This document shows positions 1 to 58,673 of a DNA stretch of 58,673 nucleotides, piece by piece (the first letter of the stretch is position 1; every line of letters starts with the position of its first letter). The translations under genes were made by a program, and so were the position numbers. The notes beneath the pieces were generated by a model, which worked only from the letters and a program-made list of their open reading frames with translations, was not told where the DNA came from and did not search any database. Source of the stretch: a virus; IMG/VR virus record IMGVR_UViG_3300036945_001121, positions 1 through 58,673 of that record. One strand, 5' to 3'.

Positions 1-1
1 A

Positions 2-310
2 CAAAAAAAGAAAACAAAAGCTCAGCAGGTTCCGCAACCGATAACTAATGAGCAATTATCAGATTTAATTAAAGACGCACTCGCGATTCAATTTAGAAAA
101 CAATTACAACGTAAAAAGTCTAAAGATGAATTAGAAGCTATGGTAGCTACATGTGAAGAATTCATGAACAGCTTCATTATATTAGGTTATGATTTTGATG
201 GCAATGCAGTTGATCCTATCGTAGTGGCACACTCACAGCAGGAAGCTGATTCGCTAGGTGCCTACCTTAATAAGTTTATATCGTCTCAAATTCAAAGACA
301 AGGTAGTTGA
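2..310 (+). CDS. C-terminal part of an unknown phage protein (5' end outside window)
   Basis: An open frame runs from the window edge to the TGA at 308-310, leaving 102 codons. The start lies upstream of the window. The visible part is charged and helical: a Lys/Gln-rich stretch, then a helix with LEAMVATCEEFMNSFIILG, then a polar tail. No known domain is recognised. It ends 30 nt before the RmlD-like gene, and the sequence between them holds a strong hairpin rather than a terminator, so it probably belongs to the same transcription unit. Confidence 0.7.
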   Translation, partial: QKKKTKAQQVPQPITNEQLSDLIKDALAIQFRKQLQRKKSKDELEAMVATCEEFMNSFIILGYDFDGNAVDPIVVAHSQQEADSLGAYLNKFISSQIQRQGS

Positions 311-318
311 ATATAAAG

Positions 319-350
319 GAACATTCATTATATTTCTATAATGAATGTTC
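319..350 (+). promoter_or_regulatory. Hairpin covering the start codon of the RmlD-like gene
   Basis: A perfect 14-bp stem (319-332 with 337-350) closes a TTTC loop. The ATG at 341-343 lies in the 3' arm, and the purine-rich AAAGGA (315-320), the likely ribosome site, runs into the 5' arm. In the folded RNA both would be masked, which suggests translational control. There is no T-run after it, so it is not an ordinary terminator. Confidence 0.6.
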
Positions 351-1168
351 TAATCTTAGGTAAGGGGTTTGTAGGTAATGCTCTTAAAGAAGAAATGCCT
401 GATGCTTTTATAGTTTCCAGGAAAGAGTTGAATTATTTTGATGAGATGACCCTTATAAGTTACCTATGTGAAAAGAAAATAAAATTGGTTATCAATTGTG
501 CAGGATATACAGGTAACCCTAATGTTGATGCTTGCGAGAGTGATAAAGAAAACTGCTATAAACAGAATGTTGAGCTTGTAAGATCTTTACAGAGATCTTG
601 TGTAGGTGTCAAGATTATACATATAAGTTCTGGTTGCATATATGATGGTTATGAAAAGGTCTTTAACGAAGAGGATATACCTAATTTTGGTATATTCAAC
701 GATAAGAGTAGTTTCTATAGTAAAACAAAGCATATTGCTGAGACAATTATAAATAAGACATTAGATGAGGTTGCAATAGTAAGACTACGCATACCATTCG
801 ATTACGTTAGTTCTAGAAAGAACTACTTCAATAAGTTACTTGGATATAATAATCTTATTGACTTTAGGAACAGCAAGACAGATTTACGTTATCTTTGTAG
901 ATTCATACATAAGTTAGCTCAAAACTTTACACCAGGTATCTTTAATGCAGTACATAGCAACGCTCTTACAACACAGCAAGTTTTAGATATTATGGTAGAG
1001 TATGACTTATATAATCCTAACTGGAAGATTGTAGAATATAAGGATATTCCAATTAAAGCTAATAGATCAAATTGTGTATTATCAAACAAAAAGGTAAGGA
1101 GTTGGGGTTTTGATTTTGGTGATGAAGAAGTAGCAATTAGAGAAGCACTAGAAAAATTTAAACTATGA
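341..1168 (+). CDS. RmlD-like dTDP-4-dehydrorhamnose reductase / extended SDR
   Basis: This 275-residue NAD(P)-binding Rossmann protein belongs to the extended short-chain dehydrogenase family, closest in pattern to RmlD, which reduces dTDP-4-keto-6-deoxy sugars. The N-terminus carries the GxGxxG-type loop (GKGFVG, residues 7-12). A VINCAGYT segment lies near residue 50, a serine-containing ISSGCIYDG near 97, and a YSKTK (YxxxK) catalytic pair near 126. The start fits because the Rossmann strand begins at residue 2. It shares an operon with RmlA and RmlB, which supports a dTDP-sugar role. RmlC is not seen. The product could be another deoxyhexose. The 3' end overlaps the next start as ATGA. 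Confidence 0.75.
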   Translation: MNVLILGKGFVGNALKEEMPDAFIVSRKELNYFDEMTLISYLCEKKIKLVINCAGYTGNPNVDACESDKENCYKQNVELVRSLQRSCVGVKIIHISSGCIYDGYEKVFNEEDIPNFGIFNDKSSFYSKTKHIAETIINKTLDEVAIVRLRIPFDYVSSRKNYFNKLLGYNNLIDFRNSKTDLRYLCRFIHKLAQNFTPGIFNAVHSNALTTQQVLDIMVEYDLYNPNWKIVEYKDIPIKANRSNCVLSNKKVRSWGFDFGDEEVAIREALEKFKL

Positions 1169-1836
1169 ATAACGAAATAAAGCTTTTAGGTTTTTACGGT
1201 AGTGATGAAGTACATGCATGTTCTGCGTGGACTTCAACAAGTAGAGAAATAACCAATGATAAGCGTGAAAGAATACCAAGTTTGTTAAAAATGTTAGCAG
1301 AAAATGGTCATCATACTCCTTTTGAAAAATCATCTCTACATTTCTTAGTAACTAGTGACATTGCATCACATATACATAAATTAAAGCACCGTATTGGAGT
1401 ATCAATTAATGGTGAATCTGCACGCTACAAAGAGCTAAAAGAGGATAAGTTTTATTTACCTGAAGACTGGAAGAATATTAAAGCAGTGTCACTTACAGGA
1501 AAGTATTTAGAGAAGCATAATGGTAAAGATTGGTATGATATTCTGCAAATCCATACAGAGATTAGTAATGATCTTTATCACGCTGCACTCAAGGATTTAG
1601 AAAAGACTTTAGGACGTAAACGTGCTAAAGAATCTGCACGTTTCTTTAAAACGTATAATTCACAAATTGATTGCGATATAATGTTTAACTGGAGAAGTTT
1701 TTATCATTTCCTAAATCTTAGAAACAAACTCGATGCACAAGAAGAGATTAGAGATATTGCAGCAGAGATGCTTAAGTTAGTCAAAGAAATCCCTGGAGAT
1801 CCATTCAAACATACTATTGCTGCTTTTAATCTATAA
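1165..1836 (+). CDS. thyX: Flavin-dependent thymidylate synthase ThyX
   Basis: This 223-residue protein has the usual ThyX length. ThyX makes dTMP from dUMP using methylene-tetrahydrofolate and FAD. The signature is KHRIGVSINGESARY (residues 74-88), matching the family HR...S.N..S.RY motif with one extra residue before the first Ser. The C-terminal WRSFYHFLNLR segment matches the conserved NLRS..HF..LR region. Start ATG overlaps the previous stop (ATGA), indicating translational coupling. Its place among dTDP-sugar genes is logical, since RmlA consumes dTTP. The dUTPase at 27.5 kb would supply dUMP. Confidence 0.93.
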   Translation: MNNEIKLLGFYGSDEVHACSAWTSTSREITNDKRERIPSLLKMLAENGHHTPFEKSSLHFLVTSDIASHIHKLKHRIGVSINGESARYKELKEDKFYLPEDWKNIKAVSLTGKYLEKHNGKDWYDILQIHTEISNDLYHAALKDLEKTLGRKRAKESARFFKTYNSQIDCDIMFNWRSFYHFLNLRNKLDAQEEIRDIAAEMLKLVKEIPGDPFKHTIAAFNL

Positions 1837-1842
1837 ATTATT

Positions 1843-2298
1843 ATGAATATTACAGTAGAGCAAAATAACGCTCTGGTAAATCTATCTAAAAATAATATAC
1901 CATTCATTATCACTGGTAGATACTCGTATCAAAGTGATGTCGAGCCTTCTGATGTAGATTTGATAATATTAAAAAAACATGCAGCATCTGTAGATAAAAT
2001 AATCGAAAGAGATGATGATAAAAAGAATGAAGGTTCTAAAATAGATCCTGAATTTAATGATCAGAGAGTATTTTACAAAAACAAAATAGATATACTATAT
2101 ATCGATAGTGAGATACACTGGGAGGAGCTTATATGTTTTTCACGTGTAAAGGAAGGTATAAGGTATTCACACCCTGCTCATTCCATGTTAGCAAAATTTA
2201 AAATGATAATGAAGAACGTTTCTTACAAATCAGCATCATCTTTCAAACATGGTAAAGATCTTGAAGAGTATATCATGAACACACTCAGCACAGAATGA
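1843..2298 (+). CDS. Small nucleotidyltransferase-fold protein (Pol beta superfamily)
   Basis: This 151-residue protein has the pattern of minimal nucleotidyltransferases: a glycine-containing loop near residue 25 (TGRYSYQSD) followed by PSDVDLIIL (residues 35-43), whose D-x-D would bind metal. A later strand, KIDILYIDSE, could give the third acidic residue. The substrate cannot be told from the sequence. The gene starts 7 nt after ThyX and overlaps the next ORF by 4 nt (ATGA), so it is part of the metabolic operon. Confidence 0.6.
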   Translation: MNITVEQNNALVNLSKNNIPFIITGRYSYQSDVEPSDVDLIILKKHAASVDKIIERDDDKKNEGSKIDPEFNDQRVFYKNKIDILYIDSEIHWEELICFSRVKEGIRYSHPAHSMLAKFKMIMKNVSYKSASSFKHGKDLEEYIMNTLSTE

Positions 2299-2777
2299 TA
2301 TACGCTGGAATAGGTTCAAGAGAGACACCTGAAAATGTACTTGATGTAATGAGAAGTATAGGTAAATTACTTGCACTTAAAAACTGCATCTTGAGAAGTG
2401 GTGGAGCAAAAGGTGCTGATACTGCTTTTGAACAAGGTTGTGATTTAGTTTGTGGTAGAAAAGAAATATTTCTACCACAAAATTCTCTTGATAATGACGA
2501 TAAAGCAAGAGAAATAACAAAACAATTTCATCCAAATTGGGAGGCTTGTAATGAATTCAGTAAGAGATTACATACAAGAAATGTATATCAAATACTAGGT
2601 AGTAATTTAACGACACCTAGCGATTTTGTAGTGTGCTGGACAGTAAATGGTGAACTACAGGGCGGTACTGCACAAGCTCTTCGTATTGCAGAGTACTATT
2701 GGATACCTATTTATAATCTAGGACGAGAAGGTGACTTAGACAAATTTAAACAATTTTTTAAATTATCTTTTATATAA
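2295..2777 (+). CDS. SLOG-superfamily (DprA/LOG/YAcAr-like) nucleotide-binding protein
   Basis: This 160-residue protein begins MIYAGIGSRETP and continues with RSGGAKGADTAFEQG (residues 35-49), the paired glycine-rich loops of the SLOG Rossmannoid fold seen in DprA, LOG and YAcAr proteins. A later GELQGGTAQALRIA segment matches the C-terminal GGT loop of the fold. These families bind nucleotides or nucleotide derivatives. The exact ligand is unknown, and in phages the function has not been settled to my knowledge. It overlaps both neighbours by a few bases. Confidence 0.75.
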   Translation: MIYAGIGSRETPENVLDVMRSIGKLLALKNCILRSGGAKGADTAFEQGCDLVCGRKEIFLPQNSLDNDDKAREITKQFHPNWEACNEFSKRLHTRNVYQILGSNLTTPSDFVVCWTVNGELQGGTAQALRIAEYYWIPIYNLGREGDLDKFKQFFKLSFI

Positions 2778-3688
2778 TGAGTAAATGGCCAACACTTGCA
2801 GACAGATTAAGGAATACTCTTAAAACTAGAGAAGAAGCAATCAGACAGCTCAAAGCGTTTAAAATGCAATTAACACCTCTCGCAGAAAAGTACTTGAAAT
2901 CCGAAAAAAATAGCGTTAATAAAGAGATGAAAAGAAAAGGTATAATTTTAGCAGGAGGGCATGGCACTAGACTAAGACCACTTACCTATTGCACTTGTAA
3001 GCAGTTATTACCTGTTTATAATCATGTAATGGTAGAATACCCAATTAGTACATTACTAGCAGCTGGAGTTGAAGATATTACTTTTATAGTGAAAACTATA
3101 GATAAGCCGGCATTTCAAAATCTTCTAAATAATATAAACCCAGATAATATTAAGTTTACGTATAGGTTTGTTATTCAAGACGATCCAAAAGGTTTATCTG
3201 AAGCTTTTATTCTTGCAGAACAATATATTAAAGGTTGCCCTACTGCTCTCGTACTTGGAGATAATCTTTTTTACGGTTCGCAATTCGATACAGATATAAA
3301 AAATATAATGCCTAATGAGAATGTTATATTTGGTTATAAAGTAAAGAACCCATCTGCTTACGGTGTAGCAGTTTTAGATGAAAGTGGTGATATTGCAGGT
3401 GTTGTAGAAAAACCTGAGATACCACCGACTAATTACGCAATACCTGGTCTATACTTTTTTGATGAAACCTGCATAGAAAAAGCAAAAAATTGTAAACCAT
3501 CTAAAAGAGGTGAACTTGAAATCGTTGATGTTATCAATCAATACATTAAAGAAAAAAATATAGCACTTCATTTACTCGATAACCACACAGCATGGTTTGA
3601 TTGCGGTACACACGCAGATCTACTTGATGCTGCTAACTTTGTAAGAGCAATAGAAACTAGAACAAATACAACAGTATGCAAAATATGA
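2777..3688 (+). CDS. rmlA: Glucose-1-phosphate thymidylyltransferase (RmlA) with N-terminal extension
   Basis: RmlA makes dTDP-glucose from dTTP and glucose-1-phosphate. The catalytic core begins at residue 51 with KGIILAGGHGTRLRPLT, followed by KQLLPVYN, the D-containing VLGDNLFYG, GELEIVDVINQYI and AWFDCGTH, all family hallmarks. Residues 1-50 are a charged helical extension not expected in RmlA. The core from residue 51 (about 253 residues) is shorter than the usual roughly 290, so the C-terminal helices seem reduced. The start at 2777 is coupled to the previous stop (TAATG). An internal ATG at 2927 after AAAGAG would give the bare enzyme and is a credible alternative start. Confidence 0.9.
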   Translation: MSKWPTLADRLRNTLKTREEAIRQLKAFKMQLTPLAEKYLKSEKNSVNKEMKRKGIILAGGHGTRLRPLTYCTCKQLLPVYNHVMVEYPISTLLAAGVEDITFIVKTIDKPAFQNLLNNINPDNIKFTYRFVIQDDPKGLSEAFILAEQYIKGCPTALVLGDNLFYGSQFDTDIKNIMPNENVIFGYKVKNPSAYGVAVLDESGDIAGVVEKPEIPPTNYAIPGLYFFDETCIEKAKNCKPSKRGELEIVDVINQYIKEKNIALHLLDNHTAWFDCGTHADLLDAANFVRAIETRTNTTVCKI

Positions 3689-4656
3689 TGAAAAGATTTT
3701 TAGTAACAGGAGCATATGGCTTTATAGGTAGCCATTTTATAGATTTTCTCGATAATAAAGTCGATGCAGAGATTTATACCATTGATAAAAAAGGTTACGC
3801 ATCTAATAAAAACAATTTAAAGAAACAATACGATACTATCGGCATGATAAACTTTGAGTTTGACCTTGCTACATGCTCAACTGATATTTTTTTCGAAAGC
3901 TGTAAGTATAAGCAGTTCGATGCTATCTTTCATTTCGCTGCAGAAAGTCATGTTGATAATAGTATTACAGGGCCACTTGTTTTTACAGAATCTAATGTCA
4001 TAGGTACACACAAACTACTAGAAGGTTGGAGAAAAAACGGTGCACATGGTAGATTTATACATGTAAGTACGGATGAAGTCTATGGGCATTTACATGAAAA
4101 TGATAAACCATTTACAGAATATACACCATTATCACCGAGATCACCATACTCTGCATCTAAAGCGAGTAGCGATCTTATAGTAAAATCATATAATGATACA
4201 TACGGGTTAGATACAATAATAACAAGATGTAGCAATAATTACGGCTCAAAACAGCATCATGAAAAACTTATTCCGAAAACAATCACAAATATACTTAATG
4301 GTAAAAGCGTACCTGTTTATGGTACTGGTAAAAATGTACGAGAGTGGATTCATGTGGTTGATCATGTAGATGCAATATGGAATTTATATAATCAAGGTAA
4401 ATCAGGTAATGTTTATAATATTGGGTCTGGGGAAGAGATGACTAACTTAGATGTTATTACGACCATATGTAAACATATGAACGTGTTACCTGAGGATACT
4501 ATAAAGTTTGTAGAAGATAGAAAAGGACATGATTTTAGATACGCAATTGATTCTACAAAGATTAAACTACTAACAAACTGGAAGCCTAAGTATGAATTTA
4601 ATAAAAGCATTCAAGAAACAATCGATTGGTACAAACAAAATACACCTAAAGTCTAA
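3688..4656 (+). CDS. rmlB: dTDP-glucose 4,6-dehydratase (RmlB)
   Basis: This extended SDR of about 322 residues converts dTDP-glucose to dTDP-4-keto-6-deoxyglucose. It shows the TGAYGFIGSH nucleotide loop at the N-terminus, AAESHVDNSI, the STDEVYG segment, a YSASKASSDL catalytic YxxxK, and NNYGSKQHHEKLIPKTI and REWIHVVDH substrate-site motifs. In-frame ATGs lie at 3676, 3685 and 3688. The last is chosen because it forms TGATG with the rmlA stop and leaves the Rossmann strand near residue 3. With RmlA it gives the activated keto-sugar that the RmlD-like protein could reduce. Confidence 0.92.
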   Translation: MKRFLVTGAYGFIGSHFIDFLDNKVDAEIYTIDKKGYASNKNNLKKQYDTIGMINFEFDLATCSTDIFFESCKYKQFDAIFHFAAESHVDNSITGPLVFTESNVIGTHKLLEGWRKNGAHGRFIHVSTDEVYGHLHENDKPFTEYTPLSPRSPYSASKASSDLIVKSYNDTYGLDTIITRCSNNYGSKQHHEKLIPKTITNILNGKSVPVYGTGKNVREWIHVVDHVDAIWNLYNQGKSGNVYNIGSGEEMTNLDVITTICKHMNVLPEDTIKFVEDRKGHDFRYAIDSTKIKLLTNWKPKYEFNKSIQETIDWYKQNTPKV

Positions 4657-4894
4657 GGACATATATGCAGTCCAAACTGGGGACTATGCAGGAGAGATGT
4701 TTATATACATAGAAGATATTAACGATTCCCATTGTTTCCTTTCGATTCCGAATATGGTAAATAGGGTTATATCATTCGATAAATTTAAATTTGCAATAGA
4801 CAATAATATTGTGGAAAAGGTAAATGAAGAATTACCTAAGCAAGTTTATAGTTTATGTACAGCTCAGTATAAAAGGAATCGAGAGAATAAATAA
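4592..4894 (+). CDS. Hypothetical protein
   Basis: This 100-residue ORF overlaps the last 65 nt of rmlB in another frame, so its true start could be later, but no other in-frame ATG precedes GEMFIYIED. The middle (IYAVQTGDYAGEMFIYIED, then FLSIPNMV) looks like a small beta-rich domain followed by a helical C-terminus. No family is recognised. It lies at the end of the metabolic operon and may be co-transcribed. Confidence 0.55.
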   Translation: MNLIKAFKKQSIGTNKIHLKSKDIYAVQTGDYAGEMFIYIEDINDSHCFLSIPNMVNRVISFDKFKFAIDNNIVEKVNEELPKQVYSLCTAQYKRNRENK

Positions 4895-4898
4895 TTGT

Positions 4899-5105
4899 AT
4901 GTTCGTCCAACCTAAAAAAATCGTTTCACCAATATCAGGTAATATAGTAATACCTAAAATGGTAATAAGAGAGATAGAAGGTAAAATTGTTACTGAGGCT
5001 CATTACTATGACCCTAACAGTGGTACCTTTTTACATAAAGGTGTTGTTTCAGTAGTAGATAAGAATACAAAAGAAACCACCACGCTAAGTAACGCAAGAG
5101 TATAA
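4899..5105 (+). CDS. Small hypothetical protein
   Basis: This is a 68-residue ORF starting MFVQPKKIVSPISGNIV, 5 nt after the previous stop. A longer frame opens at 4824, but it would lie inside the preceding gene, so the second ATG at 4899 is preferred. The composition is beta-rich (IVIPKMVIREIEGKIV, GTFLHKGVVSVV), compatible with a small barrel or ribbon. No function is recognised. Confidence 0.55.
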   Translation: MFVQPKKIVSPISGNIVIPKMVIREIEGKIVTEAHYYDPNSGTFLHKGVVSVVDKNTKETTTLSNARV

Positions 5106-5121
5106 TCATCTCCGGCTGAAC

Positions 5122-5457
5122 ATGGAGACTATTAAGAAACTTTTTGCTGACAATACCTGGCTTTTCATAGTAGGTATTGTTGGTTTAATGTTTCAATCAA
5201 CCATACAAAAAATAGTAGCAGCATTATTTGTCTTCATTGGTAATGATTATAATGAAGATGATATAATATTATTAAACGGTAAACCAGCCCGTATTGTACG
5301 TGTAGGTTTATGGAAATCTACATTTTTCCTTTATACCATTAAAAACGGCGTAGTTACCGGTGGTACAAAGTTAGTAATACAGAATGAAAGACTATCTTCA
5401 ATGAATCTTGAGAAACCATTGCAAAAGATAGATATCGAAAGTATAAACGATAAATAA
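5122..5457 (+). CDS. Small membrane protein with MscS-like beta domain
   Basis: This 111-residue protein has one or two hydrophobic helices (residues about 12-41: WLFIVGIVGLMFQ, then IVAALFVFIG) followed by NEDDIILLNGKPARIVRVGLW (residues about 46-66). The latter resembles the beta-domain of MscS channels, where GD.I...G..G.V..I is typical. The pore-lining helix is not recognisable, so channel activity is not shown. It could instead be a membrane anchor using the same beta fold. Its place just before the primase gives no clear functional link. Confidence 0.5.
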   Translation: METIKKLFADNTWLFIVGIVGLMFQSTIQKIVAALFVFIGNDYNEDDIILLNGKPARIVRVGLWKSTFFLYTIKNGVVTGGTKLVIQNERLSSMNLEKPLQKIDIESINDK

Positions 5458-5501
5458 GAACTTGATATTCGGTAAAGGAACTATATTATTCTTTACTAAA
5501 T

Positions 5502-6542
5502 ATGATAGCGGTACCTGAACAATATGCTGTACAAGTATTTTATCAGCATGTAAGCCACACTAGTTATAGTAAAATTACTAGAACATATAACGGTTCATGC
5601 CCGTTCTGTAAAGAAGGTAAGAGCTTTGGTAAAAAGAAACGTTTCTTTTATATACCTAAAACTGAAACATGCTATTGTCATAACTGCGGGTATAGTAAAA
5701 AAGTATTAAATTTTGTCTTAGATATAACCGGTAAACCGTTTAATGTTGTTGTAGATGAGATACAAACGAATGGTTATGATGAGATAGAAATACCGAAACA
5801 ACAAGAAAAGAAGGTAGAAATCGAGTTAAAAACTCTTCCAGAAGATTGTATAAATCTTTTAGATCCAACACAATTACAGTTTTATGATGGTAATGCAATA
5901 GTTAGAATTGCACTAGAGTTTATAGTAAAGCGTAGATTATATACTGCAGTAAATAGACCTAAAACTTTTTATTTATCATTAGTAGATAAAGTACATAAAA
6001 ATAGATTAATTCTACCTTTTTATAATGCTCTTGATGATATAATCTTTTACCAGACGCGTACCTTACTTGATTCAGATAACTTTAAAAAGCCAAAATATCT
6101 TTCTAAAGTAGGTGGTGTTCGCAGCTTATACGGTGTTCATTCTGTAGATAAAGATAACGAAAATATTTTTCTTCTAGAGGGTCCTATAGATAGCTTCTTT
6201 ATTAAAAACGGGTTAGCAGTTGGTGGTATTCAAGATGAATCAGACAAAATGTATAATGAGTTACAACAACAGCAATTGTTAGGTTTCTCTACATACAATA
6301 GAGTATGGGTACTCGATAATCAGTGGTGTGATGATGCTTCTCTTAAGAAGAGTGAGGTATTATTAAACTTAGGTGAGAATGTATTTATATGGCCTGAAAA
6401 CTTAAGAAAATATAAAGATATCAATGAGTATTGTATAGACAAACAGATTGATGAATTTTCACAAAAAATAATCCTTGATAATGTATATCAAGGATTAGAA
6501 GGTCTGTTGATGTTACAGATGTTAAAATCTAATAATATTTAA
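5502..6542 (+). CDS. DNA primase, T4 gp61-like
   Basis: This 346-residue protein matches the length of T4 gp61 (about 342). It would synthesise RNA primers on the lagging strand together with the replicative helicase, which is not in this window. The N-terminal zinc ribbon has CPFC (33-36) and CYCHNC (57-62). A TOPRIM domain follows, with NIFLLEGPIDSFF carrying the acidic E226 and D230, then VWVLDNQ as the second acidic motif. The upstream region holds a weak 6-bp hairpin (5472-5477 with 5491-5496) whose 5' arm shares bases with the AAAGGA ribosome site, a possible minor control. Confidence 0.88.
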   Translation: MIAVPEQYAVQVFYQHVSHTSYSKITRTYNGSCPFCKEGKSFGKKKRFFYIPKTETCYCHNCGYSKKVLNFVLDITGKPFNVVVDEIQTNGYDEIEIPKQQEKKVEIELKTLPEDCINLLDPTQLQFYDGNAIVRIALEFIVKRRLYTAVNRPKTFYLSLVDKVHKNRLILPFYNALDDIIFYQTRTLLDSDNFKKPKYLSKVGGVRSLYGVHSVDKDNENIFLLEGPIDSFFIKNGLAVGGIQDESDKMYNELQQQQLLGFSTYNRVWVLDNQWCDDASLKKSEVLLNLGENVFIWPENLRKYKDINEYCIDKQIDEFSQKIILDNVYQGLEGLLMLQMLKSNNI

Positions 6543-7561
6543 AGTCGTTTTATCAAATTACCTTTTTTATCAAAAATTAAAGTAATATGTGTATAACCTA
6601 TCTTTTCAGCAGCTTCTTTTTTAGCAATGTTGCGATCGATGTCTAGGTTATAAGTGTAATCACTTTTTACTTCAACCAAACAATTAAATTTCGGTATAAA
6701 AATATCAGGAAAATACACCCTATCTTTACCTTGATGGTTGTAAGGAATATTAAGATTATAAACATCATTACCTGCAAGTATATCAGTAACAATTACATCA
6801 TCAAAATGCTCTAGGATATATCGGATACCATACTCTTCATAACCACGTAAATGTTGAAACTCTACACCTTCTATTATAGTGGTTTTATACTTGAACATAG
6901 ATTTTTGAGCCTTCTCAAAAACTTCAGGTAGTTGCATAGTGCTAACCACACCGTATTTATTTAGATTTTTCTGTTTAATGTAGTTTTTAGTGTATTCAGA
7001 AGACTGTGTTTCTTTACATGTTCTAAACTTAATACCATTACGTTTTAATAGTAATCGAATAGTACCATGAACAACATTATATTTTTGTGCTAACTCAACA
7101 CAACCTACACCTTGATTATATTCTTCTATAATTTTTTGAATTATGTCAGGACCTTTAATTTTCTGACCCCAAGGTCTAACTGATAATGCAGATTGAATTT
7201 CAGAACGTGTACGTAAAGGTATGCTATTTTCTTTAAGGAATTGCACTAATCTATACTCAGCAATGTTGAGTTGTTTAATGATTTTGTAAAGAGGTATACC
7301 TTGTTGATATAGCAAAGCTCCTTCTTTATATTTTTCTAAGATATTATCATTATAATATAATTTTTGAACTTTGAGATCATTAGCTTCCTCATATGTTCTT
7401 TTTTGGATGTTGTTTTTGATTAGAATTTGATCAACCACATATAGAGAAACAGCGTATTTGCGAGCTAAATCACCAATCGATTCTCCCTGCAAATACGCTG
7501 TTATAATTTCTTCTTCTTTATCTTTAACGTTTTTATGTTTTGCTTTATATATTATACTCAC
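6539..7561 (-). CDS. PD-(D/E)XK homing-type endonuclease with HTH repeats
   Basis: A protein of about 340 residues. The N-terminal half has three helix-turn-helix-like repeats (EEIITAYLQGESIGDLARKY; YKEGALLYQQGIPLYKIIKQ; IIEEYNQGVGCVELAQKYNV), which would read DNA. The C-terminal domain has YFPDIFIPKFNCLVEVKS, a PD...EVK nuclease core, after a NLNKYGVVSTMQLPEV segment common in phage endonucleases. The frame stays open to a TTG at 7594. The GTG at 7561 is preferred because it lies exactly 5 nt from an AATAAATA box. It is convergent with the primase, with a 4-nt overlap. It looks like a selfish mobile endonuclease. Confidence 0.72.
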   Translation of the reverse strand: MSIIYKAKHKNVKDKEEEIITAYLQGESIGDLARKYAVSLYVVDQILIKNNIQKRTYEEANDLKVQKLYYNDNILEKYKEGALLYQQGIPLYKIIKQLNIAEYRLVQFLKENSIPLRTRSEIQSALSVRPWGQKIKGPDIIQKIIEEYNQGVGCVELAQKYNVVHGTIRLLLKRNGIKFRTCKETQSSEYTKNYIKQKNLNKYGVVSTMQLPEVFEKAQKSMFKYKTTIIEGVEFQHLRGYEEYGIRYILEHFDDVIVTDILAGNDVYNLNIPYNHQGKDRVYFPDIFIPKFNCLVEVKSDYTYNLDIDRNIAKKEAAEKIGYTHITLIFDKKGNLIKRL

Positions 7562-7566
7562 ATAAT

Positions 7567-7574
7567 TATTTATT
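7567..7574 (-). promoter_or_regulatory. Late-promoter-like box
   Basis: AATAAATA on the minus strand, ending 5 nt before the GTG at 7561. Its exact spacing is the reason for choosing that start. Confidence 0.6.
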
Positions 7575-7627
7575 TGCTTGTGAGTTGGAATCAACTTAAA
7601 AATAGTAAGTTAATTCCGCAGCAGGGG

Positions 7628-8053
7628 CTACTGACCCTTATATTTACTATCGGCTGCACCTGCTAGGTAACCCTTCATAATTTCTATTAAGGATCCTAAT
7701 TCCATTGCAACTCTTGAAATCTTCTTTGTTTCAGCATCGCTGATCTTCTTAAAGAGTGTTTCAGGTGATGCTGAGTTTAGCTTAGTTTGAATACTTGCAG
7801 AATCGGTACCATTAAGAAATTCTTTAAAGTTTTCCATCTGACCTAACCAGTTTCTTAACTCATCATACATTTGCTTCTGGAATGCTGTTAATTCAGCAGG
7901 TACTTGACCGACTGCGCCTTTTGGTGCATCTACATCAAAATCTTCAGGTGATGTTCCTTTATCTAAAGTTGAAGCCATTGCATCTCTATCTGTGATCTCT
8001 GCTTCATCTTGCTCTAAAAGAAACTTTTGAAATCTTTTCTGATAATTATTCAT
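7628..8053 (-). CDS. Hypothetical late protein with MNNY..F..FL leader
   Basis: This 141-residue, mostly helical, acidic protein opens with MNNYQKRFQKFLLEQDEAE, a leader that resembles those of several other minus-strand genes between 8 and 12 kb. A Pro/Asp-rich linker (residues about 30-50) is followed by long helices (AFQKQMYDELRNWLGQMENF, IMKGYLAGAADS). A perfect T4-type TATAAATA box lies 5 nt upstream. A virion or prohead-core role is plausible but only inferred from these features. Confidence 0.7.
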   Translation of the reverse strand: MNNYQKRFQKFLLEQDEAEITDRDAMASTLDKGTSPEDFDVDAPKGAVGQVPAELTAFQKQMYDELRNWLGQMENFKEFLNGTDSASIQTKLNSASPETLFKKISDAETKKISRVAMELGSLIEIMKGYLAGAADSKYKGQ

Positions 8054-8058
8054 ATTAT

Positions 8059-8066
8059 TATTTATA
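8059..8066 (-). promoter_or_regulatory. Late-promoter-like box (perfect TATAAATA)
   Basis: The reverse strand reads TATAAATA, identical to the T4 late -10 consensus, 5 nt before the ATG at 8053. Confidence 0.7.
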
Positions 8067-8098
8067 TTTAATCAACAAAATATAAAGATGAGTAACTT
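8061..8098. repeat. 38-bp direct repeat, copy 1
   Basis: Positions 8061-8098 match 8535-8572 in the same orientation. The first 13 and last 21 bases are identical and only a 4-nt core differs (AACA against GATT). This copy carries a dead-end ATGAGTAACTT, the start of the gene at 8562, followed by unrelated sequence. Confidence 0.8.
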
Positions 8099-8099
8099 A

Positions 8100-8372
8100 T
8101 TATGTTTTATCACCTTTCTTCCAAGAAATTCTCTTCGTACCTTTTTTATACTTTGATCTTGAATTACATTGAGCCATTGTAGGCCTACATGCAGGGTACC
8201 CTTTTCTTTTTTCACCTTTTTGTCTACCACATGGTTTGCCAGTCTTGCAATCTATCCATCCCTTTCCTTTATTTCTTGAGAACCAACCATGTAACCCTTG
8301 CTTTTTCTCCTTTTCGAATTTTTCTAAAAGAAAATTAACAGCTACATCAAAATTTTTATTAATTTTGCTCAT
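8100..8372 (-). CDS. DUF5872-like basic cysteine-containing protein
   Basis: This 90-residue basic protein contains GLHGWFSRNKGKGWIDCKTGKPCGR followed by KRKGYPACRPTMAQC, a pattern I recognise as DUF5872, found in phages and large viruses; its function is unknown. Four Cys could bind zinc. The ATG at 8372 is chosen over 8387 because it forms ATGA with the upstream gene's stop, which indicates coupling. The N-terminal MSKINKNFDVAVNFLLEKF is another amphipathic leader. It is the second gene of a two-gene cassette between direct repeats. Confidence 0.7.
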   Translation of the reverse strand: MSKINKNFDVAVNFLLEKFEKEKKQGLHGWFSRNKGKGWIDCKTGKPCGRQKGEKRKGYPACRPTMAQCNSRSKYKKGTKRISWKKGDKT

Positions 8373-8533
8373 TTTTTCTTTTTCCATATTTTACCACCAC
8401 GGCAACGAACAATAGCTCCAGATTTATAAGCAGAAGTTTTCTTACCATATACTCGATCTGCTTTTCTTGCGCATCGATCTTTTTTAGTTTTTTCCTCTAG
8501 AATTGACTCTACAAGACTATTAAACGCGTTCAT
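8369..8533 (-). CDS. Small basic protein (DUF6321-like)
   Basis: This 54-residue protein is MNAFNSLVESILEE followed by a Lys/Arg-rich part with RCARKADRVYGKKTSAYKSG and VRCRGGKIWKKKK. This resembles the short DUF6321-type phage proteins with a C..K...Y....SAYASGA..CR layout. The frame is open further upstream, but the ATG at 8533 has a late box at 5 nt and fits the shared leader motif. The strong positive charge suggests nucleic acid binding or packaging with DNA. Function is unknown. Confidence 0.65.
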   Translation of the reverse strand: MNAFNSLVESILEEKTKKDRCARKADRVYGKKTSAYKSGAIVRCRGGKIWKKKK

Positions 8534-8534
8534 A

Positions 8535-8560
8535 TTTATATTTAATCGATTAAATATAAA
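8535..8560. promoter_or_regulatory. 26-bp perfect palindrome forming a bidirectional late promoter
   Basis: The palindrome is centred between 8547 and 8548. Each half contains TTAAATA, one reading right to the ATG at 8562 and one left to the ATG at 8533, each 5 nt from its start codon. Confidence 0.7.
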
Positions 8561-8572
8561 GATGAGTAACTT
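8535..8572. repeat. 38-bp direct repeat, copy 2
   Basis: Partner of 8061-8098. This copy is functional: it holds both divergent late boxes and the real start of the gene at 8562. Confidence 0.8.
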
Positions 8573-8909
8573 TATTAGAGAAGACAGTACCATTTACAAT
8601 GTGCAGCGTCAACAAGCAGGTATTAAAAAGAGTGAAGACTTACCACAACCTAATAAGGTAGGCAACTTAACTAATCAAGCTAGTGACTTCGCACCTCCTG
8701 TAAAACCTTACCCTTTAGATAGATTTGATGATATTTCAACAGATGTTTTTGTTGGTCTATTAAATTTACGTAAGATAATAGAAACAGCTAAAAACAATCC
8801 TTCTATTAAAAAGAAAAACAGTGAAAAGCTCTCTATTCTTAATAATCATTTAGAAAATATGGGTAAAACAATGGTTGAATTATCCAAAATTGTAGATACA
8901 ATTAATTAA
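8562..8909 (+). CDS. Hypothetical late protein
   Basis: This 115-residue protein begins MSNFIREDSTIYNVQRQQAG, has a Pro-rich middle (PPVKPYPLDRF) and a helical C-terminus ending in MVELSKIVDTIN, suggestive of a coiled coil. Its start is set by an ATTAAATA box 5 nt upstream. It runs into the next gene with a 1-nt overlap (TAATG). No family is recognised. A small structural or assembly role would suit its late promoter. Confidence 0.65.
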   Translation: MSNFIREDSTIYNVQRQQAGIKKSEDLPQPNKVGNLTNQASDFAPPVKPYPLDRFDDISTDVFVGLLNLRKIIETAKNNPSIKKKNSEKLSILNNHLENMGKTMVELSKIVDTIN

Positions 8910-9307
8910 TGAGAAACATTTTAATATCTTTTGTACTAACATGTCTAGTTAGTACCTTAGTAGGTGTACTGTCTAGCAATTTTATTGCTGGTTTTGTGTT
9001 GGCATTTTTTCTACAACTTGTAATATTCTATATAGGAAATACAGTATACAATAATCATATTATTACAAAAATTGAAGCAATTAAACTGGAGCAAATAAAA
9101 GAAATACAAAAACAACACGTAACTGTAACATGCCCTTGCTCAGAAGGTAATAAGCAAATAGTGGATATAAAAATCGATTCTGATATCATTTACAAATGTG
9201 ATAAATGTGATAAAAATATTAAAGCAACCCACGAAGTAAAAAACTTTATAACAACTCAACCTATATACTTTCATGACAGAACTCCAAAAGATAACAACAG
9301 AGGTTAA
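8909..9307 (+). CDS. Membrane protein with C-terminal zinc-ribbon-like cysteines
   Basis: This 132-residue protein has a hydrophobic N-terminus with two predicted membrane helices (residues about 4-24 and 26-46), then a charged helix (ITKIEAIKLEQIKEIQKQH), then CPC (about 75-77) and CDKCDK (about 97-102), which could form a zinc site on the cytoplasmic side. No family is recognised. It is coupled to the preceding gene and overlapped by the next by 35 nt. Confidence 0.6.
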   Translation: MRNILISFVLTCLVSTLVGVLSSNFIAGFVLAFFLQLVIFYIGNTVYNNHIITKIEAIKLEQIKEIQKQHVTVTCPCSEGNKQIVDIKIDSDIIYKCDKCDKNIKATHEVKNFITTQPIYFHDRTPKDNNRG

Positions 9308-9683
9308 ACCTACATCATTTGAAACTCCAAAAATCGAAACAAACGAGGTAAAATACGATGATTGTTTACGTTTACTACAACAGCTACTAAAAACAAGTAG
9401 CGAACAGCAGAGAGTTTTTGATGAAGGTATTTTCACTGAAAAAAATAAAGTTAATAATTACTCAAAGATTCTAATAGATGTGATAACATTTGTCTTAGAT
9501 CAAGATGATACTAAAGTAGATAATCCGAACGAGATTGTAATACATAGGCAAAATAAAAAATTCATCAAGGATTCACTAACACTACTTTTGAATAGTATTA
9601 AACATTATAGCATTGATGACAAAAAGGTTAAATTAATGCTAACAGGAAAATTGATACAATCATTATATGAATCAAAAAACTGA
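9273..9683 (+). CDS. Hypothetical helical protein
   Basis: A 136-residue protein, polar at the N-terminus (MTELQKITTEVKPTSFETP) and helical after residue 25 (LRLLQQLLKTSSEQQRVF; ILIDVITFVLDQDD; SLTLLLNSIKHY). It overlaps both neighbours by 17-35 nt, so the four genes 8909-10178 appear to be one unit. No function is recognised. Confidence 0.55.
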   Translation: MTELQKITTEVKPTSFETPKIETNEVKYDDCLRLLQQLLKTSSEQQRVFDEGIFTEKNKVNNYSKILIDVITFVLDQDDTKVDNPNEIVIHRQNKKFIKDSLTLLLNSIKHYSIDDKKVKLMLTGKLIQSLYESKN

Positions 9684-9909
9684 GAGATTGAAACAACTTG
9701 AACAAGAGCACGGTATAGAATTCTTAGCAAGGTTTGCATGTTTAATAGAAGCTGTAAATCTGACATGTGATAAAGCAGAACAGTTAGGTATGGATACTGA
9801 AACATCATCACTATGGATCAAACCTATAGCATTTCACCATTATATAGATGAGCGACAAAAGGACATGAGGTATAATATAGAAATGTTTCTAAAAGGTGAA
9901 AATATATGA
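9667..9909 (+). CDS. Small hypothetical helical protein
   Basis: An 80-residue protein with a long amphipathic helix at the N-terminus (ERLKQLEQEHGIEFLARFAC) and a charged C-terminus ending MFLKGENI. It overlaps the previous gene by 17 nt and the next by 4 nt (ATGA). No family recognised. Confidence 0.5.
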   Translation: MNQKTERLKQLEQEHGIEFLARFACLIEAVNLTCDKAEQLGMDTETSSLWIKPIAFHHYIDERQKDMRYNIEMFLKGENI

Positions 9910-10178
9910 AGTATATCCCAGGTACAACGATTTTAGTTGCTAATTTACCACTAAAGGGATCCATTAAAGGGTTTTTTGAACCAGGTAAATCATATTACCT
10001 TAAAAACGTACGTAAACTCTCAGAAAATGAAATAGAATATACTTTTGTAGGTAGTAGTAGTGAATTTACAATTCGACAACCTAACTTCGTATCCGGGGAT
10101 ACAATAATAGATTATCTAATAACTGGTCGTGTTATCCAACAGCAAAGTTATTGGGATAACGAAGAAAGAAAAGATTAA
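9906..10178 (+). CDS. Small hypothetical beta-rich protein
   Basis: A 90-residue protein with alternating hydrophobic strands (GTTILVANLPLKGS, YYLKNVRKLSENEIEYTFVG, IIDYLITGRVIQQQ). It is coupled to the previous gene and convergent with the neck gene, overlapping it by 4 nt at the stop codons. No family recognised. Confidence 0.5.
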   Translation: MKYIPGTTILVANLPLKGSIKGFFEPGKSYYLKNVRKLSENEIEYTFVGSSSEFTIRQPNFVSGDTIIDYLITGRVIQQQSYWDNEERKD

Positions 10179-10942
10179 TAGTATCCACCATATACGTCCG
10201 TTGCTTCATTTGCAGACATATCGAATACTACAGTTCTACTTGTTTCGTTAATGTCACCTGGGTAACGTTTTTCATCTGTAGGGTTATTACCCACTCCAGA
10301 TAATACACCAGAGAATGCATTTTCGTACACTTGTGCATCTGCTTTCTCTGCAGATAATCCAGGCTCGAAACTGTATTCGAATCTCTTAGCTTTTAATCTC
10401 CAAACATAATGACCACCCAATTGATTTATTGAAGATATATCCTCATCAATTCTATCTGTAACTTCAAAATATTTTGCACCTCTACCGTTTAGTCTGCCTC
10501 TACCATATTCAGTAAGAGCAAATACATCGCCAGAGCGTGGTTCAATTAAATTAAACTGCGTTGCATAAACGCTGGACAAGATATTAAATGCAGAGTAGAA
10601 AGCAGATACATGAATTGTAGCTGTTATTTCATCATCACTTGAGAAACCGAATTTAGATAATGTATCAGCATTTTCATTCAATTCGATAGCCATTACAACC
10701 TCTACCGGCGGCGCAAATTGCTTTGCAGGACTCTCACCATAGAGATTATCAGCTGATAAAATATTATATGTATTAACATAGTATGTAACCTTTTGACCAT
10801 ACATGTTTAATATTTCTTGCCAATAATTACTATATAACATCTGTTCGTTGCTATTAGTATCTTTATCATTGAATCTAAAGCAAAAAGTACCGTCAGATGT
10901 CATTCCTGGATAACAATTATCGTTAAAATTAATTGTTGACAT
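10175..10942 (-). CDS. Neck protein, T4 gp13/gp14 type
   Basis: A 255-residue protein whose motifs recall the neck (head completion) proteins of marine T4-like phages: VTYYVNTYNILSADNLYGE, EPRSGDVFALTEYG, INQLGGHYVWRLKAKRFEYS, and a C-terminal TDVYGGYY. Such proteins sit between the portal and the tail and gate DNA after packaging. I cannot separate gp13 from gp14 on memory alone. The upstream element is an imperfect late box (AAATAAT next to the ATG). It lies two genes away from the terminase. Confidence 0.72.
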   Translation of the reverse strand: MSTINFNDNCYPGMTSDGTFCFRFNDKDTNSNEQMLYSNYWQEILNMYGQKVTYYVNTYNILSADNLYGESPAKQFAPPVEVVMAIELNENADTLSKFGFSSDDEITATIHVSAFYSAFNILSSVYATQFNLIEPRSGDVFALTEYGRGRLNGRGAKYFEVTDRIDEDISSINQLGGHYVWRLKAKRFEYSFEPGLSAEKADAQVYENAFSGVLSGVGNNPTDEKRYPGDINETSRTVVFDMSANEATDVYGGYY

Positions 10943-10943
10943 A

Positions 10944-11291
10944 TTATTTCTTTAGTAGTAAGTTACCTGTTTTTGGACACTTTAGTAATGTCACCCCTGT
11001 TCTACCTAAACGCTTAGGTTTACCGTCAAAATTTATACCAAATGTTTGTTTGATATATTGTAGGTCTTGAGGGCCGCAAAGTTGCTGACCACCTCTTACT
11101 TTTAGCTGCTCTATTTTTTGATTTTTAGAGTTATCCTTTTTATATACATCAGCAACTAGATTCTGACGCTGGCGTCTGTAATATCTATCTGTATCTGTAA
11201 ATCCATCTTTACGGTGTCTTGGCCCATTTACATAACGTCGTGTACCTGTTTTGGTAAACATATCGTTATAAAATGTCTTAAAATTGTTCAT
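10944..11291 (-). CDS. Hypothetical basic late protein with MNNFKTF leader
   Basis: A 115-residue protein starting MNNFKTFYNDMFTKTG, rich in Arg/Lys (RYVNGPRHRKDG, RYYRRQRQN), ending TLLKCPKTGNLLLKK. The ATG at 11291 has a CATAAATA box 5 nt upstream. A further in-frame ATG at 11309 lies within that box region and is less likely. It ends 1 nt before the neck gene start and may be translated with it. DNA or capsid interaction is possible from charge alone; no family recognised. Confidence 0.6.
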   Translation of the reverse strand: MNNFKTFYNDMFTKTGTRRYVNGPRHRKDGFTDTDRYYRRQRQNLVADVYKKDNSKNQKIEQLKVRGGQQLCGPQDLQYIKQTFGINFDGKPKRLGRTGVTLLKCPKTGNLLLKK

Positions 11292-11296
11292 ATTAT

Positions 11297-11304
11297 TATT
11301 TATG
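11297..11304 (-). promoter_or_regulatory. Late-promoter-like box
   Basis: CATAAATA on the minus strand, 5 nt before the ATG at 11291; also the likely promoter for the neck gene. Confidence 0.6.
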
Positions 11305-11310
11305 TACAAA

Positions 11311-11342
11311 AAAATACCTGCTAAATTTTTAGCAGGTATTTT
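11311..11342 (-). terminator. Intrinsic terminator hairpin (bidirectional)
   Basis: A perfect 15-bp stem (11311-11325 with 11328-11342) with A-runs on one side and T-runs on the other. It lies 18 nt past the stop of the acidic gene ending at 11361 and directly before the next late promoter, so it insulates the two. Confidence 0.8.
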
Positions 11343-11360
11343 ATTAAACTAAACTAATTC

Positions 11361-11891
11361 TTATTCAAAAGCTGATGCACCAGCTTTGATCTTAGAAGCT
11401 GAAACCTTATGATTTGAAGGCTTAATTAAAGACTCACCCTTTGAATCAGCAAGTGTACCGTCATTACCTACTTTATCGGTAACCTTTGCATCGGCCTTAC
11501 CTTTTACGGCCTTTACGGTACCAACTTCGTTGTTCTTTGCCTTGTTTAAGCCTTTTTCGAGCTTTGCTTCATCTTTGATAGCATGTCCAATTTCTTCAAC
11601 TTCAGTTGCTTCACCCATTGAGTGTTCTTCATCTTCGTACATTTCTTCATCTTCACTAGCACCTTCTTCGGTACCGACATCTTCTTCAGTTTCGGTAGAA
11701 CCACCATCTACCTGTGCTAAAATATCTCTTAGAAGAGATACATGTTCAGGTGATAATGTAATTGTTACTGTGCCTTCGTCGGATGCTTCTGTATCAGATT
11801 CATCTGCCATATCTACACCAAGTGCCTCTGCATCTTGGAGCTCTTGATCATTCATTACCTCTTCAAACAATTTGTCGAAAATAGATTTCAT
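11361..11891 (-). CDS. Nested in-frame product of the acidic late gene
   Basis: The in-frame ATG at 11891 (176 residues, starting MKSIFDKLFEEVMN) has GATAAATA exactly 5 nt upstream. That is the same arrangement as true starts in this genome, yet the box is also translated (as part of DTINNYM) in the longer protein. The N-terminus fits the shared leader pattern. Either two proteins are made from one frame, or two once separate genes have fused while keeping the second promoter. Confidence 0.5.
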   Translation of the reverse strand: MKSIFDKLFEEVMNDQELQDAEALGVDMADESDTEASDEGTVTITLSPEHVSLLRDILAQVDGGSTETEEDVGTEEGASEDEEMYEDEEHSMGEATEVEEIGHAIKDEAKLEKGLNKAKNNEVGTVKAVKGKADAKVTDKVGNDGTLADSKGESLIKPSNHKVSASKIKAGASAFE

Positions 11892-12194
11892 ATAATTATT
11901 TATCGTATTTGATGCTGTTTTTTCAATACCCTCATCGATTTTTTCATCACTCAATGAGAATTTAGCTATTTCTTTAGATTCTTTACTCGATTTTTTTCTA
12001 GGGTCTAATATATCCTTAACACCATCAGCATTTTCAGGACCTGAATCTTTGTGTTGAAACTTTTTATTTGCTTCGTCATTAAGCTCCTTTGCACCAGTAC
12101 CAGGCTTTGTATTCATTTTTGCTGACTTTTTTTCTAAAATTACGGAATTCTTATATGTATCCCATATTTCAAGAAGATTATTTGATTTAGACAT
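11361..12194 (-). CDS. Acidic low-complexity late protein, probable prohead-core or internal protein
   Basis: A 277-residue protein. Residues 1-100 are Lys-rich with the leader MSKSNNLLEIWDTYKNSVIL. Residues about 102-180 contain MKSIFDKLFEEVMNDQELQD and an acidic run (DEDEEMYEDEE type). The tail is Ala/Lys/Gly-rich. Composition and late control fit a scaffold, core or packaged internal protein, but no family assignment is possible. The start at 12194 has a late box at 5 nt; a longer frame to 12230 would cross the terminase promoter. A second late box and ATG sit in frame at 11891, so a shorter product is likely too. Confidence 0.65.
   Translation of the reverse strand: MSKSNNLLEIWDTYKNSVILEKKSAKMNTKPGTGAKELNDEANKKFQHKDSGPENADGVKDILDPRKKSSKESKEIAKFSLSDEKIDEGIEKTASNTINNYMKSIFDKLFEEVMNDQELQDAEALGVDMADESDTEASDEGTVTITLSPEHVSLLRDILAQVDGGSTETEEDVGTEEGASEDEEMYEDEEHSMGEATEVEEIGHAIKDEAKLEKGLNKAKNNEVGTVKAVKGKADAKVTDKVGNDGTLADSKGESLIKPSNHKVSASKIKAGASAFE
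11897..11904 (-). promoter_or_regulatory. Late-promoter-like box inside a coding frame
   Basis: GATAAATA on the minus strand, 5 nt before the in-frame ATG at 11891. Confidence 0.5.
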
Positions 12195-12207
12195 GTAAAT
12201 ATTTAAT
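12194..12207. promoter_or_regulatory. Overlapping divergent late boxes between the acidic gene and terminase
   Basis: One AT-rich core serves both strands: ATTAAATA on the minus strand (12200-12207), 5 nt from the ATG at 12194, and TGTAAATA on the plus strand (12194-12201), 11 nt from the terminase ATG at 12213. Confidence 0.6.
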
Positions 12208-12212
12208 GCATC

Positions 12213-13901
12213 ATGATAAAGAATAATCAAAATTACTTAAATAATCCGAATTTACCTGCAGAGGGTGCTGTTCATGAGTATGATGCTGAAAAGGTAAAAG
12301 AGTTAAAAAAATGTCAGCAAAACATATTACATTTTGCTGAGAACTACTTTTTTATACGTAACGTAGATGAAGGTAAAATAAAGATTAATTTACACAAATA
12401 TCAAAAAAGGATATTAAGAAAATTAAGAGATAGTAGGTTCTTTGTTTTGTTATCAGGGAGACAGGCCGGAAAATCTACAATCATGACAATATATGCACTC
12501 TGGATAGCATGTTTTCAAGAGTGGCAGAATGTTTTAATTGTTGCCAATAAAGAATCTACAGCTATTGAAATTCTTAAGAGAATCAAACTTGCATATGAAG
12601 AATTACCTAACTGGTTAAAGCCGGGTGTTAAAAAATGGGCAGAAACATCTGTTGTCTTTGAAAATGGTTCAGAGATTTTAATATCTACCACAACCAGTTC
12701 AGCTGCAAGAGGTATGTCAATAAATGTTTTAATTATTGATGAAGCTGCGCATATTGAGCCTGCAAGTATGCTTGAAGCTTTTTGGAGATCTGTATTCCCA
12801 GTAGTTTCTTCTTCTAAGAAAGCTAAAATTTTTATGGTATCTACGCCAAATGGTACAGGTAACCTTTTTCATAAGACTTTTACTGAAGCTGAAGCAAGCA
12901 TAAATGGTTGGGGGTTTGATAGAGTAGATTGGAAAGAAGTACCTGGAAGAGATGAGAGATGGAAGAGAGATCAAATATTAGCTATGGGTGACTATAATTC
13001 CTACCTTCAAGAGTTTGAAGCTGTATTTCTTGATAGTGGTGATAGTACTATTAATGAAGAGTTATACGATAGATTGAAGTCTTTTGTAAGAGACCCGCTA
13101 TATATAATGGATGAAGGTTGCTACAAGATATTTGACGAACCTAAAGATAATAGAATATATGTAGCAGGTGTAGATGTAAGTGAAGGTGTTGGTGGAGATT
13201 ACTCAGCTATTAATATATTTGATATAACTAACTTATTAGAGATCAAACAGGTAGCTTATTATGCCAACAATACTATTACACCACATCTTTTTACCAAAAA
13301 GCTTGATGAAGTGCTAACACAATGGGGTAAACCTCTAGTTTGTATTGAACGCAACAATCAAGGGGCACAAGTTGTAGATAATCTAAGGAACATATACAGT
13401 TACGAAAATATAGTATCTTGGGGTGCATCTGAAGCTGGTAGATCAAAATCACAACTAGGTATTATAAATCACACAAATACTAAGCAAAAAGGTGTGGGTA
13501 ATATGAGATATTGGGTTAACACTCTAAGATGTGTGGAGTTTAGAGATATTAATATAGTTAAAGAACTTAAAGACTTTATCAGATACCCAAATGGTACTTG
13601 GGCAGCTAAAAAAGGTGCAAACTATCATGATGATTTAGTAATGTCAATGGTATGGGCACTAATTGTATTAGAAGATTCATTAGTTCAAAAATACTTTGAA
13701 GTTACACGTGTTGATGATAATAGACGCCCACTTGAGATTAAAGCTCTAGACTATGGTATCAAATATAATGTAATGTCGAATAGCATGTATAACGAAACAG
13801 ATAATATAAATAGTGGTATGCCTACAATAATGGGCGGTTTAGTCAGTGATAATTCAGATGAAGTAAACTGGCTGCAAGCTCAAGGATGGAAAACTCTATA
13901 A
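12213..13901 (+). CDS. Terminase large subunit, T4 gp17-like
   Basis: The 562-residue DNA packaging motor. The ATPase domain has Walker A SGRQAGKST (81-89) and Walker B VLIIDEAAH (172-180), with a coupling motif MVSTPNG (208-214). The C-terminal RNase H-like nuclease has VAGVDVSEGVGGDY (D321, D329), CIERNNQG (E379) and YHDDLVMS (D473/D474). This enzyme cuts and drives DNA into proheads with the small terminase (probably the gene at 26951-27433). All catalytic residues are present, and the stop overlaps the next start as TAATG. Confidence 0.96.
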   Translation: MIKNNQNYLNNPNLPAEGAVHEYDAEKVKELKKCQQNILHFAENYFFIRNVDEGKIKINLHKYQKRILRKLRDSRFFVLLSGRQAGKSTIMTIYALWIACFQEWQNVLIVANKESTAIEILKRIKLAYEELPNWLKPGVKKWAETSVVFENGSEILISTTTSSAARGMSINVLIIDEAAHIEPASMLEAFWRSVFPVVSSSKKAKIFMVSTPNGTGNLFHKTFTEAEASINGWGFDRVDWKEVPGRDERWKRDQILAMGDYNSYLQEFEAVFLDSGDSTINEELYDRLKSFVRDPLYIMDEGCYKIFDEPKDNRIYVAGVDVSEGVGGDYSAINIFDITNLLEIKQVAYYANNTITPHLFTKKLDEVLTQWGKPLVCIERNNQGAQVVDNLRNIYSYENIVSWGASEAGRSKSQLGIINHTNTKQKGVGNMRYWVNTLRCVEFRDINIVKELKDFIRYPNGTWAAKKGANYHDDLVMSMVWALIVLEDSLVQKYFEVTRVDDNRRPLEIKALDYGIKYNVMSNSMYNETDNINSGMPTIMGGLVSDNSDEVNWLQAQGWKTL

Positions 13902-14473
13902 TGGATACATTTCAACAGTCACAATTAAACAAAAGCAGAAAAGATAAGTTTTTAATGGTATTAAGCCTACCTACTATCTTAAAGAAGATTAATACATCTA
14001 ACTTGAGTGAGAGATCAAAGAGTATTCTAAACTTAAATTCGCTACAATTCTCCATATACGGTACTGTTATACCTTCAGTTATTGTACCACCTGCAGTTGC
14101 TGGATATGCAGGTCAAAATTATAAAGTATCAACACATAGCAGGCCGCCTTATGATGATTTAACAGTAAACTTTACTGTAGATAACCTATTTACAAACTAC
14201 TGGGTAATATATAAATGGTTAGATCTACTAAATGATGACTCTAAATCTTATTATAATGCTGACGATTTAGCAGGTAAAAATATACCTGCTAATTATCAAA
14301 CAGATATTGTAGTTTATGCAAAAGATGAATTTGATAAGAATATTATGAAGTTTACATATACTAAAGCATTTCCTACCGGGTTAGGTGGTTTTGACTATTC
14401 TTATAGAGATTCCGAAGAAATAGGATCTAACGTTACTTTCGCATTCTCCCAATTTATTTCTGAACCTCTATAA
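13901..14473 (+). CDS. Virion structural protein, tail-tube-like
   Basis: A 190-residue protein between terminase and sheath. The pattern FSIYGTVIPSV, then DDLTVNFTVDNLFTNYWVIY, then FTYTKAFPTGLGGFDYS, is of the type seen in tail-tube-fold proteins of T4-like marine phages (strand-rich, with an AFP..LGG turn). It may be a second tube-related component or a tube-end protein; an exact T4 counterpart is not clear. The start is chosen at TAATG coupling. The 3' end overlaps the convergent GIY-YIG gene by 20 nt. Confidence 0.6.
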   Translation: MDTFQQSQLNKSRKDKFLMVLSLPTILKKINTSNLSERSKSILNLNSLQFSIYGTVIPSVIVPPAVAGYAGQNYKVSTHSRPPYDDLTVNFTVDNLFTNYWVIYKWLDLLNDDSKSYYNADDLAGKNIPANYQTDIVVYAKDEFDKNIMKFTYTKAFPTGLGGFDYSYRDSEEIGSNVTFAFSQFISEPL

Positions 14474-15158
14474 ACTTTACAATAGTACCCTTTGGGTAGT
14501 TGTGTTTTGTGTTAGGTAAAATTCTTTTTACTACATGTATTCCATGCTGCTTTAATGTGCAAAGTGTAGAGGTTTCAAATCTTGTCTTTTTAAAAAAATC
14601 CTGCTCTGTATGGTATATATCTACACTAGGTCTTCCGCCAGGTATTGTTATTTCTAAATTAATAGGTGTATAATTTTTACGGTTTACTAAATTCTTTTTA
14701 CGACCATCAGATTGCTTTTTATATATCTTTTCTTTTTCCTCTTCAGACTTAGCCTGTAACGTTTGTTTATGGGCTAAATTTCTTATTTGTTGTCTGCTGG
14801 GTGATAATCTTCTTTTGCTATGTATTTTTTGAATCTCTTCCGAGCTCTTAAACTTCATCCAACCACTACCACCTGAATAAGATAACGTTAAGTTAAGACA
14901 TTTATCTTTTAATACGTTCATAGATTGCAATATAAATTCTTCCTCAATATGTATTAAGTGCTCTAATTTAAGACAGGAACATAAAACGGTATATCTAAAA
15001 GTTTGATGTTTATTAAAGACATTTTGCATCTTCTTGTTAACGTGTGTGCCCTTGATTAACCCTCTTACATGTTGTCTTCTTCTTTCTTCAGGGCCTTTTT
15101 TATTATATGTTGATCCTATGTATTCATAATCATCTATATTTATCTTATATATCCACAT
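14454..15158 (-). CDS. GIY-YIG homing endonuclease
   Basis: A 234-residue protein. The catalytic domain opens with IYKINIDDYEYIGST (a degenerate GIY, then YIG), continues with RRRQH and the downstream E in LIHIEEEFILQ. Residues about 120-165 (IHSKRRLSPSRQQIRNLAHK...SDGRKKN) look like NUMOD3-type DNA-binding motifs, and the last 60 residues may be an HTH. It lies in opposite orientation between tail genes, has its own late box, and is probably a selfish insertion. An effect on neighbouring virion genes is not indicated. Confidence 0.78.
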   Translation of the reverse strand: MWIYKINIDDYEYIGSTYNKKGPEERRRQHVRGLIKGTHVNKKMQNVFNKHQTFRYTVLCSCLKLEHLIHIEEEFILQSMNVLKDKCLNLTLSYSGGSGWMKFKSSEEIQKIHSKRRLSPSRQQIRNLAHKQTLQAKSEEEKEKIYKKQSDGRKKNLVNRKNYTPINLEITIPGGRPSVDIYHTEQDFFKKTRFETSTLCTLKQHGIHVVKRILPNTKHNYPKGTIVKFIEVQK

Positions 15159-15163
15159 AATAT

Positions 15164-15171
15164 TATTTATT
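15164..15171 (-). promoter_or_regulatory. Late-promoter-like box
   Basis: AATAAATA on the minus strand, 5 nt before the GIY-YIG start at 15158. Confidence 0.6.
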
Positions 15172-15222
15172 GAAACACCCGGTGTTTTATTTTTAGTGTC
15201 ATAAAAAAACAGGCAAGGGAGA

Positions 15223-15230
15223 CATAAATA
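15223..15230 (+). promoter_or_regulatory. Late-promoter-like box for the sheath gene
   Basis: CATAAATA, 8 nt before the ATG at 15239. An AAGGGAG run lies just upstream of the box and would not be in a transcript starting after it. Confidence 0.6.
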
Positions 15231-15238
15231 ACTATAGA

Positions 15239-17593
15239 ATGAAAACTATTGAGTCGCCAGGCGTACAAATTAATGAAATCGATCTATCTCTCAGAGCTAC
15301 AACTCCAGTGGGTACAAATGTACTCGTTACTGGTTTCGCTCAAAAAGGTCCTTCAGATGAAATAATCCAAGTAACTACATTAAGTGAGTTTGAACAAATA
15401 TATGGTATCCCACAAACTCCTGCAGAAAGATATTTTTATCACACTGCTAGACCATTATTTAACACAGCAGGTAAGATATTTACATATAGATTACCATACG
15501 GTGGGAATTCCGGTAATGGGTTCGGTGCAGCATATGGTGCCCTTGTTTATCCAGCATCCGCTGTAAGCATTAGAAGTGATAATTTTGGAACAGCATTATC
15601 AACATATACACAACAACAATCAGGTGCATTATATGTAATCGGTAGACCAACACACTTTGAGCTAAGCCGTGATCAATATAATGATATATTACAGCAAAAA
15701 ACATTTAGCTGGTCAAATAATTTTACATCTACATTTGCATCCAGCGCTGATTTAGGTAAAGCTGCAATAATCATACTAAACAAATCACAAACTACAATTG
15801 ATAATCTTTACCAAGGTTACTATGTGGGTGTTATTGATAATTCTAATCTTTCACCTGCTACTAACTTTGATGGTATATTAGATGTAAGATCTGTATCACA
15901 ATCTGCAAATCAAACAACAAATTACACAACTATACCTGAAACCAGACTCGGTTTTGCACTATCAGCCATATCAGATGCTAATACAATAACATTTGGTCAA
16001 AATAACGATAGTATATCAGAAGTAATGGAGAACTTGAGCAAGTTCGACGTTTCAACTTCCGATTATGATGATACATTAAGTTTAGGTATGTTTAAACTTA
16101 GACAGTCAGTATTTGCACCTGATACTATTACACTAGATTATATTCTATCAGAACAATACGTTGCTTCCCTAGACTACTATAGACAAATAAATTCACAAAC
16201 TGGTGGTGCTCCACTAAGCTTCTTCTTAGAAACATCAGAAGATCAATCACCAAATATTACATTACTTGTAAACGAAAATCTTTCACACAAGAATGGTTCT
16301 ACATGGTTAGGTCTAGATGGTAAACCAACCAATAAAGTAAGAATGACTTCTAGAAAGTTTGTAGATGATACTTACTTCTCAACAGTATCTAGCAGATTTG
16401 GTATAACAACTAATCAGCAGTTATCCACTATGCGATATGCACTAACTGCAATTAGTAATAATTTAGGTAATGCTGATAGCTTATTTGCAGCTGGTTCTTT
16501 TCTAGATAGCAATCCAAAGACAGCAGAATTAGGAACAATTCCATCAAAAATCGATAGATTACTCGATGTTGTATCTAACGTTGAATTATTCAATTTTGAT
16601 CTTGTAGTTGATGGTGGTATATCTACAATCAATGCTGTCAGCCAGTATTTATCTGCTACAACAGGTGTAAAATATTTTGATGACACAGTAAACGTATCAG
16701 CAATTTCTGGACTATACGTTACTGACCCTTCAAATGTAACAGGTGCAGGTCTAACATTTAGAGATGATTGGAAAACAATATTTGATAGATTTGCTAATTT
16801 TGCACAATTTGCAAGACAAGATTGCTTCTTTGTTGCTGATGCACCAAGACATGTATTTGTTCAAGGCGCAAACTTCAAGGTATTAGAAGATTCAAATGCT
16901 AATTTCTCACAAAATATGTTTAATCCATTACGTAACATTGTAAGCGTTTGTAATACAAGTTACGCAACAGTTTACGCTAACTGGGTTAAAGTATATGATA
17001 CAGCTCTTGACGATCAGACATGGGTACCTTTCTCAGGTACAGCTGCATCTAATATGGTAAATACTGATACAAACTTCCAGCCATGGTTTGCACCAGCAGG
17101 CTTTACAAGAGGTTTAGTAACTGGTGTTAACGATATTGCAATATATCCAACACAAAAGCAAAGAGATCAGCTATACAGAGTATCAATAAACCCAGTAGCA
17201 TTCTTCCCAAATGACGGTTTCGTTATATACGGTCAGAAGACACTACAAAAGAAACCAAGTGCATTTGATAGAATTAATGTACGTAGATTGTTCTTAAATC
17301 TTGAGAAGGCAGTACGTGATACAGTAAAGTACTTCGTATTTGAACCAAATACCCTCTTAACAAGAACAAGAGTAATCAATACATTAACACCTATATTTGA
17401 AAATGCTAAGAATACAGAAGGTGTTTATGATTACCTAATCGTATGTGATGAAAGAAATAATCCACCTGCTGTTATTGATAATAACGAGCTGGTTGTTGAC
17501 ATTTATTTAAAGCCTGTACGCGCTGCAGAGTTTATATTAGTAAACTTTTACGCTACACGTACCGATACCAACTTCCAAGAATTAGTTGGTTAA
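15239..17593 (+). CDS. Tail sheath protein, T4 gp18-like
   Basis: A 784-residue contractile sheath subunit (T4 gp18 is 659). The N-terminus MKTIESPGVQINEIDLS is the conserved sheath opening that threads into neighbouring subunits. The C-terminal part has the conserved handshake region: YPTQKQRDQLYRVSINPV, DRINVRRLFLNLEKAVRDT and FEPNTLLTRTRV. The middle (residues about 100-450) is larger than in T4 and should be a surface domain. It sits upstream of the tube gene, ends at a strong terminator, and has a late box. Confidence 0.95.
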   Translation: MKTIESPGVQINEIDLSLRATTPVGTNVLVTGFAQKGPSDEIIQVTTLSEFEQIYGIPQTPAERYFYHTARPLFNTAGKIFTYRLPYGGNSGNGFGAAYGALVYPASAVSIRSDNFGTALSTYTQQQSGALYVIGRPTHFELSRDQYNDILQQKTFSWSNNFTSTFASSADLGKAAIIILNKSQTTIDNLYQGYYVGVIDNSNLSPATNFDGILDVRSVSQSANQTTNYTTIPETRLGFALSAISDANTITFGQNNDSISEVMENLSKFDVSTSDYDDTLSLGMFKLRQSVFAPDTITLDYILSEQYVASLDYYRQINSQTGGAPLSFFLETSEDQSPNITLLVNENLSHKNGSTWLGLDGKPTNKVRMTSRKFVDDTYFSTVSSRFGITTNQQLSTMRYALTAISNNLGNADSLFAAGSFLDSNPKTAELGTIPSKIDRLLDVVSNVELFNFDLVVDGGISTINAVSQYLSATTGVKYFDDTVNVSAISGLYVTDPSNVTGAGLTFRDDWKTIFDRFANFAQFARQDCFFVADAPRHVFVQGANFKVLEDSNANFSQNMFNPLRNIVSVCNTSYATVYANWVKVYDTALDDQTWVPFSGTAASNMVNTDTNFQPWFAPAGFTRGLVTGVNDIAIYPTQKQRDQLYRVSINPVAFFPNDGFVIYGQKTLQKKPSAFDRINVRRLFLNLEKAVRDTVKYFVFEPNTLLTRTRVINTLTPIFENAKNTEGVYDYLIVCDERNNPPAVIDNNELVVDIYLKPVRAAEFILVNFYATRTDTNFQELVG

Positions 17594-17621
17594 CTATAAA
17601 ATACATCTCATAAATTAAATT

Positions 17622-17652
17622 AAATCCCTTAGAATATTCTAAGGGATTTTTC
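17622..17652 (+). terminator. Intrinsic terminator after the sheath gene
   Basis: A perfect palindrome, 17622-17635 with 17636-17649 (core ATCCCTTAGAAT), followed by a short T-run, 29 nt past the gp18 stop. Confidence 0.85.
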
Positions 17653-17767
17653 ATGGATATTTTTAGTTATATACTATTATATCATATAAATTTAATATAG
17701 TATTTACAACAAATACATAACAGCAATAGTATTGAAGTAGAACAATTTAAAAATTTTAAGAATATTT

Positions 17768-17914
17768 ATGAGACCTTATAAACATGATCCTGATGCATGT
17801 CGTAATAAATCGAAACGGGAAAGAATAAAAGAAACAAGGGCTAAGCGCAATAGACGTAGATTTTATATACAAGGTTCCTATAGAAACGACTGGTCTGAAC
17901 ACGCCCGCAAATAA
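17768..17914 (+). CDS. Small, very basic protein
   Basis: A 48-residue ORF starting MRPYKHDPDACRNKSKRE, with about a third of its residues Arg or Lys and one Cys. It fills most of the gap between sheath and tube genes. Its stop codon overlaps the AATAAATA box of the next gene. There is no close late box before it (only AATATTT next to the ATG). Base composition fits coding, but no homology is recognised, so it remains a candidate. Confidence 0.45.
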   Translation: MRPYKHDPDACRNKSKRERIKETRAKRNRRRFYIQGSYRNDWSEHARK

Positions 17915-17917
17915 ATA
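17910..17917 (+). promoter_or_regulatory. Late-promoter-like box
   Basis: AATAAATA, 8 nt before the ATG at 17926. Confidence 0.55.
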
Positions 17918-17925
17918 TTATTAAT

Positions 17926-18123
17926 ATGAGCATATATACAGGACAAACAGTATACTTTTTTACAAAATTTAGCACAGAAGAAAAATCAGGTATTTTAGAA
18001 GAACAGACATCTTTAGGATTTAAGATTAGTGGAACATGGTACTCTACAGGTGATATAACTATTAAGAACGTTCTTTTAGATAGCAAAATTCATTCAAATA
18101 ATAGTCAATTATTGTTCGGGTGA
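17926..18123 (+). CDS. Small hypothetical beta-rich protein
   Basis: A 65-residue protein (MSIYTGQTVYFFTKFSTEEK..., ending LLFG) placed between sheath and tube genes under its own late box. The strand pattern suggests a small barrel. No family recognised. A minor tail component is possible from position only. Confidence 0.55.
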   Translation: MSIYTGQTVYFFTKFSTEEKSGILEEQTSLGFKISGTWYSTGDITIKNVLLDSKIHSNNSQLLFG

Positions 18124-18130
18124 TTAAATA
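18123..18130 (+). promoter_or_regulatory. Late-promoter-like box for the tube gene
   Basis: ATTAAATA, 9 nt before the ATG at 18140; it overlaps the stop region of the previous ORF. Confidence 0.55.
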
Positions 18131-18139
18131 ATAATACAT

Positions 18140-18685
18140 ATGGCAGACGTCAAACAAGGTATACAAGACTTTTACACACAAGCCCAGGTTAAGGACTTTT
18201 CAAGAAATAACCTCTTTAGAGTATTGAATATTAACTTTGGTGATGGCAGCAGCACTGTAATTGGTGAAACAGATTTAGTTTACTGCAGAACAGCATCTTT
18301 ACCTGCAAAATCAATCGTAAACTTCCAAGCATCTTATATGGGGTTGAATTTCAACATACCTGGTGTTGTCCAATACCCTGGCAGTGAATCATACTCAATA
18401 AACTTTTATTGTGATGCTGCACAGCAATTAAGAGAGAAATTCTTAAGAGTTGTTGACGATACATTTAACGATGCTAATTCGACAGGTAACTATTTTACAC
18501 CTAAAAAGTCAGCAGTAATTGACTTAGTTCAATTAGACAAACAGCTTAATAAAATAGCACAATATCAACTCGTAGGTGTTAGTATTAGAGATGTTGCAGC
18601 ACTTGAATATGATATGACTGCTACTGGTGAGTTGCAAAATTTTAACGTTACAGTAGCCTACCATTACTGGCGCAAAACAGGTTAA
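18140..18685 (+). CDS. Tail tube protein, T4 gp19-like
   Basis: A 181-residue protein close to T4 gp19 (163). It forms the inner tube through which DNA passes. Typical features are the N-terminal region NNLFRVLNINFGDG, the RTASLPAKSIVNFQASYMGLNFNIPG segment near residues 54-80, and the terminal VTVAYHYWRKTG. It lies after the sheath as in T4 and is followed by a strong terminator, which suits a highly expressed single gene. Confidence 0.92.
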   Translation: MADVKQGIQDFYTQAQVKDFSRNNLFRVLNINFGDGSSTVIGETDLVYCRTASLPAKSIVNFQASYMGLNFNIPGVVQYPGSESYSINFYCDAAQQLREKFLRVVDDTFNDANSTGNYFTPKKSAVIDLVQLDKQLNKIAQYQLVGVSIRDVAALEYDMTATGELQNFNVTVAYHYWRKTG

Positions 18686-18698
18686 TATACTTTTAATA

Positions 18699-18728
18699 AA
18701 AAAACCTTACGATATCGTAAGGTTTTTT
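18699..18728 (+). terminator. Intrinsic terminator after the tube gene
   Basis: A perfect 15-bp palindromic stem centred at 18713/18714 (core CCTTACGATATCGTAAGG) with six T at its end, 13 nt past the tube stop. Confidence 0.88.
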
Positions 18729-18737
18729 AATATCTAT

Positions 18738-18929
18738 ATGAAATTTAAAACATATTATAATATAGAAGAACTATCAAAAAAGTACAATGTAGATAGAAAC
18801 GAACTACAAAAAGGTATTAAGGTTGAAAAAGAACACACGACCGATGAAAAGATAGCGGCTAAAATTGCTTTAGATCACTTGTCAGAAGATCCAAAATATT
18901 ATACAAAACTCATAAAAGCAGGTTTGTAA
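18738..18929 (+). CDS. DUF5661-like small protein
   Basis: A 63-residue protein whose core GIKVEKEHTTDEKIAAKIALDHLSEDPKYY matches the DUF5661 pattern (GI.VE.EHT...A..IA.DHL.EDP.YY), found widely in phages and bacteria, with no established function. The N-terminus MKFKTYYNIEELSKKY resembles the short amphipathic leaders of other late genes here. It stands alone after the tube terminator with no clear late box, so its promoter is uncertain. Confidence 0.7.
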   Translation: MKFKTYYNIEELSKKYNVDRNELQKGIKVEKEHTTDEKIAAKIALDHLSEDPKYYTKLIKAGL

Positions 18930-18936
18930 CTAAATA
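18929..18936 (+). promoter_or_regulatory. Late-promoter-like box
   Basis: ACTAAATA, 5 nt before the ATG at 18942; begins in the stop codon of the preceding gene. Heads the baseplate hub run. Confidence 0.6.
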
Positions 18937-18941
18937 TTAGT

Positions 18942-19817
18942 ATGTCCGGTATCTTAAATGCTACAGGTAATTTTATAACAGGTGCGTCCCAATTTGCTGG
19001 TGGTACACTAGCACAACCTAATGTACAGCTTTTTGGTATGAACATACCTGGTGTGCCATTAATAAGTTTTAGAGATTATTTTTTAACCTCTTTACAATCA
19101 TGGGTAGGTACCATACCCTTAAGAACACAATTTATAGCTATATTCGATACATTTCCATCAGGCCTCAACACATCAATGATGAGAAGTTTAGAGTTCGTAG
19201 ATGGTGATAAGAAAAACTTCGACATTGATAGAGCTAAAAAAATATTAACATCTACACCAATGCAAGGTGTAGTAGGTTGTATCTTTTTACAAGGTGCAGA
19301 TATACCCTCCGAAAATCTTGGAGTAGAAACAGCAACTATTGATAATAATAGAGGATTTATACCTGGTAGTGTATTAACTAATAGATCACCATTTACTGAT
19401 CAACAATTAACTCTTCAGTTCATGGAAACAAACACTTCATTTACTGATCTAGTTATCAGACCATGGCTAATAATGGCTTCACATTATGGTTATGTTGCAA
19501 GAGATCCCAATAATAAGGAAGAAATAAGAAAAAACCCTAAATGTAATATAACTCTTATACAATACTCCAGATCCTATCAAAACCTATCAATGATTCCAAG
19601 AAAAGTCTGGAGTTTTTATGATTGTGTACCGTTAAATCTGTCAACAAGAAACCTAAAATATGATACAGAAGGTATGGATACCTACAACGTATCTTTTACA
19701 TATAGTAGATATGCTTTAAAAGATACACTTTATTTACCTTTACCAGATATAATTGACGCTATATCTAATAGAGGTATCAAAGGTATCGTTCCTCGTATAT
19801 CTCCATTCCAGAAATAA
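18942..19817 (+). CDS. Baseplate tail-tube initiator, gp54-like
   Basis: A 291-residue structural protein. T4 gp54 (about 320) and gp48 share the tube fold and cap the baseplate to start tube growth. The visible pattern LRTQFIAIFDTFP, then GFIPGSVLTNRSPFTDQQLTLQFMETNTSFTDLVIRPWLIMASHYGYVAR, then VSFTYSRYAL, is tube-like. The gene stands with gp48, gp53 and tape measure genes, which supports this. It could be exchanged with gp48 in naming. Confidence 0.65.
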   Translation: MSGILNATGNFITGASQFAGGTLAQPNVQLFGMNIPGVPLISFRDYFLTSLQSWVGTIPLRTQFIAIFDTFPSGLNTSMMRSLEFVDGDKKNFDIDRAKKILTSTPMQGVVGCIFLQGADIPSENLGVETATIDNNRGFIPGSVLTNRSPFTDQQLTLQFMETNTSFTDLVIRPWLIMASHYGYVARDPNNKEEIRKNPKCNITLIQYSRSYQNLSMIPRKVWSFYDCVPLNLSTRNLKYDTEGMDTYNVSFTYSRYALKDTLYLPLPDIIDAISNRGIKGIVPRISPFQK

Positions 19818-20626
19818 TGCACCTATATCCACACACAAAAGTTAGACTGTGCACTAAAGGTATAGATATAAAAATAAGAGAGTTGTCGTTTGTAGAATAT
19901 AAGTCGTTTTGTAAGAGCTTATTTTCACACGAAAATATATCAGATCTTTCAGAACTATTTGATAATATAATACTAAAAACAACAGATATAACCTTTATAC
20001 CTAACATTTTAGATAAAATAGTTATCCTAATTTTTATAAGAGAAATAACTATTGGTAAACACATATCCCTTCTGACTGATAATGTTACAGTAAATATTCC
20101 AACAGATATTATTCTAGATAAAATTAATAAAAAGATAGAGCCTATAGATGTAGCTGTAGATGGTATTATATATCATATAGAACTACCTACTAATTTTACT
20201 GACACATTAGCAAATCCAGTAAGATTTATACAAAATAGTATATCTTCAGTTACGCTAAAAGAAGGTACTACAGTAGATCTACGATCACTAACAGAAGATG
20301 AACGAGAAAAAATACTGTCGTATCTACCTACAATACCAGTAACAGACATACATTCAAAAATAACTTCCAAATATTCAAATTACTCAGTTACAATAAAATT
20401 AGATAAAGAATATGTAGTTCATTTACTTGATGGTTCATTTATTCACTTTTTTAAGTACATATACGACGAGAAGTATCAAAATGTACTCAACTTTGAATAC
20501 GATCTAAGAAGGCATCTTAGATTTAATACTTATGATTTCGAAACAATGCCTTACCCTGAATGTAAAATTTTAATAGACAAATTTAAAGAAGAGATTAAAA
20601 CACAAGAAAAACAACAGGATGATTGA
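19817..20626 (+). CDS. Baseplate hub assembly protein, T4 gp26-like (tentative)
   Basis: A 269-residue protein, coupled to the previous gene by a 1-nt overlap. The middle RSLTEDEREKILSYLPTIP (about residues 155-173) and the C-terminal FEYDLRRHLRFNTYDFETMPYPECKILIDKF are the sort of motifs seen in gp26-family hub proteins of T4-like phages. In T4 these help assemble the hub rather than stay in the virion in quantity. The assignment rests on pattern memory and position between the tube initiator and the tape measure. Confidence 0.45.
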   Translation: MHLYPHTKVRLCTKGIDIKIRELSFVEYKSFCKSLFSHENISDLSELFDNIILKTTDITFIPNILDKIVILIFIREITIGKHISLLTDNVTVNIPTDIILDKINKKIEPIDVAVDGIIYHIELPTNFTDTLANPVRFIQNSISSVTLKEGTTVDLRSLTEDEREKILSYLPTIPVTDIHSKITSKYSNYSVTIKLDKEYVVHLLDGSFIHFFKYIYDEKYQNVLNFEYDLRRHLRFNTYDFETMPYPECKILIDKFKEEIKTQEKQQDD

Positions 20627-20655
20627 TTAATACAAAGCCAATCATAAAATAATAC

Positions 20656-21390
20656 ATGAGCGAAAAATTTGATAATATTCTAAATGAGGTAAAAAAGATA
20701 AAAAAGCCTATAAGCGGGTTTTTACCAACTCTCAACAAAAGCGTAGATATTCTACCTGTTAGCTTATCTCAACAAAAAACTATTATCGAATCTACTATAG
20801 ACACAACTATATCTTTACTAAATTTTAACTCTAATATATATAAGATAATAAACCAAAATACACCTGATACACAGCAGATAACAACAATCGATAGAGTTAA
20901 TCTAGTACTAACGCTAAGACAGCAAATGCAAGATGTAATAAAAATTGACGATAAATCTTTTAGTCTATCTAGTATAATTGATAAAAACTCTAGTGTAAAA
21001 ATACCCTCTCTTACAAAGACTGTAGCAAGTAACAATTTTTTATTTACATTAAAAGTACCAACTATTGAGATAGATAATAAGGTAAATCAACATATCCTTA
21101 AAATACATAAAGATAACGATGAAAGGATTAAGGGGTTTATAAGTGATTTATACGTTGGAGAGATACTTAAATTCGTAGAATCAATAAAAATACTATCTTC
21201 TGATACTGTTATTACAACATCAACATCTTCTACTGCTAACAATTTTACAATACTAGAAGCTATAGATTCATCAGAGTTTATTAATATTATAAAATTTATA
21301 ACAGATATAAGAGAATTAGAAAAAGAGCTAACCAGAATACCTAATACAGAATATTACGTAGATATTTTGCCTGATCTATTTGTAATATAA
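20656..21390 (+). CDS. Hypothetical baseplate-region protein
   Basis: A 244-residue protein. The N-terminus (SGFLPTLNKSVDILPVSLSQ, then IIESTIDTTISLLNFN) recalls the first half of gp26/gp28-like hub assembly proteins. The rest is Ile/Asn/Ser-rich without a clear motif. An imperfect late box (ATAAAATA) precedes the ATG. Its position before the tape measure gene supports a role in tail assembly; the exact one is unknown. Confidence 0.5.
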   Translation: MSEKFDNILNEVKKIKKPISGFLPTLNKSVDILPVSLSQQKTIIESTIDTTISLLNFNSNIYKIINQNTPDTQQITTIDRVNLVLTLRQQMQDVIKIDDKSFSLSSIIDKNSSVKIPSLTKTVASNNFLFTLKVPTIEIDNKVNQHILKIHKDNDERIKGFISDLYVGEILKFVESIKILSSDTVITTSTSSTANNFTILEAIDSSEFINIIKFITDIRELEKELTRIPNTEYYVDILPDLFVI

Positions 21391-21396
21391 TCTAGT

Positions 21397-21404
21397 ATTA
21401 AATA
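21397..21404 (+). promoter_or_regulatory. Late-promoter-like box
   Basis: ATTAAATA, 5 nt before the tape measure ATG at 21410. Confidence 0.62.
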
Positions 21405-21409
21405 ATTAC

Positions 21410-23032
21410 ATGGCAGATAGAAGTCTAGCTGATGTATTATTATTACTAACACAAACAACAGGAAGATTGTCAGAACATATTGCTGCGTCTAAAGATAAGC
21501 CTATCTCTGATAAATCAAAAAAGGCACCTGAAAATGTAAAAAATGTCTTAGGTAACAATATTCGACAAAATCCTAAACAAGAAAGTGTTGTTAAGGAGTT
21601 GATACCGATGTCTTTAGATGATATCGGGGTTAAAGCTTTAAGAAAGTTAAAATCACTAATACCTACAGCAAAAACAATTAAAAAGGAAGAAGCTGTTAAG
21701 GAGGACAGTGGTTTTATGAAATTTATAAAAGGTTTAATAGGGCCTGCACTATTAATACTTAGCGGATTAGCGGCACTTATTATGGGGTTATTAAATGATG
21801 GCCCACTAAAAGGTTTACTCACACTACTAGGTAAAGGTGGTATATTAGCGGGTATAAAGTGGATGCGTAACGTTTTACTTAAAAAGGTTTCAGGGTTATT
21901 AAAGTTTATCAAAAATCTACTACCACTCGATTTGATTGAGAGTGGTTTTTCTGGACTAAAAGGTGCATTTAAGAAAGTTGCATTAACAGTAATGAAAGGT
22001 ATAGGTTTTATTTTAAATAAAGTAAAGTCTATAATGCCTATAGATTTTTTCAAAAAAATATTTGGACCTATAAAAGAAGGTTTTAAAAGACTTACAACAG
22101 GACTATTAAAGCCTTTTATAGGTATCACTAAAGGTTTAGGTAAAGACCTTTTTACAAAAATTCTTAGTGGTGCTTCAAAAATACTTAAACCGATCTTGAG
22201 AAGAATACCAGGTATTGGAAGTTTAATTGATTGGTACTCTGCATATACTAGATTTAAAAAGGGTGATGTCGTTGGTGGGTTAATTGACGTAGCCTCGGGT
22301 ATAGCAAGTATAGTACCTGGTTATGGAACCGCTTTAAGTATAGGTCTAGGCGTATTAAATGCTTTCTTGGATTATAAAGCAGGTGGTTCAGATGTAGCAG
22401 GAGGTAAAGCAAAACCAAAAGGTGTAATGTTAGTAGATTTCTTTAAAAAGATAAAAAATAAACTAGTACTAGGTCTTTGGAATATGATACCCGATTTTGA
22501 AATCTTTGGTGTTAGTGTCAAAGGTAAACTAGCGTCTGTAATGGGTCTGGATATACCAGGTATAGAAGCAGAGATTGCAAAGTCTGAAGCAGAAGAAAAA
22601 GCAGCTACAGAAAAACTTAAAATAGAAAAAGCAAAAGCAAATAAAGAAGAAAACATAGATGCACTAACCGATGAAGCATCTCCTAATCAAATACCCTTCC
22701 CGACTAAAATAGATATAGAAGATACTAACAAAGATCCTTTCCCTGAAGATGCAGACGAATCTATCAACCCAATCAATTACGAGTCTGTAGATGGTGGTGT
22801 AGATAGTAATAGTCAAGATTTAGTTAAACTAAAACAGGCAACAGATGAATCCAATAAGCTATTATATAAGCAATTAGAAATATTAGATGAAAGCAAGAGA
22901 TTATTAGCTGAATTAGCTAATAAAATATCCAATATTAATAATAACAATAATAGCGTAGTATCTACAAATAATACTGTCACAAATGTATTTCAAACAACCT
23001 CTATAAGAGACCTACAACGAGCTTACACATAA
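21410..23032 (+). CDS. Tail tape measure protein, gp29-like
   Basis: A 540-residue protein, similar in length to T4 gp29 (590). It has several hydrophobic glycine-rich helices (GPALLILSGLAALIMGLL; VVGGLIDVASGIASIVPGYG; ALSIGLGVLNAFLDY) in a Lys-rich helical background, then an Ala/Glu/Lys coiled coil (residues about 385-415) and an Asn-rich C-terminus. This is the usual composition of a tape measure, which sets tail length and enters the host envelope at injection. Position among hub genes agrees. Confidence 0.75.
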   Translation: MADRSLADVLLLLTQTTGRLSEHIAASKDKPISDKSKKAPENVKNVLGNNIRQNPKQESVVKELIPMSLDDIGVKALRKLKSLIPTAKTIKKEEAVKEDSGFMKFIKGLIGPALLILSGLAALIMGLLNDGPLKGLLTLLGKGGILAGIKWMRNVLLKKVSGLLKFIKNLLPLDLIESGFSGLKGAFKKVALTVMKGIGFILNKVKSIMPIDFFKKIFGPIKEGFKRLTTGLLKPFIGITKGLGKDLFTKILSGASKILKPILRRIPGIGSLIDWYSAYTRFKKGDVVGGLIDVASGIASIVPGYGTALSIGLGVLNAFLDYKAGGSDVAGGKAKPKGVMLVDFFKKIKNKLVLGLWNMIPDFEIFGVSVKGKLASVMGLDIPGIEAEIAKSEAEEKAATEKLKIEKAKANKEENIDALTDEASPNQIPFPTKIDIEDTNKDPFPEDADESINPINYESVDGGVDSNSQDLVKLKQATDESNKLLYKQLEILDESKRLLAELANKISNINNNNNSVVSTNNTVTNVFQTTSIRDLQRAYT

Positions 23033-23033
23033 T

Positions 23034-24170
23034 ATGAATCTTTGGACCTTAACATTACCACCGCAAGGAAACGGCGCTTTACCTATATTAACAAGAGGTA
23101 ATTCTTCACCTGTTACATCTGCACAAGTAAATGGTGCAGATGTATCTCAGTTACGTTTTAAAAATTACGGAGCCGATGCCGCGTCTACAGACTACATAGA
23201 TGTAATAAAAGATTTTCAATGGACTAAAAGTCCAAAAAATGCTAGATTAGACGTACCACCAATTTACATGTATGAAAAAAGAATTCTTGTAAATAATTCT
23301 ATAGCTAATGCTGCTTATAGCGTTTTTGCAACATTGGACGGTGGTGCAACTATTGCAAAATCACTTACTGAGCTAGGTGGTATCGCAACAGGTGGGATAA
23401 CTGATAAAGCAATACAGGCATTTAAAGAGTCAGAAATTGGTAAACAGTCTATAGAGTCGTTAAAAAGGGGGATTGATGGTATTAAATCAGCTGTAGGTAC
23501 CTTTAATAATCCTGCACTCGAACCTTACTCTGGGTTGTATATAACCGAAGACACAGGATTCAAATATATCTTTCCTTACTTTGATAATAAGTACTTTGAT
23601 TCAAATGCATCATACAATTTAGAGAGCAGTGGTGGTCTATTCACAGGTCTACTAGATATAGTTTCAGATGTAGGTGAGATATCAAAAAATCTTGCAGGTC
23701 TACTTAAACCAGGTACTTATATTGAAAAATCTCAGCAATTTGCATTCGGTCAAAGTGGTAGATCTATCACAGTAAAAATTCCATTATTAAATACAGGTAC
23801 ATTTTCAGATATATCGAATAATTGGCAATTATTATTTGCTTTAATATATCAAAATAGACCGGGTCGTTATGATAAAAATATAATAGACTTACCTGTAATA
23901 TACAGTATTGATATACCAGGTGTAGTATCATTACCGTATGCATATATTCAGAATCTAAATATAGAATTTTTAGGTAATAGAAGATTAATGGTGATACCTG
24001 TACCCAATGTAGTAAGTAAAGATAACAGCATAATAGAAAATATTACAACTATTGTACCTGATGCTTATCAACTAACTATGACAATTACAGGTCTAAATGA
24101 AGAGACAAGAAACTTCTTATTCGCAGGATTACAACGAAACGTTGTAACCATAACAAAACAAACCTTATAA
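23034..24170 (+). CDS. Baseplate tail-tube cap, gp48-like
   Basis: A 378-residue protein, near T4 gp48 (364), which caps the hub and starts tube polymerisation. Visible are LRFKNYGADAASTDYIDVIKD, YIFPYFDNKYF, KSQQFAFGQSGRSITVKIPLLNTG, and the C-terminal NLNIEFLGNRRLMVIPVPN, all typical of this family. It starts 1 nt after the tape measure stop, so translation is coupled. Confidence 0.82.
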   Translation: MNLWTLTLPPQGNGALPILTRGNSSPVTSAQVNGADVSQLRFKNYGADAASTDYIDVIKDFQWTKSPKNARLDVPPIYMYEKRILVNNSIANAAYSVFATLDGGATIAKSLTELGGIATGGITDKAIQAFKESEIGKQSIESLKRGIDGIKSAVGTFNNPALEPYSGLYITEDTGFKYIFPYFDNKYFDSNASYNLESSGGLFTGLLDIVSDVGEISKNLAGLLKPGTYIEKSQQFAFGQSGRSITVKIPLLNTGTFSDISNNWQLLFALIYQNRPGRYDKNIIDLPVIYSIDIPGVVSLPYAYIQNLNIEFLGNRRLMVIPVPNVVSKDNSIIENITTIVPDAYQLTMTITGLNEETRNFLFAGLQRNVVTITKQTL

Positions 24171-24177
24171 TTAAATA
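24170..24177 (+). promoter_or_regulatory. Late-promoter-like box
   Basis: ATTAAATA, 5 nt before the ATG at 24183; it begins in the last base of the gp48-like stop codon. Confidence 0.62.
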
Positions 24178-24182
24178 TACAT

Positions 24183-24548
24183 ATGGACGGTAACTATCAG
24201 AATAATATAGACGATTTACAAGAGTTAGAGCTATATCGTTATGAAAACATATTCAAATTATATCAAACAGGTGAAAAAGACTTTTATTTTTATAACATTA
24301 TAAAAAAGATTACATTACCTAAAGATATCAATAATGATTATTTTTTCACATATAACATACAAAAAAATACACCATTCTCTGTATTGAGTTATCAAGCTTA
24401 TGGTACCACGCAGTTGTGGTGGTTGATATGTGTGGTAAATGAAATTAAATACCCACAAGACCCTAAATTAGTAGGAAAAACAATTAAAATTATTAAAAAA
24501 GAATTTATAAAACCCATACTAGATAGTATTAAAGCACAATTACAATGA
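24183..24548 (+). CDS. Baseplate wedge protein, gp53-like (LysM-type)
   Basis: A 121-residue protein. The segment YFFTYNIQKNTPFSVLSYQAYGTTQLWWLICVVNEI (about residues 57-92) is the LysM-like core of gp53, with the conserved YG...LWW...NEI. In T4 gp53 joins adjacent wedges around the hub. It is shorter than T4 gp53 (196). It overlaps the next gene by 4 nt (ATGA). Confidence 0.82.
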   Translation: MDGNYQNNIDDLQELELYRYENIFKLYQTGEKDFYFYNIIKKITLPKDINNDYFFTYNIQKNTPFSVLSYQAYGTTQLWWLICVVNEIKYPQDPKLVGKTIKIIKKEFIKPILDSIKAQLQ

Positions 24549-26089
24549 GGTATAAAGTAGGAGATACATCGTTATTCGATCAATTTAAATATATAATAGA
24601 TAACAAATATTATATATTTAGAGCTATATTGTTTAATGCTGATTCAGCAGTTACACTAACAAAAACATCTATTAAAGAACTTTCATTAAGTGATAATATT
24701 TTTAATTTCTACTTAGATGGTTATATTATAGTAGATAACACCGACGACGTTATAGAAAGATACGTATCAGAAGACACAAATAAAGAGTTAAACAGTGACT
24801 TTGAGCGTAATTTTGGATTTAAGGTAAGAGGTGATGGTAGAGATATTTTATATATCACTATAATACCATTATTAGATGGTGAAGATCAATTTAACGCTCC
24901 CAATGATAAGTTCAATGAATTCTTCGGGTTAAACTATTACTTTGTATTGTCTAATGAAACTAATTTACCTTCGGATAAAGGTAAATTAAAGAGATATGAT
25001 ATAGTTGACTTAGATTATCAAATTCTAAAAGAACGTAAAGTATTCTTTACAACATCTGATTTAGTTAAAAATGTAAATACAGCACAGTCAAGTGATACGC
25101 TTAGAGAAGCTTATACAGGTGATTGCATAAAAGCAATACTTACAAAAGCGCTTGAAGAAGACAGTCTGTTTGAAACTGCAGCAGATGGATCAACTCCTAA
25201 TTTTGAACAAGGATCGTATAAATTATTTTTCTCATCACCGTCAGATATGTCTGCAATGGATGATATTGACTACTTTTTAAGCTTACACGTATCTGGTGAT
25301 AGTAGTAATGATTTTTCTTTATTTAAAAAGAACAGTTATACTGGTGAGTTTACTTTAAGAAGTACTGCTGATATATTTAGAAATGCTTATATTAAACGTG
25401 GAGATTTAGATGCAGGTGGTTCAGAGTTTATTGAAAATTTCAACATAACTGGTGCACAAAATAGTGATAACGTATCTATAAATGATATTAAAAAGCCAAG
25501 TTTAACACTTGAAATGGGTGATATGAGTGATGTAATTGAAGTAAATTTCTTCAACGTACCTGCAGATATATATACCAACAAAGTTAAAACTAAGATAGTG
25601 CATGCATATGATTTTGAAAATAAGTCGTTTATAATGGATTGTGTAGATGGTGATATTGAAGAAGTAAAAAGAGATTTTACTTCAAACTATGTTAATGTGC
25701 TTAAAGGTAAATTTCAAAAACCATACCCTAGCTTTATAAACAATATACTAAAGAAAACAAATCAAACATTTGACAATATATTTTCAACATATCACGACCC
25801 TTTAGTACTTTTAAGTCAAGGTAGAAATAAAGCACTATTTAACGCCCTTATTCTTAATATGGGTGTAGAGATATTAGTAAAAGGTAATTTAGCAAGAGGT
25901 GGTGGTAGGTTTTTTTCTATCGATAGAAGAGGTTCGTATATTGATAATGATTTTGATAATAAATTTCTTGGAATTTATTATACCATAGATGTAAAGCATG
26001 TATTTAAGGACAATTCATTTTACGATAAAATAATTGCAGTAAAGACATATCATTTTACTGACCCAAAGATAAATGAGGATATTATATGA
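24545..26089 (+). CDS. Baseplate hub protein (gp27-like, tentative)
   Basis: A 514-residue structural protein located where T4-like phages place hub genes. The N-terminal half is strand-rich; the C-terminus has LARGGGRFFSIDRRGS and LGIYYTIDVKHVFKDNSFYDKIIAVKTYHF, in keeping with a hub ring protein of the gp27 type. No lysozyme (gp5) domain is present in this gene or beside it. Length exceeds T4 gp27 (391). The assignment is from context and weak similarity. Confidence 0.5.
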   Translation: MRYKVGDTSLFDQFKYIIDNKYYIFRAILFNADSAVTLTKTSIKELSLSDNIFNFYLDGYIIVDNTDDVIERYVSEDTNKELNSDFERNFGFKVRGDGRDILYITIIPLLDGEDQFNAPNDKFNEFFGLNYYFVLSNETNLPSDKGKLKRYDIVDLDYQILKERKVFFTTSDLVKNVNTAQSSDTLREAYTGDCIKAILTKALEEDSLFETAADGSTPNFEQGSYKLFFSSPSDMSAMDDIDYFLSLHVSGDSSNDFSLFKKNSYTGEFTLRSTADIFRNAYIKRGDLDAGGSEFIENFNITGAQNSDNVSINDIKKPSLTLEMGDMSDVIEVNFFNVPADIYTNKVKTKIVHAYDFENKSFIMDCVDGDIEEVKRDFTSNYVNVLKGKFQKPYPSFINNILKKTNQTFDNIFSTYHDPLVLLSQGRNKALFNALILNMGVEILVKGNLARGGGRFFSIDRRGSYIDNDFDNKFLGIYYTIDVKHVFKDNSFYDKIIAVKTYHFTDPKINEDII

Positions 26090-26970
26090 GTTATAAAACC
26101 ACACTTTTACCGGATTATATAGATGTTATTCAAAACACATCAATACAATATTACAACAACACAACAACAATATTAAGTGCGTTTAGTAACTATATTGCGG
26201 AGCTTAAACTTAGTATTGATTTTGAGCGGGCTAAAACAAGCACTAATGTACTATCAGAATACGGTAAAATATATAACCTACTAAACTCTACAAATTTTAT
26301 TGTACCTCAATACGATAATACCGGTACTCCAATAAGTACTAAAAAAATAGACGACACTTTTAAATTGTTCTTTATTGAAAAATATCAGTCACTATCTGAA
26401 CAATATAAAACAATAGTTTCTTCTATTATTCAGAATAATAATCTTTTCGTAGATTTTTCTGACGATGTAGGCATTATAGGTGATACTACATGTATACTTG
26501 ATAATAATACCTCACCATATTACGATGTATATCAAGATAACTATTTTATTTTAAATAGCATTCCTACTACAATATTGAATAAGATATCCAAACCTGAATT
26601 ATCTATTTTGAAAAGCGCTTCCTATACCACAGACTCTTTATTAAGATATTCTCTATCAGGTATCGTAAACAATACGAAAGACACTGCAACTACACCTCAT
26701 GGTAATAACCTTGTTACAGATATATTATATTTCGATAGAATTAATTACTACCAACTAGATATACTAGACAAGTTGCAGTTAGTGTTAGGAAATTTATATG
26801 AGTTTATATCATTCTTCAAACAGCTTAATCCTAAAGATTTAGACCCTGAAAGAAAGTCCATATTTTATAAGTACACTATAACAAATATGGAAGGTATATC
26901 AAAAAATGTAGATATACTTAAAAACGACCTCAACATCGTTAAGAATACAATTAAGCAGACTCTTGCGTAA
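26086..26970 (+). CDS. Hypothetical virion-region protein
   Basis: A 294-residue helical protein, coupled to the hub gene (ATGA) with a GAGG ribosome site inside it. The N-terminal YYNNTTTILSAFSNYIAELKLSIDFERAKTS and C-terminal YKYTITNMEGISKNVDILKNDLNIVKNTIKQ look like long helices around a less ordered Asn/Thr-rich centre. No family is recognised. Baseplate or tail association is likely from its operon. It overlaps the convergent small terminase gene by 20 nt. Confidence 0.55.
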   Translation: MSYKTTLLPDYIDVIQNTSIQYYNNTTTILSAFSNYIAELKLSIDFERAKTSTNVLSEYGKIYNLLNSTNFIVPQYDNTGTPISTKKIDDTFKLFFIEKYQSLSEQYKTIVSSIIQNNNLFVDFSDDVGIIGDTTCILDNNTSPYYDVYQDNYFILNSIPTTILNKISKPELSILKSASYTTDSLLRYSLSGIVNNTKDTATTPHGNNLVTDILYFDRINYYQLDILDKLQLVLGNLYEFISFFKQLNPKDLDPERKSIFYKYTITNMEGISKNVDILKNDLNIVKNTIKQTLA

Positions 26971-27433
26971 CCGTTGTTACAGTAACATCGATTGTCTTAG
27001 CATCGTTTAACATTTGCTTAATAAGCTCTTCACGGTTTATCGTCAGTTTACCTTGAATTTCGACTTGCTGTAATTTTTGTCTATTATCGATATCCATTTG
27101 CTTTAGCATCTTAGCAGCTTCAACTTTACGATTTGTATTATAAACTTTATTAAGACTTTCTATTGCTGCAGCTGCAGCTGCTACTAATTTAGATAATGCC
27201 TCAACGTCTTCAGCATTTGGAGCTGTAAGTACAAGCTGTTTAAGATCATCTACAGCGTCTACGGAACCTTTTATTAATTTGGCACTTGAATCGATAATTA
27301 AAGATTCAATATCATCTGTGGATAACCTTTCTCTAACACTATCTTTTTGCTTCTTATCTATAATAGAAGCAGTAGTTTTCAACTGTTCTATAAGTTGTGA
27401 AACAACGTCACTAGTATCTGTATTGTTATCCAT
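26951..27433 (-). CDS. Probable terminase small subunit, gp16-like
   Basis: A 160-residue helical protein, matching the size of T4 gp16 (164). The central region AKLIKGSVDAVDDLKQLVLTAPNAEDVEALSKLVAAAAAAIESLNKVY (residues about 52-99) fits the coiled-coil core typical of this family. gp16 recognises DNA and stimulates gp17. An ATG at 27433 is preferred to a TTG one codon earlier. Unlike T4 it is about 15 kb from gp17 and on the other strand. A generic coiled-coil protein cannot be excluded. Confidence 0.58.
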   Translation of the reverse strand: MDNNTDTSDVVSQLIEQLKTTASIIDKKQKDSVRERLSTDDIESLIIDSSAKLIKGSVDAVDDLKQLVLTAPNAEDVEALSKLVAAAAAAIESLNKVYNTNRKVEAAKMLKQMDIDNRQKLQQVEIQGKLTINREELIKQMLNDAKTIDVTVTTVTQESA

Positions 27434-27457
27434 CAATAATACTTATCTGAAATACCC

Positions 27458-27484
27458 TTGAATTCAATATTTTTATTATATAAT
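27458..27484 (+). promoter_or_regulatory. Possible sigma70-type promoter for dUTPase and clamp loader
   Basis: TTGAAT (27458-27463) and TATAAT (27479-27484) with a 15-nt spacer, just before the dUTPase ATG at 27494. No late box is present here, which suits early or middle expression. The spacer is shorter than ideal. Confidence 0.35.
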
Positions 27485-27493
27485 AGAATATAT

Positions 27494-27946
27494 ATGTATC
27501 CTGTTACAATTAAATTTATTAAAACGAATGAAAAGGCTGTATTACCTATGCCTAATCATAAAGAACCCTATGTAGGTGATTCTGGTTATGACGTTACAGC
27601 GGTTGAAGATATGGTAATTCCAGCAAAGGGGTGGGCTGTAGTACCTGTAGGTCTTAAGGTGGGCTATATAACGCCCGGATTCTGGTTTAAAGTAGAAGGT
27701 AGGTCTGGAATAGGTTTTAAGAAACACATATTCCCACACGCAGGAATTATCGATAACCCTTACAGAGGAGATTGCGGTATAAAGTTATATAATTTTGGAA
27801 CTGAAGATCAGTCAATTAAAGCTGGTGATAAAATTGCCCAGTTTGTAATTTATCCACTAATACAAGCAAATACAGAATGGACAACTGAAGTAACCGAAAC
27901 TAATCGAGGTGAAAAAGGTTTTGGATCATCTGATGTCAAAAAGTAA
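27494..27946 (+). CDS. dut: dUTPase (trimeric type)
   Basis: A 150-residue enzyme hydrolysing dUTP to dUMP, which feeds ThyX and keeps uracil out of DNA. All five motifs are seen: DSGYDVTA, EGRSGIGFKK, GIIDNPYRGDCGI (with the catalytic Asp region), GDKIAQFVI, and the C-terminal RGEKGFGSS that closes over the substrate. The ATG at 27494 starts MYPVTIKFIK and is preferred to a TTG at 27458 that lies in the putative promoter. The 3' end overlaps the next ORF by 14 nt. Confidence 0.95.
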   Translation: MYPVTIKFIKTNEKAVLPMPNHKEPYVGDSGYDVTAVEDMVIPAKGWAVVPVGLKVGYITPGFWFKVEGRSGIGFKKHIFPHAGIIDNPYRGDCGIKLYNFGTEDQSIKAGDKIAQFVIYPLIQANTEWTTEVTETNRGEKGFGSSDVKK

Positions 27947-28199
27947 AAACAAAGAAATTTTATCGAGTAGCCAGATTTGTGATATGTGTGATTCCTGGAT
28001 TATTATGGACATACTTAATAAAAATTGGGAAGGTTATTCGTTTAAAGTTGTAATACATCCAAACAGTGATATCACTGTTTGGATTAATGACAGTACTTTA
28101 TCTCTTGATTTATTTGATTTACCAAAAGATGATAAGGAACGTGTAGATTATATATTAGGTTGCGTAGGTGAGTTTATCTTAGATAATAAAATAATATGA
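27933..28199 (+). CDS. Small hypothetical protein between dUTPase and clamp loader
   Basis: An 88-residue protein (MSKSKNKEILSSSQICDMCDSW..., ending EFILDNKII) from the ATG at 27933; a GTG 24 nt earlier also fits the frame. A CDMC pair lies near residue 17, then strands FKVVIHPNSDITVWIN. It overlaps both neighbours, with ATGA into gp44. In T4 the clamp loader is preceded by the clamp and followed by gp62; this protein is too short to be either, and its role is unknown. Confidence 0.5.
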   Translation: MSKSKNKEILSSSQICDMCDSWIIMDILNKNWEGYSFKVVIHPNSDITVWINDSTLSLDLFDLPKDDKERVDYILGCVGEFILDNKII

Positions 28200-29119
28200 T
28201 TGAAAATTTTGAAAAATTGTGGGTTGAAAAATTTAGACCTAAAACATTAGATGATATGGTACTTACCGACGAGAATAGAAAGTACTTCTCTTCTATTAAA
28301 GATGATATTCCTCATCTAATGTTTGTTGGCCCACCTGGTATTGGTAAGACAACACTTGCTAAAATAATTGTACAAGATATATTAAAATGTCAGTATCTAT
28401 ATATAAATGCGTCAGATGAAAATGGTATCGATACTATTAGAAATAAAGTAACAAACTTTGCACAAATACGATCCATAGATGGTGGTATTAAGGTTATTAT
28501 ATTAGATGAAGCTGATGGTATAACTCTCGAGGGTCAGAAATGTCTTCGTAACGCTATTGAAGAGCATGCATCTTATACAAGATTTATTTTAACAGCTAAC
28601 TATAAACATAAAAATATAACAGCGATACAAAGTAGAACTCAATACTTTGACCTTACACCACCTATAAACGCAATAGGTAAGAAATTACTATCTATACTAG
28701 TTAGTGAAAAGATAAACGTACCACAAGAGCAAAAGCCATATTTAATCCAAGTAATAAAAGACAGTTATCCTGATTTAAGAAAAGCTATCAATAGTATTCA
28801 AAAATATTCGATAACAGGTACTCTTTCAATTCCTGATATCAAGTTAAATAATACACTCATACAAAAGATAGATGAACTATTAACATCTAAGAAAGTTTTA
28901 GATTTAAGAAAGCATCTAATAGAGAATGAATCTCTATTTCAAGGTGACTACAGTAATTTGCTTAAGTCGTACCTAAACTTTATATATAACAGTGAAAAAC
29001 CTGACGATTTTAAACGTCAGGTTGTGTTAATAGTTAGTGAGTACTTATATAGAGATGCGTTTGTAGTTGATAAAGAGATAAATGCGTTTGCTTGCTTTTG
29101 TCAAATAGAAAAGGTTTAG
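28196..29119 (+). CDS. Sliding clamp loader ATPase, T4 gp44-like
   Basis: A 307-residue AAA+ protein (T4 gp44 is 319). It opens the ring clamp at primer ends. It shows WVEKFRPKTLDDMV (RFC box II type), Walker A VGPPGIGKT (44-52), Walker B ILDEAD (102-107), sensor 1 FILTANY and the arginine-finger SR at 146-147 (SRT rather than the more common SRC). The small loader subunit gp62 and the clamp are not in the window. It is convergent with the next gene, overlapping 4 nt. Confidence 0.93.
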   Translation: MIENFEKLWVEKFRPKTLDDMVLTDENRKYFSSIKDDIPHLMFVGPPGIGKTTLAKIIVQDILKCQYLYINASDENGIDTIRNKVTNFAQIRSIDGGIKVIILDEADGITLEGQKCLRNAIEEHASYTRFILTANYKHKNITAIQSRTQYFDLTPPINAIGKKLLSILVSEKINVPQEQKPYLIQVIKDSYPDLRKAINSIQKYSITGTLSIPDIKLNNTLIQKIDELLTSKKVLDLRKHLIENESLFQGDYSNLLKSYLNFIYNSEKPDDFKRQVVLIVSEYLYRDAFVVDKEINAFACFCQIEKV

Positions 29120-29730
29120 AAACCATTCATATAGTTATTAACATAAGACTCCTTGATCGGTTTGATCTTGGGGTCTTTTGCTGTCTCAGAAGGAATAACT
29201 GTATTCTTTGTGGGTAATGTCTTTTGTGTTAAACCTAGTTTATCACCTTGCTGTGTTTTGCAAGTTTGGTTATGTGGTGAATTTATAGTCTCTTCATTCT
29301 CTTCATAAGCACCAACAGGTATAGGTTTCATGTTGATCTTTTCTTTTCTTCTTATTGAATCTGGTATTTTTGGTAAGTTAGGGTAATTATTATCTGGGAT
29401 AAGTAATGAAGCACAAACTGTTACTTTATTTTGTCTATCTAGTAAACCTGGAGCTAACTCTGGGGCTATTTCGACATAAAAACAACCACCCCTATTTAAT
29501 TCACTTGAAGTGTAGCTTGAAGGATATTCTGTTTTAATTGCTGTTATAAACAAGTTGAGATCACTTTTAGAAAAGTCTAATATTTTCTCCTTTGTAATAT
29601 CAGGTAATTCCTTAAATTTTTCTTTAGTTTTAAAGCCATCAGCTAATTTTACAACATCACCAACAAGTAAGCCTCCATTAGTATTACGTACGATAGTGTT
29701 TTCTATAAGGGTGAGAAACTTTTTCTGCAT
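29116..29730 (-). CDS. Hypothetical late protein with MQKKFLTLIE leader
   Basis: A 204-residue protein. The first 120 residues look folded (GGLLVGDVVKLADGF; LNLFITAIKTEYPSS; RGGCFYVEIAPELAPGLLDRQN). The C-terminal 80 are Pro/Thr/Asn/Lys-rich and probably disordered, ending YVNNYMNGF. The N-terminus MQKKFLTLIENTIV fits the leader pattern of other late minus-strand genes. An AATAAATA box is 5 nt upstream. No family recognised; likely virion-associated. Confidence 0.6.
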   Translation of the reverse strand: MQKKFLTLIENTIVRNTNGGLLVGDVVKLADGFKTKEKFKELPDITKEKILDFSKSDLNLFITAIKTEYPSSYTSSELNRGGCFYVEIAPELAPGLLDRQNKVTVCASLLIPDNNYPNLPKIPDSIRRKEKINMKPIPVGAYEENEETINSPHNQTCKTQQGDKLGLTQKTLPTKNTVIPSETAKDPKIKPIKESYVNNYMNGF

Positions 29731-29735
29731 ATTAT

Positions 29736-29743
29736 TATTTATT
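29736..29743 (-). promoter_or_regulatory. Late-promoter-like box
   Basis: AATAAATA on the minus strand, 5 nt before the ATG at 29730. Confidence 0.62.
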
Positions 29744-29765
29744 AAGTTTGATATTTTTCTCTCTA

Positions 29766-29773
29766 TGTAAATA
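29766..29773 (+). promoter_or_regulatory. Late-promoter-like box for gp25
   Basis: TGTAAATA, 5 nt before the ATG at 29779; 22 nt from the opposite box at 29736-29743, making a compact divergent pair. Confidence 0.6.
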
Positions 29774-29778
29774 TTTAA

Positions 29779-30258
29779 ATGGCAAAGATTGTGCTAGATT
29801 TTTTACAAAATACAGATGCAAATAGAAGTAACACTAATATATACACCGATATTAGAATGGATTTACAGCTAAATAGAACGTTTAGTGATGAGCTAGCTAA
29901 AATACGTCAAATTGCTGATATACAAGTTGACAATAACGAAGGTGCAATTAAGAACTCAATAACGAGTATACTAACTACATCACCAGGGGAAAAAATATTA
30001 AATCCACCTTTTGGCTGCAACTTTGGGGACCTTCTATTCTTACCTGTAACAGAGCAACGTGCAAGACTCGTAGGTGAAACAATATTAAATGCAGTTACCA
30101 AGTTTGAACCTAGGATATCTATTAAAAATATAAATGTCACACCTCTTTTTGATGAATCTCAATATATTATCGATTTTACAATTGTAATACCAAGATTCAA
30201 AACACAACAAGTTAAATTTAAAGGTACTTTAGATAAATCCGGGTTCTTTACTAATTGA
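29779..30258 (+). CDS. Baseplate wedge protein, gp25-like
   Basis: A 159-residue protein of the gp25 (W0800/GpW) family, length close to T4 gp25 (132). It carries VDNNEGAIKNSITSILTTSPGEKILNPPFGCNFGDLLF, where the conserved EP/P..G..L core links wedge to sheath. The C-terminus YIIDFTIVIPRFKTQQVKF is the family's strand pair. gp25 starts sheath assembly in contractile tails. Confidence 0.9.
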   Translation: MAKIVLDFLQNTDANRSNTNIYTDIRMDLQLNRTFSDELAKIRQIADIQVDNNEGAIKNSITSILTTSPGEKILNPPFGCNFGDLLFLPVTEQRARLVGETILNAVTKFEPRISIKNINVTPLFDESQYIIDFTIVIPRFKTQQVKFKGTLDKSGFFTN

Positions 30259-30266
30259 TAATACTT

Positions 30267-30274
30267 ACTAAATA
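30267..30274 (+). promoter_or_regulatory. Late-promoter-like box
   Basis: ACTAAATA, 5 nt before the ATG at 30280; no purine-rich ribosome site precedes the gene. Confidence 0.65.
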
Positions 30275-30279
30275 ATTAC

Positions 30280-31506
30280 ATGTCATCAGGTTTTTGTAGC
30301 AATATACTTTATAAACAAGCATTTAAAACAGATAATGATATAACTGTTTCGTTTTTGATACAAGACCCTGAAGAAAGAGTATCTTTAGGTAACTTATTAT
30401 TGCAAACAGGTGACAGACTCTTATTGCAAAATGATGACTTTTTAGGTTTGCAGTTCTCCACAATATATGATGGTTTTGGTGTATTTCTATTAGATAGCAG
30501 AGTAACTACATTAACTGGTGGTGGTGCTGGTGGTGGTTTAGGTATTATTACGGATACTAACACAACACCTTTTTCAGCAGTTAGTGGTTTTTTTATGTGT
30601 GCGATGTATGATGTAGATGGTATTTTTACATCAAACGGTGGATTACAACAATTTAATACAGGTACTAATACATTACAGCCTAGTAGCTTTGTTGTAAGAA
30701 AACTATCCTCATTTGAATACGTTGGTTCGAATTATATACCTGGTTTTGCAAAACCATTCAATGATGAATGGAATGTATTTAGAGTTGCATTTAAAAACAA
30801 TATGCAACAGGTAACGTTATATACGTATGAAGACGATATATATAAACAAGTTGTAACATATAATACGAATATAGATTTAAGTAAAGTACCTGATAGTGTG
30901 CGTGTAGGTATAACATGGTCTGGTAATTTTCCTATAAAGGTTAAAAATATAAATTTTAATGGTAGTATTGACGGTAACTTACTATTTTCATTAGGCAGTG
31001 CACCGGATCCTATAATATCCCTACCACCTATTATAATACCAGAACCTGAAATACCAATAACAACTACTACAACTACAACAACTCTACCACCGATCGACCC
31101 ACCCGACCCCACAACAACCACAACGACCACAACTACAACGACAACGACCACAACTACTACACCCTCACCAACTACTACAGTTTATAGTATGTTGTTTACT
31201 TCAAGCTCTGTAGTTATAAACGTATCGTCTTTTAGTGGTGAATTTAGAACAGATCAATCATCAGGTAGTAATCCAACAATTACACTATCTGCTAACACTA
31301 ATTACGACCTCATAGTAGGTACATCTATACCGTTTGCAATAAGAAATAGTGCACTTGACACATCGTCAATAACAGATATATACGGTAACAACAGTACCTC
31401 AGGTATAACCACAGGTACAATCATGTGGACACCATCATCTACAGGTACTATATGCTACGTAAACGCATTAACACCGTCAGTTTCAGGTAATATAAATATA
31501 ATATAA
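30280..31506 (+). CDS. Virion surface protein with lectin-like domain and poly-Thr linker
   Basis: A 408-residue protein. Residues 1-240 resemble a concanavalin/LamG-like sandwich with a Gly-rich loop (TGGGAGGGLG, about 79-88). Residues 261-268 are eight Thr in a row and about 278-294 a run of 17 Thr, separated by LPPIDPPDP. The last 110 residues form a beta-rich domain. The Thr codons are mixed (ACA, ACT, ACC, ACG), so the tract is held by selection on protein, not by slippage. This layout is mucin-like and could carry O-glycans. It is the first of three linked genes ending in a glycosyltransferase. Confidence 0.7.
   Translation: MSSGFCSNILYKQAFKTDNDITVSFLIQDPEERVSLGNLLLQTGDRLLLQNDDFLGLQFSTIYDGFGVFLLDSRVTTLTGGGAGGGLGIITDTNTTPFSAVSGFFMCAMYDVDGIFTSNGGLQQFNTGTNTLQPSSFVVRKLSSFEYVGSNYIPGFAKPFNDEWNVFRVAFKNNMQQVTLYTYEDDIYKQVVTYNTNIDLSKVPDSVRVGITWSGNFPIKVKNINFNGSIDGNLLFSLGSAPDPIISLPPIIIPEPEIPITTTTTTTTLPPIDPPDPTTTTTTTTTTTTTTTTTPSPTTTVYSMLFTSSSVVINVSSFSGEFRTDQSSGSNPTITLSANTNYDLIVGTSIPFAIRNSALDTSSITDIYGNNSTSGITTGTIMWTPSSTGTICYVNALTPSVSGNINII
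31061..31163 (+). repeat. Poly-threonine coding tract (two runs)
   Basis: Two ACN runs (8 and 17 codons) separated by Pro/Asp codons. All four Thr codons occur in irregular order, so it is not a simple sequence repeat. Confidence 0.8.
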
Positions 31507-31507
31507 A

Positions 31508-34500
31508 ATGAATATAACGAGCTTAAAAGAGTTTCTAAACGCACAGAATTTTTCAGATCAATACCCTAACGTTGTAGGCTGGTGCATATCTACCAAAGAA
31601 GTAGATTTAATTGATACTGATGAGATATGTGTTAAGTTTTTTGTTACAAAAAAGAAATCAATCGAAGAGTTGTTACCTGAAGAGATATTACCTCTAACAA
31701 TTACTTTAGATGGTACAGACGTTATTACAGATGTGTTAGAGACTGGTACGATTAGTACTTTAGATAGTTATAATAATGTAGAGAATTTGAGCGGTGAATT
31801 ACCTATATACGTACCGCACCAAGTAGAAGATATTAAAATCCAAGCAACAACCTATTTTAATACCATGGACCCTCTTGTAATACCTCTAAGTATTTCAAGA
31901 AACATACATAGACCATTGAAAAGTGGTGTATCATCAATTCATACATTAGGTTCCGACGCTACATTAGGATTGATCGTTAAAGATAATACAGATAACTCGA
32001 TTTGCTGTCTTTCAAACAACCACGTGTATGCGCAGAGTCAAATGTCTGGTTATCTATCTGTATCTGGTACAAATTTAAATACAGCTATTTTATCTGCAAG
32101 GCAGCCAGCATCTTCACAATACACACCTTATGGTGCTATATCAATATGGCCTCAACATACTATAGGTAGACATAAGAGGTGTCAAACATTTAATTTAGAT
32201 AATAATTACATTGATGCAGCCCTTGTACATATACAAAATTATAACATTATAGATACATCTTCTAATCAAGTTATAGGGTTTAATGTACCTGGACCTTATC
32301 AATTTGCAACAACACAAGAGATTGATTCTTTACTTGACCCTAATTCACCTAATTTTCAATCACCTGTATTCAGAAGTGGTAGAACATTAGGGCCTATGGG
32401 GTTTCCTGGAAACATATATACAAAAGATACCCATGCAGTACCAATAGATCTTATAACCAATCAAACACAATTGTCTAGCATATTTACAAAGGTAAAACAC
32501 TATAAAACATATTACGGTACAACTCTATTTGGTTTTAGTGGTACAGACGTATATCACTGTGGTCATGGTTCTTTTAATTTGCTTTTTTTTGGTAATATAA
32601 ATATAGTACCAGGTGGTAGTAGATTAGAATTTGGTCTATTACCTATGAAGTTTAAAGACGTTTGGTTAGATAATACTTTTTTTGTAGGTTTAGGTGTAGA
32701 TAATAAACTATACTCGTCAGGAACTAGCACTAGATACCAATATAATTATTCTGACAGGTACAGCGTACTACCGAATCAATTACCTAATTATGATAATATA
32801 GATTTAAAAATATATTCCGGAAATATTTATATCTTAAAAGACAAGAAGATAAATGTGATAGGAAACAATAGTACTAGTCAGACTATTGGTTATGGTCTAT
32901 CTGCAGATAGTACAACTACTTGGGTTGAGTTACCTGGTGAGTGGGACCAAATAGCTTTATTTAACTACTCACTTGTTGCATTATCAGGTAATAAAATCTT
33001 TTATTCTATACCTTCTTACTATAACTACGCATCTTTTTCTTCATTTCCTGTTACTAATACCCCTTATTCATTAAATAGCAATATTTTAAATGTTGGTAAT
33101 TTTAAAAAAATATTAGACTGTAATTTATTATCTTCGAGGTTATTTGCACTATCTACAAATGATGTATTATGTGAAATTTTTAGTTCATCTAGTCAAGGCA
33201 CAAGTATAATATTTTATCCAAGTTTTAAAGGTAATATAAAAGCGGTAAATGATGGATACAATTCAGTTACAGGTATTCTATCTGGTGGTGAAATTTATGT
33301 TAAAAAGAATACAGATAGTAATAGTAATTACAATGTAACATACAGCACAAACCCTTTAACTGCTATACAAGCACAAGCTAACTCTAACACGTTTACGAAA
33401 ATACCAGGGATTACAGCGGATGATGTATATGGTGTATTTTCTTCAAGTAACAGTAACAAGGAAACTCTACTTTTTAACTCCAATAGTAGTTTTAGTGTTT
33501 TAGGCTATAATGTAGATGGTTGTTTTGGTATTAATAATAGAACGAACGATAAGATTATAATTGATAGCATAGGTGCAAGTTCACTTGTAAATGTTTACAC
33601 TAACACTAAACCTTTATTATTTAAAGACTGTATTACATTGAGAAGTAAAGAAAAAGCATTTCCAGTAACCCAGGGTGGAGATTCTGGAACAGCTGTATTT
33701 GCTTTATTAAGCTCAACTATACCTTCATTATCAACATGGAAATGTGTGGGTTTGATATTTGCGGGTAGAACGCCTACTAACGATGCAAGTGGATTTATTT
33801 GTAGAATAGACCGTATAGTAGACTCATTAAATATATCACCTTGGTCTGGAACGATACCATCTCATATACCTGTTATAAAAAACATAAGTGTAGAGACTCA
33901 AACTGAGACACCACATACAATAACATTATCCGGTAGACAATTTTACAATATTGGATTAAACACAATAGCATTATCTACAGCACCTACCACAACTACTAGC
34001 ACAACGACTACTACAACTCAATCAAACACACCTACCACAACTACTAGCACAACGACTACTACAACTCAATCAAACACACCTCAATATCTTGAATTTAACT
34101 CACCCTTACAATTTACGTCTAGACGGGATATTATACCAGGAAATACAACGCATACTTTCCCGGCATGTGCCACAAATATAACAGTAAACGGTATAGATTA
34201 CTACCTTTATAGAGTGTGGCAACTTATAATATGTAATGATGTAGCAGTAGATATATTACCTTTAAATACCCGTACACCTTCATTATCAGACGGGTGCCAT
34301 GTGATGGCGTTTTATAATAGTGGGTTAACAAATTCTTTTGCATTAACCTCCAGAACTTATTACCCAGCACCTAATGTATACAGTACACCAATATCTAATA
34401 GAGTACCTATAGAAGAAATATATTTCAACCAATCACTTAGTGTTGTATACCCACCTAATCCAACTTCTAGACTAGATGGTATTAATTATTATTCAAGCAG

Positions 34501-34627
34501 AGTATTTTCCTATTATAGTAGAGATATAACTGTAAATGAACTCGAAATTGTAGAAGTTGAAAATAAACTACAACAGGTATTAATAGATACATACAATGAA
34601 GCTAACAATTGGAATTCCAACGTTTGA
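31508..34627 (+). CDS. Trypsin-fold serine protease with RCC1-like insertion and Thr-rich linker
   Basis: A 1039-residue protein. The chymotrypsin-like triad is visible: H172 in CCLSNNHVYA, D236 in NYIDAALVHI, and S726 in VTQGGDSGTAVF. A SGRTLGPMG segment (290-298) matches the GRTTG-type strand typical of bacterial trypsin-like proteases. Between it and S726 lies an insert of about 390 residues with RCC1-like blades (for example VLGYNVDGCFGI, GYNSVTGILSGGEIYV). After the protease come two exact copies of PTTTTSTTTTTTQSNT (residues 826-857) and a C-terminal beta domain of about 180 residues. It is probably a tail surface protein. Whether the protease is active on host or on phage proteins is unknown. 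Confidence 0.72.
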   Translation: MNITSLKEFLNAQNFSDQYPNVVGWCISTKEVDLIDTDEICVKFFVTKKKSIEELLPEEILPLTITLDGTDVITDVLETGTISTLDSYNNVENLSGELPIYVPHQVEDIKIQATTYFNTMDPLVIPLSISRNIHRPLKSGVSSIHTLGSDATLGLIVKDNTDNSICCLSNNHVYAQSQMSGYLSVSGTNLNTAILSARQPASSQYTPYGAISIWPQHTIGRHKRCQTFNLDNNYIDAALVHIQNYNIIDTSSNQVIGFNVPGPYQFATTQEIDSLLDPNSPNFQSPVFRSGRTLGPMGFPGNIYTKDTHAVPIDLITNQTQLSSIFTKVKHYKTYYGTTLFGFSGTDVYHCGHGSFNLLFFGNINIVPGGSRLEFGLLPMKFKDVWLDNTFFVGLGVDNKLYSSGTSTRYQYNYSDRYSVLPNQLPNYDNIDLKIYSGNIYILKDKKINVIGNNSTSQTIGYGLSADSTTTWVELPGEWDQIALFNYSLVALSGNKIFYSIPSYYNYASFSSFPVTNTPYSLNSNILNVGNFKKILDCNLLSSRLFALSTNDVLCEIFSSSSQGTSIIFYPSFKGNIKAVNDGYNSVTGILSGGEIYVKKNTDSNSNYNVTYSTNPLTAIQAQANSNTFTKIPGITADDVYGVFSSSNSNKETLLFNSNSSFSVLGYNVDGCFGINNRTNDKIIIDSIGASSLVNVYTNTKPLLFKDCITLRSKEKAFPVTQGGDSGTAVFALLSSTIPSLSTWKCVGLIFAGRTPTNDASGFICRIDRIVDSLNISPWSGTIPSHIPVIKNISVETQTETPHTITLSGRQFYNIGLNTIALSTAPTTTTSTTTTTTQSNTPTTTTSTTTTTTQSNTPQYLEFNSPLQFTSRRDIIPGNTTHTFPACATNITVNGIDYYLYRVWQLIICNDVAVDILPLNTRTPSLSDGCHVMAFYNSGLTNSFALTSRTYYPAPNVYSTPISNRVPIEEIYFNQSLSVVYPPNPTSRLDGINYYSSRVFSYYSRDITVNELEIVEVENKLQQVLIDTYNEANNWNSNV
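33983..34078 (+). repeat. Perfect 48-bp tandem duplication
   Basis: Two identical 48-bp units (33983-34030, 34031-34078), each encoding the 16-residue Thr-rich linker unit. Exact identity indicates a recent duplication that lengthened the linker. Confidence 0.9.
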
Positions 34628-35414
34628 TGATTATGATGGTGTGTACTTTACGATACAGTCGATTAGACTATATCATTCTGAAGTACTTAACGATATTGAA
34701 ATAATTGTTGTTGATAACAATCCAGATAGTAAGCATGGTGAGGCATTAAGAAGTTTTATATCCTCAGTTCCAAATGGTAAAGTTATACCTTTTAGGGAGT
34801 ACTCATCAACTTTCGTAAAAGGTAAAATATTTGAATATGCAAATACACCGTATGTTATGTGTATCGATAGTCACGTACTACTATATCCAGGATCAATAAA
34901 AATATTAATAGATTTTTTTGTTAAAGGGTTAGATGAAGGAAATCTATTACACGGTCCACTGTTATATGATGATATAAAACACATTTCCACACATTTTGAC
35001 TTAGTTTGGAGAGGTCAAATGTGGGGTACCTGGGGTACAGATCCTCGTGGATTGAATATAAATAATCAACCGTTTGAAATACCTGCTCAAGGAATGGGTC
35101 TATTTGCTTGCAGAAAAGACGCATGGTTAGGATTTAACTCTAAATTTAGAGGTTTTGGTGGTGAAGAAGGTTATATACATGAAAAATATCGTAAAAATGG
35201 TAAAAAAGTTTTATGTCTACCATTTTTACGATGGTTACATAGATTTGCAAGACCTAACGGTGTACCATATAGGCTAACACTTGAAGATAAGGTAAAAAAT
35301 TATTTTATAGGTCATAAAGAATTAAACTTAGATACAAAGCCTGTTTTTGATCATTTTAGCGAATTTATCTCAACTGAAGTTTTACAAAAATGGTATTCTG
35401 ATGTAGATAGCTAA
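34596..35414 (+). CDS. GT2-family glycosyltransferase, polypeptide GalNAc-transferase-like
   Basis: A 272-residue GT-A enzyme. It has the N-terminal strand LTIGIPTF, the IIVVDNNPD loop (36-44), a D-x-H metal motif MCIDSHV (D91, H93) rather than the usual DxD, and GMGLFACRKDAW with FRGFGGEEGYIHEKYRKNGKKVLCLPFLRWLH (about 166-215). DxH, GGE and the final His recall animal polypeptide GalNAc transferases that start mucin O-glycans. It overlaps the Thr-rich protease gene by 32 nt. Inference: it glycosylates the Thr-rich linkers encoded just upstream. Modifying another virion protein or a host glycan is the alternative. Confidence 0.78.
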   Translation: MKLTIGIPTFDDYDGVYFTIQSIRLYHSEVLNDIEIIVVDNNPDSKHGEALRSFISSVPNGKVIPFREYSSTFVKGKIFEYANTPYVMCIDSHVLLYPGSIKILIDFFVKGLDEGNLLHGPLLYDDIKHISTHFDLVWRGQMWGTWGTDPRGLNINNQPFEIPAQGMGLFACRKDAWLGFNSKFRGFGGEEGYIHEKYRKNGKKVLCLPFLRWLHRFARPNGVPYRLTLEDKVKNYFIGHKELNLDTKPVFDHFSEFISTEVLQKWYSDVDS

Positions 35415-35422
35415 TACTATTT

Positions 35423-35430
35423 TGTAAATA
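35423..35430 (+). promoter_or_regulatory. Late-promoter-like box
   Basis: TGTAAATA, 7 nt before the ATG at 35438. Confidence 0.5.
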
Positions 35431-35437
35431 TTGTTAA

Positions 35438-38400
35438 ATGGCTATTGGTATTGAATATTATAGTACGCTTAAACCTGTAAATCTCACGCTTACAGATGAT
35501 ACCGCTAATCTTGATAGTGTTACGTATGGTACACAGCAAGGTAGTATATTGACAGAATACAATTTTCTCTTAAGTTCTAACGACTGTATAATAAAGAATT
35601 ATACAGATAACTATCTCACATTTAATTTTTCTAAAGAAGATATAATGGATGAGATCTTACCTGAGCGTTTAAACAACTCTATTGTTACACAACTTTATAT
35701 AGAAGATACACCAAATCAATACGTTACATTAATACCAAACAGTTTGGTTTCAGCATCGCAAGCAACTATAACAGCAAGTAATTCAAGTTATGCTCAAAAT
35801 TTCGTAATTGATTTTTATACATTAACTAGTGGTGAAAATATATGCTTACTTTGGAGTTATGATAAGTATTACAAAAAATATCTATTTGTACGAGAGAATA
35901 TTAGCAACACCTTAATATTTTCACCAGCATCAGCAACATATTTTAATTATCTATACGACTCTGATAATAATATCATTAACCTATTCTGCACACTTACAAG
36001 TGGCACTGGGTGGTTAGTTTACGGTGCACCTTCAAGCGCTGTCTATAGTTTAAGTGTAGGTACACCTTCAGCGCTAAATAAAACTAGAATAAATTTTTTA
36101 ACTAATCGACAAGCAAGAGACACAAATGTATATAATACTCAAAATTTTGTATTATATACATCAGGTGTTAATATAGATAATAATAATTCGTTAACCAATA
36201 TAAAAAATAACTTCTTAGTATATTCACCTTACGAAACCTGGACACCATCTGCAACATCAGTCGATGGTAATGTAGATCTTTTTAACTTAAAAAATTATAC
36301 TTCTAAAAATAACTTTGTAAATAGAGTACCTTTCTTTAAAAACAAGCAACAACGTAATTATAATGCAATTATAACAAACGACTATCAAGAAACATCTAAC
36401 GAAAAATTACAGCTTGGTTTTAATTTTTTTACAAAAGAGTACTTAATAACACCTGATAAGTATACCAAATTTACATTGCCTGATACAATAGCACCTTTTA
36501 CAAGAATTAATATAAACGATTCCGGGTTAAAAGAAGCTGGTGCTTACGCTGCAACTTCTCCTTACTTTAGTGATAGGGTTTATAAATTACTTGATAATAA
36601 CAAAAATGTTAATACTGCTAACGAGTCAAATGGTATATTTTTATGCTCATGGTTTAATATCATAGATGGTATTTGGTACGATAGATATTATATACCACAA
36701 AATACATCATACATAAATGCACTCAGTTCTAGTACATCGCAGGTGTTTACATTTAAATCAGAGCTAGATAGTTTTGTAGAAAATATCGGACTAACTAAAT
36801 TAAATTTTTATGATATACAGTCAGCACTAATGTTCGAACCAAATAGTACTTACTACTATGCAAGAATAGGTAATAAATATATAGAAAATGTTTTAAGTGG
36901 TAAAGACGTTAATTTACTTAGACAAACTATTATACCTTACGATATAAATACAGGTAATGAAGAACCTGAAACTGAACAACTATTACTTAACGGTTCTGTA
37001 TATGATAGCTTTGATATAGGTAGTATAGGTACTGGTAGATTTAACGTATCCTTTAGGATAAAAGCAAAAGATTTCGAAAATGCAAAAGCATATCAGTTAT
37101 TAGGTAACAATTATAATATAGGTTTTGCATTACGTAAAAATTTTTACTTTACACCTTTCATAATTATACAGCAAAACAATGCGGTGTATTTTTATGATAC
37201 TGATTTCAATCTTATAAAAAAGAATACATATGACCCTGTTGCTGTAGGTAACATATCTGATATCTGTTATGTTTCACAAACAACAGATATAGTATTACGC
37301 ACATCTAACGGGTTATTTAGAACTGACATTACCGGTCAAATAATTAATTACAATACAGATATACCTGACGGAATTAAAACATCGGTTGCTAGCAGACACT
37401 TTTATGGTAAAGGTAATAAAGCTATATTTACCACCAAAAATGTATCACCATGCCCTGTCTACATTACAGATCTACAGACACTCGTAACTGCTCTCTCAAC
37501 AACACTATCTAACGGGGCAAGTTCAGTAATTACCACATCAACAGATAGTACCTTTACATTACCTGGAGAAAAAGGTATAAATATTAACGATACTTTTGGT
37601 GCAAGTCTGTCATCAGACAAATATGTATTGTTTACTAATCTACCTACAAATACCTCGTATGTCGGGTTGAGTACAGTCTATAAAATAGACGATATAAGTA
37701 GTCACGATAATAATCTCTATATTCAGAGTAACAATAGCTTAAAGATTTTTAATACAGATAGAGAGCTATTATCTACTATAAGCCTTTCAGAGTCAGCTGT
37801 CAACGGTTTCAAAATAGACTTTATATCCGAAGATTATAAAACTCTACCTTTAATCTTTTCAAGAGACACTAATAATAATATTATTGCTGATAAGATATCC
37901 CTTACTACAGGTAAGATTCTATCAACATATAGCCTATCAATTTCTTCAGTGTCTGGAAATAACGCGTTTGTTAACTGTACTGGATTTTACTTCGCAGAAA
38001 ATACGTATAAAAATTACGAAGATAAGCTTTGTTTAACAGTAAACTTACCAAATACATTTATTACACAAACATCTGCAAGAGTATGGAGTACATATGCTCA
38101 CAGTTGGTCTGCAATCACACCTGTATCGTATTGGGCGTTTAATTACTCTTCAGTTAATGTACTGAACGATAATTCAATTATTGACGTAATACCATTACAA
38201 TACCTAGATAACCATATTGATATGGACTTTAATTTACTCGACGGTGTAATTAATGTTTACGTTAATGGTGTACTAACTAATTCCATTAGTACACCTACTA
38301 ATTTATTATCTATTGACACTATAGTTAAAAATATTCTATACTTAGGTAATCAGAATTATAGTGACAAGTCAATAACAGACTACATAACAAATCAAAAAAT

Positions 38401-38731
38401 AATTGCAACAGGTTTCGATGTATCAGATTTTAATATATACAACATATCCTTATCAGATGACTTTATTAAGTATCTCTATATGAGAGGTATAACTATAGAC
38501 AATATAAACATCGACTTCACTTGTGATGATAGAAATTCTATAGAAACCGTAGATAATATCTTCAAGTATAACATACCTGGTAGATTATCTAATAAAGTAT
38601 TAGTTTATATTAAAGGATTAGACGTTGATAGTACAACCGCAAGCTCTTTGACAAGTGTAGTTAATGATAGAGTTAGATCTATACTACCTTCAAATATAAG
38701 CGATATTACATACAATCTTGACATACGATGA
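35438..38731 (+). CDS. Giant virion structural protein with LamG-like C-terminal domain
   Basis: A 1097-residue protein rich in Asn, Ser, Thr and Tyr, composition typical of phage tail fibres or baseplate arms. Strand-rich throughout. Residues about 900-1040 (WSTYAHSWSAITPVSYWAFNY; DGVINVYVNGVLTN; NILYLGNQNY) look like a LamG/concanavalin-type sandwich. The C-terminus has a short conserved-looking domain (LVYIKGLDVDSTTASSLTSV). No T4 homologue can be named with confidence. It is coupled to the next gene (ATGA). Confidence 0.6.
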   Translation: MAIGIEYYSTLKPVNLTLTDDTANLDSVTYGTQQGSILTEYNFLLSSNDCIIKNYTDNYLTFNFSKEDIMDEILPERLNNSIVTQLYIEDTPNQYVTLIPNSLVSASQATITASNSSYAQNFVIDFYTLTSGENICLLWSYDKYYKKYLFVRENISNTLIFSPASATYFNYLYDSDNNIINLFCTLTSGTGWLVYGAPSSAVYSLSVGTPSALNKTRINFLTNRQARDTNVYNTQNFVLYTSGVNIDNNNSLTNIKNNFLVYSPYETWTPSATSVDGNVDLFNLKNYTSKNNFVNRVPFFKNKQQRNYNAIITNDYQETSNEKLQLGFNFFTKEYLITPDKYTKFTLPDTIAPFTRININDSGLKEAGAYAATSPYFSDRVYKLLDNNKNVNTANESNGIFLCSWFNIIDGIWYDRYYIPQNTSYINALSSSTSQVFTFKSELDSFVENIGLTKLNFYDIQSALMFEPNSTYYYARIGNKYIENVLSGKDVNLLRQTIIPYDINTGNEEPETEQLLLNGSVYDSFDIGSIGTGRFNVSFRIKAKDFENAKAYQLLGNNYNIGFALRKNFYFTPFIIIQQNNAVYFYDTDFNLIKKNTYDPVAVGNISDICYVSQTTDIVLRTSNGLFRTDITGQIINYNTDIPDGIKTSVASRHFYGKGNKAIFTTKNVSPCPVYITDLQTLVTALSTTLSNGASSVITTSTDSTFTLPGEKGININDTFGASLSSDKYVLFTNLPTNTSYVGLSTVYKIDDISSHDNNLYIQSNNSLKIFNTDRELLSTISLSESAVNGFKIDFISEDYKTLPLIFSRDTNNNIIADKISLTTGKILSTYSLSISSVSGNNAFVNCTGFYFAENTYKNYEDKLCLTVNLPNTFITQTSARVWSTYAHSWSAITPVSYWAFNYSSVNVLNDNSIIDVIPLQYLDNHIDMDFNLLDGVINVYVNGVLTNSISTPTNLLSIDTIVKNILYLGNQNYSDKSITDYITNQKIIATGFDVSDFNIYNISLSDDFIKYLYMRGITIDNINIDFTCDDRNSIETVDNIFKYNIPGRLSNKVLVYIKGLDVDSTTASSLTSVVNDRVRSILPSNISDITYNLDIR

Positions 38732-40431
38732 ACATTTATAATTACACAGAAGGTGATACGTTTACCTATAACGGGTCTGCATATACAGGTTTTTATAACC
38801 TGAAAGACAATATTGCATATGTTAATAGATATTATACAAATACTTCCGCACAATTACAGAACCAATCTAACATTTTAAATGATTTTATTATCAACGAAGG
38901 ATATTTTAACTATACCCCGCTCACAGATACATCGTTACCGTATAACGAACAGGATATAACCTTTAGCAGTAATGAAATCGTAAATTCGAATTCGATTAAT
39001 TTAAAAATTGGTAAAATCATTAGTAATTTTTTCGATTTATACAGACGATGCTCTGCATTAACTAATAACTTACCGAATGGTTATACCGCCTATGCGTCTG
39101 TTACTTCAAACGGAGGCACCTTATTAAACTGGAAATCATCAGCTAACTCCGGTGCATATGGTATACAGTCTGTAAACCCGCAACTAACTGCAATAAGTGA
39201 TATATTATTAGTAAAGAATTTTTACGGTGATAATCTAAACGTAGTAACACAGACACCAAGCGCATATTTCATATTTAATTTTAATAATCAATTTAATACA
39301 TTTAGAGCAGTTGCATCTGCAACTGCGGTAGACGCAACTTCAAAAATAAACTTCTTAAATATATCTTCAATAGATGCAGATAGCAACGGTAACTTATATA
39401 TTGCAGATAAGGATAATAAACAGGTTTATAAGATTAGTATTAACTCAACACTCAATAATAGTAGAGTTTCTTTAAATAACCCGAAATTAGTGCACATAAT
39501 AGGTGGTTTGATTGAACCATCTGTTGTACGTTATATTGACGATTTATTATACGTCTATGATAGATCTTCTTTTACAGTATACATATACAACTCAAAGATG
39601 ACGTTTACTACAAAATACGTTAATAGTAAAGTATTTCAAACAAACGAACCCTGTTATATAGAGAAAGATGTAAATGGAAACTTATATATACTGACCAAAA
39701 CAGGTGTAATTGTAAAATCGTCACCTTTATTAGATACTACAGCAGAGGTTGTTAGTACGAATATCATTCTTGATATAGGCGAATATTGTAATAAAATCAA
39801 AATATCATATAATGATAGTAACATTGTATATGTTAGTACAACTAAAAATGTATATAAGCTATTCTTAAACAAATTACAGAATAAAATAGGCAAATTTATA
39901 TGGGGTAATACCACCATATCTTCTGTATCAAGCCTTTCATTTTCTAGTATAATTACAGATAATAATTACGATTATATCATGATATATGATACCAATAGAT
40001 TTATGCTGTTTCAAGAGCAAAATGATCTAACAAGTACATTACAAAAGAACCATTTTAGTATATACAATGAGAGTAATATTTTACTACAAAAAGATTACGT
40101 TAATAACATAACGTTTAATAGAATGTTATATAAGTTGCTATACAATCATGATATATTTGTATCTTTTATTCAGTCTAAGTTATCATATAATTATACAAAT
40201 TATGATCTACTACTCGATAGCGTTTCTGTACTATCTGTAGACGATGTATCTAATATAAGAAAAGAAAAGACACTCGATTATTTTGTAGGTGTAAATGAAA
40301 ATATATCACCCCAAGTTGTAAATCGTGTTTTTAAGAAAATACTTGATTATCAACATACAATATTAAGTATTATTGAACCAACAATTATTAATACCAAGTA
40401 TTCAACAACACAAGTTATACCATTTAATTAA
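38728..40431 (+). CDS. Virion structural protein with NHL-like propeller
   Basis: A 567-residue protein. The middle part (INFLNISSIDADSNGNLYIADKDNKQVYKI, PCYIEKDVNGNLYILTKTGVIV) has the D..GN.Y...........I repeat of NHL-type beta propellers. The C-terminal 130 residues are helical (NRMLYKLLYNHDIFVSFIQS; RKEKTLDYFVGVNENIS; VNRVFKKILDYQHTILSI). Together with the preceding gene it may form a fibre or baseplate arm complex. Function is inferred from place and fold only. Confidence 0.58.
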   Translation: MNIYNYTEGDTFTYNGSAYTGFYNLKDNIAYVNRYYTNTSAQLQNQSNILNDFIINEGYFNYTPLTDTSLPYNEQDITFSSNEIVNSNSINLKIGKIISNFFDLYRRCSALTNNLPNGYTAYASVTSNGGTLLNWKSSANSGAYGIQSVNPQLTAISDILLVKNFYGDNLNVVTQTPSAYFIFNFNNQFNTFRAVASATAVDATSKINFLNISSIDADSNGNLYIADKDNKQVYKISINSTLNNSRVSLNNPKLVHIIGGLIEPSVVRYIDDLLYVYDRSSFTVYIYNSKMTFTTKYVNSKVFQTNEPCYIEKDVNGNLYILTKTGVIVKSSPLLDTTAEVVSTNIILDIGEYCNKIKISYNDSNIVYVSTTKNVYKLFLNKLQNKIGKFIWGNTTISSVSSLSFSSIITDNNYDYIMIYDTNRFMLFQEQNDLTSTLQKNHFSIYNESNILLQKDYVNNITFNRMLYKLLYNHDIFVSFIQSKLSYNYTNYDLLLDSVSVLSVDDVSNIRKEKTLDYFVGVNENISPQVVNRVFKKILDYQHTILSIIEPTIINTKYSTTQVIPFN

Positions 40432-40434
40432 ATA
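40427..40434 (+). promoter_or_regulatory. Late-promoter-like box
   Basis: ATTAAATA, 5 nt before the ATG at 40440; starts inside the stop of the previous gene. Confidence 0.62.
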
Positions 40435-40439
40435 ATATT

Positions 40440-41120
40440 ATGAGTAATTTATCGACCAAAACAATCGAACAAACATACAAATCTGTTTTAAATATCGGTA
40501 CTGAAGCAGCACCTAATAACACATTAACATCGAAGCTTTCAGTTATAACCGATGGTATGGGTAATGAAAGTTCTTTTTCTATAAGTACGATAAATAACGG
40601 TGCTAGAGTTACAGGTCCCTTTAACGTGGTTGGTACTATCTCTGCCAGTAATTTTGATATACCCACGTCATCCGGTGCGTTTCAGTCGATATTAAATACT
40701 ATATATCCTATAAATAGTGTATACTTTACTACTTCTAACTCAAGTTTTGCTAGCTTTTTGGGGTTTACATGGGTTCAAATTTCTCAAGGTAGATTTATAG
40801 CAGGTGTAGGTACTGGTACTGATAAAAATGGGAATACATTTAGCGTCAGTGTATGTGCAGGTAGTGATACCGTAGGTGAATATACTCACGGATTATCCGC
40901 TAGTGAACTACCACCACACAACCACGCAATACAAGCTACAGAACGTGTAACTAGTGATGATGCTGCAAGTGGTAGTAGAGTACTTACTGCTAATCGTAAC
41001 ATAAGCTACTCTACTATTACTATAACTGGGTTAAGTGCTATAGGTGGATTAACACCCGCAGTACCGCACAATAATATACCACCATATTTTGGTCTGTATA
41101 TTTGGCGCCGTGTTGCTTAA
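40440..41120 (+). CDS. Tail-collar-type receptor-binding tip protein
   Basis: A 226-residue protein. After a short stalk, residues about 110-226 show a collar-type domain: GFTWVQISQGRFIAGVGTG, VGEYTHGLSASELPPHNHAI, and the C-terminal PHNNIPPYFGLYIWRRVA. HNH/PPH and the final NNIPPY...WRR are hallmarks of phage collar/short-fibre tips. The typical N-terminal DG or CNG part is shortened. It is convergent with the larger collar-RCC1 fibre and overlaps it by 4 nt. Confidence 0.78.
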   Translation: MSNLSTKTIEQTYKSVLNIGTEAAPNNTLTSKLSVITDGMGNESSFSISTINNGARVTGPFNVVGTISASNFDIPTSSGAFQSILNTIYPINSVYFTTSNSSFASFLGFTWVQISQGRFIAGVGTGTDKNGNTFSVSVCAGSDTVGEYTHGLSASELPPHNHAIQATERVTSDDAASGSRVLTANRNISYSTITITGLSAIGGLTPAVPHNNIPPYFGLYIWRRVA

Positions 41121-43741
41121 CACAATAGCTGTGTGTTTCGTGCAAAAAATACTCTGTTAGTATCTGTTATTGTACCTGCACCCCATCTACATTTACCTGT
41201 AATGTATGTCTGACCATCCGCTGTTAAGATAGTTGTTGTACCACCTATTGCATCAGTAAAGTTGCAATATATATCAACGATTGATGATGTTATATTGAAG
41301 TTTACCGGTGTAAATGAATTACGCTGAACGTAATCTCCAAGACCTAGCTGACCTTGAGCGTTGTAACCTGTAGCAAATATTCTATTAGTATTTTTTTCTT
41401 TAGCAAATACATGTGGTTCTGGACTATTTACCCCGGAGATATATATTTGCTCAATATCTATACCATCTAAAGATGTTATAGCTGATAGTTGTCTTGCATT
41501 TGTAGTAACACCTGTACCTAACTGGCCACTGCTATTCTCACCACAACCATAAATACGAGTACTACCGTTAGCCTCACGTCTCTTAACAATTAAAAAAGGA
41601 GGTTGACCATTACCACCACCCACCCATGCACTTAGTACATTTGTTGTTACTAGTACAGGTATACTATTTGTTTCGGTGACAGAATTGTTACCAAAGTTAC
41701 CCCATTCACCGCGCCCCCAGCCATATAATCTACCACCACTAAGTGAAAGGTTATTACCAGCGCTTAATGCATAGAATGCAGTGGATGCATCATAACCTCC
41801 TGCATAAACAGCTACTATACCTGATAATGGTTGTGTAGTCGCTAGAGGATTAACGACAGATAACCAGGTTGTATTTGTACTGGTTGTTGTATTGTTACCC
41901 ATTTGACCGTAACCACCATAACCTACCATGCGTACTTGACTATTCGCAAGCAATGCGCAGTATGTTTCAGGTACAGTACTAAGATTATAACCACCCGCAG
42001 CAACTACATCAACAACCGGTATAACTGACCCAAGCACTAAACCTGGATTACCTATACCAGTATTTGTTGTTGTTCCATTACCTAGTTGGCCAAAACCATT
42101 ATGGCCAAAGCTATAAAGGCGTCCATTTGAATCTAATGCCATGGTTGATAGATTTCGGTCATCGTAAGATAATATCATTTTTGTAATATTAGAGAGATTA
42201 CATTGCGTAGGGTATGATATAGTACTGGTTGTACCTCCTACACCCAACTGACCGTAATCGTTTCTACCCATAGCATAAACATTTCCAGCTGTTGTTAAAA
42301 TAAATGTTTTATCGTCAGTTGTAAATAATTTACTAACTTTTACGTTATTTGGTAGTGGGACTATAGCACCTGGTGCATATACATTTAGTGTACCAAATCT
42401 ATTATAAGCAGAATTTTCACCTATCACTCTAGCATTACCTTCGTAATCAACAAAAGCAAAACCATCACCTACAAATCTGCGATTGTTAGAATTTTCAGGA
42501 AATTGTCTTACAATTTGCGGTACCGGTTGATTTACTAAAGTTAGTCTATTTAGACCATCAAAACCTATTGATGTATTATCAACACGTACTTGTAATGTAC
42601 CACCTGAAAGATCTATATTACCTGTGGCTGTATTAGCAGATAAACCAGGTCCTACAATTAAATTAAAGTTTACTTTTGGATCTGGTAGTGCTTTTATAAT
42701 GTAGTTTGTTACTAAATATGGCTGAGTATTTGTATGTGATTCACCACCACCTGTTAATCCCATAGTTATTGATGAATCTGCATTACCTGTAGTACCAGAA
42801 TTATTAAGACCCCAAGGTACCGTACTATCTCCTTGAGAACCAGTAGTCCTAATTGTTAAATCGTGTTTGTGGGGTGGTATCTCTGCAATAGTTAGTGTAT
42901 GAACGTATTCACCACCTGAAGTGCCTAATGTAAATGTGGCTGTATTTCCGGATACGTCACGTACATTAGTACCAGAACCTACCGCTATTTTACCTCTTAA
43001 ATCAGGTAGTTTATAAAGATCACCAACTTTTGGACCATATGTTTCACCTAAAATTGATGATAACCCTGGATATTGAGTACCATTAAAAGTACCACCATTA
43101 CATAGAAGATAGTTTGAAGGAGTAGATGCAGAAGCCCATGGCATTATAGCACCAATCGGTATAGCATCAGCAAACACTAGTGATGTTCCAGACCCCTGTA
43201 TAGGTTGAGACCATGAAAGATTACCTGCACCATCAACTCTTAAATATCTATCACCCGTATAAGAACTTGGCCATGTATACTGTTTTGTATTAAACGTTGT
43301 ATTACCTGTAACATTTAGTGTACTACCTTGTAATGTTGTTGCGTTTAGAGAGTTAACAGTAATACTTGTTGTTGTAGATATTTTTGAACCTAATAATGTA
43401 CCATCAGCTATGTTTGTATTTGTTATAGTACTGTTAGCTATTTTAGAACCTGTAACAGATTGACTTGCAATTTTCGACTCTGTTATTGCGCTATCTCTTA
43501 TAACATTAGTATTTACAGCTTCAGAACCCGGAGACTGTTGTGTTGATATTAACTGTTCATTACCTACTATTGCCCTTCTACTTGAATCAGCTGCGTTATA
43601 GGTAGGTAACAGATTACTGATTGAAATCTTTCTTGTTATTCCAGGATCTGAACTATTAGCCCTATCATTAACAATCAACTGATTAATAGTTTTATTAACA
43701 CTAATCTCGTTAAGTTCTGAAATCTTGATATCTGTTGACAT
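41117..43741 (-). CDS. Tail fibre with collar domain and RCC1 beta-propeller
   Basis: An 874-residue protein. Residues 1-190 form a stalk with short repeats (SITESKIASQSVTGSKIANSTI type). Residues about 195-330 are a Phage Tail Collar domain (AIPIGAIMPWASA, YLLCNGGTF, LPDLRGKIAVGSG, AEIPPHKH). From about 440 to the end, RCC1-type blades recur: GRNDYGQLGVG, GHNGFGQLGNG, GYGGYGQMGNN, GENSSGQLGTG, GYNAQGQLGLG. A seven-bladed propeller at a fibre end is a credible receptor-binding module. Start has a perfect TATAAATA box at 5 nt. Confidence 0.85.
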   Translation of the reverse strand: MSTDIKISELNEISVNKTINQLIVNDRANSSDPGITRKISISNLLPTYNAADSSRRAIVGNEQLISTQQSPGSEAVNTNVIRDSAITESKIASQSVTGSKIANSTITNTNIADGTLLGSKISTTTSITVNSLNATTLQGSTLNVTGNTTFNTKQYTWPSSYTGDRYLRVDGAGNLSWSQPIQGSGTSLVFADAIPIGAIMPWASASTPSNYLLCNGGTFNGTQYPGLSSILGETYGPKVGDLYKLPDLRGKIAVGSGTNVRDVSGNTATFTLGTSGGEYVHTLTIAEIPPHKHDLTIRTTGSQGDSTVPWGLNNSGTTGNADSSITMGLTGGGESHTNTQPYLVTNYIIKALPDPKVNFNLIVGPGLSANTATGNIDLSGGTLQVRVDNTSIGFDGLNRLTLVNQPVPQIVRQFPENSNNRRFVGDGFAFVDYEGNARVIGENSAYNRFGTLNVYAPGAIVPLPNNVKVSKLFTTDDKTFILTTAGNVYAMGRNDYGQLGVGGTTSTISYPTQCNLSNITKMILSYDDRNLSTMALDSNGRLYSFGHNGFGQLGNGTTTNTGIGNPGLVLGSVIPVVDVVAAGGYNLSTVPETYCALLANSQVRMVGYGGYGQMGNNTTTSTNTTWLSVVNPLATTQPLSGIVAVYAGGYDASTAFYALSAGNNLSLSGGRLYGWGRGEWGNFGNNSVTETNSIPVLVTTNVLSAWVGGGNGQPPFLIVKRREANGSTRIYGCGENSSGQLGTGVTTNARQLSAITSLDGIDIEQIYISGVNSPEPHVFAKEKNTNRIFATGYNAQGQLGLGDYVQRNSFTPVNFNITSSIVDIYCNFTDAIGGTTTILTADGQTYITGKCRWGAGTITDTNRVFFARNTQLLC

Positions 43742-43746
43742 AAGAA

Positions 43747-43754
43747 TATTTATA
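43747..43754 (-). promoter_or_regulatory. Late-promoter-like box (perfect TATAAATA)
   Basis: Minus strand TATAAATA, 5 nt before the fibre ATG at 43741. Confidence 0.7.
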
Positions 43755-44379
43755 CTCCTACAATACGCTCTGAATTTTCAGTATTAATAAAGTTGGATGC
43801 ACTGAGACCATAAAATGTTGTTTCTGATACAGATGTGTCTATTTCAGGGTCTGTCTTTAAATAAATAACTGCCGATGATGTTTGCTGTTGTACTAGTACT
43901 GTTGAGTATGCAACAGGGTATATGATATTTTCATTACTTTCAAAATTAAAGAATGGTATATAAACACCGCTATAATAAAGCATTTGCGTGTTTAGTAACG
44001 TTAAGTCCTTGTCTAGTATATTCTCTGCAACTGTGCATAGAGTAATACCAAATGTAGTTTTATATCCGTTTCTGTATAAAACATCTACAGTGATATAATC
44101 GTTTTTATTTTTAGGATAATATGTATAGTTTATTATAGGATTAGATATGAAAACCGTATTACCAGAAATAGATGTTGTAATATCAAAAATATTTAATTCA
44201 GGTGTAGTACATTTTACTCTATATACACCGTATGTGCCTATATCAATACCAGTAAGATTGAATATTAAATTTGTACTACCCTGTATACTGTGTGTTTGGT
44301 AGAGAGTATACGACATAGATACAGGTTCATATCCTGATATGTATATGGTATATGTTGGTTTAGAAGTTAATTGTTCCAT
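43750..44379 (-). CDS. Hypothetical virion protein
   Basis: A 209-residue strand-rich protein (TIYISGYEPVSMSYTLYQTHS; GTYGVYRVKCTTPELN; ITVDVLYRNGYKTTFGITLC) with an immunoglobulin-like feel. Its stop codon overlaps the late box of the next fibre gene, and its start overlaps the previous gene by 20 nt. A fibre connector is a plausible role; no family is recognised. Confidence 0.55.
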   Translation of the reverse strand: MEQLTSKPTYTIYISGYEPVSMSYTLYQTHSIQGSTNLIFNLTGIDIGTYGVYRVKCTTPELNIFDITTSISGNTVFISNPIINYTYYPKNKNDYITVDVLYRNGYKTTFGITLCTVAENILDKDLTLLNTQMLYYSGVYIPFFNFESNENIIYPVAYSTVLVQQQTSSAVIYLKTDPEIDTSVSETTFYGLSASNFINTENSERIVGV

Positions 44380-46726
44380 CTGTAAAAGTTTGAGTTGGTG
44401 TAGATACTATTGTTTGGGTTGCAAAATCACTAGATAATACATTTTCAGTGTAAAAGTTTTCCGTAACATTGTGGTTTAAAGGGCTGAAATATCGGTTAGT
44501 AAATATACTAAGCTCGCTATTCTTTATTCTAAATATCAGCACATGTATTAGAGGCATGAAATTAAGATCCACGTAATTTGTAACCAAACAAAACGCATTA
44601 GTTTTTGTGTTAAATATTAACTTTGACTGTCTTATCTTTACAATATTCGTAGTCATACTATCAAACGTAAATATTTCAGCAAAAGTACTTTCATTTGTTG
44701 TTCTGTTATCCAGTATTGTAAACCTTGTAGCCGTCTTTAGATTATATTTGTATATAGAATGAATAACATATTTGGTGTTTACGTTATTTTTTGTTTCTAA
44801 TTTAATATAATATATATCATCACCTACTCTATATGGGTTGGTAATAGCAGTTATATCGGCACCGACACTTGGTTGTCTGTTGTATTCTAATATTACAGGT
44901 ATATCACCTGTTGCTTTTAATTTTGTATCATATGTAAATCTATCTATGACAACATAATTCAACGTCTTAATAAAATATACATTACCGAACATTGCTAAGT
45001 CTAAGACAGAATTATTCAACTGCTCATACAATACTGAGTTACCTACGTATTTTTTAAAGACATTTTCAAAACCACCTGATAAAGGTGTTACATTTTCAGT
45101 AGTTATGTCGATAATAAAATAGTTTTTAGTAGATAACTGTTTAAAAGACAGTGTTTCTTTACCATCAGGTGTTTCGGTTGTAAACTGTGTAGTTGTGTTA
45201 TTAAAGTTTAAATTAGAGGGTGTACCACCTATAAAGCTACCTTCAACGTCTTGTTTAAAATAAGAGTCCTGTGCAAAACTAATAAAGATATTACCAAAAA
45301 TATCCGTATCTTTACTATATATATCACCTTTATCTGTAAATTGTTCTATACTATTAAAATTACCACTATAGTCAGGAATAAAGTTTTTATTTTCTAAGGC
45401 TGTATAAGAAGTAAACTGTTGAGTACCTACATATGTTTTAGGTAAATTAGAACCAAAAGAGGTAGATATATTTCTAGCAACGCTAGCATCATCTAATATA
45501 AACGTTAGTGGTATATAGTTTTGTGTTTTTGATGTATTACTTATATTACCATACTTCGATGGGTCAGGGAATACATAGATCTTATTTGATTCTATTTGAG
45601 ACTTATCTATAAAATAATCAAAATGCGAATCCATCTTAATTATACCTTGATACGTTGGTTTAAAAAATAATCCAATTTGTCTCTCTGTTAATATTTCATC
45701 ATTATCTACTGTTAAAGTTGAGGGATTAAAAATGTTTAAGAGGTTACGATGATACTTGCCATTACTAAAGAGTTTACCTGACAATACCTCACCTAGTGAG
45801 TTGGATGATACGTAGTAAAAATCTGTACCAATATAATTTTTTACTAATTCGACATCAATGTTGTATTTTAAGTTAGTTCTAGTTGGTTGGGTATAATCAA
45901 TAGTATCTGTAATATCTAAGTATGATAATTCTGTAGAATTTATATTTACTGCTAAACTAGTCAATTCTTTTAAGGTTATTACTTTACTAGATATTAACTT
46001 TCTTATAGCAGTATCTATATCAAAAAAATACTCAGAAACGATATTATTTGTATTTGACGTAAAGTATTGCTTACGTTTGCCTGTAGCATTATAAAAGTCT
46101 GGTGTTTTATTGGGATCTAAATCATAGTAATCATTAAAAACGTCATATTGTCTCTCTACTTCTATTACTAAATCTCGTATTATTGAAGATAGGGATTGAG
46201 TAGTTGTTAGATTTAATGAGTTATCATCAGTTGAGAATAAAGAAATTACAGTATCTTTTATAACCTCTTCTATACTCTGTACGTTGCCTTTTTGAGATAC
46301 AAAACTTAAATTTTTATTAAAAGTTTTCTTTTTATTTGCAAAATATAAACATATTTCTTTTATTTTTCTTGCAAAAAACGGTATAATAATTTCTAGATTT
46401 TCTGGGTTATTAACATCTAAATTAGATATGTATTTCTTTTCTTCAGCAGAAGTATATTTTATTTTTATTTCTGTTAGAAGATTTAAGAACTGGTTCTGTG
46501 TATCAGAAAATGTAGAGTCATTATTTTGCTTTATTTTTTCGTTCCAGTTTTTAATGTAAATAGTATATTGATCAAAATTTATTACACTATTTGTAACAGC
46601 TTTTGCATAATTGAGAAACTCAATAAACGAAAATAGCTTTACAGAATCATATTTTTGATCATCTATATCATTTGTGATACTATTAAGTACCTCAAACGTA
46701 GTAATATTTTTTTGTGTCAATGACAT
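44360..46726 (-). CDS. Large virion structural protein
   Basis: A 788-residue protein. The first 230 residues are helical and charged (FSFIEFLNYAKAVTNSVINF; ARKIKEICLYFANKKKTF; LSSIIRDLVIEVERQYDVF). The rest is Asn/Thr/Tyr-rich and strand-like, with propeller-like repeats at the end (FIIDITTENVTPL, YYIKLETKNN). The position between gp6 and the collar fibre is where T4-like phages keep gp7-gp12 wedge and fibre genes, but no direct match is evident. Confidence 0.58.
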   Translation of the reverse strand: MSLTQKNITTFEVLNSITNDIDDQKYDSVKLFSFIEFLNYAKAVTNSVINFDQYTIYIKNWNEKIKQNNDSTFSDTQNQFLNLLTEIKIKYTSAEEKKYISNLDVNNPENLEIIIPFFARKIKEICLYFANKKKTFNKNLSFVSQKGNVQSIEEVIKDTVISLFSTDDNSLNLTTTQSLSSIIRDLVIEVERQYDVFNDYYDLDPNKTPDFYNATGKRKQYFTSNTNNIVSEYFFDIDTAIRKLISSKVITLKELTSLAVNINSTELSYLDITDTIDYTQPTRTNLKYNIDVELVKNYIGTDFYYVSSNSLGEVLSGKLFSNGKYHRNLLNIFNPSTLTVDNDEILTERQIGLFFKPTYQGIIKMDSHFDYFIDKSQIESNKIYVFPDPSKYGNISNTSKTQNYIPLTFILDDASVARNISTSFGSNLPKTYVGTQQFTSYTALENKNFIPDYSGNFNSIEQFTDKGDIYSKDTDIFGNIFISFAQDSYFKQDVEGSFIGGTPSNLNFNNTTTQFTTETPDGKETLSFKQLSTKNYFIIDITTENVTPLSGGFENVFKKYVGNSVLYEQLNNSVLDLAMFGNVYFIKTLNYVVIDRFTYDTKLKATGDIPVILEYNRQPSVGADITAITNPYRVGDDIYYIKLETKNNVNTKYVIHSIYKYNLKTATRFTILDNRTTNESTFAEIFTFDSMTTNIVKIRQSKLIFNTKTNAFCLVTNYVDLNFMPLIHVLIFRIKNSELSIFTNRYFSPLNHNVTENFYTENVLSSDFATQTIVSTPTQTFTDGTINF

Positions 46727-46734
46727 TACAAATA

Positions 46735-46742
46735 TATTTATC
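46735..46742 (-). promoter_or_regulatory. Late-promoter-like box
   Basis: GATAAATA on the minus strand, 8 nt before the ATG at 46726; it overlaps the stop of the upstream gene. Confidence 0.5.
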
Positions 46743-48138
46743 AGGTAGATATGATACCTGTATTCGTGTATAGATGATAAACTAATATATTATCTATAAT
46801 ACCACCATCTTCTGCATATTGTCTATATGAGCTGCAGTTATTTAGATATGTATTCTTTGGGTTGTCGAAATCTATGTATTTTTGTAAAAGAGTATTATCA
46901 ACTCTATCTATATACTCATAAAATTCATAATACTTAGGTATATCTACGTTTTCAAAGTCGTTAGGTAATATTAATCCCCAGCCCCAATCTGTGTTGTATG
47001 AAGATAATGCGTAAGATTTAAGAACCGGGTCTATATAAACCACATTTAAAGCATCGGGAATTAAAGGTGATACTAATGTATAGTTACCGCTAAATTTTTC
47101 GTGAGCTATTACAGGTTTATAGTAACTTGGGTTCGTATTTCTGTATAAAACACCAGTAAGAAAATCTATTTTATTACCTTTATTTAGACCGTAAACAGTG
47201 CTATTTACAAAACCTTTATTATCAAAATTAAAGTTATATTGATTTTTACCACCTATTTGATATGATAATGGTACGCAAAATATATTGATAAGTCTTTGAA
47301 GGCTTGGTGGGTATTGTAGGTTATAGTTTGTATAAACGTCTTTTATACTGTCTAGCATTGATGTAAACTGAGGCAAGTTAGAATAAACAACATCGCTATT
47401 ATTTTGTACAAAATTCGATATCTTTTCATATATCTCTATTCCTAGCGTATTTGGATCGCTAGAAGAATCACCTACTATTTGACCTAAAAAGTCTCTAAAA
47501 AATGATGTTTTGTCTTGTAATATCTGCTGTAATGCAAGAGACTCATATTGTGCGCTTTGATTATTATCTTCATTTATAATTCTTATATTATATATACCTG
47601 CGCTAGGATATATATTAAATGTATTTGAATAACCAGTAAGTGAATACGTGTCATTATATATAGCCTGTATTTTTACATCACTACCTGTTAAAGTAGATAC
47701 AAAATAACCCTTAAAGAAACCACCATACTCTTCAGAAGATAAATCTTGAAAATTGCTATTAAATGTTGCACTTAAATCAGTACCGTTGCTGTCTACAATT
47801 TTAAGATCTATAGATGATAGTGGTATTAAAGGTATACTCTTTATAGGTACGTCGTTAGCAGTTTTAACTCTCACTACAAAATATACTTTTGTGTTATTAA
47901 ACTTATTAATATCAATATTAAAGGTATTATCAGTATAACCTACACCGTCTATACCGTTCGATGTTATAACTAACTTACTATCTGCAGAAATAACGTTCTC
48001 TACTATTTTAAATGTGGTGTAGTAGTATGTAGGATTTATTACTTCACTGTTATCGTAATTTATAAAATATGATTCAGCATCTTTTATTTTAGATGTATTG
48101 AGATGTGCAAATATTATTACTGGATAAGCGCTGGTCAT
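46741..48138 (-). CDS. Virion structural protein (baseplate/tail region)
   Basis: A 465-residue protein. The N-terminal 190 residues look like two beta-sandwich domains. A helical segment follows (YESLALQQILQDKTSFFRDFLGQIVG). The C-terminus has SYNTDWGWGLILPNDFENVDIPKYYEFYEYI, a segment I have met in baseplate-region proteins of marine phages but cannot tie to a T4 gene. It may be the counterpart of a wedge protein (gp7/gp8 zone). Confidence 0.55.
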   Translation of the reverse strand: MTSAYPVIIFAHLNTSKIKDAESYFINYDNSEVINPTYYYTTFKIVENVISADSKLVITSNGIDGVGYTDNTFNIDINKFNNTKVYFVVRVKTANDVPIKSIPLIPLSSIDLKIVDSNGTDLSATFNSNFQDLSSEEYGGFFKGYFVSTLTGSDVKIQAIYNDTYSLTGYSNTFNIYPSAGIYNIRIINEDNNQSAQYESLALQQILQDKTSFFRDFLGQIVGDSSSDPNTLGIEIYEKISNFVQNNSDVVYSNLPQFTSMLDSIKDVYTNYNLQYPPSLQRLINIFCVPLSYQIGGKNQYNFNFDNKGFVNSTVYGLNKGNKIDFLTGVLYRNTNPSYYKPVIAHEKFSGNYTLVSPLIPDALNVVYIDPVLKSYALSSYNTDWGWGLILPNDFENVDIPKYYEFYEYIDRVDNTLLQKYIDFDNPKNTYLNNCSSYRQYAEDGGIIDNILVYHLYTNTGIIST

Positions 48139-48143
48139 TCTAA

Positions 48144-48151
48144 TATTTAAG
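48144..48151 (-). promoter_or_regulatory. Late-promoter-like box
   Basis: CTTAAATA on the minus strand, 5 nt before the ATG at 48138; it begins at the stop of the PKD gene. Confidence 0.6.
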
Positions 48152-48917
48152 GTTTAAAATCTTCATAGTAGTATATGCTTGCAATTCCTGATGTACCTAC
48201 AAACACAGTAGTTACACCTGCAAACCCAGATGCTTCATTACTAAATAGTACTACTTGATTTGTTAATGGGTTTAGCTGTGCATATATTTTATCACAAGTA
48301 GTTGTTACTTCACTTATAGGAAATAAATCACCACTTAATGTAAACATCGAAAATAATTTTAAGTGTGAGTATTGATCTGTCTCATATGAAGATATAGATT
48401 GTAGTTGTGATTTATTTCCTGATACTGATAACCGTACACTATAACCTTCAGCAGACAGAGATGTATATGTCTGAAATGAATTCATACGTGTTATCTGGAG
48501 AGGTATACTTGCACTCGAAGAATAAGCAGAATTACCACTTAAGTACGTAAAGGTTAGTTTATCAGGTATTAAATTATATGCTTCTAAAGTAGGTATTATA
48601 GCCGATTTGTATAGGTTACCACCACTATCAGCAACAACGAGTGTTATATTATATGTACCTGGAACCTGATATTTATGTGTAGCTGTTAAGCTATTGCTTA
48701 TGGTACCATCTCCAAAATCTATATAATACCCCCAATTTTCAATAAAATTCAACTGAGACGGTAAATTGTCAAATATCGGGTAACACACAACTGTATCTAT
48801 ATCACCACAGTAACATGATGTTGTGTTTTGATAAGTATAGTTTAATACACATAAAGGTATAGTAACAACAGATAGATTATCATAACTATTAACAAAATTA
48901 TATTGCAAATTAGGCAT
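48147..48917 (-). CDS. PKD-domain virion protein
   Basis: A 256-residue protein with a PKD-type Ig-like domain at residues about 60-110: YYIDFGDGTISNSLTATHKY followed by PGTYNITLVVADSGGN, the D.GDG.....H.Y..PG.Y.V.L.V pattern. The rest is strand-rich and Ser/Tyr-rich. PKD domains mediate surface and carbohydrate contact in extracellular proteins; on a tail they may help bind the host or link fibre to baseplate. It overlaps gp6 by 8 nt. Confidence 0.75.
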   Translation of the reverse strand: MPNLQYNFVNSYDNLSVVTIPLCVLNYTYQNTTSCYCGDIDTVVCYPIFDNLPSQLNFIENWGYYIDFGDGTISNSLTATHKYQVPGTYNITLVVADSGGNLYKSAIIPTLEAYNLIPDKLTFTYLSGNSAYSSSASIPLQITRMNSFQTYTSLSAEGYSVRLSVSGNKSQLQSISSYETDQYSHLKLFSMFTLSGDLFPISEVTTTCDKIYAQLNPLTNQVVLFSNEASGFAGVTTVFVGTSGIASIYYYEDFKP

Positions 48918-50736
48918 TTACGTTCTCCACTACTATTTTATTTAAAATTGAACTGTTGAGTAAGAATGGATACTTAAAATAAGGTAATTGTGTGCTGTTG
49001 GACGTTGATACTATATCAACGTCCGGATAAACTGGGTTATATATAATTAAGTTTATGTATGGTACTTCAAATATACGGCCATTTGAAACTTTTCTAGTTT
49101 TAATACCTACAACACCTGGTAGCTGTAGTATCTTAGTTTGTAATGCAGTTGTATCTATTAATAAACCGAGCTGTGTGTTAGTTTTATTAAAGTATTCAAC
49201 GAATATATTATTAACATTTTCTATTATTTTCTGTGTACTAATCTTATTTGTGAGTGATTTTTCAACCACTAATACTGTATCATTAACGTCTTGTTGTGTA
49301 GGTATATCACCTAAAAAGGTTAGTCCAATAGTTACTGCTGTATAAACAGGGTCCTGTGGTATTATTTCCATGTTTAACATTTTGATACTCTCTGCACCGT
49401 TCAGTATTTCAGACTTCTGTGATTGTGATAAGAAAAACAGGTTGTTATTTTCATCTACAGCCTTTATACCAGGTACCATAAAGACATAAACGTTGTTGGT
49501 TTGTCCACATGTCGAGAAGTTTACTTCATTGAACAACACCCTTGAATCATCATTAGGTCTATCTAATCCTAAACTATAATAGTACTTGATTACATTATCG
49601 ATATAGCTTAGATTATTAACAACCTTTATACTTGATACTATATTGGAGTAATTTTTATTTATATATGTTTCAAGATCTTCTGATGTCACTATTCTATTTT
49701 GAGAAAATAACATCTTAGGTGCATTTTGTCTTATTTTATCGACTGATTCAGGTTCTGCAGATGAAGATGAACCTGAATTATTTGAAAATATAATATTTGT
49801 AACATCAACACCGTTCAATAATGTTGTGTTATTGTATGTATTCTTAGTTAAGTCATTAAATTGAGGTGTTGCGTATGTATTTAGTGAGTTATTGTTTAAT
49901 TGATTAGCTGAAACTATACCGGTTAACCCATCGCTTTTTAAATAATAGATATATACTGTATCTCCTGCATTTAATCTTCTACCATAAACACCGTTACCGA
50001 ATTTTATTTCATAAAATCCATTTTCATTTATACGTTTTTCGAAAGAAAATGATGTAGTTTTAGCATTAAAAATTGAATCAACTTCTGAAAAACTAATACC
50101 ATCCGCGTCTGGTGAGCCAAATTTAACAAAAACACCTATGCTGCTGTCTTCTATATTAATGGGTTTATTGGTTATTGTATCTTTAACTACTAATGTAATT
50201 GTTTCAAAATCTTCACCTATTGCAGTTTGAGGTGTATATTCAAATACCGAACCCTGATATAATATGTTATCCGTTGATAGACCTTCAAGATACTCTGCAT
50301 CATTGGTATTTTTTGCAAATGTTATATCTTTTAAGAATGAATATTTAATACCGTTTATATTAAAAAATGAGTATCTTTTTATAGTGTAAACACCTTGTGT
50401 TAAGTTTGCATTAGCATTTGCTTGAAAGCTTAATAGCGCTGTTTTGTAACCTGTAGGTTTATAACCTATAAGCTTAACAATTCTATTCATATTTTCATAA
50501 ATAGAGCTTTCTGAAAATGTAGATTCAGAAGAAGTTTGGTTTAGATAAAATAAAAGAGTATGGTAAGAATATGCAATAACGTCTATTATTGCAGAGAGAT
50601 TACTACCTTCGTAATTTTGATCCGTAAAAACGCCTCCTTTTGTTAGCCTATCTTTTATAAGCTGCTTGAGGGTTAAAGCATCAAAAGTAGCGTAACTGTT
50701 TCTAGGTAACGTGAAATCGGTATTGTCCAGAGCCAT
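48910..50736 (-). CDS. Baseplate wedge protein, gp6-like
   Basis: A 608-residue protein (T4 gp6 is 660), which forms the continuous inner ring of the baseplate. The N-terminus LKQLIKDRLTKGGVFTDQNYEGSNLSAIIDVIAYSYHTLLFYLNQ, the central KIRQNAPKMLFSQNRIVTSEDLETYI (Baseplate_J-type), and the C-terminal LDIDTT...LPGVVGIKTRKVSNGR are conserved in this family. It heads the minus-strand wedge/fibre run under its own late box. Confidence 0.9.
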   Translation of the reverse strand: MALDNTDFTLPRNSYATFDALTLKQLIKDRLTKGGVFTDQNYEGSNLSAIIDVIAYSYHTLLFYLNQTSSESTFSESSIYENMNRIVKLIGYKPTGYKTALLSFQANANANLTQGVYTIKRYSFFNINGIKYSFLKDITFAKNTNDAEYLEGLSTDNILYQGSVFEYTPQTAIGEDFETITLVVKDTITNKPINIEDSSIGVFVKFGSPDADGISFSEVDSIFNAKTTSFSFEKRINENGFYEIKFGNGVYGRRLNAGDTVYIYYLKSDGLTGIVSANQLNNNSLNTYATPQFNDLTKNTYNNTTLLNGVDVTNIIFSNNSGSSSSAEPESVDKIRQNAPKMLFSQNRIVTSEDLETYINKNYSNIVSSIKVVNNLSYIDNVIKYYYSLGLDRPNDDSRVLFNEVNFSTCGQTNNVYVFMVPGIKAVDENNNLFFLSQSQKSEILNGAESIKMLNMEIIPQDPVYTAVTIGLTFLGDIPTQQDVNDTVLVVEKSLTNKISTQKIIENVNNIFVEYFNKTNTQLGLLIDTTALQTKILQLPGVVGIKTRKVSNGRIFEVPYINLIIYNPVYPDVDIVSTSNSTQLPYFKYPFLLNSSILNKIVVENVNA

Positions 50737-50737
50737 A

Positions 50738-51421
50738 TTAATTATTTATGTTAGGTGGTTTGCTATAGTGTTTTAATAATACACTTACATCCCAAAACAT
50801 ATACGGTGTGTAGTACCTTTCAAAAGAAACCTTATTCCAATATAAAACCACTAACTGTCTAGGTTTCTTACCTGTCATTATAGAGTATATATATGCATAT
50901 AATGATAATTGAAGGCTGTATGTAGTATACTTACAGTTGTGCAGGTGTTCTAGAGGTTTTAACAAAGTTTCATTGTATTTGTTATAAAAATCAAACTTCT
51001 TATTCGTTTTAAGGTCTAAGACATCAAAAGATTTATCATCAATATCTACGATAATATCCGACGTTCCCGCTATTTTGTATGTATCATTCCACAACATAAC
51101 TTCACTACGCACATCTATTCTTTTATATGGGAATACTTTTTGGAACTCATTTATAATATTCTGTTCGTCAACAGTACCGTTCTTTAAGTAGTTCTCTACG
51201 ACTGAGTGAACATCTTTACCAAAAGCACAAGCGTTTTCTGTATTTTGTTTCCACTCCTCTTTTACTACTTGCTGTGATACACCTCGTTTCTTAGCTACTA
51301 TTCTACTAAAAAAATCAACATCAAACGGTTTCTTATATTTACCTAAAAGTTGCGAAACAGATTGGTATACTTCACCATTATTATTCGAATAAGTATGTGT
51401 TTGAGGATCAAAATTAATCAC
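50738..51421 (-). CDS. PD-(D/E)XK nuclease, RecB/Cas4-like
   Basis: A 227-residue protein with the nuclease core HSVVENYL (His/Glu helix, about 72-79), GTSDIIVDI (GxxD, about 118-126), VLDLKTNK (DxK, about 132-139) and the YSLQLSLYAYI helix (QxxxY). It resembles the RecB-type exonucleases carried by many phages. It begins with GTG at 51421; the ATG at 51423 is out of frame. It ends 1 nt before gp6, in the region covering the gp6 promoter. Its role in recombination or DNA processing is inferred. Confidence 0.72.
   Translation of the reverse strand: MINFDPQTHTYSNNNGEVYQSVSQLLGKYKKPFDVDFFSRIVAKKRGVSQQVVKEEWKQNTENACAFGKDVHSVVENYLKNGTVDEQNIINEFQKVFPYKRIDVRSEVMLWNDTYKIAGTSDIIVDIDDKSFDVLDLKTNKKFDFYNKYNETLLKPLEHLHNCKYTTYSLQLSLYAYIYSIMTGKKPRQLVVLYWNKVSFERYYTPYMFWDVSVLLKHYSKPPNINN
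50743..50750 (-). promoter_or_regulatory. Late-promoter-like box for gp6
   Basis: CATAAATA on the minus strand, 6 nt before the ATG at 50736; located in the last codons of the upstream nuclease gene. Confidence 0.58.
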
Positions 51422-51463
51422 ATATATATTGTAATTTCAAATGATTTTTAATCAACTTTGAAT

Positions 51464-51494
51464 TTGATTTTATGTTTTCATATATTATTATAAT
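51464..51494 (+). promoter_or_regulatory. Possible sigma70-type promoter
   Basis: TTGATT (51464-51469) and TATAAT (51489-51494) with a long 19-nt spacer, in the gap between divergent genes. The region lacks a late box near the 51587 start, so early or middle expression is suggested. Weak. Confidence 0.25.
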
Positions 51495-51586
51495 TGAGAT
51501 GACAAAGAAAAATTGGTTTGATGCAAATTCGGTATTTGGTTAAATCAACAAAAATCATCAAAGGAACAAGATAATAATAACTAATT

Positions 51587-51796
51587 ATGACAGTCGGTGA
51601 CTTTTTAATCAAAAACGTAAGAAACGGTAATTTGCCTACCACTAGTGTTAGTGAGGTAATTGGAATGGATGAAATATGGTTTTTTCATCCTGATAAAAAA
51701 TATCAACCAGGAATTCTAATCAATTCACATAGCGGTACTATTCTAGGTACGGTTGAATTATTTGATAGAGACGTAGATGACTCTTGGAGAACTTGA
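51587..51796 (+). CDS. Small hypothetical protein
   Basis: A 69-residue protein (MTVGDFLIKNVRNGN..., with EIWFFHPDKKYQPGILINSH and a strand-rich end). The acidic C-terminus reads VELFDRDVDDSWRT. An AAAGGA element lies about 25 nt upstream, which is far for a ribosome site. No late box. No family recognised. Confidence 0.5.
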   Translation: MTVGDFLIKNVRNGNLPTTSVSEVIGMDEIWFFHPDKKYQPGILINSHSGTILGTVELFDRDVDDSWRT

Positions 51797-51798
51797 AA

Positions 51799-52041
51799 TT
51801 AATCATCATCAAATTCATCCATAAGTTCAAGTATAGGTTCGTATCCTAAAACAATACAAATTAACTTACCGTCAATTGGTAACTTAAACATTATATCATA
51901 AGGTGTCTTATCTATTTTTACAAGAAAATCCTGTAAAAACTTTTCTTGTAAAAATAGAAGAACCGTACCCCGATCATAGTCGATATGAACATCTTTAGTA
52001 TACTCTTTAACGATATCCACAATCTTGACAAGATTCTCCAT
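51799..52041 (-). CDS. Small hypothetical protein
   Basis: An 80-residue acidic protein (MENLVKIVDIVKEYTKDV..., with strands TVLLFLQ and GKLICIVLG, ending ELMDEFDDD). It shares an AT-rich bidirectional control region with the divergent gene at 52056, and its own late box lies at 5 nt. No family recognised. Confidence 0.55.
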   Translation of the reverse strand: MENLVKIVDIVKEYTKDVHIDYDRGTVLLFLQEKFLQDFLVKIDKTPYDIMFKLPIDGKLICIVLGYEPILELMDEFDDD

Positions 52042-52046
52042 AATAT

Positions 52047-52054
52047 TATTTAAT
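52047..52054 (-). promoter_or_regulatory. Late-promoter-like box
   Basis: ATTAAATA on the minus strand, 5 nt before the ATG at 52041. The whole gap to the divergent ATG at 52056 is only 14 nt. Confidence 0.58.
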
Positions 52055-52055
52055 C

Positions 52056-52442
52056 ATGGCACGTGATAAAAAGTTCATAAACTACACTTTTGACGATGGA
52101 GAGTATAAAATACCTGCAACGTATACTGCTACATGTATAGTTTCAGGTGAAAAGGTTGTGTATTACCATAAAAATCTTGTCAAACTAATAGAAACTAAGT
52201 ATAAAAATAACTTCAAGTTGTTTGTAGATACTTTTATATCACCTTCTGCTAAAAAAGAAGAGCAAGAATTACATAATCAAGATAAATATAAATTGAACAT
52301 ATATGCATACTATTTGATTATATGTTACAATGATGCAGTTAAAAAGAATGATGAATATTCTAAGTTTGTTTGCTCAGAACGCTTTGAAAAGCATTTTAAT
52401 AAAGACATATTAAATCACTTAAATGATACATATAAAGCCTGA
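52056..52442 (+). CDS. Hypothetical protein
   Basis: A 128-residue Lys-rich protein (MARDKKFINYTFDDGEYKIP...). The N-terminal half seems strand-rich with a C...G pattern (ATCIVSGEKVVYYHKNL) like a degenerate zinc ribbon or SH3-like unit; the C-terminal half is helical. It overlaps the metallopeptidase-like gene by 20 nt. No confident family. Confidence 0.55.
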   Translation: MARDKKFINYTFDDGEYKIPATYTATCIVSGEKVVYYHKNLVKLIETKYKNNFKLFVDTFISPSAKKEEQELHNQDKYKLNIYAYYLIICYNDAVKKNDEYSKFVCSERFEKHFNKDILNHLNDTYKA

Positions 52443-52908
52443 TAAGCTTATTAAAACAAAATACAAAACAGTAGATTTTCATCTACTGGAACATATATGT
52501 AATATATTGTATACGTCTAATAAGACTAATAAAAGAAATTATACGATTCATGTCAAAGGAGTTAAGGGAAGCGAGTGTCAGTATCAACGTGGTGCGAGAG
52601 GTAGATTAACAATTAAAATAGTAACAAATTTAAAAAACGATAGTTCTTTTATTAAATATTTCTTACATGAGTTTAGACATTTTTTACAAGATAAAATATT
52701 TCATGTAGTATTTGACGATACTACATACAATGATGCAACTTATGAAGATTATATTAACAGCCCTCTAGAAGTAGATGTAAAAAACTTTCTAGACGATCAC
52801 TTGACTAATTCATGCAAACTTTACGGTAAAATGAAGATATTTAAAGATAAACTACTAACATCAAAAACTGGTAAGTTATTTACAGGTTTTAAAGATAATA
52901 ATGAATAA
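52423..52908 (+). CDS. Zinc metallopeptidase-like protein (HExxH)
   Basis: A 161-residue protein with a HEFRH (HExxH) motif in FLHEFRHFLQ (about residues 85-94) and a downstream SPLEVDVKNF (about 120-129) that can give the third zinc ligand, as in gluzincin-type peptidases such as the ImmA/IrrE and SprT-like groups. The first 80 residues form strands typical before the active helix. The substrate is unknown; candidates are a host regulator or phage proteins. It overlaps both neighbours and is likely co-translated. Confidence 0.6.
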   Translation: MIHIKPDKLIKTKYKTVDFHLLEHICNILYTSNKTNKRNYTIHVKGVKGSECQYQRGARGRLTIKIVTNLKNDSSFIKYFLHEFRHFLQDKIFHVVFDDTTYNDATYEDYINSPLEVDVKNFLDDHLTNSCKLYGKMKIFKDKLLTSKTGKLFTGFKDNNE

Positions 52909-53134
52909 GGAAGATATTGTTTATAGACATAACGTTAATGGTTATGTATATGTATATGATCGATACGGGTTTATACATGTATATGACAACAATAACATTG
53001 AAGACCCAACTGTTCAATGTATTAAGAGTGTAAAATGTACTTGCAGTTCTAAGAAAGACTTTGATTTAGAAGTACTATATATACATTCAAGTGAAAAATA
53101 CAAAAACATAAACCTAGACGAAGATATTAGTTGA
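52901..53134 (+). CDS. Small hypothetical protein
   Basis: A 77-residue protein rich in Tyr, Asp and Asn (GYVYVYDRYGFIHVYDNNN), with a KCTC pair near residue 47 and an acidic end. Overlaps the peptidase gene by 8 nt. No family recognised. Confidence 0.5.
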   Translation: MNKEDIVYRHNVNGYVYVYDRYGFIHVYDNNNIEDPTVQCIKSVKCTCSSKKDFDLEVLYIHSSEKYKNINLDEDIS

Positions 53135-53167
53135 TTTTTGTATTCTTCACTTACTATAGACCTGTTT

Positions 53168-53392
53168 ATGAAAGACGCAAAAGTAACATGGAATGAGTAC
53201 CTAAATAACCCAAATGTCCGGCCAAAGTGTTTCAATGTAACATTTGAAAGAAACGATGACGGTACATTTAGAATCATAGGAAACTCAGCAATCATGCTCG
53301 AGGCTGTAAATCAGCATCAAGCAAAGGTAGTTAAGGTTGATGCACGGAACTTAGCATCAACCTTAAATAAGAGCAGAATTACAGCTCTTTAA
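53168..53392 (+). CDS. Small hypothetical protein
   Basis: A 74-residue protein from the ATG at 53168 (MKDAKVTWNEYLNNPNV...); a TTG at 53138 is in frame but less likely. Strands FNVTFERNDDGTFRIIG precede an alpha-helix (AIMLEAVNQHQAKVVKV). It is followed by a strong terminator, so the run 52056-53392 probably ends here. Confidence 0.5.
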   Translation: MKDAKVTWNEYLNNPNVRPKCFNVTFERNDDGTFRIIGNSAIMLEAVNQHQAKVVKVDARNLASTLNKSRITAL

Positions 53393-53393
53393 C

Positions 53394-53425
53394 AAAAAGG
53401 CTAGGTTTGCAAACCTAGCCTTTTT
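53394..53425 (+). terminator. Intrinsic terminator
   Basis: A perfect 16-bp palindromic stem (core GGCTAGGTTTGCAAACCTAG) flanked by A5 and T7 runs, directly after the stop at 53392. Confidence 0.9.
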
Positions 53426-53427
53426 TT

Positions 53428-53435
53428 ATTAAATA
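53428..53435 (+). promoter_or_regulatory. Late-promoter-like box
   Basis: ATTAAATA, 5 nt before a GTG start at 53441; it begins right after the terminator T-run. Confidence 0.6.
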
Positions 53436-53440
53436 TTTTT

Positions 53441-53866
53441 GTGAAAATTCGCATTAGAGATCGTAGATATGAAGATATTGGTTTAAAAAATAATAAAGTA
53501 ACCGGTAAACCAATTGCAACTATACAAGATAGTCTAGGTCAACGCGTTATTAATTTTGTTAAAAAATTATCCATAACACCTATTGAGATAAATAAGGCTT
53601 ACGATCCAAAAAAAGAAACTGAATTAGTACAATATTTAGATAGATATATAACAAATAAGTTTATTAATGCTAACCCAAACTTACGTGACAAATTTGGTAT
53701 TATTAAATCTGTTGTTTATAAATATTTTAATTATGAGTTAGTTGAAGATAATCCTAAAACTCAAAGTAATCAAGATAAAATTGAGAGTAAACCAGTTACA
53801 GCAAAACAACTTGAACTCAGTTTTGAGCAGTTTTATAATAGGGTTTTTGAGAAATATAGGAACTAA
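53441..53866 (+). CDS. Hypothetical protein (GTG start)
   Basis: A 141-residue basic protein (starting MKIRIRDRRYEDIGLKNN...). The GTG start is supported by the late box at exactly 5 nt. Middle helices (VINFVKKLSI, ELVQYLDRYITNKFI) and a C-terminal helix (LELSFEQFYNRVFEKYRN) are visible. A structural or assembly role would suit its late control; no family recognised. Confidence 0.55.
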   Translation: MKIRIRDRRYEDIGLKNNKVTGKPIATIQDSLGQRVINFVKKLSITPIEINKAYDPKKETELVQYLDRYITNKFINANPNLRDKFGIIKSVVYKYFNYELVEDNPKTQSNQDKIESKPVTAKQLELSFEQFYNRVFEKYRN

Positions 53867-53881
53867 TATATACTTGGCTGT

Positions 53882-54529
53882 ATGAAAGTAGTACAACCAG
53901 AAACAAAGACAACCTTATTACTTAATAAGAATTATCAAGCATTTGCATTCTGTAATGCTCGGGCTGCCTTACGTCATCTTATAACTGGTAGAGCCTCTGG
54001 TATCGATGCATCCGGTAACTTAGTTTCATGGTCTGGTGCTGATCACGATAAAAACGGTGCTATAAGAGCTACATTATCTTGGTATGGTAATAGAGTAGAA
54101 CTATTTGAAGATCAACCTTGTCTTAGATCTGCACCTAATCCCGTTACCGGTGAAGATACTAATTGGGCTATACCAACTATACTGAGATGTACACACCACT
54201 TCGGTTTTCACGTAAGAAAGAACGGTAATACATCATTAAAAATGTTATACAATTTATATAAAGGTGTGTGTCAATATTGTTTAGAGCGTATACCATATCA
54301 CACAGCAACAAAAGATCATGCATTTCCAAAATCAAAAGGTGGTACTAACGATGATTTTAATCTTGTTTTAGCTTGTAAGCAATGTAATAACGAAAAGGAT
54401 AATATTTTCCCCTTTTTTAATGTAAATGGTGAAGAAGTAAAACCTAGACGTATTGCACCTCAGGCAATTTTAGTACAAAATACACCTATCTTAAGAGAAG
54501 AGTGGCGACCTTATTTATATCTTGAATAA
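53882..54529 (+). CDS. HNH endonuclease
   Basis: A 215-residue protein. The C-terminal HNH domain has CQYCLERIPYHTATKDHAFP (CxxC, then the catalytic DH), KSKGGTNDDFNLVLACKQCNNEK (the N and H/K positions and second CxxC). The N-terminal 125 residues (LLNKNYQAFAFCNARAALRHLITGRA) match the layout of HNH proteins found in phages, of the type that begins with a short LN..Y....N..A.. motif. Whether it cuts DNA for packaging, defence or homing is not shown. Confidence 0.8.
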   Translation: MKVVQPETKTTLLLNKNYQAFAFCNARAALRHLITGRASGIDASGNLVSWSGADHDKNGAIRATLSWYGNRVELFEDQPCLRSAPNPVTGEDTNWAIPTILRCTHHFGFHVRKNGNTSLKMLYNLYKGVCQYCLERIPYHTATKDHAFPKSKGGTNDDFNLVLACKQCNNEKDNIFPFFNVNGEEVKPRRIAPQAILVQNTPILREEWRPYLYLE

Positions 54530-54555
54530 TACCCACACAATTACATCGGACATAT

Positions 54556-54563
54556 AATAAATA
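54556..54563 (+). promoter_or_regulatory. Late-promoter-like box
   Basis: AATAAATA, 6 nt before the ATG at 54570. A direct match of ACATCGGACATATA lies around it and the start codon region. Confidence 0.58.
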
Positions 54564-54569
54564 AATTAT

Positions 54570-56012
54570 ATGTCCGATGTAATTGTATCTCAAGATATCG
54601 ATAACTTTATGCAAGCAGCTAATAAAGCTGCAGCGCGCACTAACCTTGGGGTTGGAGCTAATGATGATGTTACATTTAATACGCTTTATATACCAGGTAG
54701 CGCTGTTGTAAGTGGTGTTGTTCAGGCCGGGCTTATACAAATATACGGTCAGGCTCAGTTTTTAACTGCCCAAATAGGTCTTAATGCTACTCAATTATAT
54801 GGTTCAGCAAACAGTAGTGTTGAAGTTACTCTCCCAACTGAAAGTGGTACTTTAGTAACAACAGATCAATTAGCTCTCAAAGCACCAATTCTGAACCCTG
54901 TATTAAGCGGTACTACAATTACTAACAATTTATCTACCCAAACACTTACAGCAACTAATATAAATGTAAGGAGCCTATCTGCTCAAACCCTTACAGTAGA
55001 TGGTGAAGTAATTGCATTAAGTAGCGTTTACACACCGGCAGTATTGACCAATTTTTTATCTCTATATGGACAGGCTGATATATTAAGTATAAGGCTTGGA
55101 CTTAATGTCACAGAATTATATGGTTCAGCAAATAGTAATGTCGTAGTTACTCTCCCAACTGAAAGTGGTACTTTAGCAACAACAGAGCAATTAGCTCTCA
55201 AAGCACCAATTTTAAATCCTGTATTAAGCGGCACTACAATTACTAACAATTTATCTACCCAAACACTTACAGCAACTAATATAAATGTAAAAAGTCTATC
55301 CGCTCAGACACTTACAGCAACTAATATAAATGTAAAAAGTCTATCCGCTCAGACACTTACAGCAACTAATATAAATGTAGGAAGGGATTTAGAATGGAAC
55401 GGATATAATAGGTTTTCACCTAAAATTAGTGCAAATGCATATAATCTTCAAGATGGCCAAATATATATAGATGGACCAACATTATTTGATACCACAACAC
55501 TATCAGAACTAACAGATGTAACATATACTATTTTTGTAAACGGTAATACGTATAGTATAGGTGTTTCATCTAAAGGTTTGACAGCATTTGATGCAAATAT
55601 AAATAGATTAGTAGCTTCATCTGTAGATACCAATAATCTAACAACTACTAATGCAAATGTAAGTGTAATAACAGCTGCTAATGCAAATATAAATACATTA
55701 ACAGCACGAGAGGTTATATCTGACGTAAACGTAACCAATATAACAACCACTAAAACATTTAGCTATTCTGCAGACAACTCTAAGATATTCAACTTTAACA
55801 CTGCATCTGGATCAATATCAGCAATCTTTCCAGGTATCTTGCCAAACGGATTTAACGTGGGAATAACAAATATTGGTACAAATACAGTTTACATATCATC
55901 TACACAAGTAAATAATTTATGTGCTACAAGTAATAAAAATAGTACACAATTTAGCGGTATATACATATATAAAACAAATAATGCTCTATACGGTATCGGA
56001 AAGTTTAATTAA
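54570..56012 (+). CDS. Repetitive tail fibre protein
   Basis: A 480-residue protein. The N-terminus (SQDIDNFMQAANKAAARTNLGVGANDDVTFNTL) is the phage-fibre motif R..LG.....D.V.F. The shaft has two copies of a block of about 88 residues spaced 107 residues apart (LYGSANS...LPTESGTL...LALKAPILNPVLSGTTITNN) and a 15-residue repeat LTATNINVKSLSAQT in tandem. The C-terminal part (FNFNTASGSISAIFPGILP) is a small beta-rich tip. The repeats suggest a triple-stranded fibrous shaft that varies in length by recombination. Confidence 0.8.
   Translation: MSDVIVSQDIDNFMQAANKAAARTNLGVGANDDVTFNTLYIPGSAVVSGVVQAGLIQIYGQAQFLTAQIGLNATQLYGSANSSVEVTLPTESGTLVTTDQLALKAPILNPVLSGTTITNNLSTQTLTATNINVRSLSAQTLTVDGEVIALSSVYTPAVLTNFLSLYGQADILSIRLGLNVTELYGSANSNVVVTLPTESGTLATTEQLALKAPILNPVLSGTTITNNLSTQTLTATNINVKSLSAQTLTATNINVKSLSAQTLTATNINVGRDLEWNGYNRFSPKISANAYNLQDGQIYIDGPTLFDTTTLSELTDVTYTIFVNGNTYSIGVSSKGLTAFDANINRLVASSVDTNNLTTTNANVSVITAANANINTLTAREVISDVNVTNITTTKTFSYSADNSKIFNFNTASGSISAIFPGILPNGFNVGITNIGTNTVYISSTQVNNLCATSNKNSTQFSGIYIYKTNNALYGIGKFN
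54742..55326 (+). repeat. Large internal duplication in the fibre gene
   Basis: About 264 bp at 54742-55005 recurs at 55063-55326, offset by 321 bp, with high but imperfect identity. It reads through in frame. Confidence 0.8.
55266..55384 (+). repeat. 45-bp tandem repeats in the fibre gene
   Basis: Units start at 55266, 55311 and 55356 (the third is partial); the first two are identical. A diverged copy lies at 54945. Confidence 0.85.
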
Positions 56013-56086
56013 GAATTTTATGATACCTAAAGAATTTTTTATAATCTGTCGTGGTCAAGTATTAAAAACAATACTAACAGCTATAT

Positions 56087-56094
56087 CATAAATA
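56087..56094 (+). promoter_or_regulatory. Late-promoter-like box
   Basis: CATAAATA, 10 nt before the ATG at 56105, so a short leader would remain here. Confidence 0.45.
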
Positions 56095-56104
56095 TTTTAA
56101 TCAC

Positions 56105-56728
56105 ATGACTATTAAAGACTTTTATGTTTTCTGTTGTAACCAACAAGATTCTACAGTGGAATATACATATATCATGGTATCAGGTGCTGGTGTTGCTTTA
56201 GGAAATGGTTTATATACTCTTACTGGGACACGCAATGATAAACCTTATTACACTAATTTATCAAATTATGAAATTTATTACAGATCATTTGATGCAAAAT
56301 GGGTAATAGAGGTATCAACAGAAATATTGTATGTAACCACACAACCAAATTTAACAACTCCATTGAATACTACATGGCAATCTACTTTAGATGCATTCAA
56401 CCCACCACCAGTTGAAGTATCAGTTGCATATTCTGTTCAAGTATCTGGAGCAGGAACAGCCGCGGCAAATGGAATATACATTTTTGACGGTGTCTATAAT
56501 AATTTTCCTTTTTATGTTATGGATGGAAACGTATTTTACAGTATCTATAAGTCTGATTCAGGAGCAAATGGCGTATGGATTATAGCTTCTGAAGCTACAC
56601 AACTATATGAAAACAATTTGTCTGGATTGATTTCTCCATATAATATAATCAACCCATGGACTAGATCTTTTACTTCAGTATTTGGCGCCTCTCCTGCACC
56701 TACTGTTACTCCATATCCAATACAATAA
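56105..56728 (+). CDS. Virion-type protein with duplicated domain
   Basis: A 207-residue protein made of two related halves: VSGAGVALGNGLYTLTGTRNDKPYY...WVIEV (about residues 24-72) and VSGAGTAAANGIYIFDGVYNNFPFY...GVWIIA (about 113-160). Each is a small beta-rich unit that recurs in phage and bacterial surface proteins with a SGAG..NG.Y pattern. The end is Pro/Thr-rich (PAPTVTPYPIQ). It follows the fibre gene and may decorate the tail. Function unknown. Confidence 0.6.
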   Translation: MTIKDFYVFCCNQQDSTVEYTYIMVSGAGVALGNGLYTLTGTRNDKPYYTNLSNYEIYYRSFDAKWVIEVSTEILYVTTQPNLTTPLNTTWQSTLDAFNPPPVEVSVAYSVQVSGAGTAAANGIYIFDGVYNNFPFYVMDGNVFYSIYKSDSGANGVWIIASEATQLYENNLSGLISPYNIINPWTRSFTSVFGASPAPTVTPYPIQ

Positions 56729-56786
56729 TAAATTTTCAAAGAAGGAACTTTTTTTAAAATAGTGGTGTTGAAAGTTAGTTCTTTTG

Positions 56787-56794
56787 AATAAATA
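56787..56794 (+). promoter_or_regulatory. Late-promoter-like box
   Basis: AATAAATA, 9 nt before the ATG of the 32-residue ORF at 56804. Confidence 0.5.
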
Positions 56795-56803
56795 ATTAAA
56801 CAT

Positions 56804-56902
56804 ATGACAACAATATGGTCCATTACAAGTAAATTACAAAGACGCCCAAGTGAAGCGTTTTATGGTAATCTACCTATATGCGATTACCTAGGGTTAGAAT
56901 AA
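56804..56902 (+). CDS. Very small ORF (32 residues)
   Basis: Reads MTTIWSITSKLQRRPSEAF... to LGLE, from an ATG preceded by a good late box and followed at once by a terminator. Short length and lack of homology leave it uncertain, but promoter plus terminator make a transcript likely. Confidence 0.4.
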   Translation: MTTIWSITSKLQRRPSEAFYGNLPICDYLGLE

Positions 56903-56925
56903 AGAATTTCCATATTCTATATGAT

Positions 56926-56958
56926 AACCCTAAGCCTAAGAAAAGCTTAGGGTTTTTT
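56926..56958 (+). terminator. Intrinsic terminator before the tRNA region
   Basis: A 10-bp stem (56926-56935 with 56945-56954, core AACCCTAAGC) followed by six T. Confidence 0.85.
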
Positions 56959-57009
56959 ATTTAGCCAAGGAACATACTTAAAATATTTTTACAATTTAGT
57001 TAATACAAC

Positions 57010-57180
57010 GCTTTAAAGTTGAGCGAAGGTAAATCAACGAACGCTGAAGAAAATCCATCAGCATCCTAAACCACACCTGAGAAAGGTAAGTGAGAGAGGT
57101 TGAGAGTAGAGTTCTTTGTTTGGTTTGACGACATTATTAAACGTCGTTAGCGGCCCCGGACGCTATAAATAGCCGGGTTA
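57010..57180 (+). ncRNA. Candidate structured RNA leader before tRNA-Tyr
   Basis: A gene-free stretch, richer in G and C than its surroundings, with four successive hairpins: GCTGA/TCAGC (57044-57063), ACCT/AGGT with outer CAC/GTG (57073-57093), GACGAC/GTCGTT (57127-57148) and CCCGG/CCGGG (57155-57177). The last loop contains TATAAATA. It could be a processed leader of the tRNA transcript or an independent small RNA. No known family is recognised and no ORF fits. Confidence 0.4.
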
Positions 57181-57181
57181 T

Positions 57182-57275
57182 AGGAGTAAGGTAGCTGCTG
57201 GGTCGTGCTGCACTTGACTGTAAATCAAGTCCCTCTGGGTAAACATCGCAGGTTCAATTCCTGCTACTCCTACCA
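57182..57275 (+). tRNA. tRNA-Tyr (GTA)
   Basis: Acceptor AGGAGTA/TACTCCT, anticodon stem CTTGA/TCAAG with loop CTGTAAA giving GTA, long variable region as expected for tRNA-Tyr, T arm GCAGG-TTCAATT-CCTGC, and an encoded CCA (57273-57275). Confidence 0.9.
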
Positions 57276-57281
57276 TTTTTC

Positions 57282-57367
57282 GCCGCTGTGACAATAATAC
57301 AAATTGGTACAGTTACTACGTTGAGAACGTAGAGTTTTTGCAGATTCGAATTCTGCCAGCGGCACCA
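57282..57367 (+). tRNA. tRNA-Leu-like (GAG), unusual arms
   Basis: Acceptor GCCGCTG/CAGCGGC, anticodon stem CTACG/CGTAG with loop TTGAGAA giving GAG, T arm GCAGA-TTCGAAT-TCTGC, encoded CCA. The variable region is only about 7 nt, whereas Leu tRNAs have a long arm, and the D arm is extended and pairs poorly. It may be remodelled, decaying, or recognised differently. Confidence 0.65.
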
Positions 57368-57371
57368 TTTT

Positions 57372-57437
57372 TTTGGGAGCGACTACACCGCTTTTAGCTG
57401 AATATGCGACGAATATTGTCGATAAAACTCTCAAAAA
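57372..57437 (+). other. Structured stretch between tRNAs, no assignment
   Basis: TTTTGGGAG pairs with CTCTCAAAA over about 9 bp, enclosing a CGAC/GTCG hairpin. No CCA end, T loop or anticodon arm is visible. It may be the relic of a tRNA or a processing element. Confidence 0.25.
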
Positions 57438-57457
57438 TTCATTTCTTGCCTTTTTGT

Positions 57458-57534
57458 TCCCTCATAACTTTAATTGGTAGAGTACCCGCCTTGTAAGCGG
57501 GAAGTTGTCAGTTCGAACCTGACTGGGGGATCCA
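57458..57534 (+). tRNA. tRNA-Thr (TGT)
   Basis: Acceptor TCCCTCA/TGGGGGA (one G-T pair), anticodon stem CCCGC/GCGGG with loop CTTGTAA giving TGT, T arm GTCAG-TTCGAAC-CTGAC, encoded CCA. D loop contains TTGGTA. All arms are regular. Confidence 0.93.
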
Positions 57535-57567
57535 CTTATTACTATCTCTTGAAAGCTCCATTTTATG

Positions 57568-57575
57568 AATAAATA
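57568..57575 (+). promoter_or_regulatory. Late-promoter-like box
   Basis: AATAAATA, 5 nt before the HNH ATG at 57581, so the endonuclease is expressed apart from the tRNAs. Confidence 0.6.
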
Positions 57576-57580
57576 ATTAA

Positions 57581-58384
57581 ATGTATAAATTCAACCAAGA
57601 AGAATTCGATAACGCGACAAATAAAGATTCAGTTACTTGCTGGTGTAAAGATTGTGGAACAGAAACCAAAAGACTTAAAATTTATATTAAGCATAATATA
57701 AAACATAACGTAGATAAATTTGATTGTCCTTCTTGTAAAGAAAAAGAAAAGCAAAAAATAATAGAAGAAAATACAAAAGTATGCCTGACATGTAACATTT
57801 CCTTTTTTAGTTACGAAAATAAATTTTGCTCTAATAGTTGTGCTGCTACAACAATCAACAAGACAAGAGTTTGTAACAAAGTTCATAAAAATACAGAAAA
57901 TTTTATTAGCAATAATCGCTTCCTTAAAAGAGGTCCTGCATTAAGATATAAAGAATACAAAAAGTGTTTAAATTGTGAACGAGACTTCTTACCGGTAGCA
58001 AAAACGTCAATATTTTGTGAACAAATATGCTCTTCTGAACACAGAAAAAACCAGCGTGAAAAAGAATTAGAACCACTATTAATCGAAGGAAAGGTTATTT
58101 CTCAAAATATTGAAACAAATAACACAATATATAGAAGATACTTAATTCGCAAATTTGGACCAAGGTGTATGAAATGTGGTTGGTCCGAAGTAAATCCTTT
58201 TTCAGGTAAAGTACCGATCGAGTTAGAACATAAAGATGGTAATTGCATTAATAACATTCCAGATAATTTAGAGTTGTTGTGTCCAAACTGCCATTCACTA
58301 TCTCAATTTTATAAAGGTGCTAATAAACGAGAAGGTGGATCTCCAAGATATAAACAATGGAAAAAATACTTCTCTATCAAATAA
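57581..58384 (+). CDS. HNH endonuclease with several zinc knuckles
   Basis: A 267-residue protein. The N-terminal half has a series of Cys pairs: CWCKDC, CPSC, CLTC...FCSNSC, and CLNC...FCEQIC, all likely zinc-binding and DNA-reading. The C-terminal HNH is CMKCGWSEVNPF...PIELEHKDGN...NLELLCPNCHSL (about residues 200-243), with the catalytic H in LEHKDG. It separates tRNA-Thr from tRNA-Asp, a typical place for a mobile endonuclease. Confidence 0.8.
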   Translation: MYKFNQEEFDNATNKDSVTCWCKDCGTETKRLKIYIKHNIKHNVDKFDCPSCKEKEKQKIIEENTKVCLTCNISFFSYENKFCSNSCAATTINKTRVCNKVHKNTENFISNNRFLKRGPALRYKEYKKCLNCERDFLPVAKTSIFCEQICSSEHRKNQREKELEPLLIEGKVISQNIETNNTIYRRYLIRKFGPRCMKCGWSEVNPFSGKVPIELEHKDGNCINNIPDNLELLCPNCHSLSQFYKGANKREGGSPRYKQWKKYFSIK

Positions 58385-58450
58385 TTTTTAAGTCCAGACA
58401 GCAACCATTAAAATACTACAATAAGGTAAATAAATGGACTTAGTTTTTAC

Positions 58451-58526
58451 GATGGTATAGTGTAAAGGTTTGCACAGAACACTGTCACTGTTCAAGTCGG
58501 GGTTCAATTTCCCCGTACCATCGCCA
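58451..58526 (+). tRNA. tRNA-Asp (GTC)
   Basis: Acceptor GATGGTA/TACCATC with G discriminator, anticodon stem GAACA/TGTTC with loop CTGTCAC giving GTC, T arm CGGGG-TTCAATT-TCCCC-like, encoded CCA at 58524-58526. Confidence 0.9.
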
Positions 58527-58532
58527 TTTTTA

Positions 58533-58607
58533 TCCTTCACAGGTGTTATAGTAGCATTTCCCGTTTGGGGCGGAAAGGACTCGGAGCGTAACCGAGGTGG
58601 AGGACCA
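58533..58607 (+). tRNA. tRNA-Pro-like relic (TGG)
   Basis: Acceptor TCCTTCA/TGGAGGA and an encoded CCA are present. The anticodon arm needs a bulged C to give loop TTTGGGG (TGG). The T loop reads AGCGTAA instead of TTC-containing, within a good CTCGG/CCGAG stem. The missing TTC argues for a degenerate or non-standard tRNA. Confidence 0.5.
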
Positions 58608-58619
58608 TTTTATTACGGT

Positions 58620-58673
58620 GTTGGTTAAGCTGGAATTTGGCAGACAGTATGCATTTAGACTGCATGAGCCTTG
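58620..58673 (+). tRNA. tRNA-Leu (TAG), partial at window end
   Basis: D region TGGAATTTGGCAGAC is typical of Leu; anticodon stem ATGCA/TGCAT with loop TTTAGAC gives TAG. The long variable arm begins (GAGCCTTG) and is cut by the window edge. The exact 5' end is approximate. Confidence 0.75.

Follow-up and report, generated by a model that had tools for sequence, protein, structure and literature searches.

The window analysed here, a 58,673-nucleotide stretch comprising positions 1 to 58,673 of the IMG/VR virus record IMGVR_UViG_3300036945_001121, is 99.998% identical to part of a 209,282-bp virus record (hereafter G001) and belongs to a marine T4-like phage. The T4 core gene set is present (gp4, 6, 13, 15, 17–21, 23, 25, 32, 41, 43, 44, 46, 47, 55, 61, 62, uvsW and uvsX), although no isolate was listed above about 42% identity for gp17, gp18 or gp23. 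Copies of the hexamer TAAATA lie a short distance upstream of start codons on both strands of the window, as follows, with the gap being the number of nucleotides between the last A of the box and the start codon.

7567–7572 (-), TAAATA box, gap 5 to GTG at 7561
8059–8064 (-), TAAATA box, gap 5 to ATG at 8053 (a second box at gap 11)
8539–8544 (-), TAAATA box, gap 5 to ATG at 8533 (54-aa ORF)
8551–8556 (+), TAAATA box, gap 5 to ATG at 8562, divergent with the box at 8539–8544
11297–11302 (-), TAAATA box, gap 5 to ATG at 11291
11897–11902 (-), TAAATA box, gap 5 to ATG at 11891
12200–12205 (-), TAAATA box, gap 5 to ATG at 12194
12196–12201 (+), TAAATA box, gap 11 to ATG at 12213 (terminase large subunit gp17)
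15164–15169 (-), TAAATA box, gap 5 to ATG at 15158
15225–15230 (+), TAAATA box, gap 8 to ATG at 15239 (tail sheath gp18; conserved at gaps 5–10 in relatives)
17912–17917 (+), TAAATA box, gap 8 to ATG at 17926
18125–18130 (+), TAAATA box, gap 9 to ATG at 18140 (tail tube gp19)
18931–18936 (+), TAAATA box, gap 5 to ATG at 18942
21399–21404 (+), TAAATA box, gap 5 to ATG at 21410
24172–24177 (+), TAAATA box, gap 5 to ATG at 24183 (weak gp53-like)
29736–29741 (-), TAAATA box, gap 5 to ATG at 29730
29768–29773 (+), TAAATA box, gap 5 to ATG at 29779 (baseplate wedge gp25)
30269–30274 (+), TAAATA box, gap 5 to ATG at 30280
35425–35430 (+), TAAATA box, gap 7 to ATG at 35438
40429–40434 (+), TAAATA box, gap 5 to ATG at 40440
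43747–43752 (-), TAAATA box, gap 5 to ATG at 43741
46735–46740 (-), TAAATA box, gap 8 to ATG at 46726
48144–48149 (-), TAAATA box, gap 5 to ATG at 48138
50743–50748 (-), TAAATA box, gap 6 to ATG at 50736 (baseplate wedge gp6)
52047–52052 (-), TAAATA box, gap 5 to ATG at 52041
53430–53435 (+), TAAATA box, gap 5 to GTG at 53441
54558–54563 (+), TAAATA box, gap 6 to ATG at 54570
56089–56094 (+), TAAATA box, gap 10 to ATG at 56105
57570–57575 (+), TAAATA box, gap 5 to ATG at 57581

A preliminary description, made from the sequence alone, had listed 20 starts with a gap of exactly 5 nt and a further 10 with gaps of 6–11 nt, and this observation is confirmed, as every one of the 30 spacings is correct. 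Two of the listed starts carry caveats: 56804, one of the 10 with wider gaps, opens only a 32-aa ORF, and the 54-aa ORF at 8533 is in frame with a longer mechanically called ORF. The first two bases of the octamer proposed there (ATTAAATA/AATAAATA) are only weakly preferred, the conserved core being TAAATA. The accompanying claim that most box genes lack a Shine-Dalgarno (SD) sequence is also right, since 0 of 72 box genes have a 4-base SD core and the genome as a whole shows no SD peak.

In the window, 16 of 64 mechanically called ATG genes have the box at gap 5, compared to about 0.08 expected. When every TAAATA before an ORF of at least 60 aa is counted, gap 5 holds 18 ATG, 2 GTG and 1 TTG, while gaps 0–4 hold no ATG and only one GTG and one CTG, and other gaps hold 0–3 ATG each. 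In G001 the box lies exactly 5 nt before the first ATG of 42 genes (0.30 expected), with 11 genes at gap 6, a tail extending to gap 11, and 2 in total at gaps 0–4. Random spacing across the genome had been put forward in advance as a result that would overturn the interpretation, and it is not what the genome shows. The pattern read backwards gives 9 hits against 51, and chance or AT-richness is rejected by offset controls, by this reversed pattern and by the relatives. The peak recurs in three other near-complete genomes (39, 54 and 30 genes; 0.16–0.30 expected across the four), again with almost nothing at gaps 0–4, and in hundreds of relatives whose flanks have diverged. Among relatives collected with gp18 and gp20 there are 195 unique starts at gap 5 and 117 at gap 6, and in ortholog pairs with both boxes at gap 5 the flanks are only 34% identical. 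Over the four genomes the gap-5 starts comprise 188 ATG and 27 GTG against 4 TTG and 1 CTG.

The box marks structural genes and not replication genes. It precedes gp13, 18, 19, 21 and 25 in 4/4 genomes and gp20 in 3/4, and none was found before gp32, 41, 43, 44, 46, 47, 61, uvsW or uvsX. There is no dominant -35 element, although a minority of box genes (9 of 72) carry TTGA 16–18 nt upstream of the box. The preliminary description had also named the presence of late sigma and co-activator genes elsewhere in the genome as a check. A gp55 late sigma factor is encoded in G001 at 122373–122822 (-) (phrog_234, E 7.7e-28), but the gp55 of this clade ends in an acidic tail and lacks the hydrophobic clamp-binding C-terminus that is kept by T4, HTVC008M and other T4-like gp55 proteins. 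The co-activator gp33 was not found by phmmer in the four genomes or by hhalign; as this protein is small and divergent, the search does not tell us whether it is absent. A candidate gp45 sliding clamp at G001 102535–103263 (-) has no Pfam or phmmer match and gave only a weak lead by hhalign, but its predicted structure (pLDDT 81) matches PCNA-fold clamps with E about 5e-12 and TM 0.7–0.8. It is therefore a clamp by predicted fold, and its role in transcription was not examined.

Genes without the box display further promoter classes set in the same register, namely sigma70-type promoters (TTGA at -34, TATAAT at -12) and a GGAAC-N5-TATAAT class. In contigs covering the gp55 region, TTGA lies at gap 30 and 29 in 28 and 15 cases respectively and TATAAT at gap 5 and 6 in 12 and 17, while in gp18/gp20 contigs TATAAT lies at gap 6 in 34. 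Two examples lie within the window.

307–334 (+), non-late promoter of the gene at 341: TTGA 307–310 (gap 30), GGAAC 318–322 (gap 18) and TATATT 329–334 (gap 6), with predicted +1 at the A of ATG 341
5477–5481 (+), GGAAC element, gap 20 to ATG at 5502 (DNA primase gp61)

The late element of T4 spans 8 bp, from -13 to -6 (PMC2988020), and a gap of 5 nt therefore places +1 on the first base of the start codon. We propose, with a probability of roughly 0.8, that TAAATA is the core of a T4-type late promoter recognised by host RNA polymerase carrying the phage gp55, and that its distance from the start codon is fixed so that the first transcribed base is the A of ATG (or the G of GTG) at gap 5, or lies 1–6 nt upstream of it at gaps 6–11. 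In this view the mRNAs are leaderless or nearly so and are translated from a 5'-terminal or near-terminal AUG without an SD sequence, other genes do the same through the sigma70-type and GGAAC promoters, and downstream genes, which often overlap the previous stop codon, are presumably reached by translational coupling. The interpretation given in the preliminary description, that the boxes are late promoters of probable leaderless mRNAs, is thus supported, although it was too narrow in considering the late class alone and the arrangement is not confined to this phage. Our analysis directly establishes the geometry of the motif, its conservation and gene-class specificity, the absence of SD sequences and the presence of gp55 and a clamp-fold protein, whereas the position of +1 (its register borrowed from T4, no RNA 5'-end data being available), translation from a 5'-terminal AUG and the early or middle timing of the sigma70-type class are inferences. 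The altered gp55 tail and the failure to find gp33 indicate that the late machinery is not a plain copy of that of T4, and about a quarter to a third of box genes have gaps of 6–11, which would leave leaders of 1–6 nt.

It is conceivable that TAAATA is instead an AT-rich translation-initiation element, with a spacing that reflects ribosome geometry as for SD, since its range of 5–11 nt overlaps that of SD sequences and some substitute could be expected in genomes that lack them. We consider this unlikely, as a ribosome element should serve replication genes as well as structural genes, and as the distribution has a hard edge at 5 with a one-sided tail, unlike the bell-shaped SD peak of T4 and HTVC008M. 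In addition, the same motif sits at gap 5 in about 12 genes of HTVC008M, which otherwise uses SD, it matches the target of the encoded gp55, and other genes carry sigma70-type -35/-10 pairs in the same register. Also improbable, though slightly less so, is that the boxes are late promoters whose transcripts carry very short leaders of variable length, through start-site slippage or a register different from that of T4. Gaps of 6–11 are common (33 of 75 close boxes in G001) and some start-site scatter is usual for bacterial RNA polymerase; however the mode at gap 5 with nearly nothing below it and the purine-first start codons point to +1 on the codon itself, and leaders of 1–6 nt would still leave no room for SD, so the translational consequence is almost the same. 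Least likely is that the box is a -10 element read by the primary sigma factor of the host, with no late-phage specificity. TAAATA does resemble a -10 hexamer and a few box genes have TTGA at a suitable distance, but most have no -35, a distinct TATAAT class with TTGA at sigma70 spacing occurs on other genes, the box tracks T4 late genes, and gp55 is present.

The arrangement shares with T4 late transcription (TATAAATA, gp55/gp33/gp45; PMC2988020, PMC7892883) the TAAATA core, its -10 position, the association with structural genes, the gp55 sigma, the clamp loader gp44/gp62 and a clamp-fold protein. In T4, however, the boxes mostly lie 17–28 nt or more from the ATG, with SD in the leader, so an ordinary T4-like arrangement is rejected. 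P-SSM2, S-PM2, Syn9, S-CAM7 and KVP40 likewise show no clear gap-5 excess over the reversed-pattern control. The cultured pelagiphage HTVC008M (KC465899) has about 12 annotated genes with TAAATA exactly 5 nt before ATG, including gp2, gp3, gp4, gp25, gp48-like and tape-measure genes, but shows strong SD usage at most genes, and its proteins are distant from this clade. One survey of pelagimyophages reported that late-promoter prediction was unsuccessful (PMC7029224).

Leaderless mRNAs with a 5'-terminal AUG (GUG in some hosts) and no SD are known from bacteria and from lambda cI (PMC9031893, PMC4633059, PMC3898074), but these cases are single phage genes or fractions of a host transcriptome, whereas here promoter placement implies leaderlessness for most first genes of a lytic phage, including virion genes. 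We know of no phage genome described in this way, and searches of open-access literature found no description of a leaderless T4-like phage. Leaderless mRNAs are usually treated as exceptions in phages, and a lytic virus making its virion proteins from such transcripts would show that this route can support very high expression, would reveal something about the ribosomes of the host, and would correct start calls and late-promoter annotation in a widespread uncultured group; HTVC008M makes part of the idea testable in culture. The evidence also allows a broader reading, which we consider somewhat more likely than not, in which a whole abundant lineage of T4-like phages has abandoned SD translation, with all of its promoter classes (gp55-type, sigma70-type and GGAAC/extended -10) starting RNA on the start codon and the major capsid gene as an exception.

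The host is unproven. One metabolic gene points to Flavobacteriales, as the phage FolE2 is closest to Flavobacteriales MAGs (three hits only, at 54–60% identity), and the absence of SD usage and the aquatic setting are shared with SD-less Bacteroidia and their bS21-encoding phages (PMC9976891, PMC9723584). However, a search for phage-carrying MAGs found nothing, no bS21 was found in the loci examined, and flavobacterial promoter grammar does not match the phage, whose non-late promoters are TTGA/TATAAT and not TAnnTTTG, while the flavobacterial contig tested shows TAnnTTTG at leader-length spacing. We therefore assign no host.

The major capsid gene gp23 is an exception to the general pattern. 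In G001 it was initially counted as a box gene, but relatives show a conserved leader at this position, with an SD-like AAAGGA, and its TAAATA at gap 7 is therefore probably incidental. Consensus folding of the whole gp23 leader gave no structure, whereas per-sequence folding of the insert did, and the leader contains a covarying hairpin.

The window, a 58.7-kb virus record, is 99.998% identical over its length to part of a 209,282-bp virus record, here designated G001 (window position = 102126 minus G001 position, opposite strand). The preliminary description listed 30 starts preceded by a TAAATA box, and this observation held when each coordinate was read back: 20 have TAAATA exactly 5 nt before an ATG or GTG (gap 5) and the other 10 have gaps of 6–11 nt; only 56804, which opens a 32-aa ORF, looks doubtful as a gene. 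With genes called mechanically and the first ATG of each ORF taken as the start, 16 of 64 genes in the window and 42 of 291 in G001 have the box at gap 5, compared to 0.08 and 0.30 expected, while gaps 0–4 together hold only 2 in G001.

Random spacing of the box across the genome had been named in advance as an outcome that would count against the proposal, and it was not what we found; neither chance nor AT-richness explains the pattern. The backward pattern gives 9 hits against 51 in G001, and three further near-complete genomes (G011, G014 and G009, whose sheath proteins are 46–62% identical to that of G001) give 39, 54 and 30 genes at gap 5, with 0.16–0.29 expected. In contigs carrying gp18 or gp20 relatives there are 195 unique starts at gap 5, 117 at gap 6, 40 at gap 7 and only 8 at gap 4; the relatives are metagenomic contigs, some from overlapping populations, and unique upstream sequences were counted to reduce this effect. 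In ortholog pairs with both boxes at gap 5 the upstream flank is only 34% identical while the box stays. Across the four genomes the start codon at gap 5 is ATG in 188 cases, GTG in 27, TTG in 4 and CTG in 1, as expected if the first base of the codon must also serve as a purine +1.

In T4 the 8-bp late element occupies -13 to -6 (Geiduschek and Kassavetis, PMC2988020), so that gap 5 places +1 on the first base of the start codon. The interpretation offered in the preliminary description, that these are probable leaderless late mRNAs, is supported; the position and distribution of the boxes were observed directly, whereas the +1 register is taken from T4 and no RNA data were available. The box precedes gp13, 18, 19, 21 and 25 in all four genomes and gp20 in three, but none of gp32, 41, 43, 44, 46, 47, 61, uvsW or uvsX. 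A search for gp55-like and gp33-like genes had also been suggested beforehand, and it returned gp55 (G001 122373-122822, minus strand; phrog_234, E 7.7e-28) but not gp33. A clamp could not be found by sequence; however, a conserved 242-aa protein near gp32 is predicted to have a PCNA/gp45 fold (pLDDT 81; PDB matches with E about 5e-12 and TM 0.7–0.8). The gp55 of this clade (orthologs in sequences L282-L330) lacks the hydrophobic C-terminal tail of T4 and HTVC008M, which is the clamp-binding one in T4, and ends instead in a conserved acidic tail. This suggests a different link between late sigma and clamp, and coupling of late transcription to replication may therefore differ, although this is an inference. 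In G014, gp55 (500 aa; L388:3528-5030, plus strand) and the terminase large subunit (861 aa; L389:12543-15128, plus strand) seem to carry inteins, with Intein_splicing/Hint matches at E about 1e-6 to 1e-5 that lie partly below the Pfam cut-off.

The arrangement is not confined to the late genes. Non-box genes show TTGA peaking 30 nt before ATG (28 at gap 30 and 15 at gap 29 in the gp55-region contigs) and TATAAT at gaps 5–6 (12 and 17 in the same contigs, and 34 at gap 6 in gp18/gp20 contigs). With +1 on the A of ATG, these are a -35 at -34 to -31 and a -10 at -12 to -7, and the gp55 gene itself has such a TATAAT in many relatives; the timing of this sigma70-type class is inferred from gene content only. 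A third class reads GGAAC-N5-TATAAT-N6-ATG, often with TGn before TATAAT (L234, L236, L250, L262 and others, with GGAAC at 318-322 and 5477-5481 in the window), and is clear in G001 and G011 but weak or absent in G009 and G014; the factor that reads GGAAC is not known. G001, G011 and G014 show no Shine-Dalgarno (SD) peak and G009 at most a slight one, whereas T4, HTVC008M and other T4-like gp55 contigs have one. Thus not only the late programme but many other first genes appear leaderless.

Two exceptions are informative. The major capsid gene gp23 in relatives has no adjacent box. In the group nearest the window phage it has an intergenic leader (upstream of gp23 in sequences L041-L120; about 165341-165410 on the minus strand of G001, outside the window) with nearly constant flanks, about CCTGAGTTACC and CTTGGGGTCGA, around an insert that differs in 28 sequences yet always folds back on itself as a covarying hairpin, followed by AAAGGA(A/G) and ATG; it has no Rfam match. 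In some distant relatives (L153, L154, L173 and L193) the gp18 box is followed by an ATG that opens an 11–12-codon mini-ORF whose stop lies next to the gp18 start, which looks like a leaderless mini-cistron translationally coupled to gp18.

In comparison, T4 puts most late boxes 17–28 nt or more from ATG and uses SD, and P-SSM2, S-PM2, Syn9, S-CAM7 and KVP40 show no clear gap-5 excess over control. HTVC008M, a cultured SAR11 phage, has about 12 annotated genes with the box exactly 5 nt from ATG, several of them baseplate, tail or head genes, within an otherwise SD-using genome. Leaderless mRNAs are well known in bacteria (PMC9031893), but within an open-access library we found no report of a phage genome organised this way.

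The phage FolE2 is closest to those of Flavobacteriales MAGs (54–60%, three of three hits), and Bacteroidia ribosomes fail to recognise SD (PMC9976891). No host was assigned, however, as a flavobacterial contig uses TAnnTTTG promoters at leader-length spacing, which the phages do not use. FolE2 is one of four genes in G001 that make up a likely 7-deazaguanine pathway, possibly for DNA modification. In the same genome gp46 is split, a 77-aa N-terminal piece being separated from the rest by about 1 kb, while relatives have one ORF of about 601 aa; a search of positions 1-3000 of L022, one of the two sequences covering this region (L021/L022), gave no Rfam intron match. The positions of these genes, and of two further features of the window, are as follows.

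G001 110536-111288, 129065-130060, 132837-133469 and 134560-135330: QueC, FolE2, QueD-like and QueE-like genes.
G001 118018-121337, minus strand: split gp46, with the N-terminal piece at 121104-121337 and the rest at 118018-120042.
Window 54780-55379: internal repeats (about 90–100% identical pieces) inside the 480-aa gene 54570-56012.
Window 57182-58607: four tRNA genes (Tyr, Thr, Asp, Pro) at the window end.
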